DNA of 64,000 nt, taken from the NCBI RefSeq assembly GCF_036250755.1, contig NZ_CP109583.1:4278001-4342000 (forward strand), in the 5' to 3' direction. The notes under the pieces were generated by a model. That model was not told the DNA's origin. It was given only the letters and a program-made list of their open reading frames with translations, and did not search any database. The DNA comes from Streptomyces uncialis (GTDB lineage Bacteria; Actinomycetota; Actinomycetes; Streptomycetales; Streptomycetaceae). Positions 1-64,000 of this stretch are shown one piece after another. A program made the translations under genes and the position numbers. The first letter of the stretch is position 1. The number at the start of each line of letters is the position of its first letter.

Positions 1-2
1 CC

Positions 3-1124
3 GGTGCCCGGGTGGTGCTGCCCACCGGGACCGTCGACGGCGGACGCGTCATCGTGGAGGGTGAGCGGATCACCGGCGGCCTCACCGCCGACACCCCCGC
101 CCTCGACCTGACCGGCCACTGGCTGGTCCCCGGCTTCGTGGACATGCACAACCACGGCGGCGGCGGCGCCTCCTTCACCAACGGCAGCGTGGACGACATC
201 CTCCGGGGCGTGCGCACCCACCGGCAGCACGGCACGACCACCGTGGTCGCGTCCACCGTCACCGGCGAGATGGACACCCTCGCCCACCGCGCCGGACTGC
301 TCTCCGAGCTGGCCGAGCAGGGGGAGATCGCGGGCGTCCACTTCGAGGGCCCGTTCATCGAGCCGTGCCGCAAGGGCGCGCACTCGGAGGCCCTGCTGCG
401 CCACCCCGACCCGGCGGAGGTCCGCAAGCTGATCGACGCGGCCCGCGGCCAGGCCCGGATGGTCACCCTCGCCACCGAGCTGCCCGGCGGGATCGACTCC
501 GTACGGCTGCTGGTGGAGCACGGGGTGATCGCCGCGATCGGGCACACCGACGCCACGTACGAGCAGACCGTCGAGGCGATCGACGCGGGCGCGACCGTCG
601 CGACGCATCTGTTCAACGCGATGCCGCCGCTCGGCCACCGCTCGCCCGGCCCGATCGCGGCGCTCCTGGAGGACCCCCGGGTCACCGTCGAGCTGATCAA
701 CGACGGCACCCATCTGCACCCCGCCTCGCTCCAGCTGGCCTTCCATCACGCGGGTCCGGAGCGTGTGGCGTTCATCACCGACGCCATGGACGCGGCCGGG
801 TTCGGGGACGGCAGCTACCGGCTCGGCCCGCTGGAGGTCGAGGTCAAGGACGGGGTCGCCAGACTGGTGGAGGGCGGCTCCATCGCCGGTTCCACCCTGA
901 CCCTGGACCGCGCCTTCCAGCGCGCGGTGACCGTCGACGGGCTGTCCGTGGAGGCCGCCGTCCAGGCGATCTCCGCCAACCCCGCACGGCTGCTCGGGCT
1001 CGCCGGCTCGGTGGGCTCGCTGGAGCCCGGCAAGTACGCCGACCTGGTCGTCCTCGACGCGGACTTCGCCCTCAAGGGCGTGATGCGCCGCGGCGAGTGG
1101 ATCGTGGAGCCCGAGCTGGGCTGA
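3..1124 (+). CDS. nagA: N-acetylglucosamine-6-phosphate deacetylase (5' end cut by window)
   Basis: Converts GlcNAc-6-phosphate to glucosamine-6-phosphate and acetate in cytoplasmic aminosugar catabolism. The reading frame is open to the first base (residues G-A-R-V-V-L precede the GTG at 12), so the true start lies upstream of the window. Counting from that GTG, metal-site and catalytic motifs of the amidohydrolase superfamily are visible: HNH at 46-48, E112 in the EGPF motif, H178 (GHTD), H199 (THLFNAM) and D257 (ITDAMD). Length fits the family. In S. coelicolor nagA follows nagK and is under DasR control; that upstream part is not visible here. A sugar kinase follows after 136 bp on the same strand, so joint transcription is plausible. 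Confidence 0.95.
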   Translation, partial: GARVVLPTGTVDGGRVIVEGERITGGLTADTPALDLTGHWLVPGFVDMHNHGGGGASFTNGSVDDILRGVRTHRQHGTTTVVASTVTGEMDTLAHRAGLLSELAEQGEIAGVHFEGPFIEPCRKGAHSEALLRHPDPAEVRKLIDAARGQARMVTLATELPGGIDSVRLLVEHGVIAAIGHTDATYEQTVEAIDAGATVATHLFNAMPPLGHRSPGPIAALLEDPRVTVELINDGTHLHPASLQLAFHHAGPERVAFITDAMDAAGFGDGSYRLGPLEVEVKDGVARLVEGGSIAGSTLTLDRAFQRAVTVDGLSVEAAVQAISANPARLLGLAGSVGSLEPGKYADLVVLDADFALKGVMRRGEWIVEPELG

Positions 1125-1260
1125 CCTACGGACAGCGGGACGGCGGTCGGCAGTGCGGTCTGTGCCGACCGCCTTCCGTTTGGCATGATCAGGCCCGGCA
1201 CAAGATCAGGTCCGGAGCCCCTCGGGGCCCGGCGGACGCAATCCTTGGGGGAGGTTCACG

Positions 1261-2199
1261 GTGATCCTGACGGTCACGCTCAACACGGCGCTCGACCTCA
1301 CCTACCGGGTGCCGTCCCTGCGTCCGCACTCCTCGCACCGGATCACCGAGGTGATCGAACGGCCGGGCGGCAAGGGGCTGAACGTGGCCCGGGTCCTCGC
1401 GGCCCTCGGCCACCCGGTGACCGTCACCGGCTTCGCCGGCGGCGGTACGGGCCGGGCGCTGCGCACCGCGCTCGCCGGACTTGACGAGGCCGGTCCGCTC
1501 ACGGACGCGCTGGTACCGGTCGCCGGGGCCACCCGCCGGACGATCGCCGTGGTCGACGCGGCCACCGGGGACACCACCCAGCTCAACGAACCGGGCCCGC
1601 TGGTCTCCCCCGCCGAGTGGAACACCTTCCTGGAACGCTACGACGCGCTGCTGCCGACCGCCGCCGCGGTGGCCCTGTGCGGCAGTCTGCCGCCGGGCGT
1701 ACCGGTCGGGGCGTACGCGCGGCTGGTCAGAGCCGCGCGGGCCGCGTCCGTCCCGGTGCTGCTCGACACCAGCGGGGAGCCGCTGCGCCGCGGCGTCGCC
1801 GCCCGGCCCGACATGGTGAAGCCGAACGCGGACGAGCTGGCGGAACTCACGGGCTCCCATGAGCCCGCCCAGGCCGTCCGGGAGACCCGGCGCCGCGGCG
1901 CCCACGCGGTCGTCGCCTCGCTCGGCCCCGAAGGACTGCTCGCGGTGACCCCCGAGGGCCGCTGGCGCGCCGCCCCGCCCGCCCGGGTGTCCGGCAACCC
2001 GACCGGCGCGGGCGACTCGGCGGTCGCCGGGCTGCTGTCGGGCCTGGTGTCCGGCGAACCGTGGCCCGTCCGGCTGGCCCGCGCGGTCGCCCTGTCGGCG
2101 GCGACCGTACGGGCGCCGGTCGCGGGCGAGTTCGACGCGGGCGTCTACGCGGAGTACCTGGAACTGGCCGAGGTCACCCCGGAGGGCCCGGCCGACTGA
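1261..2199 (+). CDS. PfkB-family sugar kinase (1-phosphofructokinase/LacC type)
   Basis: ATP-dependent kinase of the ribokinase/PfkB fold, 312 aa. The N-terminus (ILTVTLNTALDLTY) and the GGKG motif at 36-39 are typical of the FruK/LacC hexose-phosphate kinase branch. Residues VKPN at 186-189 and GNPTGAGDS at 245-253, with catalytic base D252, form the C-terminal PfkB signature. The GTG start is supported by GGGGGAGG at 1247-1254. Lying directly after nagA, it probably phosphorylates a sugar or sugar phosphate entering glycolysis. Fructose-1-phosphate, tagatose-6-phosphate or an aminosugar phosphate cannot be told apart from sequence alone. Confidence 0.85.
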   Translation: MILTVTLNTALDLTYRVPSLRPHSSHRITEVIERPGGKGLNVARVLAALGHPVTVTGFAGGGTGRALRTALAGLDEAGPLTDALVPVAGATRRTIAVVDAATGDTTQLNEPGPLVSPAEWNTFLERYDALLPTAAAVALCGSLPPGVPVGAYARLVRAARAASVPVLLDTSGEPLRRGVAARPDMVKPNADELAELTGSHEPAQAVRETRRRGAHAVVASLGPEGLLAVTPEGRWRAAPPARVSGNPTGAGDSAVAGLLSGLVSGEPWPVRLARAVALSAATVRAPVAGEFDAGVYAEYLELAEVTPEGPAD

Positions 2200-2390
2200 G
2201 TCCACCCGCTGTTTGACGCGTCCCCATCATCCCCAAATGCCGTACCGGCAAGGCGTACCGAAGCCGGTCCAGTCACCTCACACACCGCATTCCGCACTCA
2301 GGGCACCCCCGCGCCAAAGGCGATTGCGGCGGTATGACCATTCCATTAACGTCACCTCCGCCTGCCCGCAATTCACTTGGGGGTCAACGG

Positions 2391-2819
2391 ATGCGACTCA
2401 TCGCGCGAACAGGCTCCATCGTGTGCGCCCTTGTGGCGCTCACCGGTCTCTCGCTGGTCAACGCCCCTTCGGCGGCGGCGAGTACCCCGTCCGGCTGCGG
2501 TTCCGTCTCCCAGATCGGCAGCACCAGGGTGCTCACGGTCGGCGGCATGAACGCGGCCTCGGTCAAGCAGTACGCCGGCTGCGGCCGCAACTACGCCTAC
2601 CTCTACGTATGGCAGCAGTTCCGCAGCACGCGGACCGACTGGGACCTGTACGTCTACATCGTCAACCACTCCGACTCCGGCAACGACTACGGGGAAGCGC
2701 GGGTCGACAACACCAGACGGTCCGAACTCTGGAGTCCGGGCGCGAACACCACCGCGTACTGCACCCACGCGACCGGTTTCCTCGACAACACCGGCGGCTC
2801 CACCTCCACGGTCTGCTGA
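2391..2819 (+). CDS. Small secreted protein of unknown function
   Basis: 142 aa from the ATG at 2391, chosen because a basic N-terminus (MRLIART), a hydrophobic core and an ALA-type cleavage site (SAAA before STPS) then form a clean signal peptide. A longer in-frame ATG at 2334 would place 19 polar residues ahead of it. The mature part of about 110 aa has four cysteines, suggesting two extracellular disulphides, and is rich in Tyr, Asn and Ser. I recognise no enzyme motif. It is convergent with the LCP gene, with paired hairpins between them. Confidence 0.75.
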   Translation: MRLIARTGSIVCALVALTGLSLVNAPSAAASTPSGCGSVSQIGSTRVLTVGGMNAASVKQYAGCGRNYAYLYVWQQFRSTRTDWDLYVYIVNHSDSGNDYGEARVDNTRRSELWSPGANTTAYCTHATGFLDNTGGSTSTVC

Positions 2820-2825
2820 CCCGTA

Positions 2826-2916
2826 CGGGTATCCACCCCGCGGTGACCTGTACGGATACCCGCCCCGCGGTGACGGCCGCCCGCCCCCGGCCCGGGCACC
2901 CGGCCGGCCGTCACCG
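2826..2916. terminator. Two hairpins between convergent genes
   Basis: First inverted repeat: CGGGTATCC (2826-2834) with GGATACCCG (2854-2862). Second: CGGTGACGGCCG (2868-2879) with CGGCCGTCACCG (2905-2916). Both arms are perfect. They lie between the stop codons of the small secreted protein (+) and the LCP protein (-), so a bidirectional termination role is likely. There is no T-tract, as is usual in this GC range. Confidence 0.6.
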
Positions 2917-2953
2917 CCGTCCGCTCACCGGGCTTCGCCCGACGCCTTTCGCG

Positions 2954-4774
2954 TCACTGGGCGCAGATCTTCTTGTCGGCCTCGACCCGCTGGATGTCCT
3001 TCGGCGCCTTCCCTGGGCCGGTGATCGGCACGCCCGGGCCCTTGAAGTCGGCACCGAGGGTGAGCGACATGGGCCGCGTCTCCGGGGCGTCCTGGGCGGT
3101 GGGCTTCAGCGCGGTGGCGGGCAGCCCCATAAGATCCGCGAGCTTGCGGGCCTGGTCGGCCTGGTTCGGCCCGTAGACCAGCGCCGTCTTCGCGAGCTTC
3201 TCCGGCGCGTTGCTCTTGTTCGACGACTTGAGGACGTCCTCGGTGTTCTGGAGCCAGTCGAGGGTCTTCTGCGCGGCCCCCTGGACCCCGCTGCCGTTGT
3301 AGACGTCGACCCGGACATCGGCGGCCTCGGCCCGGGGGCCCACCAGGAGCTTGGCCTGCTTGCTGCGGGCCGCCGCCTTGTCCTTCTTCTCCTTCTTCTC
3401 CACCTCGGTGAAGGACACATCGTTCTGGATCATGCTGAAGACCTGGGGCGCCTTGGTCTCGTCCAGCACCACGGTCGCCGCGACCCGTTCGGCCGGGTTG
3501 TCCTTCACCGGGACCGTCGTGAACGTCATGTTCTTGATGTCGACCTTGCCGAGCTCCTTGGCCAGCTCGGTCAGCTTCGGGATGTCCCCGATGCGCTGGT
3601 CGACGGTGAGGGCCTTGGTCGCGGCGTCGGCCAGGTCGAACATCCTGGTCGGGCTGCCGAGGACCTCCGTCTTCATCTTGCGGATCATCGAGGCGACGAA
3701 CTGCTGCTGCATCTTGATCCGGTCCAGGTCGCTCTCGTTGCCGAGCCCGTGCCGGTTGCGGACGAACGCGAGGGCCTGCTCGCCCTGCACGGTGTGCTCG
3801 CCCCGGCCCAGGTCGAGCTTGGAGTCCTTGTCCTTGATGGGCTTGTCCAGGCAGACCTCGACGCCGTCCATCGCCGTGGTCAGATCCTTGACGGCGTTGA
3901 AGTCGGCCATCATGAAGTGGTTGGCGGGTATCCCGCTCATCGCCTCGACCGTGCGGATCGTGCACCCCGGGTCCCGGCCCGCCACGCCCAGGCTCTCGTT
4001 GAACCGGGTGTCGAGCTTCCCCGGTATCACCTTCTCCGACCCGTCCGGCTGTTTGGTGGGGCAGTCGGGGATGTCGACCCGCAGATCCCGGGGGATGCTC
4101 AGCACGGTCGCGTTGGTGCGGTCCTCGGAGACATGCAGCAGCAGGGTGGTGTCCGCGTGGCCGGTGGAGTTGGCACGGTCGCCGTAGCTCTCGTTGCCCT
4201 TGCCGGTCCTCCGGTCGGTGCCGAGGAGCAGGACGTTGATCGGTCCGTCCTTCAGCGAGCCGCCTTTGGCCGCGTCACCGATGTCGATCGAGTCGATGTT
4301 GCCGTTGAGCCGGTCGTACACGAGGTACGCGCCCACCCCGGCGGCCACGAGCACGAATCCCATCGTCCCGCCCGTCCAGAGCAGGGCCTTCTTCTTCCCC
4401 CCGGCCTTCTTGCGCTTGCGGCGGCCCGGCCCGGCGGCCTCGGCGGTACGGCTCTCGCCCCGGGACCGCGCGGCACGTCCCCCGGCCCGGGGCTGCGCGG
4501 TACGGCTCTCGCCCCGGGGCTCCGCGGCGCGGCGGCCGCGCTGGCCCGGGACCTGGCGGTCCCCGGCGGGGGCCTTGGCCCCCCGCTCGGCCTCGGCCGG
4601 GTCGGAGCGGGGGCCGGGGGCGGCCGGGCGGGCGGAGGCGTCCTGCGGCCGGGCACCGGCCGGCTGCCGTGGCTTCCGGTTCAGCCGCAGCTCGTACTCA
4701 CCGGTCTGCGGGTTCCGCACCCACTGGTCTGCGGGGTCGATGTCGTCCGACCGCCCGCGGCTTTGCGCGTCCAC
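2954..4774 (-). CDS. LytR-CpsA-Psr (LCP) family glycopolymer transferase with LytR_C domain
   Basis: Membrane-anchored enzyme expected to transfer wall glycopolymers from lipid carriers to peptidoglycan on the outer face. 606 aa from the GTG at 4774, picked because GGAGGA lies about 10 bases upstream; the frame continues 33 codons further without a ribosome site. Order: cytoplasmic Pro/Arg/Ala-rich tail (1-120), one membrane segment near 130-154, and the LCP domain from about 178 (INVLLLGTD, DTTLLLH, SIPRDLRV with the pyrophosphate-binding Arg/Asp residues). The C-terminus holds a LytR_C domain (VRVDVYNGSG) at about 510-590. Streptomyces encode many LCP paralogues, so no specific symbol is given. 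Confidence 0.9.
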   Translation of the reverse strand: MDAQSRGRSDDIDPADQWVRNPQTGEYELRLNRKPRQPAGARPQDASARPAAPGPRSDPAEAERGAKAPAGDRQVPGQRGRRAAEPRGESRTAQPRAGGRAARSRGESRTAEAAGPGRRKRKKAGGKKKALLWTGGTMGFVLVAAGVGAYLVYDRLNGNIDSIDIGDAAKGGSLKDGPINVLLLGTDRRTGKGNESYGDRANSTGHADTTLLLHVSEDRTNATVLSIPRDLRVDIPDCPTKQPDGSEKVIPGKLDTRFNESLGVAGRDPGCTIRTVEAMSGIPANHFMMADFNAVKDLTTAMDGVEVCLDKPIKDKDSKLDLGRGEHTVQGEQALAFVRNRHGLGNESDLDRIKMQQQFVASMIRKMKTEVLGSPTRMFDLADAATKALTVDQRIGDIPKLTELAKELGKVDIKNMTFTTVPVKDNPAERVAATVVLDETKAPQVFSMIQNDVSFTEVEKKEKKDKAAARSKQAKLLVGPRAEAADVRVDVYNGSGVQGAAQKTLDWLQNTEDVLKSSNKSNAPEKLAKTALVYGPNQADQARKLADLMGLPATALKPTAQDAPETRPMSLTLGADFKGPGVPITGPGKAPKDIQRVEADKKICAQ

Positions 4775-5387
4775 GGTTGCTGAGTCCTCCGTTGGTGCCG
4801 CCCGAGGCGCCTTGTCCTCGCGAAAGCGCCCGGTTGTCGATCCGAAAAGGTCTGACCTGCTGGCTGGGAACACCGGATCGCGTCAGATTATCCGCCCGGC
4901 CCACGGGGAGCCACGGCCGTGATCCGTCGCACGGCCCTTATATGCGGGCATCACCGCCGATTTCCCCGGCCGGAGGTGAATTCTTGGCCAGCGCCTTACC
5001 CCTTACCGGGGGTGACACCGACACCTCGGCGACCCAAAGCCCGTTCGTACGTGGGTGATTGACGTACCGACGGGTCGGAACGGTTCCGGGGGCGCCGGGC
5101 GGATTCCGGGTGGCGGGATTCCGTGCGGCGGGGTTCCGGGTGGCGGGATTCCGTGCGGCGGGTGACCCCGGGCGGGCGGGGCGGGCGGCCCTGGCGGCTG
5201 CGAGGGGTACGTACCGGGGCCGGGGCGGCCGGGCGGCCCGGGGCTCGCGGGGCACGTCCCGGGGCCCTGGGCAGGGCCGGAGGCGGGCTGGGGGCGGGCT
5301 GGGGGCCGGGGCAGGGCCGGAGGCGGGCTGAGGGGCTGGGGCAGGTCCGGGGGGGCCGGAGGCGGGCCGGGCCCGGACCTGGCGGGA
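4775..5387. other. 613-bp gene-free, G-rich intergenic region
   Basis: Separates the start of the LCP gene from the stop of the carbohydrate-binding protein gene, both on the minus strand. The segment next to the LCP gene (4775-5060) should hold its promoter; no clear -35/-10 pair is recognised. From 5080 to 5390 the plus strand is G-rich and simple: a 30-bp tandem repeat at 5101-5160, then irregular GGGGCCGGGGC, GGCGGGCTGGG and similar runs. Open frames across it read as Pro/Gly-rich repeats and are not supported as genes. Confidence 0.6.
5101..5160. repeat. 30-bp tandem repeat, two copies
   Basis: Copies at 5101-5130 and 5131-5160 differ at one position (GGATTCC versus GGGTTCC at the unit start). 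Each unit is itself two diverged 15-bp halves (GGGTTCCGGGTGGCG and GGATTCCGTGCGGCG types). Confidence 0.8.
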
Positions 5388-6392
5388 CTACTGCTTCTTC
5401 CAGCCCTTGACCAGCCAGACGCGGTCGATGTTGGCGTCACAGCTGTTGCCGGTCTCGCAGGACAGCTTGATCGTGTTGGTGCCCTCGTTCAGATCGACGT
5501 AGCCGTACGACTCGGTCCAGCCCTTCTCCAGATCGCCCTCCGGGGCGCCCGCGTAGTTCTTCAGGTTGAACGGACGGGTGTGGGCGGTGCCGTTGATCGT
5601 GAGGGTGGCGTCGGCGTCCTTGCCGGGTACGCCGTAGCCGACGTAGACCGTGTACTTGCCCTTGTCGGGGAGATCGTTGATCGTCCAGGTGACGGACGCG
5701 CCGACCTGGTTGAAGCCGGTCACGTAGACGCCGCCCGCGGCCTTGGAGCCCTCCACGTCGGACGCGGTGCTGGTGCCGCCCTCCAGCTTCAGGGCCTTCG
5801 CGTCGAGGCTCGGCAGCTCGGCCGGCTTCTCGTCGTCCTCCCCCGGCTTCTTGTCCTCCTCCTTCGGCCCGGACTGCTCGGCCGTGGCGGAGGGGGTGGT
5901 GACCGCCTTGTCGTCGTTGCCCTTGTCGGCGTCGTCGCCGTTCATCATGACGACGGTGATCCCGACGACCACGGCGGCGACGACCGCGACGGCGCCGATC
6001 AGCAGGCCCTTGGTGTTGGGGCCGCGACCGCGTCCCTGGCCGCCCTGGGGGGCCGGGGCGGCACGGCCGGGGCCCTGGGGGCCGCCGCCGTACTGGCCCG
6101 GGGCCTGGGGGGCGGCGCCGTACTGGCCGGGGCCCTGCGGCGCCCCGTACTGCTGCTGCGGGGGCACCTGGCCGTACGCGGCGGTGGGCTGCTGGGCGGG
6201 GGCCTGCTGCTGGGGGCCGCCGTACTTGCGCTCGCCCACCGGGCGGACCTGGTTGTACGAGCGGGGGCCCGGGTAGCCGTAGCCGCCGCCACCGCTGGGC
6301 GGGGTGGCCCCGGACGCCTGGCCGTCGGCGTACAGATAGCCGAACGGGTCGTCGTCCTCCGGCGTGCTCGCGCCGTTGTTGCCGGCCGTCAT
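5388..6392 (-). CDS. Membrane-anchored protein with C-terminal carbohydrate-binding (CBM35/CBM6-like) domain
   Basis: 334 aa. The ATG at 6392 is preceded by GAGGAG at a good distance. Residues 1-125 are low-complexity Gly/Pro/Gln with repeated QYG-APQ-GPG blocks and are probably cytoplasmic. A single membrane segment follows at about 129-150 (GLLIGAVAVVAAVVVGITVVMM). An acidic Lys/Glu/Pro linker leads to a beta-sandwich-like region from about 205 (KLEGG, GVYVTGFNQVGASVTW, TYTVYVGYG-type strands, and a WTESYGYVDLNEGTNTIKL motif). No catalytic domain is present, so a surface glycan-binding or sensing role is inferred. It lies upstream of the LCP gene on the same strand. Confidence 0.7.
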   Translation of the reverse strand: MTAGNNGASTPEDDDPFGYLYADGQASGATPPSGGGGYGYPGPRSYNQVRPVGERKYGGPQQQAPAQQPTAAYGQVPPQQQYGAPQGPGQYGAAPQAPGQYGGGPQGPGRAAPAPQGGQGRGRGPNTKGLLIGAVAVVAAVVVGITVVMMNGDDADKGNDDKAVTTPSATAEQSGPKEEDKKPGEDDEKPAELPSLDAKALKLEGGTSTASDVEGSKAAGGVYVTGFNQVGASVTWTINDLPDKGKYTVYVGYGVPGKDADATLTINGTAHTRPFNLKNYAGAPEGDLEKGWTESYGYVDLNEGTNTIKLSCETGNSCDANIDRVWLVKGWKKQ

Positions 6393-6479
6393 CCCTGGGT
6401 CACTCCTCAGCAGGTCCTGGTGCGTGATGCGGGCGAGCCTACCCGTTCTGGGTCATCCCATTGGGTGACAGCCGCAGCT

Positions 6480-7445
6480 CGCTCCCGCGTCCGAGGTCCG
6501 TCCGGCGGGACGCACTCCGTTCCTGCGCCGTCGCTCGTGGGGTGCGCAGTTCCCCGCGGGCCGCCTTCGCTTGCGCTTCCGAGGTCCGTCCGGCGGGACG
6601 CACTCCGTTCCCGTGCCGTCGCTCGGTGGGTGCGCAGTTCCCCGCGGGCCGCCTTCGCTTGCGCTTCCGAGGTCCGTCCGGCGGGACGCACTCCGTTCCT
6701 GCGCCGTCGCTCGGTGGGTGCGCAGTTCCCCGCGCCCCTGGATGCTGCCCCTGTCCGTCGCTCTTCGGGTGCGGGCCGGTTCTCGTCTTCGCGCAGTTCC
6801 CCGCGCCCCTTTGGGGCGCCATCTGCTTGTTCTTCGGGGCGGGGCCGGTCGGGATTCTCCGTCCTCGATCCGACACGCTCGGTAAGACGTTCCGTGACTC
6901 GACTGAAGAGCATCGGAGTCTGCGAGCAGAGATTCCCGCCCACCCCCTCCCGCAGCCCCGCGACTGCACGAGGAGGGGGGTTCCGCACCCGAAGGGCGAC
7001 CTCAGGGGGCGCCCCAAAGGGGCGCGGGGAACTGCGCACCCCCGTCCGACCCGCACGGGAGCAAGCAGGCCCAGCACAGCAAACCCAGGGGCGCGAGGAA
7101 CTGCGCGAGCAACCAAGGACCACCCGCAGCCGAGCGGGAACCGCAAGAGGCGCGACCAAAGGGGCGCGGGGAACTGCGCAAAAGACGAGGGCGAACCCGG
7201 ACCCGAAGAGCAGCCGCAATGGGGCAGCATCCAGGGGCGCGGGGAACTGCGCACCCCACGAGCGACGGCACAGGGACAAGTACGCCCAGCACAGCAAACC
7301 CAGGGGCGCGGGGAACTGCGCACCCACGGACGTACCCGCACAGGAACAGGTACGTCCAGGTGGGGAACCCAGGGGCGCGAGCGAAGGCGACCCGCACGGG
7401 GACGAGTACGGCCAGGTGTGGAACCGCCGGGGCGAGGAACTGCGG
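6480..7445. repeat. Composite inverted-repeat element, copy A
   Basis: Left arm: three perfect-to-near-perfect 88-bp units starting at 6493, 6581 and 6669, each carrying GTGCGCAGTTCCCCGCG. Core in + orientation at about 6847-6955, with GGGATTCTCCGTCCTCG, CGACTGAAGAGCATCGGAG and GCAGAGATTCCCGCCC blocks. The right arm repeats the short motif in reverse (GCGCGGGGAACTGCGC) near 7020, 7160, 7240 and 7310, with decayed copies elsewhere. It fills the space between the start of the CBM protein gene and the stop of cdgB. This copy has one core change (CTGCGAGCAG rather than CTGCGGGCAG). Confidence 0.85.
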
Positions 7446-7469
7446 GGCCGACGGAAGGGAGGACCAGGA

Positions 7470-9161
7470 CTACCCCGCGCGACGCTGCTGCTTCGCCCGA
7501 CTCCGCTTCTCCGCGTACATCAACTGATCCGCGGACTTCAGCACCTCTTCCGCGGTCATCCCGCACCGCGCCCACCCGATCCCGAAACTCGCCCCCACCC
7601 GCACGGCCCGCCCGTCCACCCGGATGGGCGGAACGATCGCGTTCCGCAGCCGCACCGCGAGATCCTGCGCGTCCGCGCTGCCGAGCCCGTCGGCCAGCAC
7701 CACGAACTCGTCGCCGCCCAGCCGGGCCACCGTGTCGCCGTCCCGCACCCCGCTGGTGAGCCGCCGCGCGACCTCGATGAGGACCGCGTCCCCCGTGTGG
7801 TGCCCGAACCGGTCGTTGATCGACTTGAAGCCGTCGAGGTCGCAGAAGAGGACGGCGAGCCCCTTCGTCCCGTCGTCGTGCTCGCCCTCGGGGGCGACGA
7901 CGTGCACATGGTCGTACCCGACGACCGGCTGACCGGCCGGGGTGTCGAAGCGTTCCACCGCCCGCGCGGCCCGCTCGGCCAGCGCCTCCTCCTGGTCGAA
8001 GCCGTGCATCCCGGGCCCCCCGTACGCGGCGTCCGGGGACTCCCCCGCCGCCTCCCGCCCGTCGGCGGTCGACGCGGGCCGCCGGCACAGCCGCGCGGAG
8101 AGCCGGGACCGCAGCTCCGCGGAGTTCGGGAGTCCGGTCAGGGCATCGTGGCTGGCCCGGTGGGCGAGCTGGAGCTCGCGCCGTTTGCGCTCCTCTATGT
8201 CCTCGACATGCGTCAGCAGGAAGCGGGGCCCGTCGGCGGCGTCCGCGACGACGGAGTTGCGCAGTGACACCCATACGTAGGTGTTGTCCCGGCGCGCGAG
8301 CCGCAGCTCCGCGCGCCCGCCCTCGGCGGAGGTGCGCAGCAGGGTGCCGATGTCCTCGGGGTGGACCAGGTCGGAGAAGGAGTAGCGCCGCATGGCGGAG
8401 GCGGGGCGGCCGAGGAGGCGGCACAGCGCGTCGTTGGTGCGCAGCAGCCGGCCGCGCTGGTCGCCGCCCATCTCCGCTATCGCCATTCCGCTGGGCGCGT
8501 ACTCGAACGCCTGCCGGAAGGACTCCTCGCTGGCCCGCAGCGCCTGCTGCTCGCGTTCGAGGCGGACGAGTGCGCGCTGCATGTTTGCTCGCAGACGTGC
8601 GTTGCTTATGGCAATGGCGGCCTGGAACGCGTACATCTGGAGGGCTTCGCGGCCCCACGCGCCGGGCAGCCGGCCGTTGCGCGGACGGTCCACGGAGAGG
8701 ACGCCGATCAGCTCCCCGGGCAGTGCGCCGTTGGCCCAGAGGGGGGCGAAGAGGCGGTCGGAGGGGTGCCACTCGTCCTCGAACCGGGGCTCCGGTCCGT
8801 CGGTGTACCACTGCGGGACGTCGTCCTCGTCGAGGACCCAGCCCTCGGAGTGCGGGATGAAGATCAGGCTGCCCCAGCGCTCCCCCATGCCGAGCCGCCG
8901 GTCCCAGGCGGCGCGCGGGCCGACCCGGCCGGTGATGAGGGCTTCGGCGGACGCGTTCCCGGCGAAGGCGGCGACGACGAGGTCGCCGTCGGGGCGTACC
9001 AGGTTCACCGCGGCCAGCTCGTACCCGAGGCCGCTGACGACACCGTTCGCGACCGTCTGCACGGTGTCCGCGAGGCTGCGCGCCGTGTTCATGTCGGCCA
9101 TCACCTGATGCAGCTGCCGCAGGGTCGCAAGGCGGACGTACGGCTCCGATTCCGTCTCCAT
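7470..9161 (-). CDS. cdgB: GAF-PAS-GGDEF diguanylate cyclase CdgB
   Basis: Makes cyclic di-GMP from two GTP and thereby delays differentiation; in S. coelicolor cdgB is a known BldD target. 563 aa from the ATG at 9161, chosen for GGGGAGG upstream and because METESEPYVRLATLRQLHQVM is the usual family start; the frame runs 101 codons further without support. Order: N-terminal GAF-like sensor (about 10-190), PAS/PAC (about 205-330, ending in VEDIEERKRRE), GGDEF (about 335-560). The active site GGDEF is intact at 482-486 and an RxxD inhibitory site (RDGD) sits five residues before it, so product inhibition is expected. About 70 residues, Ala/Glu-rich, are inserted between DALTGLPN and FCDLDGFK. 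Confidence 0.92.
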   Translation of the reverse strand: METESEPYVRLATLRQLHQVMADMNTARSLADTVQTVANGVVSGLGYELAAVNLVRPDGDLVVAAFAGNASAEALITGRVGPRAAWDRRLGMGERWGSLIFIPHSEGWVLDEDDVPQWYTDGPEPRFEDEWHPSDRLFAPLWANGALPGELIGVLSVDRPRNGRLPGAWGREALQMYAFQAAIAISNARLRANMQRALVRLEREQQALRASEESFRQAFEYAPSGMAIAEMGGDQRGRLLRTNDALCRLLGRPASAMRRYSFSDLVHPEDIGTLLRTSAEGGRAELRLARRDNTYVWVSLRNSVVADAADGPRFLLTHVEDIEERKRRELQLAHRASHDALTGLPNSAELRSRLSARLCRRPASTADGREAAGESPDAAYGGPGMHGFDQEEALAERAARAVERFDTPAGQPVVGYDHVHVVAPEGEHDDGTKGLAVLFCDLDGFKSINDRFGHHTGDAVLIEVARRLTSGVRDGDTVARLGGDEFVVLADGLGSADAQDLAVRLRNAIVPPIRVDGRAVRVGASFGIGWARCGMTAEEVLKSADQLMYAEKRSRAKQQRRAG

Positions 9162-9256
9162 GCTCGCCCTCCCCGAGACGTCTACAGCAACTCCAAGGTC
9201 TCTCTGCGGCCGGGTGCGGCTGGGTGCACCCGGGTGCGGCGTCCCTGCCACTGAAT

Positions 9257-9270
9257 CACAGCGAGCTGTG
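9257..9270. promoter_or_regulatory. Perfect palindrome upstream of cdgB (proximal)
   Basis: CACAGC (9257-9262), two bases, GCTGTG (9265-9270), about 95 bp upstream of the cdgB start codon. It is a candidate operator. It does not obviously match the published BldD box spacing. Confidence 0.4.
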
Positions 9271-9304
9271 CACCCGGTACACAGGGTCAACAAATAATGG
9301 ACCC

Positions 9305-9320
9305 TGTGACTCATGTCACA
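9305..9320. promoter_or_regulatory. Perfect palindrome upstream of cdgB (distal)
   Basis: TGTGAC (9305-9310), TCAT, GTCACA (9315-9320), about 145 bp upstream of cdgB. It resembles CRP-like or BldD-like half sites (TGAC/GTCA); the spacing is one base shorter than the BldD consensus I recall. A regulatory site is inferred. Confidence 0.45.
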
Positions 9321-9671
9321 GTGGATGAATATGCCAGTTGACGCGCATAGACCGGCCGCTCCGCCGTTTGCGGACGGCAAATCCACTGACCGCCCTGGTC
9401 CTGATTGACGAGTGTTTCCAGGGCTGCGGAGGTCGGTACAGCAGCGCACGGGGGGCGCGTTCACACCAGAAGCGCGTGCTCCGGTAAATCATGGAAAAGG
9501 GTTTTGGATACATACGGTGTTGGGTATACACATCCATTTCCCTCCGCGAGGTACGCCGAAGGTACTCCGCGACGGGCCTCCGTGTACGGCAAACCGGTCC
9601 CGTGGTCCTAGGTCCATCGTCCGCCCTGGGGCCCGATGTGATGAACCGGAACGTCCGGTTAGCGTGATCTC

Positions 9672-10247
9672 GTGCTGAACACCTCCGCCCACGCCGCCGT
9701 CCCCTCCGCCCGCCCATCGGCCGGGCATGCTGAGGGGGTGACCAACGACGAGTTCCGCGCCGCGATGTCCCGGCTGGCCGCGGGCGTGGTGCTGGTGACC
9801 GCGCACGAACCGCCCCTGTCGTCCGACGGACCCCGCGGCGAGGACGTCGGCATGACCGCCACGGCGTTCCTGTCGGTGTCCCTCGATCCGCCACTCGTGC
9901 TGGTCAGCCTGCGGGAGGGCTCCCGGATGGACGACCTGCTCCTGGAACAGCCGCACTGGGCTGTTTCCGTTCTCACGGAGAGTCAGCGGCACATCGCGGG
10001 CCGCTTCGCGATGAAGGGACGCATCAGCGACCGCCTCCTCTTCGAGGACATCCCGTACACCCGGGGCGAGGTCTCGGGCTCCCCCCTGGTGGGGGGCGCG
10101 CTCGCGAACCTGGAGTGCGAGACGGAGCAGCGGGTGGCGGCGGGCGACCACACCCTCGTCATCGGCCGGGTCCTGACCGCGAGCCTGCCCAGCCCGGACG
10201 GCGGCCCCCTCATGTACTTCCGCGGGCGGTACCGGCAGCTGGGATAG
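9672..10247 (+). CDS. Flavin reductase-like (FMN-binding) oxidoreductase
   Basis: 191 aa protein of the flavin_reduct split-barrel family: an FRAAMSRLAAGVVLVTA start, a GMTATAFLSVSLDPPLVLVSL FMN-binding segment, and the final GGPLMYFRGRYRQL strand. Such proteins reduce FMN with NAD(P)H, often to feed a partner monooxygenase; no partner is adjacent. The GTG at 9672 gives a Ser/Ala-rich extension. The GTG at 9738 (VTNDEF), just after GAGGG, is an equally reasonable start and would give 169 aa. Confidence 0.82.
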   Translation: MLNTSAHAAVPSARPSAGHAEGVTNDEFRAAMSRLAAGVVLVTAHEPPLSSDGPRGEDVGMTATAFLSVSLDPPLVLVSLREGSRMDDLLLEQPHWAVSVLTESQRHIAGRFAMKGRISDRLLFEDIPYTRGEVSGSPLVGGALANLECETEQRVAAGDHTLVIGRVLTASLPSPDGGPLMYFRGRYRQLG

Positions 10248-10486
10248 GCGGGGCGCGGCGGGCCCGTCGTCCCGCCCGCAAGATGGCGGGTTCCCGCCGA
10301 CGCGGGTCCCGGCGGAGCGGTGGTTCCGACGCCGTGGAGGCTCCGATGCCGTGGAGGTCGTGGCGGCCCCGGCGACCCCGGGCAGACGATTTCCGGTCCC
10401 GGGCCGCGAACGATCCGCCGCACACGGCCCGCCGCCCCCGATCCGGCCGCCGAACGGCCACCGCAGCCTCACGACCACCAGGTCCC

Positions 10487-10924
10487 TCACGACCAGCCGC
10501 GTCCCGAACGCCCCTTCTTCGTCTCCGCGCGCGCCTTCTTCTCCCGCAGCCGCCGTTCGTTGATCCCGCGCGGGATGCGGGTCGGTTTGCGGGCTTTGGG
10601 GGGCGGGGCCGTCGCCTCGGCGAGGAGCGCGGTGAGACGGACGGCGGCGGTCTCGCGGTTGCGCCACTGCGAGCGGTGGTCGGAGGACCGTACGGTGACG
10701 ATCCCGTCGACCAGGCGGTCGGCGAGGCGGGCGAGGGCCCGGTCCTTCCAGACCTGGGGCAGCGCGTCCGTGCCCGCGAGGTCGAAGCGGAGCTCGACCT
10801 GGGAGTCGGTGGTGTTGACGTGCTGGCCGCCGGGCCCCGACGACTTGGAGAAACGCCACATCAGCTCGGCCTCCGGGAGGAGGACCGAACCGCGGATGAC
10901 GTGAGGACCGGACATGCCGTCCAT
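10487..10924 (-). CDS. arfB: Peptidyl-tRNA hydrolase ArfB-type ribosome rescue factor
   Basis: 145 aa, the size of ArfB/YaeJ. The release-factor catalytic GGQ is at 32-34 in SSGPGGQHVN. The basic C-terminal tail (RRLREKKARAETKKGRSGRGW) matches the part that enters the empty mRNA channel of stalled ribosomes. It is expected to free peptides from ribosomes that lack a stop codon. An ATG three codons in (10915) is a possible alternative start. Confidence 0.9.
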   Translation of the reverse strand: MDGMSGPHVIRGSVLLPEAELMWRFSKSSGPGGQHVNTTDSQVELRFDLAGTDALPQVWKDRALARLADRLVDGIVTVRSSDHRSQWRNRETAAVRLTALLAEATAPPPKARKPTRIPRGINERRLREKKARAETKKGRSGRGWS

Positions 10925-11144
10925 GGTCGCGCCCCGGACGGCCTCCCGTCACGCGTTTTTCGCCGGGTACCGGATACGCCGGGACCGGTACGGGGACCCC
11001 GCTTCCCGTCGAATCGAATACGCGTACGAGAAAATCGGACGCGACACCAGGAACCTCAGGGCATCCTGCTCACGTTCATAGAGGTGACGGTAGCTTCGTC
11101 CTCAGTACGGAGCCCGACACACATCGCATGGAAAGGGACATCCC

Positions 11145-11720
11145 ATGGCTGTAAGCCTGTCCAAGGGCGGCAACGTCTCCCTCACCAAGGAGGCCCCGGG
11201 CCTGACCGCCGTCACGGTGGGCCTCGGCTGGGACGTCCGGACCACCACCGGCACCGATTTCGACCTCGACGCCTCGGCCATCGCGGTGAACCCGCAGGGC
11301 AAGGTCTACTCGGACGGCCACTTCGTCTTCTTCAACAACAAGCAGACGCCGGACCAGACGATCGTCCACACCGGCGACAACCGCACGGGTGAGGGCGCCG
11401 GCGACGACGAGGCGATCAACGTCAACCTCGCCGGTCTCCCCGCCGACATCGACAAGATCGTCTTCCCGGTCTCGATCTACGACGCCGAGAACCGCAGCCA
11501 GAACTTCGGCCAGGTGCGGAACGCCTACATCCGCATCGTCAACCAGGCCGGTGGCACGGAGATCGCGCGCTACGACCTCTCCGAGGACGCGGCGACCGAG
11601 ACCGCCATGGTCTTCGGCGAGCTCTACCGCAACGGCGCCGAGTGGAAGTTCCGCGCCGTCGGCCAGGGCTACGCCTCGGGCCTGGTCGGTATCGCGCAGG
11701 ACTTCGGCGTCAACGTCTGA
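11145..11720 (+). CDS. terD: TerD-family calcium-binding stress protein
   Basis: 191 aa, full-length single TerD domain. The N-terminus ([29 protein letters not shown]) and the acidic Ca2+-binding loops ([12 protein letters not shown] and [12 protein letters not shown]) are intact. TerD proteins belong to tellurite and phage-stress systems and in streptomycetes affect differentiation; the precise role is unclear. The start is set by AGGGACATCCC before the ATG. A strong terminator follows. A second TerD domain occurs in this window inside a nuclease fusion at 37412-39727. Confidence 0.93.
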
Positions 11721-11738
11721 CGTCCGGTCCGGCTGTAC

Positions 11739-11771
11739 GGGACCCCCGGGGCATCACGCCCCGGGGGTCCC
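11739..11771. terminator. Strong hairpin after terD
   Basis: Perfect 14-bp arms, GGGACCCCCGGGGC (11739-11752) and GCCCCGGGGGTCCC (11758-11771), around the loop ATCAC. It lies 18 bp past the terD stop and also overlaps the stop of the convergent gene at 11754, so it probably serves both. Confidence 0.85.
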
Positions 11772-12227
11772 GGCCGTACGGGGGCAGGGCGCCGGACCCC
11801 GCCCGCAGCTCAGTACGGCCAGGGACAGGAACACGGGCCGCTGGAGGTAGTGACCCAGCGAGATGTCACCCCCGGCGGCCAGTAGCGCGGCGGCGGAGGC
11901 GGCGCGGGCGGCGATCCGGGCGGGGTCGCGTTCGGCGGTGGAGTCGAAGCGGGGCGCGTGGGCGGTGAGTTGCCGGGCGATCCACTCCGCGGCCTCCTCG
12001 GGCTTGTCCCAGGTGCCCCGGATCAGGGCGGCGGGCTTGAGGAGCCAGTGCGCGGTCTCGATGGGCGGAAGGTCGCTGGTGGCGAACTCGGCGGAGACCT
12101 CGCGGTACCGCTGGACGAGCTCCGGCCGGCTGCCGTGCGGGGGCGGTTCGGGGTACGGAGGTCTGCGCAGCGCCTCGTCGTCGAAACGGCTCTTGGGCCC
12201 GGTCCAGAGATAGCCGTGATGGTGCAC
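11754..12227 (-). CDS. Hypothetical protein
   Basis: 157 aa, no recognised domain. The N-terminus (MHHHGYLWTGPKSRFDDEALRRPPYPEPPP) is distinctive; the middle is helical with a Trp-rich stretch (AHWLLKPAALIRGTW...EEAAEWIARQL), and an Ala-rich helix precedes a short Cys-containing tail that overlaps the terD terminator. No signal peptide or membrane segment is seen. Codon bias is normal for the genome. It is convergent with terD; function unknown. Confidence 0.65.
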   Translation of the reverse strand: MHHHGYLWTGPKSRFDDEALRRPPYPEPPPHGSRPELVQRYREVSAEFATSDLPPIETAHWLLKPAALIRGTWDKPEEAAEWIARQLTAHAPRFDSTAERDPARIAARAASAAALLAAGGDISLGHYLQRPVFLSLAVLSCGRGPAPCPRTAGTPGA

Positions 12228-12346
12228 GGGCGAGCCTGCTTTCGCCGTACGGGGAGGGTGGGAGGTGCGGCCGGCCGGCCCCGGCCCTGGGCGGGCGGGG
12301 ATCGGCCGGGGCCGACCGGGGTCCTGGGCGGGTCAGGTCCGCCGGG

Positions 12347-12586
12347 TCAGGCGGAGCGCACGAACCGGCCGGGGTCGATACCGGCGGCGGTCAGCTCCGC
12401 GGTGGTGAACCTCAGCGGTTCGGCCTGGGGCCGCTTGGTGTCGCCCAGGGCCCAGACGTCGTCATCGATACGTGCCAGGGTCACGCAGGACTCGCCGTCC
12501 GGGTGGGTGTTGCCACCGCAGGCGGTGGCGGTCACGAAGCGGGCTCCGTCGAGGGGGAGGGTGTAGAGGTCGCGCGGTCGGCGCAT
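12347..12586 (-). CDS. DUF397 domain protein
   Basis: 79 aa from the ATG at 12586, preceded by AGGAGG; an extended open frame to 12883 overlaps the regulator gene and is rejected. It shows the DUF397 pattern of short beta-strands (GARFVTATACGGNTHPDGESCVTLARI, DDVWALGDTK, PLRFTTAELTA). DUF397 proteins are usually encoded next to XRE/DUF5753 regulators, and their interaction controls development or secondary metabolism in some streptomycetes. It is the last gene of a four-gene minus-strand cassette, 169 bp downstream of its regulator. Confidence 0.8.
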   Translation of the reverse strand: MRRPRDLYTLPLDGARFVTATACGGNTHPDGESCVTLARIDDDVWALGDTKRPQAEPLRFTTAELTAAGIDPGRFVRSA

Positions 12587-12755
12587 GGATGCCTCCTGGT
12601 GGACTCGGTAGGGGTGCGCTCGGCGGGGGAACCTGGAGAACTCGGACACGACGGTGAGCCGTACCGTTCCGTCGATGTCCTGTACGGCGGCCATCTTTTC
12701 CCACGCCTTTTCTTCATATGCCCAATATCTCAGACCAGTTGGCAGCCAAGGCGCT

Positions 12756-13613
12756 TCAGTCACGTTCACGCATGAACTCGGAGGCGAGTTCCTCAAGAAG
12801 CGCAGTGAGACGTTCTCCGGTAACGGAATACGACCAGAAGAGATCGAAGAGATTGCGGTGGAACTGGACATCCTGCGGGTCACGCAACACGACTTCGCCG
12901 GAGAAGAGTTCTACGGTCACCAGGCGCCTGTCATAGACCACGAAGATGTTCATCGGGATGGCCGGCACCTGGACCGACTGGGGGACTATCCCGATGTGCA
13001 CCTGCGGCTTCCGGGCCACTTCGGCCATGTGCCGGCATTGCGCCGCCATGACCTCGGCGTTCGCTCGGCGCCATCTGACCGCCTGTTCAGTCATCAGGAA
13101 CCAGAAGGTCCGCGAGGTGTCGTCCAGGATCGCTTGACGGTCCATACGGGCCTGGACCGCACGCGCGACATCACGTTTGGAGCTCCCCTCGACGGTCGCT
13201 GAAAGCGTCTCTGTGGCGTACTCCCTGATGTGCAGCAGCCCGGTGGGGACTGCGGGCAGAAAGTGCCGCACTTCCCCGGAGGAGGACTCAAGCGCCTGGA
13301 GCTCGGCCTGCTTGCGGTGGAGCCCCATGCGGGCGTAGGCACGCCAAGAGGCGTAGTCGACGTTGGCCTGACGGGCCAGCGCGATGATCTCCGTCGCCAC
13401 CGTCCCGGGAACGGAGAGTGCCGCGAGGATACGTTCCACGTCGATGACCGTCGGCAGAGCACGTCCGGTCTCGATCCGGCTGATCTTCGTTTGACTCATG
13501 TTGCAGCGGAGCGCAAGGCGTTCACCACTGAGTCCGGAAGCACGACGGAGGCCCCGAAGGGCCTCCGCGAGATGCTGCCGGTCGTCGGCGCTGTTCTCAG
13601 AATCGATAGGCAC
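12756..13613 (-). CDS. XRE-family regulator with DUF5753
   Basis: 285 aa. N-terminal helix-turn-helix at about 12-70 (LRGLRRASGLSGERLALRCNMSQTKISRIETGRALPT). C-terminal DUF5753 ligand-type domain follows (YATETLSATV ... FWFLMTEQAVRWR ... VQVPAIPMNIFVVYD). This is the BldB-neighbour class of regulators common in Streptomyces, typically paired with a DUF397 protein. Its start overlaps the end of the DUF6879 gene by 17 bp, so translation is coupled. Confidence 0.88.
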   Translation of the reverse strand: MPIDSENSADDRQHLAEALRGLRRASGLSGERLALRCNMSQTKISRIETGRALPTVIDVERILAALSVPGTVATEIIALARQANVDYASWRAYARMGLHRKQAELQALESSSGEVRHFLPAVPTGLLHIREYATETLSATVEGSSKRDVARAVQARMDRQAILDDTSRTFWFLMTEQAVRWRRANAEVMAAQCRHMAEVARKPQVHIGIVPQSVQVPAIPMNIFVVYDRRLVTVELFSGEVVLRDPQDVQFHRNLFDLFWSYSVTGERLTALLEELASEFMRERD

Positions 13614-14133
13614 TGAACGGAACGGCTCTTTCCACCGCGAGATCCCGCCACGCCAGATACTGACCGATATCGGGGTCCTGGATCAGCTCCCGATTGATCT
13701 GTGTCCCGTCGTCCCGGTAGTTCAGATGCACGACGATCCGCTCGTCGAACATCCAGAAGTCCTGCTCCGGGAGCCCCGGATTCGGTTCGTCCGTGAGGTC
13801 GAGGATCCGGTAGTCCTCACCGGCGGCCACGTTGCCCGGGATGGCCCATTCCAGGAGATACTTGGTGTAGTTCGTCAGCGGCCGGTGGACGATCTTGGCC
13901 CGGGTCATCGTCCGGCCCGCCGCCGCGTTGTTCCGAATGGTCTGGTGCCAGACCGTGTTGAAGTCTCCGGGCCTCGGTTCTCCGGCAGTGAAATCGCGTA
14001 CCGAATCTGCTTCCTTCGGCATCGTGTACTGCTGATGGACCTCAAGCCGGAATGCCGACGACTCGAAGTTCCGGAAGTGAGACTTCCATTCGTCGCCGTC
14101 CAGCAGAACGGGGCTAGAGCCAGCCACGGACAC
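13597..14133 (-). CDS. DUF6879-family protein
   Basis: 178 aa, cytoplasmic. It matches what I know of the DUF6879 family: an early LDGDEWKSHF, a central SFRLEVHQQY segment, and the characteristic FDLTDEPN / DFWMFDERIVV / LNYRDDG region followed by an aromatic ending (AVPFSAYRF). The family is abundant in actinomycetes beside XRE regulators; its biochemistry is not known to me. Its start overlaps the upstream small gene by 20 bp and its end overlaps the regulator by 17 bp, so the three are one translational unit. Confidence 0.8.
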   Translation of the reverse strand: MSVAGSSPVLLDGDEWKSHFRNFESSAFRLEVHQQYTMPKEADSVRDFTAGEPRPGDFNTVWHQTIRNNAAAGRTMTRAKIVHRPLTNYTKYLLEWAIPGNVAAGEDYRILDLTDEPNPGLPEQDFWMFDERIVVHLNYRDDGTQINRELIQDPDIGQYLAWRDLAVERAVPFSAYRF

Positions 14134-14332
14134 GTGCGGCCTCCTTCAGCAGGGACTCGGGGATCAGCACGATCGATTCCCCTTCGGGGGTTCGCTGCGG
14201 TACGTCGCTGCCCTGGACCGCCAGCATCTCCGGGTCGGCGGTGGCGTACACGGTCGGGCAGTCACCGTTGCCACATTTGTCTTCCTTCTCATCGGCGCAG
14301 GGACCACCGGCGATCGGGCGTAGAGCTGTCAT
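14114..14332 (-). CDS. Small Cys-containing protein heading the DUF6879 cassette
   Basis: 72 aa from the ATG at 14332, set by GAGGGG eight bases upstream; the open frame upstream of it is spurious. It contains four residues of a possible metal motif (GPCADEKEDKCGNGDCP: C-x6-C-x4-C), a short strand-rich middle (PTVYATADPEMLAVQGSDV) and a helix (IVLIPESLLKEAARVRGWL). Similar short proteins sit before DUF6879 genes in other streptomycetes, as far as I recall. Function unknown. Confidence 0.7.
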   Translation of the reverse strand: MTALRPIAGGPCADEKEDKCGNGDCPTVYATADPEMLAVQGSDVPQRTPEGESIVLIPESLLKEAARVRGWL

Positions 14333-14510
14333 CGAACTCCCCTCATCACAGTGTGCACTTGAGGAAAGTACGGACGGTGATGGTCCGGGCGCAAGCCGAT
14401 CCGGCGTCCAGTCACGTTGTCGCATAGACATGTCCGAGGAGCGGGCCCCGCGCACGCACCGGACCGCATCCGCCGACCGGCTGCGGTGAGGTCCACCTGG
14501 TCGGCGCCGC

Positions 14511-16037
14511 TCACGGACGGGACGGTTTGCCGTTGCCGTGGAGCCAGGTCGTCCAGATCTCGCGGAGGGCCCGGCGGTGTTCCGGGGCTGCGGTGCGTTC
14601 CACGTAGGACGTGAAGTCGGCGGTGTTCGCGTTGCGGTGGCGGTACGTGGTGGGCCAGCCGCGGAGGATCTCGCGGAACGCGGGGTCGCCGACCGTACGG
14701 CGGATCTTGTGGAGGACCATCGCGCCGCGCTGGTAGACCGGGGCGTCCGAGACATGCGCGGCGCCGGGCGGGTCGGCGGGCGGGAAGGCCCAGACCGCCT
14801 CGTTCGCGCCGGGCTCGTCGTAGTAGTCGCCCCGGTACAGCGCGGCGAACACGCTCTGCGCGGTGCGGCCCCCGTGCTCCTCGTCCCACAGCCACTCGGC
14901 GTACGTGGCGAAGCCCTCGTTCAGCCACATGTCGCGCCAGGTCTTCGGGGTGACCGAGTCCCCGTACCACTGGTGGGCCAGCTCATGGACCACCAGGACG
15001 GTGCTCGGGGCGCCCGCGTAGACGGGCCGGGTCTGGGTCTCCAGCGCGTATCCGGCGTCCCCCTCGCGGTCCACGATCGCACCCGTCGAGGAGAACGGGT
15101 ACGGGCCGAAGGTGCGCTCGCCCCACCCGACGATCTCCGGGATACGCGCCAGCGCCTTGCGCGAGGCGCCCGCCTCGACGGGGTCGACGGCGGTGTAGAC
15201 GAGCAGGCGGCGGCGCTCGTCGCCGCCCTTGATGCCGTCGGACTCCGTGAACCGGTCCGCCGTGATCTGCGACGTGGCGACCTTGTAGCGGCCCACCGCC
15301 ACGGTCGCCGTGTAGCTCGCGAGCGGTTCGGAGCTGTGCCAGCCGAAGGTGGTGCGGCCGTTCTCGGTGCGCTGCCCGCGCGGTTCGCCGTTGGACACGG
15401 CGGTCAGCCCGTCCGGGACCGTGACGCTGATGTCGTACGACGCCTTGTCGCTCGGGTGGTGGTTGCCGGGGAACCACGCCATGGAACCGGTGGGCTCCCC
15501 CAGCGCGAGCGCTCCGTCGGCGGTGGGCAGCCAGCCCTCCTCGGAGCCGTCCGGGTCGGTGATCGTCCGGGGCCGCCCCTCGTACCGGACGGTGGTCCGG
15601 AAGTCGGCGCCCTTCTTGAGCGCCTTGCCCGGACGCACGGTCAGCTCCTGTCCGTCCCTGGAGGTCCGCGCCCGGTCGCCGTCCACGGTCACCGACCCGA
15701 CCGTGAGGCCCAGCAGATCGAGGTTGAAGGCCGTGAGGTCCTGCCCGGCCCGCGCGGTGAGCGTCGCCGTGCCGGTGAGACGGCGGGGACCCGGGTCGTA
15801 GTCGAGGGTCAGGGCGTAGTGGGTGACGTCGTAGCCGCCGTTGCCCATCCGGGGGAAGTACGGGTCCCCGACCCCGTCGGCGCCCACGGTCCGGTCCCGC
15901 GTCCCGGTACCGGTCCCGGACCCCGTACTCATCCCCGTCCCCGTACCCGTGCAGCCCACGGCCACGACGAGCATCAGGCCGGCGAGGGCGGCGGCCGTGC
16001 TCGTTGCGGCGGCGCGGCGTACGGGGCGACGGTCCAC
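14511..16037 (-). CDS. M1-family zinc metallopeptidase lipoprotein
   Basis: 508 aa from the GTG at 16037, chosen because a signal peptide with lipobox (VVAVGC) then follows directly; the frame continues 52 Pro-rich codons upstream without support. A Gly/Thr/Ser linker leads to the M1 aminopeptidase-type N-domain (FNLDLLGLTVGSVTV) and catalytic domain. The zinc site HELAH is at 351-355 with the third ligand E374 (WLNEGF), and a YQRGAMVLHKIRR segment supports the family. The usual GAMEN exopeptidase motif appears as GSMAWF/GDAGYALE variants. Probably an extracellular, membrane-tethered aminopeptidase. Confidence 0.88.
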   Translation of the reverse strand: MDRRPVRRAAATSTAAALAGLMLVVAVGCTGTGTGMSTGSGTGTGTRDRTVGADGVGDPYFPRMGNGGYDVTHYALTLDYDPGPRRLTGTATLTARAGQDLTAFNLDLLGLTVGSVTVDGDRARTSRDGQELTVRPGKALKKGADFRTTVRYEGRPRTITDPDGSEEGWLPTADGALALGEPTGSMAWFPGNHHPSDKASYDISVTVPDGLTAVSNGEPRGQRTENGRTTFGWHSSEPLASYTATVAVGRYKVATSQITADRFTESDGIKGGDERRRLLVYTAVDPVEAGASRKALARIPEIVGWGERTFGPYPFSSTGAIVDREGDAGYALETQTRPVYAGAPSTVLVVHELAHQWYGDSVTPKTWRDMWLNEGFATYAEWLWDEEHGGRTAQSVFAALYRGDYYDEPGANEAVWAFPPADPPGAAHVSDAPVYQRGAMVLHKIRRTVGDPAFREILRGWPTTYRHRNANTADFTSYVERTAAPEHRRALREIWTTWLHGNGKPSRP

Positions 16038-16162
16038 GGGATGGATCTTATGCACCGTTTGCCGGGGTTGCCCGCTGGGGCGGGTGGGTCCGGGGGAAGG
16101 TGGAGAAGGCGGGCAGGGCGGGCAAGGCGGGGGACGTGGGGAAGGGCGGGGAGGGCTGTCGG

Positions 16163-16193
16163 GTGCGGGAGGTCCGGGCCGGACCTCCCGCAC
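16163..16193. terminator. Hairpin after the HbpS-like gene
   Basis: Perfect 15-bp arms GTGCGGGAGGTCCGG (16163-16177) and CCGGACCTCCCGCAC (16179-16193) with one base between. It lies 18 bp beyond the stop of the haem-binding protein gene on the minus strand. Confidence 0.75.
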
Positions 16194-16211
16194 TCCGGGC
16201 GGGAACGGCCG

Positions 16212-16859
16212 TCAGCGGTTCAGCGCGGCCACGCCCGCCTTCGCGAACTTCTCGTCCAGCTCGCCCGACGGCGCGCCCGCCACCCCGATCGCGGCGACCG
16301 GCGCGCCCTTCACCGTGACCGGGGCGCCGCCGCCGAGGAAGAGGGTGCCGGGGATGTCCTTCAGGTTCGGCGTCTGGGCGAGCCGCTTGACCAGCTCGGA
16401 CGTCGGCGCGTTCCAGGAGACCGCCGTGTACGCCTTCTTCGCCGCCGACTCGTACGACTGCGGGCCCGCGCCGTCGCCGCGCAGGGTCACCAGGGTGTTG
16501 CCGTTGCGGTCGACCACCGCGACGGTCACCCGCTGGTTCTCGCGCTCGGCCGCGTCCAGCGCGGCCTGGGCCGCGCGGGCGGCGGCGTCGACGGTGAGGT
16601 GGGTGGTCTGCTGGAGGTGCCGGTTCGCGGTGTCGGCGGTGGCCGTGGAACGGCTCGCGGGGGCCGCGGAACCGGCGCTCGCGGACACGGCGCCGAACGT
16701 TCCGGCGCCGAGCGCGGCGAGCGCCACGGCGCCCGTGACCACCTGGGCCCGCCGGGAGAACCGGCCGCCCGACCGGTGCCGCGCGCTCCCGGAGGACACG
16801 CCGACCGCGCCGGACCCGGTGTGCTCGTGGGACTCGGGGGACTCGTGGTGACGGCTCAT
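16212..16859 (-). CDS. hbpS: HbpS/GlcG-family extracellular haem-binding protein
   Basis: 215 aa. GAAGGAG precedes the ATG at 16859. An unusually polar N-terminus (SRHHESPESHEH) is followed by a membrane/signal segment (VVTGAVALAALGAGTFGAV). The GlcG/HbpS fold follows: LTVDAAARAAQAALDAAE, VTVAVVDRNGNTLVTLRGDGAGPQ, AKKAYTAVSW, and GAPVTVKGAPVAAIGVAGAP. In S. reticuli HbpS binds haem outside the cell and modulates the SenS sensor kinase. Here the SenS/SenR-like pair is divergent from it, so the same redox-sensing system is inferred. Confidence 0.82.
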   Translation of the reverse strand: MSRHHESPESHEHTGSGAVGVSSGSARHRSGGRFSRRAQVVTGAVALAALGAGTFGAVSASAGSAAPASRSTATADTANRHLQQTTHLTVDAAARAAQAALDAAERENQRVTVAVVDRNGNTLVTLRGDGAGPQSYESAAKKAYTAVSWNAPTSELVKRLAQTPNLKDIPGTLFLGGGAPVTVKGAPVAAIGVAGAPSGELDEKFAKAGVAALNR

Positions 16860-17345
16860 GGGACGGGCTCCTTCGGGGTCGCCGGGCCTCACCGGCACGG
16901 GTGACGGCCACCGAACGGTGCGGTGGCCGGCGCCGGTGGGGACCGGTCCGGGGGACGGCCGGTGCGGTGACCGGTCCGGGTGAAGACCGGTGCGGTGTGA
17001 CCGGCTCTGGTTCCGATCCTCGGGCCGGTTCGGGCCCGTGCCCGTCGGCGTACCGGCTGCGCGCGGGACGCGGCTCGGACGACCCGGGGGTCGGCCGATC
17101 GGATGACCCCGCCGGTACGGAGGCGGGTGAGAATGGGAGAAGTGCCCGTGCGGCGCGATGGCGTACGCCGTAGGGCGGCCGTGTTTCGCGCGGTGGCGGC
17201 GGCGGACGTGCAGGCCGGTGCCGTGCGGGTGCCGGACGCGGGCGCCGTGTGCCGTGTGCGTGCGCCGGACGCCGGTGCCGTGCGCGGGTACGGGACGCGG
17301 GTGCCGTGTGCCGGTGCTCCAAGGACCGTACGCGAGGAGGACCAC
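16860..17345. other. Divergent, repeat-rich region between hbpS and senS
   Basis: 486 bp. Two patches of degenerate repeats: CGGTGCGGTGACCGG-type units at about 16909-17010, and GTGCCGGACGCGGGCGCCGTG-type units at about 17195-17320. Together these could be operator arrays or slipped simple sequence. Both promoters of this sensor system should lie here. The open frame that extends senS upstream through this region has no ribosome site. Confidence 0.5.
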
Positions 17346-18818
17346 GTGGCCGCACGAACCCGACCGGACGGGACCCCGCGCTCGACGGACCCCGCCGCCC
17401 CGGCCGCCTCGGACACCCGGGTCTCCGCCACCGCCACCGCCTCCCCCGACCCCGACGCCCGCTGGCTCGCGGCCGTCATGCACTCCGCGTTCTTCCTGCT
17501 CCTCGGCGCCTCGCTCGCCCGTTTCCTGCTGCGCCACCCCGGGGAACCCCGCACCCCGTGGGTCATCGCGCTGTCCGTCGTCCTCGCGCTGCTGTACGTG
17601 CTGGGTCCCGTACTCGGCTCGGCCGCACCCACCCGGCCGCGCCCGCCCACGACACCCGACGAGAACGGGATCGGGGACGGGGACGGGGACCTGGGCGCGG
17701 GCGGCCCGGACAGCGGCGCGGGGAGCCGTACGCCCGCGCGGCTCGCCGTCCTGCTGTGGCTGGCGCTGGTCGTCGCCGTGTGGGTGGTGCTCGTACTGCT
17801 CGCGCCGAGCTTCGCGTGGTGCGCGGTGCCGCTCTTCTACACCGGGCTGCGCATCCTGCCGGCCCGTCCGGCACTCGCCCTGATCGCGCTGCTCACCGCG
17901 TTCGTCGTGGCCGCCCAGCTCCAGCTCGCGGGCAGGTTCGACCCGAACCTGCTGCTGGCCCCGCCCGCCGTCGCGGCGATCGCGACGGCCGGGTTCGTGC
18001 ACATGCAGCGCCAGGCGGCCCGCCAGCGCGCGCTGATCGACGACCTGCTGCGCACCCGCCGCGAACTCGCCGCCACCGAACGCCGCGCGGGCACCCTCGC
18101 CGAGCGGCAGCGGCTCGCGATGGAGATCCACGACACCCTCGCGCAGGGGCTGTCCAGTCAGCAGATGCTGCTCCAGGCGGCGGACCGGGTGTGGGACGCG
18201 GAGCCCGTGAAGGCGCGGACGCATGTACGGACCGCCGGGTCGATCGCCGAACGCAGCCTCACCGAGGCCCGCCGCTTCGTCCATGACCTGGCCCCGGCCG
18301 ACCTCGCCGACGGCGGCGGACTGGTGGCCGCGCTGCGCGCGCTGGCGGTCCGCGAGTCCCGGACCGGGCCGCCGGTGCGGTTCCACGCGGAGGGCACGCC
18401 GGCCGCGCTGCCGGAACGCGCGGAGTCGGCGTTGCTGCGGATCGCCCAGGGCGCTCTCGCGAACGTCCGTGAGCACGCGGACGCGCGGACCGCCGCACTG
18501 ACCCTGACCTGCCTGGACGACCAGATCGTGCTGGACGTCGCGGACGACGGCCGGGGTTTCGTCCCCGGGGCGTCGGACGGGACGCGGGCGGGGGTGCGCG
18601 GACACGGACTGCCCGCGATCCGGGCCCGGGTCAGGGATCTGGGCGGGACGCTGACGATCGAGTCCACGCCGGGCGAGGGCACCGTCCTGACCGTGTCGGT
18701 CCCGCTGGCCGTCCGCCCGCCCGGCCTCCCTTCCGAGGATCTGTCCGGCCGTTCCCCGGCCGCCCCCGGACCCGGAACCCCTCCCCCCGCCGGCCACCCG
18801 CCCCTGGAGCAGCCATGA
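17346..18818 (+). CDS. senS: SenS-like sensor histidine kinase (HisKA_3)
   Basis: 490 aa. The GTG at 17346 follows GAGGAGG; an ATG at 17103 lies in repeat sequence and is rejected. After a 40-residue polar lead come about five membrane segments (for example HSAFFLLLGASLARFLL, WVIALSVVLALLYVLG, LLWLALVVAVWVVLVLL). The dimerisation/phosphoacceptor segment has His262 in MEIHDTLAQG, followed by a HATPase with the NVREHADA, DDGRGF and GHGLPAIRAR boxes. It fits the NarL-type kinase class and the HbpS-SenS-SenR system. The stop overlaps the regulator start (ATGA). Confidence 0.85.
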   Translation: MAARTRPDGTPRSTDPAAPAASDTRVSATATASPDPDARWLAAVMHSAFFLLLGASLARFLLRHPGEPRTPWVIALSVVLALLYVLGPVLGSAAPTRPRPPTTPDENGIGDGDGDLGAGGPDSGAGSRTPARLAVLLWLALVVAVWVVLVLLAPSFAWCAVPLFYTGLRILPARPALALIALLTAFVVAAQLQLAGRFDPNLLLAPPAVAAIATAGFVHMQRQAARQRALIDDLLRTRRELAATERRAGTLAERQRLAMEIHDTLAQGLSSQQMLLQAADRVWDAEPVKARTHVRTAGSIAERSLTEARRFVHDLAPADLADGGGLVAALRALAVRESRTGPPVRFHAEGTPAALPERAESALLRIAQGALANVREHADARTAALTLTCLDDQIVLDVADDGRGFVPGASDGTRAGVRGHGLPAIRARVRDLGGTLTIESTPGEGTVLTVSVPLAVRPPGLPSEDLSGRSPAAPGPGTPPPAGHPPLEQP

Positions 18819-19477
18819 GTTCCCGTCCCGGCCCCCGTCCCACCGGACCCGGCCCCGCCGCCCCGGTCCGGGTCCTGCTCTGCGACGACCACGCCGTCGT
18901 ACGGGCCGGACTGCTGGCGCTGCTCGGCAGCGAACCGGACTTCGAGGTGGTCGGTGAGGCGGGCGGGGGTGACGAGGCCGTGGCGATGGCCGCCAAGCTC
19001 GGTCCGGACGTCGTGCTGATGGACCTCCAGCTCGGGGAGGGCACCGACGGGGTCGAGGCGACCCGGCTGATCTCGGGGAGCGGGGTCCGGGTCCTCGTCC
19101 TCACCACGTACGACACGGACGCGGACATCACCCGGGCGATCGAGGCGGGCGCGACCGGCTATCTGCTGAAGGCGGAGCGGCCGGAGGAGCTGTTCGCGGC
19201 GATCCGGGCGGCGGCCGAGGGACGTACGGCGCTGTCGGCGCCCGTCGCGGACCGGGTCATGGAACGGATGCGCAGACCGCGTCCCACGCTGACGGAACGG
19301 GAGCGGGACATCCTCGGGCAGCTGGCCCGGGGGCTCGGCAACCGGGAGATCGCACGGGCGCTGTTCATCAGCGAGGCGACGGTGAAGACCCATCTGGGCC
19401 GCATCTACGACAAGCTCGGGGTGGACACCCGGGCGGGCGCGGTGTCGGTCGCCAAGGAACAGCGGCTGCTGACCTGA
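18815..19477 (+). CDS. senR: SenR-like NarL/LuxR response regulator
   Basis: 220 aa. Receiver domain with acidic pair DD near 30, phosphoacceptor D70 (VVLMDLQLG), T at VLTTYD and K in LLKAERPEE. C-terminal LuxR-type helix-turn-helix: LTERERDILGQLARGLGNREIARALFISEATVKTHLGRIYDKLGV. Translationally coupled to the kinase by an ATGA overlap. In S. reticuli SenR controls catalase-peroxidase and hbpS genes; by analogy the hbpS-senS intergenic repeats are the first place to look for its sites. Confidence 0.87.
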   Translation: MSSRPGPRPTGPGPAAPVRVLLCDDHAVVRAGLLALLGSEPDFEVVGEAGGGDEAVAMAAKLGPDVVLMDLQLGEGTDGVEATRLISGSGVRVLVLTTYDTDADITRAIEAGATGYLLKAERPEELFAAIRAAAEGRTALSAPVADRVMERMRRPRPTLTERERDILGQLARGLGNREIARALFISEATVKTHLGRIYDKLGVDTRAGAVSVAKEQRLLT

Positions 19478-19479
19478 AC

Positions 19480-19589
19480 GTCCCACCGGCCCGGGTCAGG
19501 GACCCCAGCGGCCCGGGTCAGGGACCCCAGCGGTCCGGGTCAAGGGTCCCACCGGTCCGGGTCGGGGGCCCCAGCGGTCCGGGTCAGGG
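19480..19589. repeat. 22-bp tandem repeat, five copies
   Basis: Five consecutive 22-bp units start at 19480, 19502, 19524, 19546 and 19568. The consensus begins with (G/A)(T/C)CCCA(C/G)CGG and ends with (C/T)CCGGGTCAGGG. The array begins three bases after the senR stop and runs toward the next gene. It could act as a transcription roadblock or be neutral minisatellite. Confidence 0.85.
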
Positions 19590-19653
19590 GTGTCGCGGGC
19601 CCCAGGGGAAGGGGCAGTGAAGGGGGCGGCGCGGGCGTGACACCATCTCCTCT

Positions 19654-20154
19654 GTGCTCGACATCGGATACGCCCTCTCCAACCGCTTCCCGGACCCGCC
19701 GCAGACCGACTACCGGCGCGCGGACGTCCGCGCGCTGCGCTACGACCTCTTCTGCGGGGACGTGTATCTGGCGGACACGAAGGCGGACCGCGAGCTGTCC
19801 ACCGCCTGGGGATGGGTGCCCGTACTGGACTTCGCGTGGGCGCTGTGCGACACCGTGGAGCGGCTGGACCGCGATCCGCTGGGCGGCCGGGCGTCCGCTC
19901 CGCAGTACGCGGAGCTGGACTTCACGGAGTCGACGGACCGGATGCTCTTCGAGCGGCGCTTCGGCTGGGTCGACATCGAGGCGGAGTGGATGCCGGGCGA
20001 CGAGCCCCCGCTGACGTTCTCCCACACGGAGCTGCGCCGGGAGGCCCGTGACTTCCTGCACGATGTGATCGCGGACCTGAGCGACCTGCACGACGACCTG
20101 GCGGAGAACCCGGCGATCTGGACGCTCCAGTCCCGCTTCCCCCGGCTGCCCTGA
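19654..20154 (+). CDS. Hypothetical acidic protein
   Basis: 166 aa from a GTG at 19654 (VLDIGYALSNRFPDPPQTDYR). Rich in Asp, Leu and aromatic residues, with WVPVLDFAWALCDTVERL, ELDFTESTDRMLFERRFGWVDIEAEW and an ending EARDFLHDVIADLSDLHDDLAENPAIWTLQ. No signal peptide, membrane segment or familiar motif. It looks like a small cytoplasmic protein conserved in streptomycetes; function unknown. It is convergent with the pentapeptide-repeat gene. Confidence 0.7.
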   Translation: MLDIGYALSNRFPDPPQTDYRRADVRALRYDLFCGDVYLADTKADRELSTAWGWVPVLDFAWALCDTVERLDRDPLGGRASAPQYAELDFTESTDRMLFERRFGWVDIEAEWMPGDEPPLTFSHTELRREARDFLHDVIADLSDLHDDLAENPAIWTLQSRFPRLP

Positions 20155-20203
20155 CCTCCGCCGGACTCCCGCTCCCCGGGACCGTCCGTTCCGTCCCGTC
20201 CCG

Positions 20204-20869
20204 TCAGTTCTCCACCAGGACCCCCAGGTGGGCGGCGAAGTGGCCCGCCAGATCCATGAGCTGCGGCGGGCTGATGACCGCGCCCCGCAGCCCCTCCGTC
20301 CCCCGGGCGATCTCCAGCCGGGTGGCACCCCGGAGGTCGACGTCCGTCATCCGGGCGCCGCTGAAGTCCACTCCCTTGAGGACGCAGTCGTGGAACTCGA
20401 CGCGCTCCAGGGCCGCCCCGCCGAAGTCCGGCTCGGCGAGGACCACCGACTCGAACACCACGTCCTTGAGCCCCGCCTGCCGCAGATTGAGGTAGTCGAT
20501 CTTGCCGCCGCGGATCACCACCCGCTCCAGCCGGGCGCCGTGCAGCTGGACACCGCCCATCCGCGCGTCCAGCACCTCGGTGTCCCGCAGGACGGCCTCC
20601 GCCAGGTCCGTGCCGACGCCGCGCACGCCCGTGAGGACCGAGTCGACGAAGCGGGCTCTGGTCAGCCGGGTCTCGTCCAGGGCGACCCCGTCCAGCCGGC
20701 AGTCCAGGAAGTGGGCGCCGCCGCCGTCCTGCCCGGCGAGGTCGAGACCGGTGAACTCCATCCCGTCGTAGTCGCCGTCGGGCTCCAGGGCGGGATCCAT
20801 GAAGGGGGCCAGTACGGGAGGGCGGATCTCGGGCCGCCGCGCCTTCTTCACCGCCGCGTTTCGCGTCAT
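20204..20869 (-). CDS. Pentapeptide-repeat protein
   Basis: 221 aa from the ATG at 20869 (MTRNAAVKKARRPEIRPP). From about 50 onward the sequence follows the A(D/N)LXX five-residue rhythm (FTGLDLAGQDGGGAHFLDCRLDGVAL...), predicting a right-handed quadrilateral beta-helix. The C-terminal part (GLRGAVISPPQLMDLAGHFAAHLGVLVEN) is helical. Some pentapeptide proteins mimic DNA and protect gyrase, others are scaffolds; nothing here decides between them. Confidence 0.85.
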   Translation of the reverse strand: MTRNAAVKKARRPEIRPPVLAPFMDPALEPDGDYDGMEFTGLDLAGQDGGGAHFLDCRLDGVALDETRLTRARFVDSVLTGVRGVGTDLAEAVLRDTEVLDARMGGVQLHGARLERVVIRGGKIDYLNLRQAGLKDVVFESVVLAEPDFGGAALERVEFHDCVLKGVDFSGARMTDVDLRGATRLEIARGTEGLRGAVISPPQLMDLAGHFAAHLGVLVEN

Positions 20870-20985
20870 GGCCCCATCGTGCACCCCGCCACTGACAGTC
20901 CGGTCCGGACTTGACCTCAAGGTTGCGTGAGGTCACAGGGTGGTGGGCGGATCGTCCTTGCCCGAGCACACCCACTGGAGCTCCC

Positions 20986-22215
20986 ATGCGCGCCGTCCGT
21001 CTGCACACCTTCGGTCCCGCCGAGAACCTGGTCGTCGACGAGGTCCCCGATCCCGTACCGGCGCCCGGGGAGGTTCTCGTACGGGTCGCGGCGGCCGGTG
21101 CGCATCTCCTCGACACGGCCCTGCGTCAGGGGCTCCGTGGTCCCCTGCCCGAACCACCGCGACTGCCGACCGTTCCCGGCCGGGAGGTCGCGGGAACGGT
21201 CACCGCGCTGGGTGCGGGAGTCCCCGCGCACTGGCTCGGCAAGCGCGTCGTCGCCCATCTGGGCCTCGTCCCGGGCGGTTACGCGGAGCAGGCCGCGGTC
21301 CCGGCCGGGCGGCTGCACAAGATCCCCGGTCCGCTCGGCTTCGCCCAGGCCGTCGCGATGATCGGCACCGGCCGCACCACGCTCGCGGTCCTCGGGTTCG
21401 CCGAGCCGGGCCCCGGCGACGTGGTGATCGTCCCCGGGGCCGCCGGCGGCATGGGCACCCTGCTCGTCCAGTACGCGAAGCACGCGGGCGCGACCGTCGT
21501 CGGCATCGCGGGCGGCCCGGCGCGGACGGCGTTGGTGGCGGCCGGTGCCGCGGACCTCGCCGTCGACCGCACCCGCCCCGACTGGCCCGTCGAGGTACGG
21601 GCGTTCCTCGACGGGCGGGCGGAGGCGGCGGGTACGGGGGCGGGACCGGAGTCGGGGTCGGGGTCGGGTACGGGACCGGGGGCGGACACGGGGCCGGGGC
21701 CGGGGGCGGGGCCGGGCAGTGGGTCGGGCGCCGGGCCGGATGCCAGGCGGGGCGGCGGGCCGGAGGGCGGGCCGGGCGGCGGACCTGGCACCGGGCCGGA
21801 CGCCAGGTTGGGCAGCGGGCCGGGCATCGCGGGCCGCCGCGCCACGATCGTCTTCGACGGGGTGGGCGGGGGCACCGCGCGGGCGGCGGTCGATCTGCTC
21901 GCCCCCGGCGGACACCATGTCGTCTTCGGCTGGTTCGACGAGGGCGACGACGTCCACGGCGGTGAGGCGCTCACCTTCCCCGCGTCGTATCTGACGGAGC
22001 GGGGCATCCGCTCCGAGGTGGTGCTCGGTCCGCGCATCCTGAGCCGGGTGGGCGGACCGGACCCGATGCGCACCCTGGAGTCGCGGTCGCTGCGGCTGGC
22101 CGCCGAGGGGCGGCTCGTCCCGGCCGTACAGCGCTTCCCCCTCGCGGACGCGGCCGGCGCGCACCGCGCCATGGAGGCCCGGACCACCGTCGGCAAGGTG
22201 GTCCTGGAGCCCTGA
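20986..22215 (+). CDS. Zinc-type alcohol dehydrogenase/quinone oxidoreductase with Gly-rich insert
   Basis: 409 aa from the ATG at 20986; the upstream frame has no support. GroES-like N-domain (MRAVRLHTFGPAENLVVDEVPDP, PTVPGREVAGTVTALG) and NADPH-binding Rossmann fold (VVIVPGAAGGMGTLLVQYAKHAGATVVGIAGG). After about residue 215 there is a run of roughly 70 residues made almost only of Gly, Pro, Ser, Thr, Ala and Asp (21640-21825) before the fold resumes with RRATIVFDGVGGGTARAAVDLL. The usual family length is near 320-330 aa, so this insert accounts for the excess. The catalytic zinc ligands of true alcohol dehydrogenases are absent. Confidence 0.85.
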   Translation: MRAVRLHTFGPAENLVVDEVPDPVPAPGEVLVRVAAAGAHLLDTALRQGLRGPLPEPPRLPTVPGREVAGTVTALGAGVPAHWLGKRVVAHLGLVPGGYAEQAAVPAGRLHKIPGPLGFAQAVAMIGTGRTTLAVLGFAEPGPGDVVIVPGAAGGMGTLLVQYAKHAGATVVGIAGGPARTALVAAGAADLAVDRTRPDWPVEVRAFLDGRAEAAGTGAGPESGSGSGTGPGADTGPGPGAGPGSGSGAGPDARRGGGPEGGPGGGPGTGPDARLGSGPGIAGRRATIVFDGVGGGTARAAVDLLAPGGHHVVFGWFDEGDDVHGGEALTFPASYLTERGIRSEVVLGPRILSRVGGPDPMRTLESRSLRLAAEGRLVPAVQRFPLADAAGAHRAMEARTTVGKVVLEP

Positions 22216-22271
22216 CTCCGAAGGGCCGCGCACCGGATGCGACCTGGTGTGTTCCATGGTGTTCTGTCAGG

Positions 22272-23825
22272 GTGAACGACCCCCGGACAGGTGACGCGGC
22301 GGGCGGGGTGCCGGGTGGCCCACCCGGTGTCCCGCCCCAGGCGGAGAGTGCCCAGGACGTCCACCGCTGGTGGGGTCTCGTCGTCATCGCGCTGGCCCAG
22401 CTGATGGTGGTGCTGGACGCGACGATCGTGAACATCGCCCTCCCGTCCGCCCAGCGCGACCTGCACATCTCGGACGCCAACCGGCAATGGGTCATCACCG
22501 CGTACACCCTCGCCTTCGGCGGACTCCTGCTGCTGGGCGGGCGGATCGCGGACTTCGTGGGCCGCAAACGCACCTTCCTCATCGGGCTGGTGGGCTTCGC
22601 GATCGCCTCCGGCATCGGCGGGGCCGCGGTCAACTCCGGGATGCTGTTCGGCGCCCGCGCGTTGCAGGGCATGTTCGCCGCGCTGCTCGCGCCGTCCGCG
22701 CTGTCCCTGCTGACGACATCGTTCACCGACCCCAAGGAACGGGCGCGCGCCTTCGGCATCTACGGCGCCATCGCGGGTGGCGGCGCCGCGATCGGCCTGA
22801 TCCTGGGCGGGGTGCTCACCGAGTTCCTCGACTGGCGCTGGTGCCTGTACGTGAATGTGCCGATCGCCGGGATCGCCGTCCTCGGCGGGCTGTCGCTGCT
22901 GCACGACCGGGCGGGACACCATGAGGCCCGGCTCGACATCCCCGGTGTGGTGCTCGGCTGCGGCGGACTGGTCGCGATCGTGTACGGCTTCAGCGAGGCG
23001 GAGCCGCGGGGGTGGGACGATCCGCTGGTGCTGACGCTGCTGCTGGGCGGGGTCGCCATGCTCGCCGTGTTCGTGTGGTGGCAGACCCGCTCGGCGCATC
23101 CCCTGCTGCCGCTGCACATCATCCGCGACCGCAACCGCGCGGGTTGCTTCCTGACGATGGCGCTGGTCACCATCGGCCTCTTCGGAACGTTCCTCTTCCT
23201 GACGTACTACCTCCAGACGATCCTCGGCTACTCGCCGCTGAAGGCAGGACTCGCGTTCCTGCCGATGACCGTGGGCATCATCGTCGGCTCGACCCAGGTG
23301 TCGGCCCGGCTGATGAACCATGTGGCACCGCGGGCCCTGATGGTGCCGGGGCTGCTGCTCGCGGCGGGCGGGCTGACGATCCTCACGCAGCTGACCGTGC
23401 ACGCGGAGTACGCCACGCACATCCTGCCCGCGGAGCTGCTGCTGGGGCTCGGGATGGGCATGACGTTCATGCCGGTCATGGCGACCGCCACGCAGGGGGT
23501 GGCGCCGGGGGACTCCGGGGTCACGTCCGCGACGGTCAACACGTCGCAGCAGGTCGGGGGGTCGATCGGGACGGCGCTCCTCAACACGATCGCGACGAGT
23601 TCCGCGACGGCGTATGTCGCGGCGCACCTGAACCCCGCGGACGCGGGTGATCCCGCGGTGGTGGGGCGGGTCACCAACGTCGGGGTGGTGCACGGGTACA
23701 CCGTGGCGATCTGGTGGGCGGTCGCGATCATGCTGGTCGCGGTGGTCGTGGCGGCGACGATGGTGACGGTGGGGGCACCCCGTCACCGGACACCGCAGGG
23801 TGAGCGGTTGGGGCCTGCGACGTAG
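22272..23825 (+). CDS. MFS drug/H+ antiporter, DHA2 (14-TMS) family
   Basis: 517 aa, 14 hydrophobic segments. Motif A-like GGRIADFVGRKRTFLIG follows the second helix, and LMVVLDATIVNIALPSAQRDL in the first helix is the hallmark of the EmrB/QacA-type family. The N-terminal 30 residues are polar (Gly/Pro). Probably exports small toxic or secondary metabolites. The GTG start at 22272 has only a weak ribosome site. Element copy B begins directly after the stop codon. Confidence 0.9.
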   Translation: MNDPRTGDAAGGVPGGPPGVPPQAESAQDVHRWWGLVVIALAQLMVVLDATIVNIALPSAQRDLHISDANRQWVITAYTLAFGGLLLLGGRIADFVGRKRTFLIGLVGFAIASGIGGAAVNSGMLFGARALQGMFAALLAPSALSLLTTSFTDPKERARAFGIYGAIAGGGAAIGLILGGVLTEFLDWRWCLYVNVPIAGIAVLGGLSLLHDRAGHHEARLDIPGVVLGCGGLVAIVYGFSEAEPRGWDDPLVLTLLLGGVAMLAVFVWWQTRSAHPLLPLHIIRDRNRAGCFLTMALVTIGLFGTFLFLTYYLQTILGYSPLKAGLAFLPMTVGIIVGSTQVSARLMNHVAPRALMVPGLLLAAGGLTILTQLTVHAEYATHILPAELLLGLGMGMTFMPVMATATQGVAPGDSGVTSATVNTSQQVGGSIGTALLNTIATSSATAYVAAHLNPADAGDPAVVGRVTNVGVVHGYTVAIWWAVAIMLVAVVVAATMVTVGAPRHRTPQGERLGPAT

Positions 23826-24296
23826 CCTCCCGCCTTCGCTTGCGCTTCCGAGGTCCGTCCGGCGGGACGCACTTCGGTCCTGTGCGGGTCGCCTTCGCTT
23901 GCGCTTTTGAGGTCTGTCCGGCGGGGCGCAATTGTTCCGGTGCCGTCGCTCGTGGGTTTCGCGCAGTTCCCCGCGGGTCGCCTTCGCTTGCGCTTTTGAG
24001 GTCTGTCCGGCGGGACGCGCTTGTTCCCGCACAGGTCGTTCGTGGGGTGCGCAGTTCCCCGCGCCCCTTTGGGGCGCGTCCGGTCTGTTCTTCGGGTCGG
24101 TGCCGGTCGGGATTCTCCGTCCTCGCTCCAACGCGCTCGGTACGACGTCCCTCTTGCCCGACTGAAGAGCATCGGAGTCTGCGGGCAGAGATTCCCGCCC
24201 ACCCCCTTACGTGAGTCCTGCGGGTGCGCGCGGAGGGGGGTTCCACGCCCACCCGATGGGGACGCCTCCGAGGGACGCGGGGAACTGCGCATCTAC
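23826..24296. repeat. Composite inverted-repeat element, copy B
   Basis: The left arm has three CTTCGCTTGCGCTT-led units (about 23833, 23892 and 23981), the middle one shortened. A GCGCAGTTCCCCGCGCCCC hinge lies near 24048. Core in + orientation at 24105-24208, of the CTCCAACGCGC subtype shared with copy E. The right arm is short, ending in ACGCGGGGAACTGCGC near 24290. It starts one base after the MFS stop codon. Confidence 0.85.
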
Positions 24297-24397
24297 GTGA
24301 CGGGGGTATCCCGAGGCCAGCCCATTGCCTTGCACTGCCGGGGGACCTTGGGCAGCAATCAGCCCACTCTTACGCCCCGTTGCGACGTTGGATGAGA

Positions 24398-24533
24398 GTT
24401 GTACGCTTCCTGGACGGAGCAGGTGCGCGGGTACACGTGATCCGTTCGGAGGAGCGCCAGAGATGGCCACGGGGGTGCGATGCGACTAAAGGAAATCGGC
24501 CCGATCCCGCGAAAGACCCGCAGGTCAGGAAGT
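24398..24533 (+). promoter_or_regulatory. CRISPR leader of array 1
   Basis: 136 bp immediately before the first repeat. It is alignable to the segment before array 2 (29959-30091): shared blocks GGACGGAGCAGGT, GTGCGATGCGACTAAAG, CGGCCCGA and ACCCGCAGGTCAGGAAGT. Conservation next to the repeat is what is expected of a transcribed leader used for adaptation. Confidence 0.75.
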
Positions 24534-24866
24534 ATGGTCCCCGCACGCGCGGGGGTGGTCCGGGCCAGCGTCCGCCGCGACTTCCGGGTCTTGGATGGTC
24601 CCCGCACGCGCGGGGGTGGTCCGCACAGGGACGGGGTCCTCACGGCCGCCAGGGAATGGTCCCCGCACGCGCGGGGGTGGTCCCGCCCCGTCGATGTACA
24701 CCGACTGGCCGCCCGCATGGTCCCCGCACGCGCGGGGGTGGTCCGGTCGACGCGGTGCTCCCGGGCGGGACCAAGGTGTGCTCCCCGCACGCGCGGGGGT
24801 GGTCCGTGGTGCCCATGTCGACGGCATCCCGGAACGCGATGGTCCCCGCACGCGCGGGGGTGGTCC
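24534..24866 (+). CRISPR. CRISPR array 1, type I-E-like, 6 repeats
   Basis: Six 28-bp repeats start at 24534, 24595, 24656, 24717, 24778 and 24839, an exact 61-bp period giving five 33-bp spacers. The repeat starts ATGGTCCCCGC and ends CGCGGGGGTGGTCC, with an internal palindrome (CCCCGC / GCGGGG), like the I-E repeats common in Streptomyces. Repeat 5 differs at its start (GTGCTCC). All spacers differ from each other. The orientation is inferred from the leader on the low-coordinate side. No cas gene lies in the window. Confidence 0.95.
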
Positions 24867-24990
24867 ACGCAAGTCCGAACGCCCTTGGCTGACCGTGTTG
24901 GGTGTATGCCATGGTCAGCGAGTATGGGAGGCCAATGACGGCGCCCAGTCCGGCACTTGGCCGGACGGGGCTGTCCGCTGTCTGCGGGGT

Positions 24991-25188
24991 CTAGCTGTGC
25001 GCCGCGTGGTCGGTGGTGCAGGGGCCCCGGGTGTGGACGTGGTCAGCGCACACGTAGTGGGTGATGCTGACGCTTCCGCTCATGGCCCCGTACCCGATCA
25101 CCACGGGTGCTTCGGTCCAGCGTCCGCACTTGCAGCAGTGTTCACCGGAGATCGGGGGCACTTGGGGGAAGGGGTTGTCGTGCGTCAT
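24991..25188 (-). CDS. Small protein with CxxC motif
   Basis: 65 aa (MTHDNPFPQVPPISGEHCCKCGRW...). CCKCGRW near the start and a later C-x2-H-x-H (VCADHVHTRGPC) suggest a small zinc-binding fold. Its ATGA start overlaps the end of the gene upstream (25185), a sign of a two-gene operon. Such short genes are typical of Streptomyces accessory islands; function unknown. Confidence 0.6.
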   Translation of the reverse strand: MTHDNPFPQVPPISGEHCCKCGRWTEAPVVIGYGAMSGSVSITHYVCADHVHTRGPCTTDHAAHS

Positions 25189-25535
25189 GCGGACGCTCCC
25201 ACCCGGGCGACGTGGGAGCTGTCGAACGTGAACGGGATGTCCACACCGCGTGTGGCCGCTGCGGCTGCCTCTCGCCGTTCGCGCTGCCGCTCCCGCTCTT
25301 CCTGCTCATTGATCCACCCCCGGAGGTAGGGAGGGATGCGGGGCCCCCACGGCGTGGGTGCGGTCCGGGCGAGGACGTGCAGCGGGACGGGGGTCCGGGG
25401 TGCGCAGATGATCAGCGGCGCGGGGGCGGGCTGGTTGTCGAAGTGCTCGGCGGTGTGCCGTCCGGGACGGGTGCGGCGGGTCCCCGGAAGTGTGGACAGC
25501 ACCCGTGCAAGGGCGCGGGCGATAGAGTCGCGCAT
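25185..25535 (-). CDS. Hypothetical protein of the accessory island
   Basis: 116 aa. Basic N-terminus (MRDSIARALARVLSTLPGTRRTRPGRH), a strand-rich middle (APLIICAPRTPVPLHVLARTAPTPWG) and a charged helix (INEQEERERQRERREAAAAATR) that could form a coiled coil. No known domain. Coupled by an overlap to the small CxxC gene downstream. GGAGCT about eight bases before the ATG is a fair ribosome site. Confidence 0.6.
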   Translation of the reverse strand: MRDSIARALARVLSTLPGTRRTRPGRHTAEHFDNQPAPAPLIICAPRTPVPLHVLARTAPTPWGPRIPPYLRGWINEQEERERQRERREAAAAATRGVDIPFTFDSSHVARVGASA

Positions 25536-25571
25536 ACGTCGTTCAGCTCCTTAGCAAGCTGTCTCGGCGGA

Positions 25572-25605
25572 GCCCCGATGGACCGTTCGCGCGGTCTGTC
25601 GGGGC
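25572..25605. terminator. Hairpin upstream of the two-gene island operon
   Basis: GCCCCGA (25572-25578) pairs with TCGGGGC (25599-25605); inner GACCG/CGGTC bases extend it. Followed on the plus strand by GCTTTCGTTTCT, it reads as a rho-independent terminator for plus-strand transcription. On the other strand it would lie in the leader of the 25535 gene. Confidence 0.5.
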
Positions 25606-25707
25606 GCTTTCGTTTCTGAAGGTAAGTCTCCCGTATGCCCCTGTCCACCCCGAGGGGCCGCGTGGGGCGGAAGTGCGCCACGCGCAGTACCTCGGTAGCG
25701 TCACGGT

Positions 25708-25956
25708 GTGGAGTTCGACCCCATGCGCCCGAAGTGGCAGCAGATCGCAGATGAGATCACCCGCCGTATTGAGCGCGGCGAGTATCCGGAGCGTTTCCAG
25801 CTCTCGGAGGTCCGGTTGGCGTCCGAGTTCGGCGTGAACCGGGACACGGTTCGCAAGGCGACGAAAGCGCTACGCGACTCCGGATTGATTACCACTGTGC
25901 CGAACATGGGAACGTTCGTCCGGCCCTCTGCGGATGACCGCCAGGCGGACGAATAG
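25708..25956 (+). CDS. Short GntR-type winged-helix regulator
   Basis: 82 aa consisting only of a GntR DNA-binding domain: WQQIADEITRRIERGEYPERFQLSEVRLASEFGVNRDTVRKATKALRDSGLITTVPNMGTFV. It lacks any effector domain, as in the short GntR proteins of Streptomyces integrative elements and islands. The GTG start at 25708 has no strong ribosome site. Possibly controls its neighbours in the island. Confidence 0.8.
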   Translation: MEFDPMRPKWQQIADEITRRIERGEYPERFQLSEVRLASEFGVNRDTVRKATKALRDSGLITTVPNMGTFVRPSADDRQADE

Positions 25957-26003
25957 CCCCTCCGTCTGCCAAGGGACAGCAGGCGGGCGGGGCGGTTCCG
26001 TGG

Positions 26004-26822
26004 CTACGTCCGCCGGATGGCGCGCGGGCGGGGTGTGTCGAGCAGATGCCGCAACTGTGCGTTGCTCGTGGCCGCCCCTCGCTCTCCTACCTGTGCGACC
26101 GCTTGGCGGCACGTCACACGCACGAACGTCTCGACCGCTATGCGGTCGGCTTGTTGCCAACTGGGGATGCCTGAGAGCCATGCATTCGCGTCGTCGGGTG
26201 TCTGCCCGAAGGCCATGAGCCACGTGGCGGTGTATGCGGCGTCGACCCAGGCGGGTCCGAGCGCGGGCATGGCCCAGTCCACGAGGCAGGCGTGTCCGTC
26301 GTGGTTCGAGATCAGGATGTTGTGCGGGTTGGTGTCGGTGTGGAGCAGGTGCGTGCCGTGCAGCGCGTCCACCTCTCCCGGCTTCAGGTGACCCGCGAAC
26401 CGGTCCGAGAGCTGTGGAACGGGAAACGGCGGTGTCCGCAGGCCGTGCGAACGGCGCATTACATGAGTGACGGCGTCCAGATCGGTTGTTCCGGGGCTGT
26501 AGTCGACGTGCCGCCCGTCGATGTGGATGAACGCCAGAGCAAGCCATCCGGCCGCCTCAACGCGGTAGCGCACGGTTGCGCCGATATCTCCCACCACGCT
26601 GTTGATCCGCTCTTCGCACAGCAGACCCGCCATCCCGGCATCGTCGGAGAGCCGTACGCCTTTGAGGAACAGGCGTCCGCTGTTCCGGGTGCGTACATCC
26701 ATCGCGAGGGTGCAGTTGAACCCGCTCGTCACGCTCGCCGACGCGATCACGGGCCCGGTACGCGCCTCAACAGCGCTCCGGAACTTGACGGGAAGCGCGC
26801 CCCACTCGACTCGTTCAGTCAT
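26004..26822 (-). CDS. APH-family phosphotransferase
   Basis: About 272 aa from the ATG at 26822 (MTERVEWGALPVKF); the ATG at 26834 is an alternative. Kinase-like fold with Brenner motif HTDTNPHN and metal-binding VDWA in place of the usual IDW/DFG. A long C-terminal helical region follows. It could phosphorylate an aminoglycoside, a macrolide or an unrelated small molecule. Location in the CRISPR-bounded island and below-average GC content suggest recent acquisition. Confidence 0.75.
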   Translation of the reverse strand: MTERVEWGALPVKFRSAVEARTGPVIASASVTSGFNCTLAMDVRTRNSGRLFLKGVRLSDDAGMAGLLCEERINSVVGDIGATVRYRVEAAGWLALAFIHIDGRHVDYSPGTTDLDAVTHVMRRSHGLRTPPFPVPQLSDRFAGHLKPGEVDALHGTHLLHTDTNPHNILISNHDGHACLVDWAMPALGPAWVDAAYTATWLMAFGQTPDDANAWLSGIPSWQQADRIAVETFVRVTCRQAVAQVGERGAATSNAQLRHLLDTPRPRAIRRT

Positions 26823-26884
26823 TGGCTCTCTCATCTCAGTGCCGGAAGGGGCGCCGGTTGCCCAGCACCCCTTCCCTACCTCAA

Positions 26885-26977
26885 CTACCGCTGAGTATGG
26901 CCGCACTTGATGCAGCGCTGTTCTCCGCTCCACGGCTTGTACTCGTGGTCACACTCGCCCAGAATCCACGGCTTCAT
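26885..26977 (-). CDS. Very small CxxC peptide
   Basis: 30 aa from an ATG at 26977 preceded by AGGAAGG (MKPWILGECDHEYKPWSGEQ, then a C-x2-C). Three cysteines and a histidine give a possible zinc knuckle (GECDHEYKPW...RCIKCG). The open frame extends upstream to 27082 without further support. Short enough that it may be spurious, but the ribosome site and Cys pattern favour a gene. Confidence 0.4.
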   Translation of the reverse strand: MKPWILGECDHEYKPWSGEQRCIKCGHTQR

Positions 26978-27123
26978 TACCGAACCTTCCTGTTCGATGG
27001 TGCACTTCACCCAGCCCCAATGGGCCCGGAGGTCCGCCCCAACCGGCATGACCGCTTGGGGAAGCCTGATTGGTTCCCTCACAGCGTCGGCGGACGCTGC
27101 CGCACGGAGCGGGGGTAGGTGGT

Positions 27124-27166
27124 GGTCCGCCCGACTGTCCGACCCTCGGCGGGAGTCGGGCGGACC
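27124..27166. terminator. Hairpin ending the three-gene island operon
   Basis: Perfect 13-bp arms GGTCCGCCCGACT (27124-27136) and AGTCGGGCGGACC (27154-27166). It lies about 65 bp past the stop of the 27233-27715 gene on the minus strand. Confidence 0.6.
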
Positions 27167-27232
27167 GGTTTGCCGCCCCGCATGATGAACCCGCGATACG
27201 AAAGTGGCCGGGTATTCAGGGGGCGGACATCT

Positions 27233-27715
27233 TCAGCGCGGGACAGGCTGCATCTCCAGCAAGGGGATGCCTGCGCGCCGCTTGCGGTGCCGGGCACGGC
27301 CAGGGGACGGGGGTGGCGGGGTCGCGGCAACGGTGACGGGCCAGAGAGTGAACGCGCACACGCCGCTGTGATCACTGACGATCAGCGCGAACGGATCACC
27401 TTCCCGCAACCGCTCGATGACCTGTCGCCGTTCGTCCCGGCAGGCCGCCCACGCACGTAACTGTGCTGGTACGTCCCCGAGTTGTGCGCCCACACTGTCC
27501 GGGATGACCCGCAGCGCCTGAGGCGGGCACCAGCTCGACCGGGGGTGGGGGTCCAGCCGGTTGGCGATCATCAGTGCTTTGGCGTTCAGCCAGGCGACTG
27601 CGGGGCGGATGAAGTGGGCGCGGAACTCGCCGAGTACGACCCGCGCCCTTCGCTGGCCTCCGTACACGAACCCTTCCGCAGTGACCTCGGCGTGGTACTC
27701 CAGCGGCGGACTCAC
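27233..27715 (-). CDS. Hypothetical protein, third gene of a coupled operon
   Basis: 160 aa from the GTG at 27715, whose first bases overlap the stop of the gene before it (GTGA). Contains VTAEGFVYGGQRRARVVLGEFRAHFIRPAVAWLNAKALMIANRL, then a helical region (QLGDVPAQLRAWAACRDERRQVIERLREGDPFALIVSD). The C-terminus is basic and Pro-rich. No familiar domain. The much longer open frame running upstream crosses the two preceding genes and is rejected. Confidence 0.55.
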   Translation of the reverse strand: MSPPLEYHAEVTAEGFVYGGQRRARVVLGEFRAHFIRPAVAWLNAKALMIANRLDPHPRSSWCPPQALRVIPDSVGAQLGDVPAQLRAWAACRDERRQVIERLREGDPFALIVSDHSGVCAFTLWPVTVAATPPPPSPGRARHRKRRAGIPLLEMQPVPR

Positions 27716-27975
27716 CCGGTCGCCCCGGGCGGGGTGCGCGGGTCGGCGTCGGTGTCGGTGTTGGCGGACGGCTCCCACAGGACGGTGTCGCAGCGGACAC
27801 GGTCGTACAGGGGGTGACCGGTTGCGCGGAAGTGCTGTCCGGCCCACGCTTCCGCGTCGCCCTCGGTGAGCCCCGCCGCAGCGACGGGTGGTTCCGCTCG
27901 ACACCGTGGGATGCCGGAGACGCATTCGATGTGCAACCGCCCTCCCTGGGAGGACACGGGTTTCAGGCTCCCCAC
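27712..27975 (-). CDS. Small DUF7848-like protein
   Basis: 87 aa from the GTG at 27975. The pattern HIECVSGIPRCRAEPPV ... EAWAGQHFRATGHPLYDRVRCDTVLWEP matches the DUF7848 family as I recall it (paired cysteines, then H-x3-TGH and an aromatic strand), widespread in Streptomyces islands next to XRE/DUF397 genes. It overlaps both neighbours: its start lies inside the end of the upstream gene and its stop overlaps the next start. Confidence 0.6.
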   Translation of the reverse strand: MGSLKPVSSQGGRLHIECVSGIPRCRAEPPVAAAGLTEGDAEAWAGQHFRATGHPLYDRVRCDTVLWEPSANTDTDADPRTPPGATG

Positions 27976-28226
27976 GCGGACCCGCCCTTCCTGCTGCGCG
28001 TGTTGGCCTCGGCAAGGGCGGGCCGGAGTTGGTCCGCCACCGTGGCCGGCCGGACGTCCGAACGCACTGCGGTCCACTCGACACCGCCGCCTGGCGGACG
28101 GAGAGAGTAGCGACCATCGACCACCGCACCCGTATCCATGACCACCCCCACGGCACCGGTGCGAGTGTCGTACGCGAGGGCACCAACCGCGAGTTTGGGC
28201 TGTTCCGCTACGTTCTTGCCGGGCAT
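27963..28226 (-). CDS. Small protein, first gene of the coupled operon
   Basis: 87 aa from the ATG at 28226, set by GAGAGGAG. Sequence VGALAYDTRTGAVGVVMDTGAVVDGRYSLRPPGGGVEWTAVRSDVRPAT predicts a small beta-barrel, resembling short actinomycete proteins found beside XRE regulators. A charged tail follows. It starts divergently from the XRE gene at 28330, with palindromes in the 103-bp gap. Confidence 0.65.
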   Translation of the reverse strand: MPGKNVAEQPKLAVGALAYDTRTGAVGVVMDTGAVVDGRYSLRPPGGGVEWTAVRSDVRPATVADQLRPALAEANTRSRKGGSAWGA

Positions 28227-28240
28227 GACCACTCCTCTCC

Positions 28241-28310
28241 GTAGTGGAAGCACTACCGGGGGAGATCAGAGTGGACTACGGTCCAAACCTAATCAACGTG
28301 GCTGTATAGA
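28241..28310. promoter_or_regulatory. Divergent promoter region with two palindromes
   Basis: GTAGTG-GAAG-CACTAC (28241-28256) and TGGAC-TACG-GTCCA (28272-28285) lie between the 28226 operon and the XRE gene. TATAGA at 28305-28310 is a fair -10 for the XRE gene, 20 bases before its start. The palindromes are likely operators, perhaps for the XRE protein itself. Confidence 0.45.
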
Positions 28311-28329
28311 CAGAACAGTTGGGGGATGG

Positions 28330-29169
28330 ATGGTGAACCGCAAGGAGCTGAATCCGGACGCATCGCCACAGGCGGCGTTCGGGGTACGTCTCCGCAGCTC
28401 ACGTGAGGCGCGAGGCTGGACCCAAGATGCACTTTCGGTGCGGATGGGCGTATCCAGCGGGCATATTTCGGGTGTTGAAACTACCCGCAAATCGCCTTCT
28501 GTCCAGTTCGCGAAAGCTGCGGACCAGGCGTTTGGTACGGCCGGTTCGGCAGCCACGTTTGAGCGGCAGTGGCGCGAGATGCACACCGGATCGTTGCTAG
28601 AGGGCTTCCCGGAGTACCTGGGACACGAAGCCCGCGCTGTGGAGATCAGGTTGTTTGAGATCGGAATCATTCCAGGTTTGCTTCAGACACCTGCCTACGC
28701 ACGCGCACTCGCGGACGGTGACGTTCGGCGGGGCACTATCACGCCCGACCAGGCAGCAGAACGCGTCTCGGTCCTGGCCGACAGGCAGGCGACCCTCAAG
28801 AAGCCCCGTCCGGCAACCATGCTTGTGGTGATGGATGAGAGCTGTATCCGACGTTCAGTCGGCGGCGCACAGGTCATGCGCGAACAGCTTCAACACATCT
28901 TGAAGTTCGCCGGGTCGCCAAACACCACGTTTCAGATTGCGCCGTACGACATAGGGGAGCTGCGCCCGTTCAACCTGCCGATCAATCTGCTGACCCAAAC
29001 GGACAGATCGGTGATCGCCTACTCAGAGTCCCAGATTCAGGGGCATCTTGAACGCGAATCCTCGTTCGTCCTGGCAGCACTGTCGGCCTACCATCAGTTG
29101 CAGGCAGAGTCTCTGTCCCAGACAAAGTCCGTGGACATGGTTCACCAGGCACGAAAGGGAACCCCGTGA
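28330..29169 (+). CDS. XRE-family regulator with DUF5753
   Basis: 279 aa from the ATG at 28330 after GGGGGA. Helix-turn-helix at about 20-75 (FGVRLRSSREARGWTQDALSVRMGVSSGHISGVET). DUF5753 follows: ARAVEIRLFEIGIIPGLLQTPAYARALADGDV, LVVMDESCIRRSVGG, and QIAPYDIGELRPF. The stop overlaps the start of a DUF397 gene (GTGA), the standard pairing. Below-average GC for the genome, consistent with island origin. Confidence 0.9.
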   Translation: MVNRKELNPDASPQAAFGVRLRSSREARGWTQDALSVRMGVSSGHISGVETTRKSPSVQFAKAADQAFGTAGSAATFERQWREMHTGSLLEGFPEYLGHEARAVEIRLFEIGIIPGLLQTPAYARALADGDVRRGTITPDQAAERVSVLADRQATLKKPRPATMLVVMDESCIRRSVGGAQVMREQLQHILKFAGSPNTTFQIAPYDIGELRPFNLPINLLTQTDRSVIAYSESQIQGHLERESSFVLAALSAYHQLQAESLSQTKSVDMVHQARKGTP

Positions 29170-29363
29170 CGACCGAAATCCCCCGTTGGTTCACGTCCTC
29201 CTACAGCTCAAACGGCGGCAACTGCGTAGAGGTCGCCGCTAACCTCACCACACATGGGATCGTCCCGGTCCGGGACAGCAAGTGCACCGACGGCCCTACC
29301 CTGTTCGTCTCTCCGTCGGCGTTCGCCGGACTGGTCACCCTGGCCCGTTCCGCTGAGCTGTAG
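29166..29363 (+). CDS. DUF397 domain protein
   Basis: 65 aa, start GTG overlapping the regulator's stop. Canonical DUF397 pattern: WFTSSYSSNGGNCVEVAANL, VPVRDSKC, and a LFVSPSAFAGLVTLARSAEL ending. It is expected to act with the XRE partner. After its stop an approximately 18-bp stretch (GAGCTGTAGAACCGCGC) is directly duplicated. Confidence 0.9.
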   Translation: MTTEIPRWFTSSYSSNGGNCVEVAANLTTHGIVPVRDSKCTDGPTLFVSPSAFAGLVTLARSAEL

Positions 29364-29400
29364 AACCGCGCGGCCCCTGAGCTGTAGAACCGCGCACCCC

Positions 29401-29437
29401 GAGGGCCCCGTCCGGTGACCGACCGCACGGGGCCCTC
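29401..29437. terminator. Hairpin after the XRE/DUF397 pair
   Basis: Perfect 11-bp arms GAGGGCCCCGT (29401-29411) and ACGGGGCCCTC (29427-29437), with CGGT/ACCG able to extend the stem inside the loop. Confidence 0.8.
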
Positions 29438-29463
29438 TCATGTCCGTCCACAGGACACAGAAA

Positions 29464-29508
29464 GGCCCCCGCACCCGCCGCCCGTGTTGGGCAGCGAGCA
29501 CGGGGGCC
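29464..29508. terminator. Second hairpin downstream
   Basis: GGCCCCCG (29464-29471) pairs with CGGGGGCC (29501-29508) across a 29-bp GC-rich loop. Possibly a back-up or reverse-direction terminator. Confidence 0.45.
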
Positions 29509-29664
29509 CTGTGAACCTGTGTCAGCCGTTCAGAACGTTCCTGAGGCGAGCGGCAGCCCTTCCGCCGAATACAGCGATGCCGCAATAGAACTCGATTTGA
29601 GTCCGGTCGCTACTCGCTGGGCGACGTCGCGGGTAGCGTCGATTCCCGCGAAATTCATTTCCAG

Positions 29665-29925
29665 TTGAGAGCACCGACCGACTCCCGACTCACCGAAATG
29701 CAGTTCCGCACCATGCTGGCGGAAAGGCAACTGGAGCTGGGGCATCTGGAACTGGCTTGCGGCACATGGGGGCAGGTACTCGACGAGCACACCGGACTGC
29801 ACTCGGGGGCCGTGGACACCTCCGTCGCGAACATCCGTCCCCGTCCTCGCAGTTACCGGTCCAACCCGGTGGCGCGGGAAGTCTACGAACGAGCCCTAGC
29901 CGACGCCAAGCCCCGTCGATGCGCG
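29665..29925 (+). pseudogene. C-terminal remnant of an XRE/TPR-type regulator
   Basis: The frame reads LTEMQFRTMLAERQLELG and continues with HLELACGTWGQVLDEHTGLHS. It resembles the end of the intact regulator at 40595-41968 (ARRQVALGHLDAACHSWGRFLDEYEHVSS) in the same order, including the following Arg/Pro stretch and an ERALA/ERAREI ending. No start, DNA-binding domain or repeats precede it, and the frame then runs on into the CRISPR leader. I read it as a truncated gene whose 5' part was lost when the island formed. Confidence 0.6.
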
Positions 29926-29958
29926 ACCGGGTGGCGCCCGAAGAACCTCCGAGGACGG

Positions 29959-30091
29959 TTGTACCCTTCGGGGACGGAGCAGGTCACGTGTGCACATGAT
30001 CCGCACGGAGGGGCTCCGAAGACGGCCACGGGGTGCGATGCGACTAAAGAAAAACGGCCCGACCCCGTGAGAAACCCGCAGGTCAGGAAGT
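29959..30091 (+). promoter_or_regulatory. CRISPR leader of array 2
   Basis: Homologous to the array 1 leader (24398-24533) over its whole length, with substitutions and short gaps. The last 60 bp before the repeat are best conserved. An AT-richer patch (GACTAAAGAAAAACGG at about 30042-30057) is the usual place of leader promoter elements. Confidence 0.75.
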
Positions 30092-30620
30092 GTGGTCCCC
30101 GCACGCGCGGGGGTGGTCCTCCTAGCGGATTCGGGTGGGAAAGGCAAGGGGGGTGGTCCCCGCACGCGCGGGGGTGGTCCAGCTCCCCGGCTGGATCGCG
30201 TCCGGCGGCGGCGGTGGTCCCCGCACGCGCGGGGGTGGTCCTGAGCGACGAACATCCGAACCTCTCCAACCTGCGTGGTCCCCGCACGCGCGGGGGTGGT
30301 CCCTGAGGGGCGAGTACCGGACGCTCACGGAGCAGGTGGTCCCCGCACGCGCGGGGGTGGTCCGTGTTTGGGATTCGCGGACGCTCGCCCGAAAGCGTGG
30401 TCCCCGCACGCGCGGGGGTGGTCCTCTACTCGCGGATGCGGGGGTGGTCCCTTGAACACCCCAAGCTCCGGGTCATCGGCCAAGTGGTTCCCGCACGCGC
30501 GGGGGTGGTCTGTGGCTGAGTGCGCCGTTGCCGTTGCGGCCCGTGGTGGTCCCCGCCCGCGCGAGGGTGGTCCGTCGACCAGGTCTGCCCGCCCCGACGA
30601 CCTGCCGTGGTCCCCGCACG
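30092..30620 (+). CRISPR. CRISPR array 2, type I-E-like, with decayed distal end
   Basis: Six identical 28-bp repeats (GTGGTCCCCGC...GCGGGGGTGGTCC) start at 30092, 30153, 30214, 30275, 30336 and 30397, period 61. Then come a degenerate repeat ending at 30450 that overlaps the previous unit (only 26 bp after it), one at 30484 with two changes, one at 30546 with two changes after a 34-bp spacer, and a half repeat at 30607-30620. Decay at the leader-distal end confirms the orientation. The first repeat base is G here but A in array 1. Confidence 0.95.
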
Positions 30621-30675
30621 TTCTTGCCGTATCAAGTCAGCGCGTCCTCGGAATCCTGTTTCCAAAGGACCCGGC

Positions 30676-31056
30676 CTACGGGGCCATTCGCCCGTTCAGT
30701 TCGTCCCTCAGTTCCTCGGTGGTCACCGTGTTGGTGATGCCGCGCAAGCGGTTCACCTCGCCCTGGAGGAGCCCTAGGGCGTCTTCCAGGACTTCCAGGA
30801 CGGCCGGGGAGATGACCACTGCGACGGTTTCGCCGGCGTCGTCCGTCAGCGACAAGGACTCGGCCGCGCGGGCGAAGGCCAGCGACTTCTCAGCATCGAG
30901 GACCGGGAAATCGCCGTTCTCCTCACGCCGGGCGAGGTCTTCCCGGGCCTGAGCCACATAGCGGGTGACCGCGTCCAGTTGCCGGGACGCGTCTCGGATG
31001 GAAAGGGTGTCCACCGGTCCTCTGCGGACATGGCCGTCGAACTGTGCGGGGTCCAT
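30676..31056 (-). CDS. Antitoxin-like protein (Phd/YefM-like)
   Basis: 126 aa from the ATG at 31056; the open frame further upstream is unsupported. LSIRDASRQLDAVTRYVAQAREDLARREENGDFPVLDAEKSLAFARAAESLSL, then TVAVVISPAVLEVLEDALGLLQGEVNRLRG, recalls the Phd/YefM arrangement in which a short helix-strand unit ends in VVISPAVLEVLE-type residues. No toxin gene lies next to it on either side, so it may be an orphan or regulate something else. It lies immediately past the decayed end of CRISPR array 2. Confidence 0.6.
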   Translation of the reverse strand: MDPAQFDGHVRRGPVDTLSIRDASRQLDAVTRYVAQAREDLARREENGDFPVLDAEKSLAFARAAESLSLTDDAGETVAVVISPAVLEVLEDALGLLQGEVNRLRGITNTVTTEELRDELNGRMAP

Positions 31057-31377
31057 GCGCGTCACCGTGGCACAGCGCGGAACAAGCGGACAAGGACACC
31101 CACCCGAACGGGTTGGACGGTGACAGCCGGGTAGTTCCCTGCTTGGAGATGGGGCCCCGGGCACGTCGCGTTCGGGTGTGGGGTACGGCCGGTCCGGCTG
31201 GAGGCCAATGCGTTTCTGTGGGAACGCCGCGACTGCGACAAGCTCGACCAGACCGAGTAGCGACCAGCAGTTTCGTCCCATACTTTTGTTGGGCCGGTCT
31301 CGCCCGTCAGATTTCCACAGGGCGCCCCGTCCGCCGTTCAAAGGGCCGGGTGGGGCGCCCTTCGCGCGCTCTCCGGG
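31057..31377. other. 321-bp region with no supported gene
   Basis: Upstream of the antitoxin-like gene and downstream of the HD hydrolase gene (both on the minus strand). GGGGCGCCCTTCGCGC and GGGCGCCCCGTCC near 31320-31365 form imperfect inverted repeats that could terminate the HD gene. Nothing else recognised. Confidence 0.4.
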
Positions 31378-31956
31378 CTACCTCAAGTAGGTCTTCTGCC
31401 ACTCGACCGAGGTCATGTTCAGGGCCGCCTCAGCGAGAGCCTGCGCCGAGGCCGTCTTCAACTTCGCAAGGCTGCTGTCGATCCATGGCTGGACGTTGGC
31501 GCAGCCCTGTTCACGGTACTCGACGGCCTGAAGCAGGCACTCCAGCTTGTCGGCCTCGCGGGCCACGATCACCTCCAGCGAATGGCCGTTCTCGTACTCG
31601 TCCACGATCCGCTGGGCACCTTCTTGGACCGCCGGATGCGCCGCCGACACCTGGTCCGCAGTGACCTGTTCATTCGACGCGGCTTCGAGGTACCTCCGGC
31701 CGATGTGCGGGATGTCCCCGACACGGGTCTCCTGCGTGTCGTGCCACAGACCGAGAAGGGCCGCCTTGGCCGGGTCGGCACCCTCCATCATGGCCAGCAC
31801 AGAAGCGATCAGGGCAACACGGAAACTGTGCTCGGCGATCGTCTCGGGGTCCTTCACTCCCGCGATCCACCATCCAGAACGCTTGGCCCTCTTCAGCATC
31901 CCCATTTCCAGAAGAAAGCCCGCGGTGCCTCGCGCGTTGGACGTGTCATCCGCCAT
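31378..31956 (-). CDS. HD-domain hydrolase (YfbR/HDDC2-type nucleotidase)
   Basis: 192 aa from the ATG at 31956, preceded by GGAGGACACCAC. HD metal-site residues: H in AEHSFRVALI, the HD pair in LLGLWHDTQETRVGDIPH, and D in READKLECLLQA. This matches 5'-deoxynucleotidases of the YfbR/HDDC2 group, which remove phosphate from dNMPs. It lies 19 bp after the end of an XRE-type regulator gene on the same strand, so the two probably form an operon. Confidence 0.85.
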   Translation of the reverse strand: MADDTSNARGTAGFLLEMGMLKRAKRSGWWIAGVKDPETIAEHSFRVALIASVLAMMEGADPAKAALLGLWHDTQETRVGDIPHIGRRYLEAASNEQVTADQVSAAHPAVQEGAQRIVDEYENGHSLEVIVAREADKLECLLQAVEYREQGCANVQPWIDSSLAKLKTASAQALAEAALNMTSVEWQKTYLR

Positions 31957-31975
31957 GTGGTGTCCTCCGGTCCTC

Positions 31976-33082
31976 TCACTCGCAGTTGTCGCGTAGAACG
32001 TATTGCACGCTGCTGATCTCTCGTCTCGCCCGGGGCGAGAGCTGGTTGCCGTCGAGGAGAAGTCCGGCCTGTCCTCGGAGTCGTGCTGCCAGGTCGGGGG
32101 CGGCGAGTGGAAGCCACCGGTACGCCATGAGCAGCGCCCAGAGGCTGTGGACATAGAGCTCGACGTAACCAGGCGCGGGATGCAGGTTGTCCACCAGCCG
32201 CCGAAGCAGCGCCACTGGTTCGAAGCTGGTTGACCTCCGATCGGTCATGAACCCGTCGTTGGGCTGAGGGTGGTCCCAGACACCGAGCCAGTACGCCCAG
32301 TAGTTCAGATTCGCCGTCTCAGCCACATCGTCATCGGCCATCGACCGATCGATGAAGCGCAGCAGTGGCTCAGGATCTCCAAGACGAGCCAGTCCTACCG
32401 CAGTCGAGCGCGCCTCCGTCCAATGCGAGTTCCAGCCTCGGCCCCCTGGAGCATCACGACGGATGTGGAGCGCTTGGGCGGTCCGCAGGGTCGCACCCTG
32501 GGTTCGGTCGTACGAGGACAGGTACAGGGCCTGCCTGTGCAACAGGACGCCTTGTTCGGAGGTCCTGTCGGCTGATTCCGCTGCGGAGCGGAGGTGCTCG
32601 AAGAACGCGGAACGTTCTTGTTGCGGCAGGAGCGGCGCTTTGGCCACTGCGCCTCGCCGCTGGGGTGCGGGCCGGTCCGCGAGGGAAGGCGGCGTGGTCC
32701 CGTTGACCGCCCAACCGATCATGTGCGCCGTGTCGCGGTTGTGCACCCACTCGGCAAGCGGGTGCATGCGGTTCTCACGGTCCTGCGCGAGGGCGATGCC
32801 GATGATCCTGTCCGCGTCCATCGCGGCATCGATCAACGCCACCACGGCCTTGTCGGCACCGAGCGCAGGCAGGTGTCTGCGAAGGCCCAGAAGCGCGCTC
32901 ACCTTCATGTTGGCCATGGGGCGTCGACCTGACTCCCAGCCCTGCACCGTGGCCAGATCGACGCCCAGCAACTGGGCGAAGCCGACCTGGGTCGCCGGGA
33001 TCGACTCCCGGGCGATACGAAGGACGAATCCCGTGACAGCCCCGCTCGACGTTCGACACCTGCCCAGTGCGCTGTCGCTCAT
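31976..33082 (-). CDS. XRE-like regulator of the HD-hydrolase operon
   Basis: 368 aa. N-terminal helix-turn-helix of the antitoxin/NadS type (FAQLLGVDLATVQGWESGRRPMANMKVSALLGLRRHL) at about 30-75. The remaining 290 residues are helical with Trp/Leu-rich motifs (LLRFIDRSMADDDVAETANLNYWAYWLGVWDHPQPNDGF and WALLMAYRWLPLAAPDLAARLRGQ) and no named domain. Upstream partner of the HD hydrolase and divergent from a HATPase gene; a regulatory role over both is inferred. Confidence 0.78.
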   Translation of the reverse strand: MSDSALGRCRTSSGAVTGFVLRIARESIPATQVGFAQLLGVDLATVQGWESGRRPMANMKVSALLGLRRHLPALGADKAVVALIDAAMDADRIIGIALAQDRENRMHPLAEWVHNRDTAHMIGWAVNGTTPPSLADRPAPQRRGAVAKAPLLPQQERSAFFEHLRSAAESADRTSEQGVLLHRQALYLSSYDRTQGATLRTAQALHIRRDAPGGRGWNSHWTEARSTAVGLARLGDPEPLLRFIDRSMADDDVAETANLNYWAYWLGVWDHPQPNDGFMTDRRSTSFEPVALLRRLVDNLHPAPGYVELYVHSLWALLMAYRWLPLAAPDLAARLRGQAGLLLDGNQLSPRARREISSVQYVLRDNCE

Positions 33083-33219
33083 GACGCTCCTCGGGTGCAG
33101 CCAGTCACCGAATACGTACCCGTAGTCAGTTTTAACTTACGCGGCCCCGCCATAGGTTCCATCCCACCGAGGTCAACACTCCCTCGATGAGGTCATGTTG
33201 ACTGGACAAAGGAACCCCT

Positions 33220-33648
33220 ATGCGCACAGCAGCTTTCCGCACCATGGCAATTGGCGCTTCCAGCTACAGCAGAACCATGACGTGCGAGCCATCCGCTCCT
33301 GGCGAGGCTCGACGCCTTGTCGCGGCTGCCATGGAGACCTGGGGCCTGAGGGATCTGAGCTGCGACGCGCAGCAGATCGTCAGTGAGCTCGTCGCGAATG
33401 TCGTCGCTCACACCGACTGTTCGACGCTTCACCTTGAGGTCCGACGTGGAGAGTCCGGCGGGGTACGCATCGAAGTGGGCGACCGATCACGTACCGCCCC
33501 CGAGCCACAGCAGCCCGGGACCTGCTCGGAGTCCGGACGTGGCCTCCTCATGATCGAGGCATTGAGTTTCCGCTGGGGCTGTGACCGGAGCCGCAGGGGC
33601 AAGGTCGTCTGGGCAGAGCTCAAGCCCACTGAGAAGCAGCCGACATGA
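33220..33648 (+). CDS. HATPase (anti-sigma-factor-type) protein
   Basis: 142 aa. Single GHKL ATPase domain as in RsbW/SpoIIAB: N-box SELVANVVAHT, G1 box IEVGDRS, G2 box SGRGLLMIEALSFRWG. Stand-alone HATPases of this size are very common in Streptomyces, usually beside XRE or DUF397 genes. AAGGAAC precedes the ATG. A small basic protein overlaps its end (ATGA). Confidence 0.88.
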   Translation: MRTAAFRTMAIGASSYSRTMTCEPSAPGEARRLVAAAMETWGLRDLSCDAQQIVSELVANVVAHTDCSTLHLEVRRGESGGVRIEVGDRSRTAPEPQQPGTCSESGRGLLMIEALSFRWGCDRSRRGKVVWAELKPTEKQPT

Positions 33649-33926
33649 GGTGGCACACCGGGCCCCGCCGGTTCCCCTCCGTAGCGGGGCGACAGTGCCG
33701 ACTCCACGGGCGGCCACGGTCGAACCACGAGCGCAACCAGTGCGCCCTCCTCTGCGGCCGCCACCCTCCCCCGTACCGCGAACGCATCGCGGCACTCGCC
33801 TGGCAGGTCGAAGAGCTCTGGGCCCGCCACGTCGCGCAGCGGGAGCTGTACCGCCGCCTCGATCGCCTACGCGTCCGGCATCCGCCCCGCGATACGTCCG
33901 GCCGGGACAGCGCGGACTTCACGTGA
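33645..33926 (+). CDS. Small basic protein coupled to the HATPase
   Basis: 93 aa; ATG at 33645 overlaps the HATPase stop. Arg/His-rich with two cysteines in RQCRLHGRPRSNHERNQCALLCGRHPPPYRERIAALAWQVEELWARHVAQRELYRRL. The Cys/His spacing could bind zinc, and the second half is a long amphipathic helix. Opposite-strand frames also cross this area, so it is less certain than its neighbours. Function unknown. Confidence 0.5.
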   Translation: MRWHTGPRRFPSVAGRQCRLHGRPRSNHERNQCALLCGRHPPPYRERIAALAWQVEELWARHVAQRELYRRLDRLRVRHPPRDTSGRDSADFT

Positions 33927-33949
33927 GGCAGATGGCGACGCCGAGGGAG

Positions 33950-34429
33950 TCAGGGACGGGCCGCCAGGGTGGTCAGGGCCTTGTCCGTGAGGCGGTGGAC
34001 GGTCCATTCGTCCTGGGGGGCCGCGCCCAGGGAGCGGTAGAAGTCGATCGACGGCTTGTTCCAGTCGAGGACGGACCATTCGAGGCGTTCGTAGCCCCGG
34101 TCCACACAGATCCGGGCCAGCTCCGTCAGCAGGGCCTTTCCGTGTCCGCCGCCGCGCCGCTCGGGCCGTACGTACAGGTCCTCCAGATAGATGCCGTGCA
34201 CCCCGCGCCATGTGGAGAAGTTGAGGAACCACAGGGCGAAGCCGATGACCTCACCCGTCTCCGCGTCCTCCGCTACATGCGCGAACGCCGCCGGGTGGTC
34301 GCCGAACAGCGCCGTGCGAAGCTGCTCCTCGGTCGCCCGCACCTCGTGCAGGGCCTTCTCGTATTCGGCCAGCTCACGGACCATGGCGTGGATGACGGGG
34401 ACGTCGTCGGGGACGGCAGTACGGATCAT
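33950..34429 (-). CDS. GNAT N-acetyltransferase (diamine/thialysine acetyltransferase-like)
   Basis: 159 aa. Typical of the SSAT-like branch: MIRTAVPDDVPVIHAMVRELAEYEKALHEV at the start, IGFALWFLNFSTWRGVHGIYLEDLYVRPERRGGGHGKALL containing the acetyl-CoA loop (RGGGHGKA), and a VLDWNKPSIDFYRSLGA ending. Transfers acetyl groups to small polyamines or thialysine-like amines; the exact substrate is unknown. It stands alone, followed upstream by an APH-like gene on the same strand. Confidence 0.88.
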   Translation of the reverse strand: MIRTAVPDDVPVIHAMVRELAEYEKALHEVRATEEQLRTALFGDHPAAFAHVAEDAETGEVIGFALWFLNFSTWRGVHGIYLEDLYVRPERRGGGHGKALLTELARICVDRGYERLEWSVLDWNKPSIDFYRSLGAAPQDEWTVHRLTDKALTTLAARP

Positions 34430-34476
34430 GGCGGAAGGAAACCATCCGGACGTCGCGAGGTCCAGTGGTCGGCGTG

Positions 34477-35421
34477 CTACCCCGTCCGGTGCGTGGTCAG
34501 CAGCTCCGCGATCCTCAGTTGGGTGGCCTGGAGGGGCTCACCGTCCTCGATGTCCCACAGCGAGTTCTGGAGCACCCGTCCCAGCGTCCAGCGGGCCGCC
34601 CGTCGCCGGTCCAGGCCCAGGCGCTCGGTCATCAGGTCGAAGCGCCACAGCACCTCGCCGTCCTCGTAGCGGTTGACGAGCGCGGGCATGAGGTCGAAGC
34701 CCGGGTCACCGACCAGGGGGTTCGGGTCGATGGCGAGCCAGGGTTCGCGTACGGCGCCGAGGACGTTGTCGAAGTGCAGGTCCCAGTGCAGCAGCCGGTC
34801 CCCCGGCTCGGGCAGCACCTCCCGTACCGCGTCACCGCAGACGGACAGCGCGGGGCGGGCCGACGGGTCGCCGATCTGTGGGAGCGCGCCCGGGAGCGCG
34901 TCGAGCATGTCCGCCGCGATGTCCGCGAGGTGGCGGACCCCGGGCGGTCCGGGGACGGAAGTGAGGCGGGCCAGCAGGTCCGCGATGACGCCCACCGCCT
35001 CCCGGGAGTCCTCGACCGCCGACAGCGGACGGCTCTCGTCGGCGCGTTCGAGGAGCTGGGTCGTGGTCGGCTCGTCGTAGGCGAGCAGCCGGACGATCCC
35101 CCGGCCGTCCCAGGCCCGCAGGCCCTCGCCCTGGTGCTCGCTCTCGTCGTCCGCGACCTGCATCTTCAGCACGGCGGACGAGCCGTCCGCGCGGGCCACC
35201 GGCAGGACGAGCGAGGCCATGCCGTGCATCGCGGGCCCGGTGATGGTGAGCTCCCAGCGCGCCAGGTGGTCCGCCGCCCGTGCGGGCAGCCCGTCGATGA
35301 ACGCGCGTCCCGCCTCCCGCTTGTACTTGTGCTGGTTCGCGACCAGTTCCGCCGGGATCTCGAAGCCGGTCCCCCGCGCCTGCGCCGTCGTCCCCTGTTG
35401 CGTCCTCCGTTGCGCGCTCAT
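34477..35421 (-). CDS. Aminoglycoside/hydroxyurea phosphotransferase-like kinase (APH(6) type)
   Basis: 314 aa. It belongs to the streptomycin 6-kinase/hydroxyurea kinase family: SLVLPVARADGSSAVLKMQVADDESEHQGEGLRAWDGRGIVRLLAYD early, catalytic D214 in LLHWDLHFDNV, and metal-binding D232 in AIDPNPLVGDPGFDLMPAL. A Streptomyces enzyme of this type may inactivate streptomycin-like compounds or act on an endogenous metabolite. No biosynthetic genes are adjacent. Confidence 0.88.
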   Translation of the reverse strand: MSAQRRTQQGTTAQARGTGFEIPAELVANQHKYKREAGRAFIDGLPARAADHLARWELTITGPAMHGMASLVLPVARADGSSAVLKMQVADDESEHQGEGLRAWDGRGIVRLLAYDEPTTTQLLERADESRPLSAVEDSREAVGVIADLLARLTSVPGPPGVRHLADIAADMLDALPGALPQIGDPSARPALSVCGDAVREVLPEPGDRLLHWDLHFDNVLGAVREPWLAIDPNPLVGDPGFDLMPALVNRYEDGEVLWRFDLMTERLGLDRRRAARWTLGRVLQNSLWDIEDGEPLQATQLRIAELLTTHRTG

Positions 35422-35534
35422 CCCGCCGAGCGTAGGAGAAGAAGCGGGCGACCCGCCTCCGGATATCCGCGCGCCCTGCGCGTACGCTCGCGATCGGCGG
35501 CAGCGGTGCGGGCGGCAGCGGGAGGAACGGGCGC

Positions 35535-36926
35535 ATGGGCACGGTCAACGGCGGCATCTCGTACTGGTTCACCGAGGACGGCCTCCCGGCGCCCCGCGAA
35601 CCCCTGCCCGGTGACACGAGCGCCGATGTGGTGATCGTCGGCGGCGGCTACACCGGCCTGTGGACGGCGTACTACCTCAAGCGGGCCGACCCCGAACTGC
35701 GCATCACCGTCCTGGAACAGCGGTTCTGCGGATACGGCGCCTCCGGCCGCAACGGCGGCTGGCTGTACAACGGCATCGCGGGCCGCGACCGGTACGCGCG
35801 GCTGCACGGACACGAGTCAGCGGTACGGCTCCAGAAGGCGATGAACGGCACGGTCGCCGAGGTGATCCGGGTCGCCGCCGAGGAGAAGTGGTCGGCGGAC
35901 CTCCACCAGGGCGGTGTGCTGGAGGTGGCCCTCACCCCGGCGCAGCTGGTGCGGCTGCGCGCGTTCCACGAGGCGGAACGCGCGTACGGGGAGGACGAGC
36001 GTCTGCTGCTGGGTGCCCGCGAGACCGCCGAACGGATCAGGATCGCCGGCGCCGTGGGCTCCTCCTGGACCCCGCACGGGGCACGGCTGCACCCGGTGAA
36101 GCTGGTCAAGGCGCTGGCGGCGAGCGTCGAGGCGCTGGGTGTCACCGTCCATGAGTCGACGCCCGTCACGGAGATCCGCCCGGGGCACGCGGTCACCCCG
36201 TACGGCACGGTCCGCGCCCCGTACGTGCTGCGCTGCACGGAAGGGTTCACCGCGTCGCTCAAGGGCCAGCGCCGCACCTGGCTGCCGATGAACTCCTCGA
36301 TGATCACCACCGAGCCGCTGACCGAGGAGCAGTGGGAGTCCGTCGGCTGGGCGGGCCGCGAGGCGCTCGGGGACATGGCCCACGCGTACATGTACGCGCA
36401 GCGCACGGCGGACGGGCGGATCGCGCTGGGCGGCCGGGGCGTCCCGTACCGCTTCGGCAGCCGCACCGACAACGACGGCGGTACCCAGCGGGCCACGGCC
36501 CGGGAACTGCGGGCGGTGCTCACCCGGTTCTTCCCGCAGCTCGCGGGGGTGGGGATCGCCCACGCCTGGTCCGGGGTGCTGGGGGTGCCGCGTGACTGGT
36601 GCGCCACGGTGACGCTGGACCGGGCGACCGGGCTCGGCTGGGCGGGCGGCTATGTCGGCTCGGGGGTCGCCACGGCGAACCTCGCGGGGCGGACGCTGCG
36701 GGATCTGGTCCGGCACGACGCGGGGCGTTCCGGGGCGGGTGAGCTCGCCGCGTTGCCGTGGGTGAACCACCGGGTCCGCAAGTGGGAGCCGGAGCCGCTG
36801 CGCTGGCTCGGGGTGCAGGGGATGTACGCGACGTATCGCGAGGCGGACCGGCGTGAGCGGGTCGGTCGGGGCGCCGCGTCGTCGCGCTTGGCGCGGGTCG
36901 CGGACCGCGTTGCGGGACGCGGCTGA
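35535..36926 (+). CDS. FAD-dependent oxidoreductase (DAO family)
   Basis: 463 aa. Dinucleotide-binding motif VVIVGGGYTGLWTAYYL (GGGYTG at 36-41) with the ribose-binding Glu in ITVLEQRFCGYGASGRNGGW; SGRNGGW is the hallmark of the glycine/gamma-glutamylputrescine oxidase branch. A C-terminal FAD box (GWAGGYVGSGVATANLAGRTL) is present. Likely oxidises a secondary or primary amine. GGAGG precedes the ATG at 35535. Element copy C starts just after its stop. Confidence 0.88.
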   Translation: MGTVNGGISYWFTEDGLPAPREPLPGDTSADVVIVGGGYTGLWTAYYLKRADPELRITVLEQRFCGYGASGRNGGWLYNGIAGRDRYARLHGHESAVRLQKAMNGTVAEVIRVAAEEKWSADLHQGGVLEVALTPAQLVRLRAFHEAERAYGEDERLLLGARETAERIRIAGAVGSSWTPHGARLHPVKLVKALAASVEALGVTVHESTPVTEIRPGHAVTPYGTVRAPYVLRCTEGFTASLKGQRRTWLPMNSSMITTEPLTEEQWESVGWAGREALGDMAHAYMYAQRTADGRIALGGRGVPYRFGSRTDNDGGTQRATARELRAVLTRFFPQLAGVGIAHAWSGVLGVPRDWCATVTLDRATGLGWAGGYVGSGVATANLAGRTLRDLVRHDAGRSGAGELAALPWVNHRVRKWEPEPLRWLGVQGMYATYREADRRERVGRGAASSRLARVADRVAGRG

Positions 36927-36951
36927 TCCCTCTCCGGGCCGCCTCCGCGTT

Positions 36952-37411
36952 ACGCCTTCGCTTGCGCTTCCGAGGTCTGTCCGGCTGGACGTAGTTGTTC
37001 CCCTGCTGGTCGTTCGTGGGTGCGCAGTTCCCCGCGCCCCTGGGTGCTGCCCCCTCGCGGTCGCTCTTCGGGTGCGGGCCGGTCCTCGTCTTCGCGCAGT
37101 TCCCCGCGCCCCTTTGGGGGCGCCTCAGCCCCTTGCTGTTGTTGTTCACCATCCTCCTCGCGGACTCGCGCTGCTGCGGGAGGGGGTGGGCGGGAATCTC
37201 TGCCCGCAGACTCCGATGCTCTTCAGTAGGACCACTGGACGTCGTACCGAGCGTGTCGGATCGAGGACGGAGAATCCCGACCGGCACCGACCCGAAGAAC
37301 CGACCGGACGCGCCCCAAAGGGGCGCGGGGAACTGCGCAAACCCACCGAGCGACGGCACAGGAACGAAGTCCGCCCCGCCGGACAGACCTGGGAAGCGCA
37401 AGCGAAGGCGA
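36952..37411. repeat. Composite inverted-repeat element, copy C
   Basis: Core in minus orientation at about 37171-37283 (GATCCGACACG subtype). Left arm: CGCAGTTCCCCGCGCCCCT near 37022 and 37097. Right arm: GGGGCGCGGGGAACTGCGC near 37319, then the reversed unit GGAAGCGCAAGCGAAGGCG running to 37411. The element ends exactly at the stop codon of the endonuclease-TerD fusion gene and sits between convergent genes. Confidence 0.85.
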
Positions 37412-39727
37412 CTACTGGACGTCGATACCGAAGTCCCCCACCAACTCGCCGAGGCCGCCCCCGTACCCCTTGCCGCCGACCACGAAGGTCCAGTCGCCGC
37501 CCGCGCGGCGGCGGAACGACCCGAGTACCAGCGCGCTCTCCCCCGCACGGCCGTCGGACACCTCCAGCCGGTCGAGCTCGGTGCCGTCGGCCGCGCGCAG
37601 CCGTATCCCCGCGCCGGTGAAGCCCGCGAGGTCGGCGTCCGGATTGACCGCCGGGTCGACGGCCGCGACGAGCACGATCCGGTCGGCCCGGTCCGGCACC
37701 GCGTCGAACGCGACCCGCACCGCCGCCCGGTCCCCCGCGAAGTCCCCGAGCATCCGGACCGAGCCGTCCGGGGTGCGCGGATTGTTGAAGAAGACGAACC
37801 AGTCGTCCGCGAGGACCCGCCCGCCCTGGCACACCAGCGCGCACACGTCGAGGGCGACCGCCCCGGACCAGGACATCCCGAGGACGTTGAAGTCCCCGTG
37901 ATCGCCGGGGTCCCCGTCGTCCTCCCCGTGGGTGCGGTCGGCGGGCCGGCCGTGCCCCGCCGCAGGGCCGTCGGGCCCGGTCGGCATGACCAGCGTGGGC
38001 GCCGTGGACGAGAACCCCGCCGAACCACCTGAACCACCTGAACCAGCGAAATCCGGCCCCGCACCGCCCCCCGAGCCACCGGAGGACCGCCCGCCGCCGG
38101 AAGGCCCGCCGCCGGACGACCGGGCCCCACCGGAGGACCGGCCGCCCCCGGACGACCCGCCCCGGGGACCCCCGTCCCCGAGGCGCCCCCGCAACCCGTG
38201 CTGATGGAGCAGCTCCACCAGCTCGGGCCCGGACACCAGGGTCAGCGGCTTGCCGTTCGCGAAGGTGTAGGAACCGGGGCCGAAGCCGGACGTGGTGACG
38301 AGGACGCCCTTGTTGGCGCCCGCGTCCTGCACGGTCCCGTACAGATCGCGGACCGCGCTCGGCGGGACGGTGTTGCGGTACCGCTTGACCTGGACGACGA
38401 TCTTGCCGCCGCTGATCGGGTCCGGGTCGACCGCGTCGACGTCGACCCCGCCGTCACCCGACCGCTGGGTGGTGACCGCCTGCATGCCCCGGGCCCGGAA
38501 CAGCTCCGCGACCAGCACCTCGAACGCCAGCGGGTCCATCTCCAGCAGATCCGGCTCGGTACCGTCCCCGTGGCTGACCACCCCCGCGCCGACCTGCTCC
38601 GGCAGCCGCGCCGGACGGACCGCGACCCGCTGGTCGGGCTTGGCCGACAGCGAGCCGCCGAGCCCGTCCGTGAGGCAGTCCGCCGCGTTCACGGTCTCCA
38701 GCCGCAGCCCGTCGAACGCGCCGCGCTCCGCCAGCACCGACGCCACGAACAGCTCCGTGCGGCGGCCCGTCGCCGGGTCGAAGTCGTCCACGAAGCCGTT
38801 CAGCGCGACGGACGACAGCACCCCGAACTCGTCGGCCGCGAACACGTCCCGCAGGGCGAGCAGCACGCTCTGCGCGAGCACGTCCCGGTAGACGGCCCGC
38901 CGCTGGGTCTGCGGCCGGGCCGTCTCCTTCAGCTGGTCGGCGCTGACCACGTACCGTACGGACCTGGCCTCGGGGACCACGTCGGCCGCGGGCAGCTGCC
39001 AGTTGAGGACGAACTGCCGGGCGGCCGGGTCGAACGCGGCGCTGACCTGGCGGGGGAAGCCCTCCGGCCAGACCGAGTTGGCGTACAGGGCGGCGGAGAA
39101 GTACTCGATGACCGTCTCCGGTTCGGCGCCGCGCAGACTGGACGTCATCTCCTGGATGTTCGCGTTGTGCGCGCGGACCTCGGCGTTCCGTCCGGCGGCC
39201 CAGGTCTCGTAGCGGTGCCGGTAGTCCGCGAGTTCCCGCAGGCGCCGCTCCTCCGCGAGCCGGGCCGTGTCCCAGTCCCGGCGGTAGCGGTCCTCGGCGT
39301 CCCGCTGGGCCCGCGCCCGCGCGCCGGCCGTCCAGCCGCCGCCCTGGGTGACGTACGCCCTCGGGTCGGGCATCGGCACGGGCGCCGCGAGCGGACCGGG
39401 CTCGAACGGGGCCACCGACTCCTCCCGCCGCAGCGCCGCCACCCGGAACGCGGGCGCCCGGCAGCCCGCGACCAGCAGCCCGCTCAGTTCCGCGACCCGT
39501 GCCTCGATCTCCTCGGTGCGCCCCCGGGCGTCCGCCTCCCGCCGCGCGCGGTACGCGGCCTGCTGCTCCCGGTGCATCCGGGCCAGGTCCCGCTCCCGGG
39601 CCCGCTGATCGCGCTCGTACTCCCGCCGCTCGCGGGCCTGCCGGCGCAGCCCCTCCTCGTACTGCCGCTGCTGCTGCCGCTGGGCCTCGGCCCACGTCCC
39701 GATCAGCCCGCCCGAACCCCGCCCCAC
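37412..39727 (-). CDS. Mrr-type restriction endonuclease fused to a TerD domain
   Basis: 771 aa. Order: Arg/Glu/Gln-rich coiled coil (about 10-110), a Trp/Arg-rich helical region and a middle domain of unknown type (about 190-400), then an Mrr_cat endonuclease domain (about 415-510): MDPLAFEVLVAELFRARGMQ, GDGGVDVDAV with the catalytic Asp near 430 and QVKRY near 446 (the D-QxK form of the PD-D/ExK site). A Gly/Ser linker of about 70 residues follows, and finally a TerD domain (about 605-771) with FFNNPRTPDGS. Mrr enzymes cut methylated DNA; Ter proteins act in stress and phage response. Reports of Ter domains linked to DNA-processing enzymes exist (Anantharaman, Iyer and Aravind), so a defence role is inferred. 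Confidence 0.88.
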   Translation of the reverse strand: MGRGSGGLIGTWAEAQRQQQRQYEEGLRRQARERREYERDQRARERDLARMHREQQAAYRARREADARGRTEEIEARVAELSGLLVAGCRAPAFRVAALRREESVAPFEPGPLAAPVPMPDPRAYVTQGGGWTAGARARAQRDAEDRYRRDWDTARLAEERRLRELADYRHRYETWAAGRNAEVRAHNANIQEMTSSLRGAEPETVIEYFSAALYANSVWPEGFPRQVSAAFDPAARQFVLNWQLPAADVVPEARSVRYVVSADQLKETARPQTQRRAVYRDVLAQSVLLALRDVFAADEFGVLSSVALNGFVDDFDPATGRRTELFVASVLAERGAFDGLRLETVNAADCLTDGLGGSLSAKPDQRVAVRPARLPEQVGAGVVSHGDGTEPDLLEMDPLAFEVLVAELFRARGMQAVTTQRSGDGGVDVDAVDPDPISGGKIVVQVKRYRNTVPPSAVRDLYGTVQDAGANKGVLVTTSGFGPGSYTFANGKPLTLVSGPELVELLHQHGLRGRLGDGGPRGGSSGGGRSSGGARSSGGGPSGGGRSSGGSGGGAGPDFAGSGGSGGSAGFSSTAPTLVMPTGPDGPAAGHGRPADRTHGEDDGDPGDHGDFNVLGMSWSGAVALDVCALVCQGGRVLADDWFVFFNNPRTPDGSVRMLGDFAGDRAAVRVAFDAVPDRADRIVLVAAVDPAVNPDADLAGFTGAGIRLRAADGTELDRLEVSDGRAGESALVLGSFRRRAGGDWTFVVGGKGYGGGLGELVGDFGIDVQ

Positions 39728-39833
39728 CGAGCCCGCCCCTTACGTCTGCCGCTGTCCTGTTCCGCCCCTGCCTCCCAGTGTCTCCAATGGCCGCGTGATC
39801 CGACAGCTCTTCACCTGAACCGATGTGCGAACC

Positions 39834-40319
39834 TCAGAGCGTTCCGTCCGGTTTGTGGCTCACCGTCAACACGCACCAGACGGTTCCCCCGTCCGTGTGA
39901 ACGCCCCATTCCTGGGCCAGCGCCTCGACCAGGATCAGCCCCCGGCCCCGCTCGGCGAGCCGGTCGTCCGGGGCGAAGGGGGCCGGGTGCGGGAAGGCGG
40001 CCCGGGGGCCGGGGCACCCGGCCGCGACCGGACGTCCGGCCGGGACGCGGCGGGGCCGGGGCACCGGCATCGGGCCGGTGCGGACCTCCACCTTGACGGT
40101 CTCGGCGGTGCGGCTCAGATGTATGCGGACCTCGTCGCCCCAGCCGTGCTGGAACGCGTTCGTGACCAGCTCGGTGACCACGAGCTGCGCCGATTCCACC
40201 AGGTCCGCCAGTCCCCAGTGCCTCAGCTGCGCACGAACGATCCTGCGCATCTGCCGCGGGCGGGCGCGGTCCCGTTCGGTCAGCGGACCGCCGGGGTGCG
40301 AGGTCCTCAGATAGCTCAC
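39834..40319 (-). CDS. HATPase (RsbW-type) regulatory protein
   Basis: 161 aa from the GTG at 40319, set by GGAGGGGGG; the longer frame is unsupported. N-box VTELVTNAFQHG, G1-like ILVEALAQEWG and RGRGLI elements are present. A Pro/Arg-rich insert (GPMPVPRPRRVPAGRPVAAGCPGPRAAFPHPAPF) lies between the two ATP motifs. Divergent from the XRE/TPR regulator gene, an arrangement seen often in Streptomyces. Confidence 0.82.
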   Translation of the reverse strand: MSYLRTSHPGGPLTERDRARPRQMRRIVRAQLRHWGLADLVESAQLVVTELVTNAFQHGWGDEVRIHLSRTAETVKVEVRTGPMPVPRPRRVPAGRPVAAGCPGPRAAFPHPAPFAPDDRLAERGRGLILVEALAQEWGVHTDGGTVWCVLTVSHKPDGTL

Positions 40320-40423
40320 GGCGAATCCCCCCTCCGCCACTGTCCCCGTCGTACCGCCGTCACCGCGGCCGACCGTTTCGGTACCTCTCACCCTGTCTCC
40401 ATGGGGCCGGGATCGTCCGGATG

Positions 40424-40490
40424 CCGTTCTGCATCGTTTGCCGTTCCGCATCGCTCGATGTAGTTCGATGTCGTTCGATCGTCTTCAATG
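40424..40490. promoter_or_regulatory. Phased direct-repeat array in a divergent promoter
   Basis: TCGATG at 40455 and 40465, TCGATC at 40475 and TCAATG at 40485 lie exactly 10 bp apart. Just before them CCGTTCTGCATCG (40424) and CCGTTCCGCATCG (40441) are repeated 17 bp apart. The array lies between the divergent HATPase and XRE/TPR genes, about 100 bp from either start, and is AT-rich for this genome. Regular helical phasing suggests cooperative binding of a regulator on one DNA face. Confidence 0.6.
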
Positions 40491-40594
40491 TCCGTGCAAG
40501 AGGTAACCGCGCGGGGCCTGTTCACGGGTACCGTTGGGGACCAGTGGGACCGTGAACACCGTGAACACCCAGGACGTCGTGGGGAGTTGAGGTC

Positions 40595-41968
40595 ATGGCC
40601 ACGAGGAAGCGCACCCCCAACCCGAACCTCGCCCGGCTGCTCGACCAGGCAGGCTGGACGCGTACTCAGTTGGCACAGCAGGTCAACCGGCTCGGCCCGC
40701 AGGCCGGACTGGAGCTGACCTACGACCGCACCGCGGTCGCGCACTGGATCGCCGGCACAGCGCCGAGACCGCAGGTCAGGGCACTGATCGTCGAGGCGTT
40801 CTCGGCACGGCTCGGACGGCCCGTCACCCATGCGGAGGCCGGACTGTGCCCCGCGGTGCCGCCCGGCCCGGCCGACGGCCGGGGCGCCACGGGCGACGCA
40901 GTGGAGGAGCTGATCGACCTCGGCCGCGCGACCATGGACCCCTCCCGGCGGGGGGTCCTCGCCGCGTCGGTGTTCTCCGCCGCGCTCACCCTCCCGGCGT
41001 TCACCGCGACCGCGCACGCCGCGCCGCGCCCCGAGGCCGAGTGGCGTCCGGGCCAGCGCACCACCCGGATCGGCGCCTCCCAGGTCTGGTCGGTACGGAC
41101 GATGACCGAGCGGATCGCGGACATCCTCGACGAGCTCGGCGCGGCGCACGCCATGCCCATGGCCTCCGCGTTCCTGGTGAACACCGTCGGCCCCTGGCTC
41201 AAGGCGCAGGCCGGGGACCAGGTCCGCAAGGACATGCTGGCCGCCGCGTCCGACCTGGCGTACCTCACCGGCTGGATGGCGATGTACGAGAAGGCCCACG
41301 GACTCGGACAGAAGTACTACGTCCGCGCGCTCGGGCTGGCCCAGGAGGCCGGGGACCAGGTCACCTACTGCCGCACCCTGCGCGGGATGTCCCTCCAGGC
41401 GTCGAACCTGGGCCACGGTCACAAGGCGCTGGAGCTCGCCGACTCGGCCGCCGAGGCGGCGCCCTCCGCCGGGCCCCGGCTGCTGGCGTTCCTGCGCGGC
41501 CAGCAGGCGCACGCGGCGGCGATGGTCGGCGACCGCCGCCGCGCGCACGCCCGGCTGCGGGAGGCCGAGGACGCGCTGTCCCGCGCCGACAGCCGGCGCG
41601 AGGCGATCGGCGGGTACGACCGGACGGCCTGGCTGTTCCACGTCGCACACGTGCTCAACGAGGAACGGGACCTCGCGGGCAGCATCCGGGTCCTCCAGCA
41701 GTCGATCCGGCACCAGCCCGCGCAGGAGCGGCAGGGCCGGGCCCACGCGTACGCGGTGCTCGCGCGGCGGCAGGTCGCGCTAGGACACCTGGACGCGGCC
41801 TGCCACAGCTGGGGCCGGTTCCTCGACGAGTACGAGCATGTGAGCAGCGCGCGGGCGGACGACCACTTCGGGACGCTGCGCGCGGCGATCAGACAGCACG
41901 CGAAGTCCCGCCCCGTGGAGGAACTGGCGGAGCGGGCCCGGGAGATCGGGGCACTCAAGGCGGCGTGA
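40595..41968 (+). CDS. XRE regulator with TPR-like C-terminal region
   Basis: 457 aa. DNA-binding region at about 10-70 (LARLLDQAGWTRTQLAQQVNRLG...YDRTAVAHWIAGTAPRPQVRALIVEAF). A segment RRGVLAASVFSAALTLPAFTATAHA looks like a Tat/hydrophobic motif but is common inside this regulator family. Helical TPR-like repeats follow (AHGLGQKYYVRALGLAQEAGD, HGHKALELADSAAE, GRAHAYAVLARRQVALGHLDAACHSW). The family controls development or metabolism in streptomycetes, often through an adjacent HATPase or DUF397 protein. The phased repeats upstream may be its own operator. Confidence 0.85.
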   Translation: MATRKRTPNPNLARLLDQAGWTRTQLAQQVNRLGPQAGLELTYDRTAVAHWIAGTAPRPQVRALIVEAFSARLGRPVTHAEAGLCPAVPPGPADGRGATGDAVEELIDLGRATMDPSRRGVLAASVFSAALTLPAFTATAHAAPRPEAEWRPGQRTTRIGASQVWSVRTMTERIADILDELGAAHAMPMASAFLVNTVGPWLKAQAGDQVRKDMLAAASDLAYLTGWMAMYEKAHGLGQKYYVRALGLAQEAGDQVTYCRTLRGMSLQASNLGHGHKALELADSAAEAAPSAGPRLLAFLRGQQAHAAAMVGDRRRAHARLREAEDALSRADSRREAIGGYDRTAWLFHVAHVLNEERDLAGSIRVLQQSIRHQPAQERQGRAHAYAVLARRQVALGHLDAACHSWGRFLDEYEHVSSARADDHFGTLRAAIRQHAKSRPVEELAERAREIGALKAA

Positions 41969-42410
41969 CGCCTTCGCTTGCGCTTCCCAGGTCCGTCCGG
42001 CGGGACGTACTCCGTTCCTGTGCCGTCGCTCGGTGGTTTCGCGGTTCCCTGCGGGGCGCCTTCGCTTGCGCTTCCCAGGTCCGTCCGGCGGGGCGCACTT
42101 CGTCCCTGTGCCGTCGTCCGGTGGTTTCGCGCAGTTCCCCGCGCCCCTTGGGGCGCATCCGGTCTGTTCTTCGGGTCGGTGCCGGTCGGGATTCTCCGTC
42201 CTCGATCCGACACGCTCGGTACGACATCCCCCTTACCCGACTGAAGAGCATCGGAGTCTGCGGGCAGAGATTCCCGCCCACCCCCTCCCGCAGCACCGCG
42301 CCTGCACGAGGAGGAGGGTGAAAAACAACCCCAGGTGGGCGCCCCTTCAGGGGCGCGGGGAACTGCGCGAAGACGAGGGCGGACCCGCACCCTAGGAGCG
42401 ACCGTAAGGG
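41969..42410. repeat. Composite inverted-repeat element, copy D
   Basis: Left arm: two units 88 bp apart (CCTTCGCTTGCGCTTCCCAG at 41971 and 42059). Core in + orientation at 42181-42295, in which CTGCGGG and the later CCCGCAG can pair. Right arm: GGGGCGCGGGGAACTGCGC near 42352. It starts at the stop of the XRE/TPR gene and lies between convergent genes. Confidence 0.85.
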
Positions 42411-42520
42411 GGCAGCATCCAGCGGGGCGGCGACCAGCCGCGCCGCGGGAACGGTCGCGCGCTGACGTCCACGCGAAGGGCGGGCCCGGGTACCGAGAGG
42501 GCACCCGGGGCCTGCCGCCG

Positions 42521-43495
42521 TCAGCGCAGGGCGGCCCGCAAGGTTCGCTGCGCGAGGGAGATCGCCGCCTCCGCGGCGTGGGTGCCGCGCAGGGCGTTGA
42601 GCATGACGAAGTCGTGGATGATCCCCTGGAAGCGGACGGCGGTGACGGGGACACCCGCCGCGCGCAGCTTGCCCGCGTACGCCTCGCCCTCGTCCCGCAG
42701 GACGTCCGCCTCCCCGGTGATCACGAGCGCGGGCGGCAGTCCGGCCAGTTCCTCGCGGGTGGCGCGCAGCGGGGAGACGTTGATCTGCGCCCGGTCGGCG
42801 GGGTCGATCGTGTACTGGTCCCAGAACCACCGCATCCCGTCGCGCCGCAGGAAGTACCCCTCCGCGAAGTGGTGGTAGGAGGGGGTGTCGAACGCGGCGT
42901 CGGTCACCGGGTAGAAGAGCACCTGGTGGACGAGCGGCACGTCCCCGCGTTCCTTCGCCATCAGGGTGAGCGCCGCCGCCATGTTGCCGCCGACGGAGTC
43001 ACCGGCCACCGCGATCCGCGCCGGGTCGAGCCCCTTGCCCGTGCCCTCGGCAACGATCCAGCGGGCGACGGCGTAGTTCTGCTCGACGGCGACCGGGTAC
43101 CGGGCCTCGGGCGACAGGTCGTACTCGGGGAACACGACGGCGGCGCCCGCGCCCACGGCGAGTTCCCGTACCAGCCGGTCATGGGTGCGCGCGTTGCCGA
43201 AGACCCAGCCGGCGCCGTGGATGTACAGCACCACGGGCAGCGCGCCGCCGACCCCGGCGGGCCGCACGATCCGGGCCCGTACGTCCCCGGTCGGCCCGCC
43301 CGGGACGGTGACCCACTCGTCGTCCACATCGGGGAGGTACTTCGGGTCGACGGCGCCGGACTGCACCTGGTCGACGGCCGCGCGGCCCTCGGCGGGCGGC
43401 AGCTCGTACAGGAACGGCGGCTTCGCGGTGGCCGCCGAGAACTCGGCCGCGGCGGCCTCCAGCACGGGCGCCTCGGGAATGTACGCGGTGGACAT
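42521..43495 (-). CDS. Alpha/beta hydrolase of the HSL (GDSAG) esterase family
   Basis: 324 aa from the ATG at 43495 (GAGGAG upstream). Oxyanion motif YIHGAGWVFG (H93-W97), nucleophile S167 in AGDSVGGN, acid in ITGEADVLRDEG and base His in GIIHDFVML. Fits family IV bacterial esterases/lipases, acting on short acyl esters in the cytoplasm. HGAGW rather than HGGGW is an accepted variant. Convergent with the XRE/TPR gene across element copy D. Confidence 0.9.
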   Translation of the reverse strand: MSTAYIPEAPVLEAAAAEFSAATAKPPFLYELPPAEGRAAVDQVQSGAVDPKYLPDVDDEWVTVPGGPTGDVRARIVRPAGVGGALPVVLYIHGAGWVFGNARTHDRLVRELAVGAGAAVVFPEYDLSPEARYPVAVEQNYAVARWIVAEGTGKGLDPARIAVAGDSVGGNMAAALTLMAKERGDVPLVHQVLFYPVTDAAFDTPSYHHFAEGYFLRRDGMRWFWDQYTIDPADRAQINVSPLRATREELAGLPPALVITGEADVLRDEGEAYAGKLRAAGVPVTAVRFQGIIHDFVMLNALRGTHAAEAAISLAQRTLRAALR

Positions 43496-43747
43496 GGCGC
43501 ATCGACTCCTCGAACTCACGGAACACGACCCCCCGACCCAGCACCCCTATCAGCCCCGCCCACCCACCCCCCGGCAAACGCCCCGGACGACACCCCCACC
43601 CGGCGGCACCCGTATCAGAATCCGGGCACGCGGACGGCGGGCTGTGCCGGGGCGGACCTCGGCACACACGAACGGCCCCGGACGGGGTCCAGGGCCGGGC
43701 GAGCGTCCCGGGGGAGGGAAACCCCAGGTCGGCGTGGCGATGTCTGG

Positions 43748-43821
43748 AGCCCCCTGTCGGATTCGAACCGACGACCTTCGCTTTACAAGAGCGGCGCTCT
43801 GGCCAACTGAGCTAAGGGGGC
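43748..43821 (-). tRNA. tRNA-Thr (anticodon UGU)
   Basis: 74 nt cloverleaf on the minus strand: acceptor GCCCCCT/AGGGGGC with discriminator T, D arm GCTC-AGTTGGCCA-GAGC, anticodon loop CTTGTAA, T arm GTCGG-TTCGAAT-CCGAC. CCA is not encoded. The 27-43 pair is a mismatch (C/A). Opposite-strand frames reading CRIRTDDLRFTRAALWPTELRG are the usual tRNA translation artefact. Confidence 0.95.
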
Positions 43822-43947
43822 GTGCGTGCCCCAGCAGTGTACCCAGTGCGCGGTGTGCCCTCGGCGGGATTTACGTCGAAGGTCACAGCCCTGGGGCTGA
43901 TGACAGATCGGGTGAACGGGGGGTAGCGTCCTGGATCAGTTCACTCA

Positions 43948-43963
43948 AGTGGACTACACCAAT
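43948..43963. promoter_or_regulatory. DasR-like operator (dre) upstream of msiK
   Basis: AGTGGACTACACCAAT, 92 bp before the msiK start, agrees at 13 of 16 positions with the recalled DasR site AGTGGTCTAGACCACT. DasR represses aminosugar and chitin uptake genes in Streptomyces and is released by GlcN-6-P. MsiK energises chitobiose and other sugar ABC importers, so control here would be logical. Confidence 0.6.
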
Positions 43964-44054
43964 GCTTCACCCGCCGCGGGGCATCCCGGGGTGGATCACC
44001 TTCTTTACTCGGATCGTCCGGCACGTTCCTGCCGGTGAAGGGGGCTTCACAGCC

Positions 44055-45191
<1,137 letters not shown>

Positions 45192-45237
45192 CCCCGGGAC
45201 GGGCGGTTTGCGCCGCCCCGCCCACGGACAGGATTCC

Positions 45238-45267
45238 GGAGCCCCGCACCCCTGGGTGCGGGGCTCC
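45238..45267. terminator. Terminator after msiK
   Basis: Perfect 14-bp arms GGAGCCCCGCACCC (45238-45251) and GGGTGCGGGGCTCC (45254-45267), 47 bp beyond the msiK stop. Confidence 0.85.
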
Positions 45268-45417
45268 GCCGCGTCCGGCCCCACAGGGCAAATACCCCCG
45301 CACAGCGGGCGTTTCGAGCACCGTTCGTCAACACGTCGAACGGCGGAGACGCGTTTCCTTCCCTCAAGAGGGTGACTAAATGTCTCCAAATCACTACCGA
45401 CCGCTACGCTGCCCAGC

Positions 45418-45861
45418 GTGACACATTCCCACTCCTACAAGCAGCGCCGGAGGCGTGGCCCCGCCCGCCGAATCGGCCGCTCCCTCGCTTTCGTCCTGCC
45501 TGTCGTACTGGTGCTGTCCGGCACCCTGGCGGTGACCTCCGTCAACTGGTCGGGCAGTTCGCAGGACTCGGTGCTCACCGCGTCCTCGGAGAGCGTGTCC
45601 ACCCGTGCGAAGGCCCCCGCCGCCCACGAGGTGCTCCGCGACCGTCTCCTCCTGGAACTCCAGGAGAAGAACCCCGGCACCGCCCTCACCCACCTCCAGC
45701 GGGAGGTCGACCGCAGGCCGTCGCTCGCCGAGCACTGCGTCTCCATCGCCCGTAGTCTCGGCCGCGCCGCGGTCCGCGCCTACGGCCCCACCCGCGCCCA
45801 GTCGTACGCCCGCCCGGTGTGCGACACCGCCTTCGCCTCGGGTGTCGCCACACAGGCCTGA
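45418..45861 (+). CDS. Small membrane-anchored protein
   Basis: 147 aa, GTG start at 45418. Basic N-terminus (HSHSYKQRRRRGPARRIGR) and one membrane segment (SLAFVLPVVLVLSGTLAVT, about 22-40), then a Ser-rich stretch and a helical domain with two cysteines (AEHCVSIARSLG and YARPVCDTAF). Probably an outward-facing or periplasm-like small protein. No known family. It follows msiK without sharing its terminator. Confidence 0.7.
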   Translation: MTHSHSYKQRRRRGPARRIGRSLAFVLPVVLVLSGTLAVTSVNWSGSSQDSVLTASSESVSTRAKAPAAHEVLRDRLLLELQEKNPGTALTHLQREVDRRPSLAEHCVSIARSLGRAAVRAYGPTRAQSYARPVCDTAFASGVATQA

Positions 45862-45996
45862 CCCCCGAGGCACGATCCCGGAACCGACCCGGCCACGACC
45901 GGCGCCGCGCCCCGCGCGGGACACCTCCCATGGACACGGACAGCCCGTGAGGTGGTGCCCCGTGAGGTGCGCGGCTTCGGCACGTAGAGTTCCGGC

Positions 45997-46734
45997 ATGA
46001 CCGATCCGCACGCCCACGCGCGTCCGACACAAGCCGTCGTCCTGGCCGGGGGCCAGGGGACGCGGCTGCGCCCCTACACCGACGACCGGCCCAAGCCGAT
46101 GGTGGAGATCCCGGGTACCGGGGTCCCGATCATCGGGCACCAGCTGGCCTGGCTCGCCGAGGAGGGCGTGACCGACGCCGTCATCTCGTGCGGGCATCTC
46201 GCCGAGGTCCTCCAGGAGTGGCTGGAGTCGGCGGACCTGCCACTGCGGGTCACCACCGTCGTGGAGAAGGAGCCCCTCGGGCGGGGCGGCGGCCTCAAGT
46301 ACGCGGCTGGGCATCTGCCGCACGCGGACCGGCCCTGGTACGCCACCAACGGGGACATCTGGACGCGGTTCTCACTGCGGGAGATGGCCGCGTTCCACGC
46401 GGAGCGGGACGCCACGGCGACGCTGGCGCTGGCCCGGCCCCGGATTCCCTGGGGGGCCGTCGAGACCGACCGCTTCGGGCACATCACCGACTTCATCGAG
46501 GCGCCGCCCTCGCCGTTCCTCATCAACGCCGGTGTGTACGTGTTCTCCTCGGAGTTCACCGCGCTGCTGCCGGACCGGGGCGACCACGAGCGGACCACGT
46601 TCCCCGGGCTGGCCCGGACCCAGCGGCTCGCGGGGTTCCCCATCCCGCAGGGCGCGTACTGGCGGGCCATCGACACGGCGAAGGACCTCACGGAAGCCTC
46701 CAAGGAACTGGCGGCCACCCGCACAACCGGGTAG
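45997..46734 (+). CDS. Nucleotidyltransferase (sugar-phosphate NTP transferase family)
   Basis: 245 aa. N-terminal AVVLAGGQGTRLRPYTDDRPKPMVEIPG is the nucleotide-binding signature of glucose-1-phosphate/mannose-1-phosphate nucleotidyltransferases, followed by WYATNGDIWT (metal-binding Asp) and YVFSSEFTALLP. Without the C-terminal left-handed beta-helix of GlmU-like enzymes, it is the short form. It probably activates a sugar phosphate for glycan synthesis; the substrate is undetermined. Element copy E follows directly. Confidence 0.88.
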   Translation: MTDPHAHARPTQAVVLAGGQGTRLRPYTDDRPKPMVEIPGTGVPIIGHQLAWLAEEGVTDAVISCGHLAEVLQEWLESADLPLRVTTVVEKEPLGRGGGLKYAAGHLPHADRPWYATNGDIWTRFSLREMAAFHAERDATATLALARPRIPWGAVETDRFGHITDFIEAPPSPFLINAGVYVFSSEFTALLPDRGDHERTTFPGLARTQRLAGFPIPQGAYWRAIDTAKDLTEASKELAATRTTG

Positions 46735-46739
46735 CCCCG

Positions 46740-47440
46740 TCGCCCCCGAGCTCCGTCCACCTGGACGTACCTGTTCCCGTGCGGGGCGTTCGCGGGTGCG
46801 CAGTTCCCCGCGGGTCGCCTTCGCTCGCGCCCCCGAGCTCCGTCCACCTGGACGTACCTGTTCCCGTGCGGGGCGTTCGCGGGTGCGCAGTTCCCCGCGG
46901 GTCGCCTTCGCTCGCGCCCCCGAGCTCCGTCCACCTGGACGTACCTGTTCCCGTGCGGGGCGTTCGCGGGTGCGCAGTTCCCCGCGCCCCTGAGGTGCGG
47001 CCCTCTTACGGTCGCTCTTCGGGTGCGGGCCGGTCCTCGTCTTCGCGCAGTTCCCCGCGCCCCTGAAGGGGCACCCCTCTCCTCCCGCAGTCGCGCTGCT
47101 GCGGGAGGGGGTGGGCGGGAATCTCTGCCCGCAGACTCCGATGCTCTTCAGTCCGGCAAGAGGGACGTCCGACCGAGCGCGTTGGAGCGAGGACGGAGAA
47201 TCCCGACCGGCACCGACCCGAAGAACCGGCCGGATGCGCCCCAAAGGGGCGCGGGGAACTGCGCACCCCACGAGCGACGGCACAGGACCGAAGTACGCCC
47301 ACCCGGACACACCTCGGAAGCGCAAGCGAAGGCGACCCGCGGGGAACCGCGAAACCCACGAACGACGGCACAGAAAACAACTCGCCCCGCACAGGAAACT
47401 CCGGGCCGGGGCGCCGACAGCCGAAGGGGACCCGGCGCGG
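46740..47440. repeat. Composite inverted-repeat element, copy E
   Basis: Left arm: three 87-bp units starting at 46748, 46835 and 46922, almost identical to each other and distinct from the 88-bp units of copy A (GAGCTCCGTCCACCTGGACG in place of GAGGTCCGTCCGGCGGGACG). Core in minus orientation at 47099-47213, of the CTCCAACGCGC subtype shared with copy B. Right arm: GGGGCGCGGGGAACTGCGC near 47246. It lies between convergent genes. Confidence 0.85.
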
Positions 47441-47465
47441 GTGAGCGCCGGGCCCCCTGACGGAG

Positions 47466-49226
47466 TCAGTTCGCGTCGAGGATGCCCCCGACAAGCCCCG
47501 GCCGCTGCTCAGGCGCCCCCCCGGTCCCCCCGGTGCTCGCCCCCGCCGACGCGGCCCCAGGAGCCCCCCCGGTGGCCCCGCCACCGGTGGTCCCCCCCGT
47601 GGCCCCGCCCGAAGAGGGCCCCGCACTGGTCGCCGCCGGCGGCGCCTGCGTGGGCGCCGCCTGCCGCACGGGAGCCTCCTGCGCGGCCCCCTGCGTCTGG
47701 CTGGGCGTGGTCCCCGCCCCCGCCACCCCCGCGGACTGCGTGGCCCCCGGCACCCCGGGCGTCGCCGCGACAGTCCGGGAGGGCGCGGCGGAGGCGCCGG
47801 CACTCGACGGCGTCGGCGTACCGGACGGCGTCGGCGTCGCACTGCCCCGTGCCTTGTCGCGCCGCTCCGCGGACTCCTGCGGCAGCGGCGAGCCGGGCAG
47901 CTCGTTACGGGGCGCCTGACCGGGCCCCGGCACCGTGATCCGGTCGGAGTCGCGCACCGCGCCACCGAGCAGGGAGCCGATGAGGAGCGTGAGACCGACC
48001 GCGACGGACGCGACGACCATCCCGCGCCGCAGCACCCGCCGCCGCAGCTCCCACAGCTCGGCGCGCGGACCGAGGTTGCGCCACGCCTCCGAGGCGAGCC
48101 GCCCGTCCACCGAGTAGACCGGCGCGCCCGCGATGACCAGCGGCGACCAGGCGGCCAGATAGATGATGTCGGGCGCGTCGTACGCGGGGACCGTCCGCCA
48201 GCTCACCGTCACGATGAGCGCCGCGGACAGCAGCACCCCGACGACCGCGGCGACCCGCTGCCACAGTCCCAGGACCGTCAGCACACCGACGATGACCTGG
48301 AGGAACGCGATGGTCAGCCCGGCGCCCACCGGGTGCTGGAGCGCGAAGTCCCGCAGCGGTTCGGCGAGTCCCCAGGGGTGCAGCGAGGTCAGCCACTTGA
48401 CCATGGAGCCGCGTTCGCCGCCGTCGAAGTAGACGGGGTCGGAGAGCTTGCCCATCCCGGCGTAGATGGAGATGAAGCCGAGGAAGACGCGCAGCGGCAG
48501 CAGCACCACGCCGAGGTTCATCCGGCGGCCGGGGTAGTAGGCGTGCCGGACGGAGTCGCCGGTGCGCCGTTCGCCGTCCCGGTCGGTGCTCGCGTCGAGG
48601 TCGTACGCGTCGTCGTCGTAGTGGTGCTCGTACCGGTCGTGACGGTCGTCGCGGTCGTAGGGACCGTACGCGTCGTAGCCGTCCTGGTCGTCGAGCGGTC
48701 CGGCGGGCTCCTCGTACGCGCTGCCCGTGCTGCGGGTCTGCGCGGGCAGCAGCCGGGTCTCGGGCTCGCCCGACCGGTGTCCGGGGATACCGGGGCTCTC
48801 GACGGTGTCCTCGAACGCCGTCCCGGGGCCGACCCGCGGGATGACCTGCGTGGCTCCGCCGGGGTCCGGCTCGCCGGCGGCACCGACGTGCCGGACGCCG
48901 GGCCCCCGCACGGCCTGGAGCAGCCCGGTGGCGCCGGTGTCGCCGGGGGCCGAGCGGCCGCTCCAGACGACGGGGGCGCGGCGGCGCGCGGCGGTAGGTC
49001 CGAGGGCGGGGATACGCGCGGTGTCGACGGCGGCGCTCGCGTTCCGCGCGATGCGCGGGGACCGCGTCGGCTGCGCGGTGTTGAGCTGCACGCGGAAGCT
49101 CGCATGATTGACGATGACCTGCGCCGGATCGCTCGGCACCTTCACCATGCTCAGCGCGGGAGCGTCGTCGAAGCCCGACGAGCGGTCCCCCGTGGGTGTG
49201 CGGGGTGTTCTGGTGTCCACACTCAT
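47466..49226 (-). CDS. DoxX-domain membrane protein with long disordered flanks
   Basis: 586 aa. About 240 N-terminal residues are polar, with an Asp/His/Tyr-rich stretch (DRDDRHDRYEHHYDDDAYDLD). Then a DoxX domain of four membrane helices (NLGVVLLPLRVFLGFISIYAGMGKL, TIAFLQVIVGVLTVLGLW, VVGVLLSAALIVTVSW, IIYLAAWSPLVIAG), one more membrane helix and a Thr/Pro/Ala/Gly tail of about 130 residues. DoxX-type domains occur in quinone-linked redox proteins. A surface or membrane redox role is possible but unproven. Confidence 0.82.
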   Translation of the reverse strand: MSVDTRTPRTPTGDRSSGFDDAPALSMVKVPSDPAQVIVNHASFRVQLNTAQPTRSPRIARNASAAVDTARIPALGPTAARRRAPVVWSGRSAPGDTGATGLLQAVRGPGVRHVGAAGEPDPGGATQVIPRVGPGTAFEDTVESPGIPGHRSGEPETRLLPAQTRSTGSAYEEPAGPLDDQDGYDAYGPYDRDDRHDRYEHHYDDDAYDLDASTDRDGERRTGDSVRHAYYPGRRMNLGVVLLPLRVFLGFISIYAGMGKLSDPVYFDGGERGSMVKWLTSLHPWGLAEPLRDFALQHPVGAGLTIAFLQVIVGVLTVLGLWQRVAAVVGVLLSAALIVTVSWRTVPAYDAPDIIYLAAWSPLVIAGAPVYSVDGRLASEAWRNLGPRAELWELRRRVLRRGMVVASVAVGLTLLIGSLLGGAVRDSDRITVPGPGQAPRNELPGSPLPQESAERRDKARGSATPTPSGTPTPSSAGASAAPSRTVAATPGVPGATQSAGVAGAGTTPSQTQGAAQEAPVRQAAPTQAPPAATSAGPSSGGATGGTTGGGATGGAPGAASAGASTGGTGGAPEQRPGLVGGILDAN

Positions 49227-49438
49227 CTAACCGAGTGACGGGAGCTTTGGACACTGCCTTGACCGGGCCGAGATGTCCGGTCTCCGTCAACAGCAACTTT
49301 CCGCTGGTCAGGGCCGCTTGACCGGTGTCCGTGACCCGTCGCTCGTACACCCGTGCCCGGCGCGGGGGCGTGCACGGCCCCGGCCGGGCACCACGCCCGT
49401 CCGGGCGCGGCGCCCCTCCGGTCCGGCTGTGCCGTACG

Positions 49439-49477
49439 CGGCGGGGGAGCCACCCGGGAGGTGACGGGCCCCCGCCG
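49439..49477. terminator. Hairpin after rlmB
   Basis: CGGCGGGGG (49439-49447) pairs with CCCCCGCCG (49469-49477) around a 21-bp loop; located just past the rlmB stop on the minus strand. Confidence 0.5.
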
Positions 49478-49496
49478 TGTCAGCGGCGGTGCGGGG

Positions 49497-50441
49497 TCAC
49501 GCGCGGCGGCGTGCCGCCTCGTAGAGGACGACGCCGGCCGCGACACCCGCGTTCAGCGACTCCGCGCCGCCGGGCATGGCGATCCGGACCCGGTGGTCGC
49601 AGGTCTCGCCGACGAGCCGGGACAGGCCCTTGCCCTCGCTGCCGACGACGATGACGACCGGACCGCCGAGCGCCGCGAGGTCGCCGACCTCCAGTTCACC
49701 GTCGGCCGCGAGACCGACGACGACGATCCCGGCCTTCTTGTACGCCTCCAGCGCGCGCGTGAGGTTCGTCGCGCGGGCGACGGGCGTACGCGCGGCGGTG
49801 CCCGCGGACGTCTTCCACGCGCCGGCGGTCATCCCGGCGGCGCGGCGCTCGGGCACCACGACACCGTGGCCCCCGAAGGCGGTCACGGACCGTACGACGG
49901 CCCCGAGGTTGCGCGGGTCGGTCACCCCGTCGAGGGCGACGATCAGCGGGTCGGTGCCGGCGTCGTACGCGGCGGCGGCGAGGTCCTCCGGGTGCGCGTA
50001 CTCGTAGGGCGGGACCTGGAGGACGAGGCCCTGGTGGTTGAGGCCGTTCGTCATCCGGTCGAGCTCGGGGCGGGGTGCCTCCATGAGGTTGATGCCACCG
50101 CGCTCGGCGGCGAGCTGGAGCGCCTCACGGACCCGCTCGTCGTTGTCGATGAACTGCTGGACGTACAGCGTGGACGCGGGGACGCCGCCACGCAGCGCCT
50201 CCACGACCGGGTTGCGCCCGACGACCATCTCGGACGTGCCCTTGCCGCCGCGCCCCTTGGCGGTGGCGGTGCGGCCCTGTACGCGTCGGGTCTTCGCGTT
50301 GGCGGCGCGCTGCTTGGCGTGTCCCTTGCGCATCTCGGCGGGCGGCGTGGGGCCCTTGCCTTCGAGGCCCCGGCGCCGCTGGCCGCCACTGCCGACCTGC
50401 GCGCCCTTCTTGCCGGACATGCGGCGGTTTTTTGCGGCCAT
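49497..50441 (-). CDS. rlmB: 23S rRNA 2'-O-ribose methyltransferase RlmB
   Basis: 314 aa SpoU-family methyltransferase, expected to methylate G2251 of 23S rRNA. Basic Gly/Lys N-terminal extension (about 1-70), then the RlmB L30-like substrate domain ([43 protein letters not shown]) and the SpoU knot: [70 protein letters not shown]. It lies 50 bp downstream of the next conserved gene, cysS, on the same strand, as is usual in actinomycetes. Confidence 0.93.
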
Positions 50442-50606
50442 GACCTACCTGTCTTCGTGTCTTCGTGGTCTTCGTGGGACGTACGGAGGTCCGTACTGCG
50501 TGTCCGTACGTGTGCTGCGTGTGCGTGTCGTGCTGACGTGTACTGCTTACGAGTGTGCCGCCCGGCTCGGCGGGCGGCACATCGCGGGGTCCCCGCAGGG
50601 ACCGGT

Positions 50607-52007
<1,401 letters not shown>

Positions 52008-52110
52008 TCCCCCAGGGTAGTGGGCGTGCGGTAGTGCCCCGCGACCCCTTGGGCGCACGGGGCACTCGATTCGCGACAACCTCGCACCGGGGCGCCGCCC
52101 CGGGGACCGA

Positions 52111-52515
52111 TCAGATCCGGCCGACCACCTTCCGGGGGGTGATCCGGACCACGACCCGGGGGGCGTCGTCGGCGGCGGACGGATTGAACTCCGCGTACTT
52201 CTTGCCGGTGTACTTGAGCGCCAGCTCGTCGATGAGTTCCTGACCGCCCTCGGTGGTGAGCTGGGCGGTACCGCGGATCTCGGCGTAGGTGTAGGGCGCG
52301 TCGGCGGGCTGGACCACGACCGTCACCCGGGGGTCCCGGCGGAGGTTCCGCTCCTTGCGGCGGTCGAGCGTGGTCGAGAACAGGACGTCGTCGCCGTCAC
52401 GTTTCACCCAGACCGGCGACACCTGGGGGCTGCCGTCCGGCTGAATCGTCGCGACCGTGAGGAACACCGGGCTGTCGAGCAGAGCCTTGAGATCCTCGGA
52501 GAGCTGCGTGGACAT
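52111..52515 (-). CDS. PPOX-class F420-dependent/FMN-binding oxidoreductase
   Basis: 134 aa from the ATG at 52515 (GGGAAGG upstream). Split beta-barrel: LLDSPVFLTVATIQPDGSPQVSPVWVKRDGDDVLFSTTLDRRKERNLRRDPRVTVVVQ, YTYAEIRGTAQLT, and RVVVRITPRKVVGRI. Matches the small F420/FMN-binding enzymes plentiful in actinomycetes. The substrate is unknown. It stands between cysS and ispF. Confidence 0.88.
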   Translation of the reverse strand: MSTQLSEDLKALLDSPVFLTVATIQPDGSPQVSPVWVKRDGDDVLFSTTLDRRKERNLRRDPRVTVVVQPADAPYTYAEIRGTAQLTTEGGQELIDELALKYTGKKYAEFNPSAADDAPRVVVRITPRKVVGRI

Positions 52516-52672
52516 AACGCCTTCCCTTCTACCCTCTCGGACGTTGCGACCTCTACGGCTACCCGCCGCCAACGCCTTCCCAACCCTCCGTATTCCCCCG
52601 TACCCGGAACGTTCACGGACGGGAAGGAAACCGGGGCCGGGAGCCGCGTCCGGCCCCCGGGCGGGACGCGCT

Positions 52673-53173
52673 TCAGCCGCGGGGCAGCACCAGGGCCGTG
52701 GCGAGGGCCGCGAGGCCCTCCCCCCGGCCGGTCAGTCCCAGGCCGTCCGTGGTCGTGCCGGAGACGGCCACCGGGGCGCCGACGGCCTCCGAGAGCACGT
52801 GCTGCGCCTCGGCGCGGCGCCGCCCGATCTTGGGACGTACCCCGATCACCTGGACGGAGACGTTCCCGATGCCGAACCCGGCGGCCCGGACGATCCGCGC
52901 CGCCTCGGCGAGGAGGGTCACCCCGGAGGCCCCGGCCCACTCGGGCCGGTCGGTACCGAAGTGCGCCCCGAGGTCCCCGACCCCCGCCGCGGAGAACAGC
53001 GCGTCGCACGCGGCGTGCGCGGCGACGTCCCCGTCGGAGTGACCGGCGAGCCCGAAGCCGCCGCTCGCCGCCTCGTCCCACAGCAGCCCGGCGCACCACA
53101 GCGCGCGGCCCGGCTCGAAGGCGTGGACGTCCGTACCGATCCCCACCCGGGGGATCACCAGCTCAGTAGCCAT
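52673..53173 (-). CDS. ispF: 2-C-methyl-D-erythritol 2,4-cyclodiphosphate synthase
   Basis: 166 aa, MEP pathway of isoprenoid synthesis, cytoplasmic trimer. Zinc site D15, H17 in [10 protein letters not shown] and H45 in [12 protein letters not shown] are visible, as is the C-terminal [22 protein letters not shown]. The start overlaps the end of ispD by 11 bp, so they are translationally coupled. Confidence 0.94.
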
Positions 53174-53930
53174 CGTTGGCCCTCCTGCGGGCGAGTACCG
53201 CCTCGGCCAGCACCAGATCCAGCGGCCGGGTCACCTTGAACGCCTCCTCGTGGCCGGGCACCAGCACGACCGGGGCGCCGGTCCGCTCGACCATGCCCGC
53301 GCAGTCGGTGGCTCCCTCGCCGTCCACCCCTACGGTGTCGTGCGCGTGGACGAGGGTGTCGCGCCGGAAGCCCTGCGGGGTCTGCACGGCCCGCAGCCGG
53401 GCCCGCGCGGGCGTGGCGACGACCGGCTCGGGATCGCCCGGCCGGTCGGCGGCGCGCGGCTCGACCTCCTTGACGGTGTCGGCCAGCGGCAGCGCGGGGA
53501 CCACGGCCGGGGCGCCCGCGCGCACGGCGTCGATCACCGCGTCGACGGTGTCGACGGGGACGAGGGGCCGGGCCGCGTCATGGACGAGGACGGTGTCGAT
53601 CCGGGGCGGCAGCGCGTCGAGACCGAGGCGTACGGACTCCTGGCGGGTGCCGCCGCCGGGGACCACGAGGAATTCGGTGCGCTCGGGCAGGGCGTGGCTG
53701 TCGAGCAGGGCCCTGACCTCCGCCACCTCGGCGGGTGGGGCGACCACCACGACCAGCGCGACCGCGCGGGAGGCGGCCATGGCGCGCACCGCGTGGATCA
53801 GCATGGGGGTGCCGCCCAGCGGGCGGAGGGCCTTGGGGGCGCCGGGGCCCAGCCGGACCCCCCGTCCGGCCGCGGGGATCACGGCCGCGGTACGGGCGGG
53901 TGGCGGGGCGGGGCGGGAATCGTCAGACAT
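53163..53930 (-). CDS. ispD: 2-C-methyl-D-erythritol 4-phosphate cytidylyltransferase
   Basis: 255 aa, third step of the MEP pathway. N-terminal [25 protein letters not shown] (nucleotide loop with Arg and Lys), [30 protein letters not shown] and [10 protein letters not shown] are family signatures. A Pro-rich lead of about 12 residues precedes the fold. The arrangement carD-ispD-ispF on one strand is conserved in actinobacteria. Confidence 0.94.
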
Positions 53931-54419
53931 CGGTTCCGTTCAGGTTTGTGTGCTCGGCCGACGTGGGTATGGCCTGGGAGTACCCCAGGCCGCTGGTCAG
54001 GGGTCAGTGCCGGGCGCGACACCTCGACCAGACCCTTCCGTGACATTTGGTCGAGCCGCTGCGCGGGCCCGGCGCACCAGGTCGTGACGCGTGGTTCACG
54101 AGCACGGTGACGCGGGTTCACGAGCGCGGGGGCACGGGGGCGGTTCTCCGGGCGATTCCACCAGGTGCGCGCGGCGGGTGCCGTGGGCACGCCGGGGGTG
54201 GGCGCCGGATGCCGGCGCCGGACGGGCGCCGTGCGCCGCTGAGGGCGCGGTACGGGACGCGGTGTCCTGGACGTCGGGGTGTCCTGGACGTGAAGATGCC
54301 GCAGCGCCCGGCGACAGCATGAGGTCATCGGGCACCACGGCATTCCCCCGCGTCAGGTTCGGGCACGTCGGTGAGGGCGTGCCGGGACCGCTCCGCGGGG
54401 ACTCTTCACAGGGACAGCG
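53931..54419. other. 489-bp gene-free region between carD and ispD
   Basis: Repetitive GC-rich sequence. Around 54079-54130 the motif GTTCACGAGC(A/G)CGG recurs, and GTGTCCTGGACGT(C/G) is duplicated at 54261-54292. No supported open frame; short frames differ in codon use. It may include the ispD promoter close to 53931. Confidence 0.5.
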
Positions 54420-54902
54420 TCAGGACGCGAGCACTTCGTCGAGCAGCGCTTCGGCCTTGTCCTCGTTGGTGTTCTCCGCGAGGGCGAGCTCGCTCACCAG
54501 GATCTGGCGGGCCTTGGCGAGCATGCGCTTCTCACCCGCGGACAGTCCGCGCTCGCGCTCACGGCGCCACAGGTCGCGGACGACCTCGGCAACCTTGATC
54601 ACGTCACCCGACGCGAGCTTCTCCAGATTTGCCTTGTAACGACGCGACCAGTTCGTGGGCTCCTCGGCGTACGGCGCGCGCAGCACCTCGAAGACCCGCT
54701 CCAGCCCGTCCTGGCCGACCACATCACGTACGCCGACGAACTCCGCATTGTCCGCTGGCACACGTACCGTCAGGTCACCCTGGGCGACCTTCAGCACCAA
54801 GTAGGTCTTGTCCACGCCTTTGATCTGGCGAGTTTCGATGGCCTCGATCAGCGCGGCCCCGTGATGGGGATAGACCACGGTGTCGCCAACCTTGAACGTC
54901 AT
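54420..54902 (-). CDS. carD: CarD-family RNA polymerase-binding regulator
   Basis: 160 aa. N-terminal RNA-polymerase-interacting Tudor-like domain ([61 protein letters not shown]), and a C-terminal helical DNA-binding domain with the conserved Trp ([48 protein letters not shown]). Stabilises open complexes at housekeeping promoters, including rRNA. GGAAGGGG lies 10 bases before the ATG. Confidence 0.94.
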
Positions 54903-55714
54903 GTGACAGGTACCCCTTCCGTGGCTATCCAGGGTAACACGGATACGGCGTCTTCTGAATGGCGTTTTCGCAGGTCAGGGCATATCTCGGGGCTTGACAA
55001 CAACAACACGAACGTGCTGCGGACGGCCCGGCGGGGCCGCCGCGTCACGGGTATTCGCAGGTGGGAGAGGTTGTCCGGGTGGGGTGAAACGTGCACGTCA
55101 CCGACCCGTTCGGCGGAGGCCGAGTGGGCGAACGTCCCGTTTCGCCTGGTTCGGAAGGGGTGACTTCCGCACACTTCCGCGCGTTCCCGCTACTCCGTTC
55201 GGTGCTCGGAGCCCCGTTCTGGAATTGATCACACGGCGGGCGGTGATCAATTCCCGCACCGCGTGTTCATTGATTGCCGGAAAATCACGCGGCGCGGTTC
55301 CCCGCGCTTATGTGAAAGACGGCCCGGTGCGGACCGGCGGCAATTCCGCCGCCCCGGTGGCCGACACGGGTGAAGGCGCGGCGCGGTGGGTCCGACGGCG
55401 CCGCGGGCCCGACCGGCCACGTCACCGGGCGGATGGGTGACGGGGGTGCCCCACCGGATGGGTGACCGGGCGGGTGACCGGGTGGTCCGGCCGTCGGCGG
55501 GTGCCGGAAGGCGGGTCGGGTGCGGTGGCCCGGGGGCGGGTCGATAACCTAAGCCCGCTGACACACCATCGGGGCGGCCCCACGGCCGCCCTGCTCGCCG
55601 TACGGGGGCCTTCGGGTCCCCGGTCCCCACCGTCGTCCCCAGCGGCGCGGGCAGCACCCGTACGACCGCCCGACCCTGTTCCGTACCGCCCACGTTCTAG
55701 GAGTTGCCGCCGCC
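54903..55714. other. 812-bp gene-free region upstream of carD and a lipoprotein gene
   Basis: The region holds the carD promoter (near 54920-55010, locally AT-rich, with TTGACA at 54993 on the plus strand and TTGTCA in the carD direction). A long perfect inverted repeat at 55221-55254 is listed separately. Near 55433-55490 GGGTGAC and ACCGGATGGGTGACCGGGCGGGTGACCGGG repeat, which could be operator-like. No gene is supported. Confidence 0.55.
55221..55254. promoter_or_regulatory. Long perfect inverted repeat
   Basis: GGAATTGATCA (55221-55231) and TGATCAATTCC (55244-55254), 12 bp apart, in an AT-rich patch unusual for this genome. About 460 bp upstream of the lipoprotein gene and 320 bp upstream of carD. 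The low GC and lack of a gene 3' end nearby make a protein-binding site or a structured leader more likely than a terminator. Confidence 0.5.
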
Positions 55715-56425
55715 GTGAGCAGCAGCCTTCGACGCGGCGCCCTCGCCGCCACCGCCATCGCGTTCTCGATCGCCTCGCTCGCCGCGTGCGGCGCCGGCAC
55801 CAATGCCCAGACCCTGGGCGTCGAGCCGGACAACGCCTCCACCTCCGTCGGTGACATCCAGATCGAGAACTCCAACATCATCACCCAGCCGGAACTGGAG
55901 GCCACCGGACCCGCGGTGCTCTCCGTGACCCTGTTCAACACCGGTTCCAAGGACCAGACGCTGGACGCGGTCGCCCTGTCGGGCGCGGGCGGCAAGGCGG
56001 AGCTGAAGCCCGCGAAGGGCGCGGACAAGCTGACCGTCCCGGCCGGCGGGTCCCTGGTGCTCGGCGGCAAGGACAACGCGTCCGCCGTACTGGCCAGCGG
56101 CCGGGAGTCGGTGAAGGACGGCGACGCGCAGAACGTCACGTACACCTTCAGCGGCACCGGTCAGATCAAGATCGACAGCTTTGTGGTCCCCGCCACCGGT
56201 TACTTCGAGGAGTGGGGCCCGTCCGAGATGCCGAAGCCGGGTCCCGAGCGGAAGCCCGCCGAGCCCGACGCCTCCGGTTCGCCGTCGGGCGACGCCTCCG
56301 GGGCCCCTGAGGGCACCGAGGGCACGGAGTCCGGCGCGCCCGGCGAGGGGACCGGGTCCGAGTCGCCCGCCGACGGCGCGTCCGCCGACCCCGCGGGCTC
56401 GGAGTCGGCCGCCACGACCGGCTGA
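55715..56425 (+). CDS. Surface lipoprotein
   Basis: 236 aa, GTG start set by AGGAG about 11 bases upstream. Signal peptide with lipobox (IASLAACGAG). The mature domain of about 140 residues is beta-rich (VSVTLFNTGSKDQTLDAVALSG, KLTVPAGGSLVLGG, QNVTYTFSGTGQIKIDSFVVP), resembling DUF461/copper-chaperone-like lipoproteins. A disordered Pro/Ser/Glu/Gly tail of 70 residues follows. It is convergent with phoP, with a perfect terminator between them. Confidence 0.8.
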   Translation: MSSSLRRGALAATAIAFSIASLAACGAGTNAQTLGVEPDNASTSVGDIQIENSNIITQPELEATGPAVLSVTLFNTGSKDQTLDAVALSGAGGKAELKPAKGADKLTVPAGGSLVLGGKDNASAVLASGRESVKDGDAQNVTYTFSGTGQIKIDSFVVPATGYFEEWGPSEMPKPGPERKPAEPDASGSPSGDASGAPEGTEGTESGAPGEGTGSESPADGASADPAGSESAATTG

Positions 56426-56435
56426 GCGGCACAGC

Positions 56436-56495
56436 GCAGTACGTACGCCGAAGGGCGGTACCCGGCCGGGTACCGCCCTTCGGCGTACGTACTGC
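56436..56495. terminator. Bidirectional terminator, 28-bp perfect stem
   Basis: Arms 56436-56463 and 56468-56495 are perfectly complementary around GGCC; the stem begins GCAGTACGTACGCCG. It lies exactly between the stop codons of the lipoprotein (+) and phoP (-). No T-tract. Confidence 0.92.
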
Positions 56496-56510
56496 GGGCC
56501 GGCCCGCGGC

Positions 56511-57191
56511 CTACGGCTCGAACTTGTAGCCGAGGCCCCGGACCGTGACCAGGAACCGGGGCGCGCCCGGGTCGGGCTCGATCTTGGCGCGCAGCCGCTT
56601 CACATGGACGTCGAGGGTCTTGGTGTCACCGACGTAGTCGGCGCCCCACACCCGGTCGATGAGCTGCATCCGGGTCAGCACCCGGCCGGCGTTGCGCAGC
56701 AGCATCTCCAGCAGGTCGAACTCCTTGAGCGGGAGGTCCACCTTGGCGCCGGAGACGGTGACCACGTGCCGGTCCACGTCCATCCGGACGGGACCCGCCT
56801 CCAGGGCCGCCGGGGTGACCTCCTCGGGCTCCCCGCGGCGGCGCAGGACGGCCCGGATACGGGCGACCAGCTCCCGGGAGGAGAAGGGCTTGGTGACATA
56901 GTCGTCGGCTCCTATCTCCAGCCCGACGACCTTGTCGATCTCGCTGTCCTTGGCGGTGACCATGATCACCGGGACATTGGAGCGGCTGCGGAGCTGACGG
57001 CAGACCTCGGTGCCGGGCAGCCCCGGCAGCATCAGGTCCAGCAGGACCAGATCGGCGCCGTTGCGTTCGAACTCGTCCAGGCCGTCGGGCCCGGTGGCCG
57101 CGATGGCGACCTCGAAACCCTCCTTGCGGAGCATGTACGACAGGGCGTCGGAGAACGATTCCTCGTCCTCGACGACGAGTACTCGGGTCAC
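56511..57191 (-). CDS. phoP: Phosphate-responsive response regulator PhoP
   Basis: 226 aa OmpR/PhoB-type regulator from the GTG at 57191 (GGAGGTCC upstream). Receiver: EDE acidic patch, phosphoacceptor D52 (LVLLDLMLPG), T79 and K101 (VTKPF). C-terminal winged helix: LKEFDLLEMLLRNAGRVLTRMQLIDRVWGADYVGDTKTLDVHVKRLRAKIE. Activates phosphate scavenging and represses antibiotic and nitrogen genes in Streptomyces. Its start overlaps the phoR stop (GTGA). Confidence 0.94.
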   Translation of the reverse strand: MTRVLVVEDEESFSDALSYMLRKEGFEVAIAATGPDGLDEFERNGADLVLLDLMLPGLPGTEVCRQLRSRSNVPVIMVTAKDSEIDKVVGLEIGADDYVTKPFSSRELVARIRAVLRRRGEPEEVTPAALEAGPVRMDVDRHVVTVSGAKVDLPLKEFDLLEMLLRNAGRVLTRMQLIDRVWGADYVGDTKTLDVHVKRLRAKIEPDPGAPRFLVTVRGLGYKFEP

Positions 57192-58483
57192 GGAAGGACC
57201 TCCGGGGAGGGATGTGGTGCGTACGGGGATGAGACGGATGTCTCGGGCTGCCCGTTGTCGTCCCCTCGGACGGTACCGGGATCGCCGGTTCCGTATCGGG
57301 GGCCGGGCTCCAGGGGCATGCGGTCGCGGGGGGCTCGCGCCTCCGGCAGCCGCAGGGTGAACGTGGAGCCCTGTCCCTCGGTGCTCCACACGGTGACCTC
57401 CCCGCCGTGCGAGGCGGCCACGTGCTTGACGATGGCGAGACCCAGCCCGGTGCCTCCGGTGGCACGGGAACGGGCCGGGTCGACCCGGTAGAAGCGCTCG
57501 AAGACGCGTTCCTTGTCCCTGTCCGAGATGCCGATCCCCTGGTCGGTGACGGCCACCTCGATCAGGTCGCCGCCCGGTACGGTCACCCGGCGCGCGGCGA
57601 TGCCCACCCGGGTCCGGGCGGCGCTGTAGTTGACGGCGTTCTCCACGAGATTGCCGAGGGCCGCCGCGAGCTGGCCGCGGTTGCCCCAGATCTGGAGGTC
57701 GGCGGTGCCGCCCGCCGCGATCGTGATCTGTTTGGTACCGGCCTGGTGGCGGCAGCGGTCGACGGCCTCGGCGACGAGTTCGTCGACCCGGACCGGTTCG
57801 GCGTACTCCAGCGGGTCGTCGTTCTGCACCCGCGAGAGGTCGATCAGCTCCTGGACGAGGCTGGTGAGGCGGGTCGCCTCGATCTGCATCCGGCCCGCGA
57901 AGCGCTCCACGGCCTCCGGGTCGTCGGAGGCGTCCATGACGGCCTCCGACAGCAGTGACAGCGCCCCGACCGGGGTCTTCAGCTCATGGCTGACGTTCGC
58001 CACGAAGTCCCGGCGGACCGCTTCGATACGGCGGGCCTCGGTGAGGTCCTCCACGAGCAGCAGCACCAGCCGGGAGCCGAGCGGCGCCACCCGGGCGGAC
58101 ACGGCGAGCGCCTCGCCGCCCCGGCCGGTGCCGCGCCGGGGGAGATCCAGCTCCACCTGGCGTATCTCCCCGTCCCGGCGGGTGTCGCGGGCCATCTGGA
58201 GCATCGGGTCGATGGCGAGCTTCCCGCCGCGCACCAGTCCGAGGGCGTACGCCGCCGAGCTGGCCTTGACCACGCTGTCGGCCTCGTCCAGGACGACGGC
58301 CGACGAGCGCAGCACCGACAGGACCGTGTCCACGCCGGGCGGGAGCACGGGATCGGTGTGCAGGGAGGTCCGGCTGGGGCGTTTCAGGTCGCGCTCGCTC
58401 CAGCGGAACGCCAGCATGGCGATGACGCCGGTGAGCACCCCGGCGATCGCTGCCGCTGCGGCGACCGCCGCGTTCACGTCCAT
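57188..58483 (-). CDS. phoR: Phosphate sensor kinase PhoR
   Basis: 431 aa. One N-terminal membrane segment (VNAAVAAAAAIAGVLTGVIAMLAF), a PAS-like region, dimerisation domain with H166 (FVANVSHELKTP), N-box NLVENAVNYS, G1 DQGIGIS, F-box ERFYRVDPARS and G2 GTGLGLAIVKH. The C-terminal tail of about 50 residues is charged and disordered. Together with PhoP it forms the PhoR-PhoP system (S. coelicolor SCO4229/SCO4230 in memory), divergent from phoU. Confidence 0.94.
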   Translation of the reverse strand: MDVNAAVAAAAAIAGVLTGVIAMLAFRWSERDLKRPSRTSLHTDPVLPPGVDTVLSVLRSSAVVLDEADSVVKASSAAYALGLVRGGKLAIDPMLQMARDTRRDGEIRQVELDLPRRGTGRGGEALAVSARVAPLGSRLVLLLVEDLTEARRIEAVRRDFVANVSHELKTPVGALSLLSEAVMDASDDPEAVERFAGRMQIEATRLTSLVQELIDLSRVQNDDPLEYAEPVRVDELVAEAVDRCRHQAGTKQITIAAGGTADLQIWGNRGQLAAALGNLVENAVNYSAARTRVGIAARRVTVPGGDLIEVAVTDQGIGISDRDKERVFERFYRVDPARSRATGGTGLGLAIVKHVAASHGGEVTVWSTEGQGSTFTLRLPEARAPRDRMPLEPGPRYGTGDPGTVRGDDNGQPETSVSSPYAPHPSPEVLP

Positions 58484-58545
58484 GTCTCCAGGTTAGGCAC
58501 GCTCCGCCGGGGGTCCACAGCCGTCCGGGTGTCAGCTCGAACACT

Positions 58546-58589
58546 CGTCGCCCAGAGTTCACCGAGGGGACAGGGGTGATTCATGTCCG
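58546..58589. promoter_or_regulatory. Candidate PHO box between phoR and phoU
   Basis: GTTCACCGAGG at 58557-58567 matches the 11-bp PhoP direct-repeat unit well. In the same 11-bp phase, ATTCATGTCCG (58579-58589) matches partly and 58546-58556 (CGTCGCCCAGA) only weakly. Another GTTCACG lies at 58634. PhoP autoregulation from the phoR-phoU gap is established in Streptomyces. Confidence 0.45.
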
Positions 58590-58684
58590 GTGCCGGAAAC
58601 GGACGCGTACGGGCCGGAACGTGGGAGCGTGGGGTTCACGGGCAACGGAGGACCCCGGCGGACGTGAGAAAGGGACGAACCGGC

Positions 58685-59365
58685 ATGCGGGACGCGTACC
58701 ACGAGGAACTTGACTCGATCGGGGACGACCTGGTCGAGATGGCCAGGCTCGTCGGGTCGGCGATCGGGCGCGCCACGACGGCGATCCTCGACTCCGATCT
58801 GAAGCTGGCGGAGACCGTCATCGCCGCCGATCAGAAGGTCGACGACCTCCAGCACGACTTGGAGGCGCGGGCGATCGCGCTGCTCGCGCGGCAGCAGCCG
58901 GTGGCCACGGATCTGCGGATCGTGGTCACGAGCCTGCGGATGAGCGCGGACCTGGAGCGGTCCGGCGACCTCGCGCAGCATGTCGCCAAGCTGGCGCGGC
59001 TGCGGTTCCCGGACCGGGCGGTGCCGCAGGACCTGCACGCGACGATCCTGGAGATGGGGCAGCTCGCGCAGCGGCTGATGGCCAAGGCGGCGGAGGTCAT
59101 CGTGACCAAGGACGTCGATCTGGCGATGCAGCTGGAGCAGGACGACGACGAGATGGACCTGCTGCACCGGACGCTGTTCCAGCACCTGATCGACGAGCGC
59201 TGGAAGCACGGGATAGAGACCGCGGTCGATGTGACGCTGCTGGGCCGCTACTACGAGCGGTTCGCCGATCACGCGGTGTCGGTGGCGAAGCGGGTGGTCT
59301 ATCTCGTCACCGGTGAGCACGCGGACGAGCTGACGCACACGCCCAGCCCGGTGGAGGGGGCGTAG
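58685..59365 (+). CDS. phoU: Phosphate transport regulator PhoU
   Basis: 226 aa from the ATG at 58685 (GAAAGGG upstream). Two repeats of a three-helix bundle, each with the E/DxxxD metal motifs (EELDSIGDDLVEMARLVGSA and LHATILEMGQLAQRLMAKAAEV), and YYERFADHAVSVAKRVVYLVTG at the end. Links phosphate transport status to PhoR signalling. Divergent from phoR, as in other streptomycetes. Confidence 0.94.
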   Translation: MRDAYHEELDSIGDDLVEMARLVGSAIGRATTAILDSDLKLAETVIAADQKVDDLQHDLEARAIALLARQQPVATDLRIVVTSLRMSADLERSGDLAQHVAKLARLRFPDRAVPQDLHATILEMGQLAQRLMAKAAEVIVTKDVDLAMQLEQDDDEMDLLHRTLFQHLIDERWKHGIETAVDVTLLGRYYERFADHAVSVAKRVVYLVTGEHADELTHTPSPVEGA

Positions 59366-59549
59366 CCCCTTACGGGGTGCCCTTACCGGGCGGGGCGCGG
59401 CTCTTTCCGGTTCCGGGCGGGGTGATCGGCCTTCCCCCGCCCGGCGGGGCCTTGCGGGGCTGCTGCCGAGGCTCTGCGGGCTGCCGCCGGGGCTCTGCGG
59501 GCTGCCGCCTGGGCGGGTGAGGCCGTGCGGGGCTGCTGCGGGCCGGTGG

Positions 59550-59720
59550 TCAGCCGCAGCCGCCGCCGCACTGGCAGGAGCCGCCGGACTGGCAGCCGCA
59601 CGAGCAGCCCGGTCCGCAGCCGCACGCGCCGAGGAGGACCAGCTCGGGCAGGCCGGGGGCGGGCGGGGTGACGCTCGGTGGTGTCTCGTTCACGGTGTCG
59701 GGCTTCGGGGACTCGGCCAT
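59550..59720 (-). CDS. Cys/Gly-rich mini-protein
   Basis: 56 aa from the ATG at 59720, with GGAGGG at the right distance. A 30-residue Pro/Ser-rich lead is followed by LPELVLLGACGCGPGC and SCGCQSGGSCQCGGGCG: eight cysteines in the last 24 residues, in CGC, CSC and CQC pairs. The spacing suggests a metallothionein-like or sulphur-rich metal-binding tail, but a ribosomally made peptide precursor is another possibility. No modifying enzyme is adjacent. Confidence 0.6.
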   Translation of the reverse strand: MAESPKPDTVNETPPSVTPPAPGLPELVLLGACGCGPGCSCGCQSGGSCQCGGGCG

Positions 59721-59814
59721 GGGTTCCCTCCCTGAGGATGCGCCCCTGGGTGGGGCGTGGGGCTTGACGCCTTCCTTCCATTGACGTGGGGGGTGGTGGG
59801 GCGCGTCAACGGCG

Positions 59815-60590
59815 CACGGTCGCCTTCGCTTGCGCTTTCTCGGTTTCCCTGTGCTGGGCGTACTTGTTTGCTGTGCCGTCGTTCGGTGGTTTCGCGGTTC
59901 CCTGCGGGTCGCCTTCGCTTGCGCTTCCTCGGTTTCCTGTGCTGGGCGTACTTCGTTCCCGCACAGGTCGTTCGTGGGGTGCGCAGTTCCCCGCGCCCCT
60001 TCGGGGCGCGTCCGGCCGGTTCTTCGGGTCGGTGCCGGTCGGGATTCTCCGTCCTCGATCCGACACGCTCGGTACGACGTACCCGTACCCGACTGAAGAG
60101 CATCGGAGTCTGCGGGCAGAGATTCCCGCCCACCCCCTTCGGTAGCCAGGCGAGTCCGCGAGGAGGATGGTTCCGCAGACGACGGACACATGATGGGGCG
60201 CCCCCAAAGGGGCGCGGGGAACTGCGCGAAGACGAGAACCGGCCCGCACCCGACGAACAACCGCAAGGGGGCAGCACCTCAGGGGCGCGGGGAACTGCGC
60301 GAGAACGAGGGCAGACCCGCACCCGAAGAGCGACCGCAATAGGGCAGCATCCAGGGGCGCGGGGAACTGCGCGAGCAACCAAGAACCACCCGCACCCGAA
60401 CGGGAACCGCAAGGGGCGCAACCTAAGGGGCGCGGGGAACTGCGCACCCCGGACGTACCCGCACGGGAACAAGTACGCCCAGGTGGGGAACCCCAGGGGC
60501 GCGAGGAACTGCGCACCCCGGACGTACCCGCACAGGGACAAGTACGTCCAGCTGGACGGACCTCGGAAGCGCAAGCGAAGGCGACCCGTT
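59815..60590. repeat. Composite inverted-repeat element, copy F
   Basis: Left arm: two units about 89 bp apart (CCTTCGCTTGCGCTT at 59823 and 59912) with a CTCGGTTTCC(C)TGTGCTGGGCG variant. Core in + orientation at 60035-60140 (GATCCGACACG subtype). The right arm is long, with the reversed motif (GGGGCGCGGGGAACTGCGC) near 60211, 60282, 60354 and 60427, ending in GGAAGCGCAAGCGAAGGCG near 60584. It lies between the Cys-rich mini-gene start and the trypsin gene, about 120 bp before the latter. Confidence 0.85.
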
Positions 60591-60705
60591 CTAGACTCCG
60601 GGGGCCGGAGGGGGGCTCCGCGGGTGGCGACGACCACTCGTGGACGTACGGCGTGCCCGGCCCCCTCCCTGCTCAGTTCCGAGCGACATGTGGGGGGTTC
60701 CACGT

Positions 60706-62574
60706 ATGACTCATGCCCGATTCGACCGCCTCAGACCGCGCGTCCTGCGCACCGCGGCCGTGGCGGCGCTCTCGACGGCCCTGCTCGCGGGCGGCGGCAC
60801 CCTGCCCGCGCACGCGGCCCCGGCGGACGGCGCGGACCGCCCGTCCGCCGCCACCCGCCCCGTCGCGCAGGCCAAGGTCCCGCAGGCCGAGCTCCGTACC
60901 CGGCTGGCCGGGGCGACCGACGCCGTGGGCGCCGAGGCCGTGCGCAAGGCCGAGGCGCAGGCGAAGGCGACGGCGCGGACGGCGGCCGGGGACGGTGGTG
61001 CGCGGGCGACCGGGGACGGTGGTGCGCGGGCGGCCGGGGACGGTGGTGCGCGGGCGGCCGGGGAGGGCGCCCGTATGCGGCCGTTCATCATCGGCGGTTC
61101 GCAGACGACCGTAGGCGCGGCGCCCTGGATGGTCCAGCTGGCCTACTTCAACCAGGGGACCGGCGAAGGGTACTTCTGCGGAGGTTCCCTCGTCGCCGCG
61201 GACAAGGTGCTGACGGCGGCGCACTGCGTCGACGGACTCGACTGGCGGGTCCACGGTGTCGCGCTCACCGGCGCCACCGGTCTGTACGACTCCGCCGCGG
61301 GCACCCTCGCGGGCGTGCACCGGGTGTGGAAGCACCCGAAGTACCGGGCGGCCACCGCCCAGAACGACATCGCCGTGGTGACCCTGGACCGCCCGGTGAA
61401 GCAGAAGTGGCTGCGGCTCGCGGCCACCGGGGACACCGCGCTGTACAAGCCCGGCACCTCCGCGACGGCGTACGGCTGGGGTCTGACCTCGGGCCGTGCG
61501 GACGGTCAGATGGCGGCGAAGCTGCGCAAGGTGAGTCTGCCGATGGTCGCGGACGCCACCTGTGACCGCGCGATGCGCAATCTGCTGGGCCGGGACTACT
61601 TCGTCGCGGGCCAGATGGTGTGCGCGGGCAAGCCCGCGTCCGGCGCGGACCGGGGGACGACCAGTACGTGCAACGGTGACTCCGGCGGACCGCTGGTGGT
61701 CGGCGGGAAGATCGCGGGCGTGGTCTCGTGGGGCGTCGAGGGCTGCACGGCCAAGGGCGCGTACCCGGTGTTCGCGAAGGTCAGCTCGTACGTGGCGGCG
61801 GCGCAGGCGCGGATCGACGACACGGATCTGTCGTACGACGGGCGCGCGGATCTGCTGGGGCGTACCTCGGCGAACAAGCTGTACCAGATGAACAGCCGGG
61901 GCCGTTCGCTGGCGGGCCGCTCCACCGGGGCGGCCGGCTGGCAGTCGGTGAGCTGGGGCCTCCAGGTGGACCTGGACCGGGACGGCGAGCAGGACCTGCT
62001 GTACCGCAACTCGCGGGACGGCAAGCTGTACCGCAACTACCGCGACAGGGCGGGCCGGTACACGACCATGCAGGTGTCGTCGGTGGGGGGCGGCTGGAAG
62101 TCGTACGCCGTGCCGGGGGACCTCTCCGGTGACGGATGGCCCGATCTGGTGGCGCTCGACGCGTCGGGCAACGCGTATCTGTACCCGGGCAAGGGGAACG
62201 GGCACTTCCACGCCAAGAAGAAGGTCGTCTCCGCTGCCTGGAAGGGCGCGAAGCTGTTCGGGCGGGGCGATCTGACGAACGACGGCAAGGCGGACCTGCT
62301 GGTGCGGGACAAGGCCGGCACCGTCTGGCTGTACCGGGGGACCGGCAAGGCGTCGGCGCCGTTCGCGGGACGGATCAAGGCCCGGTCGAACTGGAAGTTC
62401 ACCGCGCTGGTCGGCAACGGCGACATGACGGGCGACGGCATCGCGGATGTCCTGGCCCGTGAGTCGAACGGCAAGCTGTGGCTGTACCCCGGTACGGGCA
62501 AGGCGTCGTCGTCGCTGTTCGGTACCCGGGTGTCGCTGGGTTCCGGCTTCAACCAGTACAACCTGCTGTTCTGA
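60706..62574 (+). CDS. Secreted trypsin-like serine protease with VCBS/FG-GAP repeats
   Basis: 622 aa from the ATG at 60706. Signal peptide ending AHA, an Ala/Arg-rich propeptide with three GDGGARA(T/A) octapeptide repeats, then a chymotrypsin-fold domain: mature start IIGG at 128, catalytic H173 (AAHCVDG), D221 (QNDIAVVTL) and S326 (NGDSGGP). Asp/Gly-rich VCBS/FG-GAP repeats fill about 375-622 (DLDRDGEQDLLYRN, DLSGDGWPDLVAL, DLTNDGKADLLVRD, DMTGDGIADVLARES), typical calcium-binding beta-propeller blades. Likely an exoprotease held to a surface or substrate by the propeller. Confidence 0.92.
   Translation: MTHARFDRLRPRVLRTAAVAALSTALLAGGGTLPAHAAPADGADRPSAATRPVAQAKVPQAELRTRLAGATDAVGAEAVRKAEAQAKATARTAAGDGGARATGDGGARAAGDGGARAAGEGARMRPFIIGGSQTTVGAAPWMVQLAYFNQGTGEGYFCGGSLVAADKVLTAAHCVDGLDWRVHGVALTGATGLYDSAAGTLAGVHRVWKHPKYRAATAQNDIAVVTLDRPVKQKWLRLAATGDTALYKPGTSATAYGWGLTSGRADGQMAAKLRKVSLPMVADATCDRAMRNLLGRDYFVAGQMVCAGKPASGADRGTTSTCNGDSGGPLVVGGKIAGVVSWGVEGCTAKGAYPVFAKVSSYVAAAQARIDDTDLSYDGRADLLGRTSANKLYQMNSRGRSLAGRSTGAAGWQSVSWGLQVDLDRDGEQDLLYRNSRDGKLYRNYRDRAGRYTTMQVSSVGGGWKSYAVPGDLSGDGWPDLVALDASGNAYLYPGKGNGHFHAKKKVVSAAWKGAKLFGRGDLTNDGKADLLVRDKAGTVWLYRGTGKASAPFAGRIKARSNWKFTALVGNGDMTGDGIADVLARESNGKLWLYPGTGKASSSLFGTRVSLGSGFNQYNLLF
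60988..61059. repeat. 24-bp tandem repeat in the protease propeptide
   Basis: Three units start at 60988, 61012 and 61036, with the beginning of a fourth at 61060. The unit GGGGACGGTGGTGCGCGGGC plus four bases encodes GDGGARA(T/A), in frame. Copy number could differ between strains. Confidence 0.85.
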
Positions 62575-62660
62575 GCCCGTCCGGGCACTGAACCCCCGGC
62601 CCGGGTGGACGCGCTGCGCGTGCGTACCGCCCGGGCCGGGACCACTTCTTCGTCGGCTTC

Positions 62661-62861
62661 GTGGTGGCCTCCCAGCTCGGCGGCCGTGTCCTCGACAAGC
62701 GGGACGCGCGTCCGGCGATCCGCACGGACCTCGCCGAGGCGAACCAGTGGGTGTTCTACGGCATGGCCGCGGCCCTGGCCCTGGCCTTCCTCTGCGCTCT
62801 GGCCCATCCGGGCACGAGGGTCACGGGTACGAGGTTCACGGGCGAGACCGATAGCACATGA
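62661..62861 (+). pseudogene. Membrane-protein fragment
   Basis: The frame opens after a TGA at 62589 and reads AYRPGRDHFFVGFVVASQL, then GGRVLDKRDARPAIRTDLAEANQWVFYGMAAALALAFLCALAHPG. Only weak GTG starts (62661) are available, inside what looks like a protein domain, so the gene is probably 5'-truncated. The last helix is hydrophobic. Its stop overlaps the next ATG (ATGA). It may be the tail of a larger membrane protein lost by deletion. Confidence 0.35.
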
Positions 62862-63271
62862 GGGATATAGCTCTTCCAGTGCATAATGGTGAGGTGAGCT
62901 GGGAAATCCTCCTGTGCGAAGAAGTCAGCGAATGGTTTGTCGATCTGGTCCGGACAGACCCGGCGTCGGCTCATCTGGTCGAACAGGCGATCGATGTCCT
63001 CGCCGCTCAAGGACCAACCCTCGGACGGCCGCTGGCGGACCGGGTGAGCCGCTCGCGCCACCACAACATGAAGGAGCTGAGACCAGGATCGGCCGGTACG
63101 TCCGAGGTGCGGATTCTCTTCGCGTTCGACCCCTTACGACAGGCTCTACTTCTCGTCGCCGGGGACAAGAACGGCAGCTGGAACGCCTGGTACGACACCA
63201 ATATCCCGATCGCCGACAAACGGTTCGACAAGCACCTGGATAGCCTGGGTGCCGCGATCGACGAAGCGTGA
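62858..63271 (+). CDS. higB: HigB-like (RelE/Gp49) toxin
   Basis: 137 aa from the ATG at 62858; a GTG at 62894 (VSWEILLCEEV) is an alternative. Phage-derived Gp49/HigB-type mRNA interferase: WEILLCEEVSEWFVDLVRTDP, LVEQAIDVLAAQGPTLGRPLADRVSRSRHHNMKELRPG, VRILFAFDPLRQALLLVAGDKNGSWNAWYDTNIPIADKRF. Toxin first, antitoxin 29 bp after, the usual HigBA order. Confidence 0.85.
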   Translation: MRDIALPVHNGEVSWEILLCEEVSEWFVDLVRTDPASAHLVEQAIDVLAAQGPTLGRPLADRVSRSRHHNMKELRPGSAGTSEVRILFAFDPLRQALLLVAGDKNGSWNAWYDTNIPIADKRFDKHLDSLGAAIDEA

Positions 63272-63300
63272 ACGTATGCACAGTTGGGAGAGGGCTGATC

Positions 63301-63630
63301 ATGCACAACTGGAAGGACGTCAAGGCCGAAGCCGCAGCCATCCACAAGGAGAACGGCACGCAGATCAGCGAGGACCGGAAGGCCGGCATCCGTGAGGGGA
63401 TGGAGGCCCGTGTGAGGGCCTATCGTCTCGCCGAGATCCGCGAGGCACAGGCACTGACGCAGACGGATGTCGCCAAAGCCATGGGGACGACACAGTCCAA
63501 CGTCTCCCGCTTCGAGCGCGGCGAACTCGGGCGTTCCGAGCTCGCGACAATCAGCGCCTACGTCGAGGCCCTCGGTGGCACCCTGCATCTGGTCGCCGAC
63601 TTCGGGGACCGTCAGCTCAGGGTGAGCTGA
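63301..63630 (+). CDS. higA: HigA-like XRE antitoxin
   Basis: 109 aa from the ATG at 63301 (GAGAGGG upstream). The N-terminal 40 residues probably wrap the toxin (HNWKDVKAEAAAIHKENG), followed by a helix-turn-helix: YRLAEIREAQALTQTDVAKAMGTTQSNVSRFERGELGRSELATISAYVEALGGTLHLVADFG. Neutralises HigB and represses the operon. Confidence 0.85.
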   Translation: MHNWKDVKAEAAAIHKENGTQISEDRKAGIREGMEARVRAYRLAEIREAQALTQTDVAKAMGTTQSNVSRFERGELGRSELATISAYVEALGGTLHLVADFGDRQLRVS

Positions 63631-63833
63631 CCCGCCGAGTCAGCGCCCGGCCGCGTCGCGGGCCGTACGCCGCGAACCCGCACACGGGCCTGGCCGTCGG
63701 TGCCGCTCCGACGGGACGCCCACCCTCCGTGTTCCTGATCCGGACGGGTCACCCGCGCGGCGCTGCTGCGGTGCCCGGCCCCGACCGCGCTGGTCTACTG
63801 ACCGAGGGCGGCAGCGCCCGGGTACGGGGTCCA

Positions 63834-63857
63834 GGTTCGGGTTCGGGTTCGGGTTCG
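63834..63857. repeat. 6-bp simple repeat GGTTCG
   Basis: Four tandem GGTTCG units at 63834-63857, just upstream of the last gene. No known role. Confidence 0.8.
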
Positions 63858-63875
63858 TGGTGAAGGAGTGGGCGC

Positions 63876-64000
63876 GTGACGACAGCGATCATCGGTACCG
63901 GGGCGATCGGGGCGCGGCTGGCCGCTTCCCTCACCCAGGGCGGCGAGTCCGTGCTGGTCGCGGGCCGCGATCTCGCGAAGACCCGGGAACTAGCCGACCA
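63876..64000 (+). CDS. NAD(P)-binding oxidoreductase (3' part outside window)
   Basis: The GTG at 63876 follows AAGGAG at a good distance and reads TTAIIGTGAIGARLAASLTQGGESVLVAGRDLAKTRELAD before the window ends. GTGAIGxRLA is a dinucleotide-binding Rossmann motif, and the AGRDLAKTRELA segment is typical of NADPH-dependent F420 reductase/NADP oxidoreductase coenzyme F420-dependent proteins. The family cannot be fixed from 41 residues. Confidence 0.65.
   Translation, partial: MTTAIIGTGAIGARLAASLTQGGESVLVAGRDLAKTRELAD

What the first reader, a model, noticed from the sequence alone, without database searches (positions are those of the whole stretch)
6480..60590. Six-copy composite element with a nearly invariant core
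Six regions (6480-7445, 23826-24296, 36952-37411, 41969-42410, 46740-47440, 59815-60590) share a core of about 105 bp: TCGGGATTCTCCGTCCTCG ... CGACTGAAGAGCATCGGAG ... GCGGGCAGAGATTCCCGCCC. Sequence outside the core is arranged in inverted arms. Core orientation varies (4 plus, 2 minus) while position at gene 3' ends is kept. A core this conserved in unrelated intergenic regions, with no open frame in common, implies selection or recent spread. Direct pairing is possible inside it (GCGGG/CCCGC; CTGCGGG/CCCGCAG in copies C, D and E), so an RNA or DNA structure is plausible. It fits no feature type I can name.
Basis: seen in the sequence. Interest (0 to 1): 0.75.

Follow-up and report, generated by a model that had tools for sequence, protein, structure and literature searches.

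The report
Species-specific mirror-symmetric 3'-end DNA repeat
A soil bacterium close to Streptomyces uncialis carries a non-coding, mirror-symmetric DNA element in about 200 copies, nearly always beside the end of a gene, whose core hardly changes while its middle keeps changing; it may have taken over the job of marking where gene transcripts end.

Summary
The window genome holds 182 right-block and 217 left-block copies of the core; Streptomyces uncialis DCA2648, 98.8% identical in flanks, holds 186 and 217. None was found in 391, 392 and 294 other Streptomyces genomes (overlapping samples). The core is a ~98-bp imperfect palindrome between inverted tandem arms whose polarity never varied (878 of 878 arms). 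The arm motif is genus-wide, the core is not. Of copies with both neighbours called, 54 of 57 and 89 of 96 have a gene 3' end beside them. The outer module lies within 10 nt of a stop codon in 58 of 118 3'-facing sides and 0 of 83 5'-facing sides. Sites look immobile: 25 of 25 own sites shared. Between strains conserved block sites differ at 0.13% (four common polymorphic sites set aside), flanks at 1.21%, while the apical loop differs in 40 of 54 pairs: gene conversion plus constraint. Covariation is absent. Best reading: a new lineage-specific BIME/ERIC-like repeat, probably serving as transcript 3' end; that function is inferred.

The parts
6480..7445 (.). composite element A (4 arms left, core +, 5 arms right)
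6845..6941 (+). core A (97 nt)
23826..24296 (.). composite element B
24103..24200 (+). core B (98 nt)
36952..37411 (.). composite element C; fills all but about 26 nt of the gap between convergent genes 35535-36926 (+) and 37412-39727 (-)
37188..37284 (-). core C (97 nt)
41969..42410 (.). composite element D, begins directly after the TGA stop of gene 40595-41968
42182..42279 (+). core D (98 nt)
46740..47440 (.). composite element E between convergent genes 45997-46734 (+, sugar-phosphate nucleotidyltransferase) and 47466-49226 (-, DoxX domain)
47113..47210 (-). core E (98 nt)
59815..60590 (.). composite element F, downstream of a PhoU-domain gene (+), upstream of a trypsin-like gene (+)
60035..60131 (+). 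core F (97 nt)
6544..6806 (-). left arms of A (GCGCAGTTCCCCGCGC-like, at 6544, 6632, 6720, 6791)
7022..7321 (+). right arms of A (GCGCGGGGAACTGCGC-like, at 7022, 7091, 7164, 7237, 7306)
46798..47060 (-). left arms of E (46798, 46885, 46972, 47045)
47249..47264 (+). right arm of E
60212..60514 (+). right arms of F (60212, 60285, 60357, 60430, 60499)
41969..41983 (+). outer module CGCCTTCGCTTGCGC joined to the stop codon (element D)

Best explanation
This is a lineage-specific, high-copy, non-coding intergenic repeat of BIME/ERIC kind. Each copy is a ~98-bp imperfect palindrome (core) inside inverted, tandemly repeated arms; the arm motif belongs to an older repeat found in much of the genus. 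Shown: copy number, arm polarity, preference for gene 3' ends, frequent direct abutment on stop codons, fixed sites, conserved blocks with a hypervariable loop, reshuffling of short patches between copies. Inferred: (1) copies spread in the ancestor of this species group and are now homogenised by gene conversion and by gain and loss of arms, filling dispensable 3' DNA up to the stop codon; (2) the conserved blocks are kept because the element now forms the 3' end of neighbouring transcripts in either direction (terminator or stabilising hairpin), standing in for gene-specific terminator hairpins like those seen at one orthologous site in other species.
For: 182 and 217 blocks in the own genome, 186 and 217 in DCA2648. 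Arms reached from the core: own 161 of 161 left '-' and 172 of 172 right '+'; DCA2648 267 of 267 and 278 of 278. Divergent gene pairs are rare: 3 of 57 own and 7 of 96 DCA2648 copies against 110 of 382 background gaps. Outer module within 10 nt of a stop codon in 58 of 118 3'-facing sides, 0 of 83 5'-facing sides. 25 of 25 own sites shared with orientation kept. Blocks differ at 5 of 3888 sites (four common polymorphic sites set aside) against 1.206% over 136,504 bp of flanks; loop different in 40 of 54 orthologous pairs, 35 by two or more changes; in 32 of those 40 at least one of the two alleles occurs at another locus. Coupling between variable columns is mostly between near neighbours. At site E, 19 of 27 usable orthologs have a perfect 12-32 bp stem within 150 nt of the stop; the window genome's best there is 5 bp. 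In 400 kb of G321, six of 28 arm clusters are inverted -..+ groups around short GC-rich centres, one with a hairpin and T run.
Against: No transcript data. No pair with changes on both sides, and observed covariation is no higher than in any shuffle. Folding energy only 1.2 to 2.4 sd better than shuffles. Core orientation relative to transcription in tandem gene pairs is not biased (52 against 38, p 0.17). In 400 kb, strong hairpins after stops: own 0 of 29 with repeat against 21 of 158 without; DCA2648 2 of 29 against 18 of 163, so genome-wide terminator replacement is only weakly supported. Eight of 27 orthologs at site E also lack a stem of 8 bp, and element E itself holds a 10-bp hairpin 346 nt downstream. 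Counting the four common polymorphic sites, block divergence is 26 of 4104. About 35 copies per genome lack a standard right block (217 left against 182 and 186 right). Block conservation could reflect a recent burst plus conversion rather than function.
Confidence: 0.5

Rival explanations
1. A non-autonomous mobile element (MITE- or REP-like hairpin) that burst in the ancestor and is now inert and selfish; conservation reflects recent origin and gene conversion only, with no cellular function.
For: Found only in this species group, high copy, palindromic, both orientations used equally (89 forward, 93 reverse). Avoidance of genes and promoters is also what selection against harmful insertions gives.
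Against: No target duplication seen by eye in the 45 printed of 101 copies with both outer modules recognised (no formal test); no Y1 transposase in the genome (no other transposase family was searched); no gain or loss among 25 own sites; blocks are about 9-fold more conserved than the flanks while the adjacent loop is far more variable, which uniform conversion alone does not give.
Confidence: 0.33
2. The core is a binding site for a chromosome-organising or other DNA-binding protein (as some BIMEs bind gyrase or IHF, recalled), so sequence, not pairing, is selected.
For: Blocks are constrained as sequence: no paired position shows changes on both sides. Orientation is unbiased on either side of three trial midpoints.
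Against: About 70 invariant positions (73 in 73 own rows, 69 in 132 DCA2648 rows) are long for one protein; no candidate protein was sought or found; the preference for gene 3' ends is not explained.
Confidence: 0.12
3. The core encodes a family of trans-acting small RNAs whose hypervariable loop is the recognition part.
For: Constant flanks with variable apical loop; in 136 distinct rows the three polymorphic stem positions keep standard pairs on the minus strand only, by G-U exchange.
Against: Loop alleles are shared and reshuffled among loci, so loops are not matched to fixed targets; promoters were not looked for; the strand asymmetry rests on three or four sites.
Confidence: 0.05

Closest known systems
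BIME / REP elements of enterobacteria and pseudomonads
   Same: Many copies, extragenic, palindromic units in inverted arrangement, near gene 3' ends; gene conversion has been proposed for them (title of Higgins 1988 seen in the reference list of PMC4681348).
   Different: No Y1 (RAYT) transposase in this genome; PMC2817692 reports GT(A/G)G heads and RAYTs meeting its criteria only in gammaproteobacteria (one passage seen). Here there is one long core per element and arm polarity is absolute.
ERIC (Yersinia) and NEMIS (Neisseria) repeats
   Same: Intergenic repeats cotranscribed with flanking genes that may fold into RNA hairpins (PMC1590033, passages); size and palindromic form similar (recalled).
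   Different: No sequence relation found (Rfam at gathering thresholds); here the palindrome lies inside tandem arms that often abut stop codons; transcription untested.
Genus-wide Streptomyces arm repeat GGGGCGCGGGGAACTGCGC
   Same: It is the arm of this element.
   Different: Elsewhere it stands alone, in tandem, or as inverted pairs around short GC-rich centres, and I saw no such core there: 18 of 27 congeners carry it, with 0-131 exact copies against 1156 here. Literature searches for arm and core motifs as letters gave no relevant paper.

Membership tests
REP/BIME with RAYT | high-copy extragenic palindromes in inverted arrangement | tested here: met
REP/BIME with RAYT | cognate Y1 (RAYT) transposase in the genome | tested here: not met
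   PF01797: no match in own genome; 5 of 14 control genomes rang
MITE | terminal inverted repeats | tested here: inconclusive
   core ends pair with a mismatch and a bulge; outer modules are inverted but variable in number and join
MITE | target-site duplication | tested here: inconclusive
   none seen by eye in 45 printed of 101 two-ended copies; outer boundary itself is variable; no formal test
MITE | insertion polymorphism between strains | tested here: not met
   25 of 25 own sites have a core in DCA2648; in reverse 24 of 25, one half-core with a flank missing from the compared stretch
Rfam-described RNA | match above gathering score | tested here: not met
   only a tRNA and msiK matched in the window
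bidirectional transcription terminator | transcripts end in it | not testable with these tools
   no RNA data held
bidirectional transcription terminator | sits at gene 3' ends, rarely between divergent genes | tested here: met
structured RNA | covarying base pairs | tested here: not met
   0 pairs with change on both sides in 27 rows; in 169 rows coupling mostly follows distance, not pairing
ERIC/NEMIS | cotranscription and RNase III processing | not testable with these tools
   no RNA data held

The most novel reading that the evidence does not exclude
A single non-coding cassette has taken over the 3' ends of a hundred or more genes in one bacterial lineage, replacing individually evolved terminators by a concertedly evolving shared one that is joined directly to stop codons: a genome-wide change of 3'-end architecture driven by gene conversion.
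Probability: 0.25. Interest if true: 0.75.

Novelty: new variant of a known kind. Interest (0 to 1): 0.5.

Why it matters
It offers a natural experiment on how repeats colonise gene 3' ends and stay uniform: about 200 sites, two strains, fixed positions, an internal contrast of conserved blocks and a fast loop, and congeners in which the one site examined mostly holds an ordinary hairpin. Whether concerted evolution can standardise transcript ends across a genome becomes directly testable.

Tried and rejected
Tried without result: Rfam; core against plasmids and phages and a 20-mer in viral contigs; RAYT search; covariance model over 295 genomes, own only, with strict filters; site D in other species, whose flanking gene is too poorly conserved (best 76%) to give orthologous ends; covariation and mutual information; replication-strand bias, none (on 74 exact-match rows).

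Rejected: integron attC or CRISPR identity (on recalled features, tested by no call); lagging-strand single-strand transposition, because orientation is unbiased; the 'empty site' at own index 14, which proved to hold a core with an altered right block; an early crude gene caller, replaced by a codon-usage caller, so gene orientations are not used.

Limits: most copies were collected by the right block, which flatters its conservation. The complete 400-kb stretches and the left-block search corrected this: left block exact in 27 of 28 own and 28 of 28 DCA2648 true copies, but four own and five DCA2648 copies have a changed or missing right block. Orthologous pairs: 54 of 58 used, 4 dropped for length or N; all were found through a right block with up to 7 or 10 mismatches, and 37 came from loci fetched because they had it. 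The background gaps come from the window and from DCA2648 loci fetched for their cores, so they include core-bearing gaps. Counts treat the two strains' copies as separate, so orthologous sites count twice and p-values are too small; four distances are negative (gene call running into the module). Genus samples overlap: 391 + 39 = 430 distinct congeners seen, of a larger group, not all with the same block.
Full report
What was checked. All six cores are in the window at the stated places and orientations. The whole genome (9.26 Mb; window = C1:4278001-4342000) holds 182 matches to the 40-nt right block with up to 3 mismatches, control 0, and 217 to the 24-nt left block, control 0. That genome has 186 right and 217 left blocks. 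Window genome and DCA2648 differ by 1.206% over 136,504 bp of aligned flanks.

Distribution. Own genome included, the right block was found in 1 of 392 and the left block in 1 of 393 Streptomyces genomes, the core by DNA search in 1 of 61 relatives, and by a covariance model in 1 of 295; each time only the own genome. The samples overlap. The arm motif is different: 1156 exact copies here; 18 of 27 other congeners have at least one, 0 to 131 copies; none of 18 genomes outside the genus. In other species the arm occurs singly or in tandem (18 places). In 400 kb of G321 it makes 28 clusters, six of them inverted -..+ groups around short GC-rich centres, two in the opposite +- order, the rest of one polarity. 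In 400 kb of the own genome 24 of 25 mixed -..+ clusters have a core, and 9 of 13 one-polarity clusters have none. 20-mers present at least four times start at 1.93% of positions here, 2.02% in DCA2648, 0.30% in G321, 0.01% in G009.

Anatomy. From outside inward: an outer module starting CGCCTTCGCTTGCGC, tandem arms (period about 88 or 70), a short linker, the core, a GC-rich tail, then the mirror image. Arms left of the core are always '-', right always '+', whatever the core strand: 333 of 333 around 60 own copies and 545 of 545 around 97 DCA2648 copies. In the core frame own copies have 1-5 arms on the 5' side and 0-9 on the 3' side. The core is an imperfect palindrome: only 25 of 2000 mononucleotide shuffles of core A pair half against half as well, and the minus strand folds end to end. 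Energy is only modestly below dinucleotide shuffles (z -1.16, -2.38, -1.47 for three minus-strand copies, -1.75 for one plus strand).

Where it sits. With a codon-usage gene caller no core lies in a predicted gene (0 of 60, 0 of 97). Where both neighbours are called: own 21 convergent, 33 tandem, 3 divergent (57); DCA2648 32, 57, 7 (96); background gaps over 150 nt 68, 204, 110 (382). Where the outer module is the first module met, it lies within 10 nt of the stop codon in 58 of 118 3'-facing sides and within 10 nt of a start in 0 of 83 5'-facing sides; over all first-module types 59 of 190 and 0 of 108 (Fisher p 2e-17 for the first pair, both strains pooled). So the element often begins at the stop codon and keeps away from gene starts.

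Evolution. In a 400-kb syntenic block 24 of 25 own sites had a core in DCA2648 in the same orientation; the 25th proved to have a core with an altered right block. In reverse, 24 of 25 had one; the last, a half-core, lacked a flank in the compared stretch. Three further own copies with altered or missing right block have evident counterparts by sequence. Among 54 orthologous pairs, block sites differ at 5 of 3888 (0.129%), the four common polymorphic sites at 21 of 216, and the 22-column loop in 40 of 54 pairs, 35 of them by two or more changes. In 32 of those 40 at least one of the two alleles occurs at another locus, in 13 both. Orthologs are still more alike than random inter-genome pairs (3.44 against 7.29 loop differences). 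In complete stretches the left block is exact in 27 of 28 own and 28 of 28 DCA2648 true copies, with no decaying series. Sub-types with a changed right block exist (26 stretches fetched, 25 with both blocks readable). Coupling between variable columns is mostly between neighbours, the exception being column 17 with 69, 72 and 76. Together this indicates fixed sites, short-tract gene conversion, strong constraint on the blocks and little on the loop; a mutational hot spot in the loop is not excluded.

Function. At element E the same gene junction in other genomes mostly carries an ordinary hairpin: 19 of 27 usable orthologs (2 of 29 too short) have a perfect stem of 12-32 bp within 150 nt of the stop; the window genome's best there is 5 bp, its best in the whole gap 10 bp, 346 nt downstream. 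In the 58 of 118 cases above there is no room for a native terminator between stop and element. I therefore infer that the element supplies the 3' end. Against this, hairpin statistics over 400 kb are weak and differ between strains, orientation is not tied to transcription, only one site was compared across species, and there are no RNA data.

Structure evidence told fully. In 136 distinct rows three polymorphic stem positions keep standard pairs only on the minus strand, by G-U exchange; the sub-types add, by my reading, a fourth. That is at best a hint of RNA-level selection. No pair changes on both sides, and no measure exceeds its shuffles.

Known kinds. It resembles BIME, ERIC or NEMIS repeats, but the RAYT test failed, and no mobility was seen. 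Papers: PMC4681348 passages and section 11, PMC2817692 one passage, PMC1590033 passages; all others only as search listings. Searches for the motifs as letters found 0 papers and 4 unrelated papers by their titles and abstracts; topic searches listed nothing that I recognised as this repeat. Only the open-access library was searched.

Noticed in passing
window 24530-24866 and 30088-30511: Two CRISPR-like arrays with the same repeat (about 28 nt, 61-nt period) and a similar leader-side sequence (92% over 90 nt).
   Followed up: no
window 43748-43821 (-) and 43993-44050 (+): A tRNA gene and an msiK RNA motif above Rfam thresholds.
   Followed up: no
window 37412-39727 (-): Protein joining an Mrr-type restriction endonuclease domain and a TerD domain; element C begins 1 nt from its stop codon (L058).
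   Followed up: no
window 19482-19591: 22-nt direct repeat in tandem.
   Followed up: no
L239 (G416 C1 near 501674); own C1 near 4237509 and G416 C1 near 842596: Half cores: one right-half copy in DCA2648, and one left-half copy shared by both strains.
   Followed up: partly
L360 (G416 C1 near 419556): Left block followed by unrelated sequence with no right block within 200 nt.
   Followed up: no
L364 and L384: A further apical sub-type with CACTGAAGCATCGG where most copies have ACTGAAGAGCATCGG, present in both strains.
   Followed up: no
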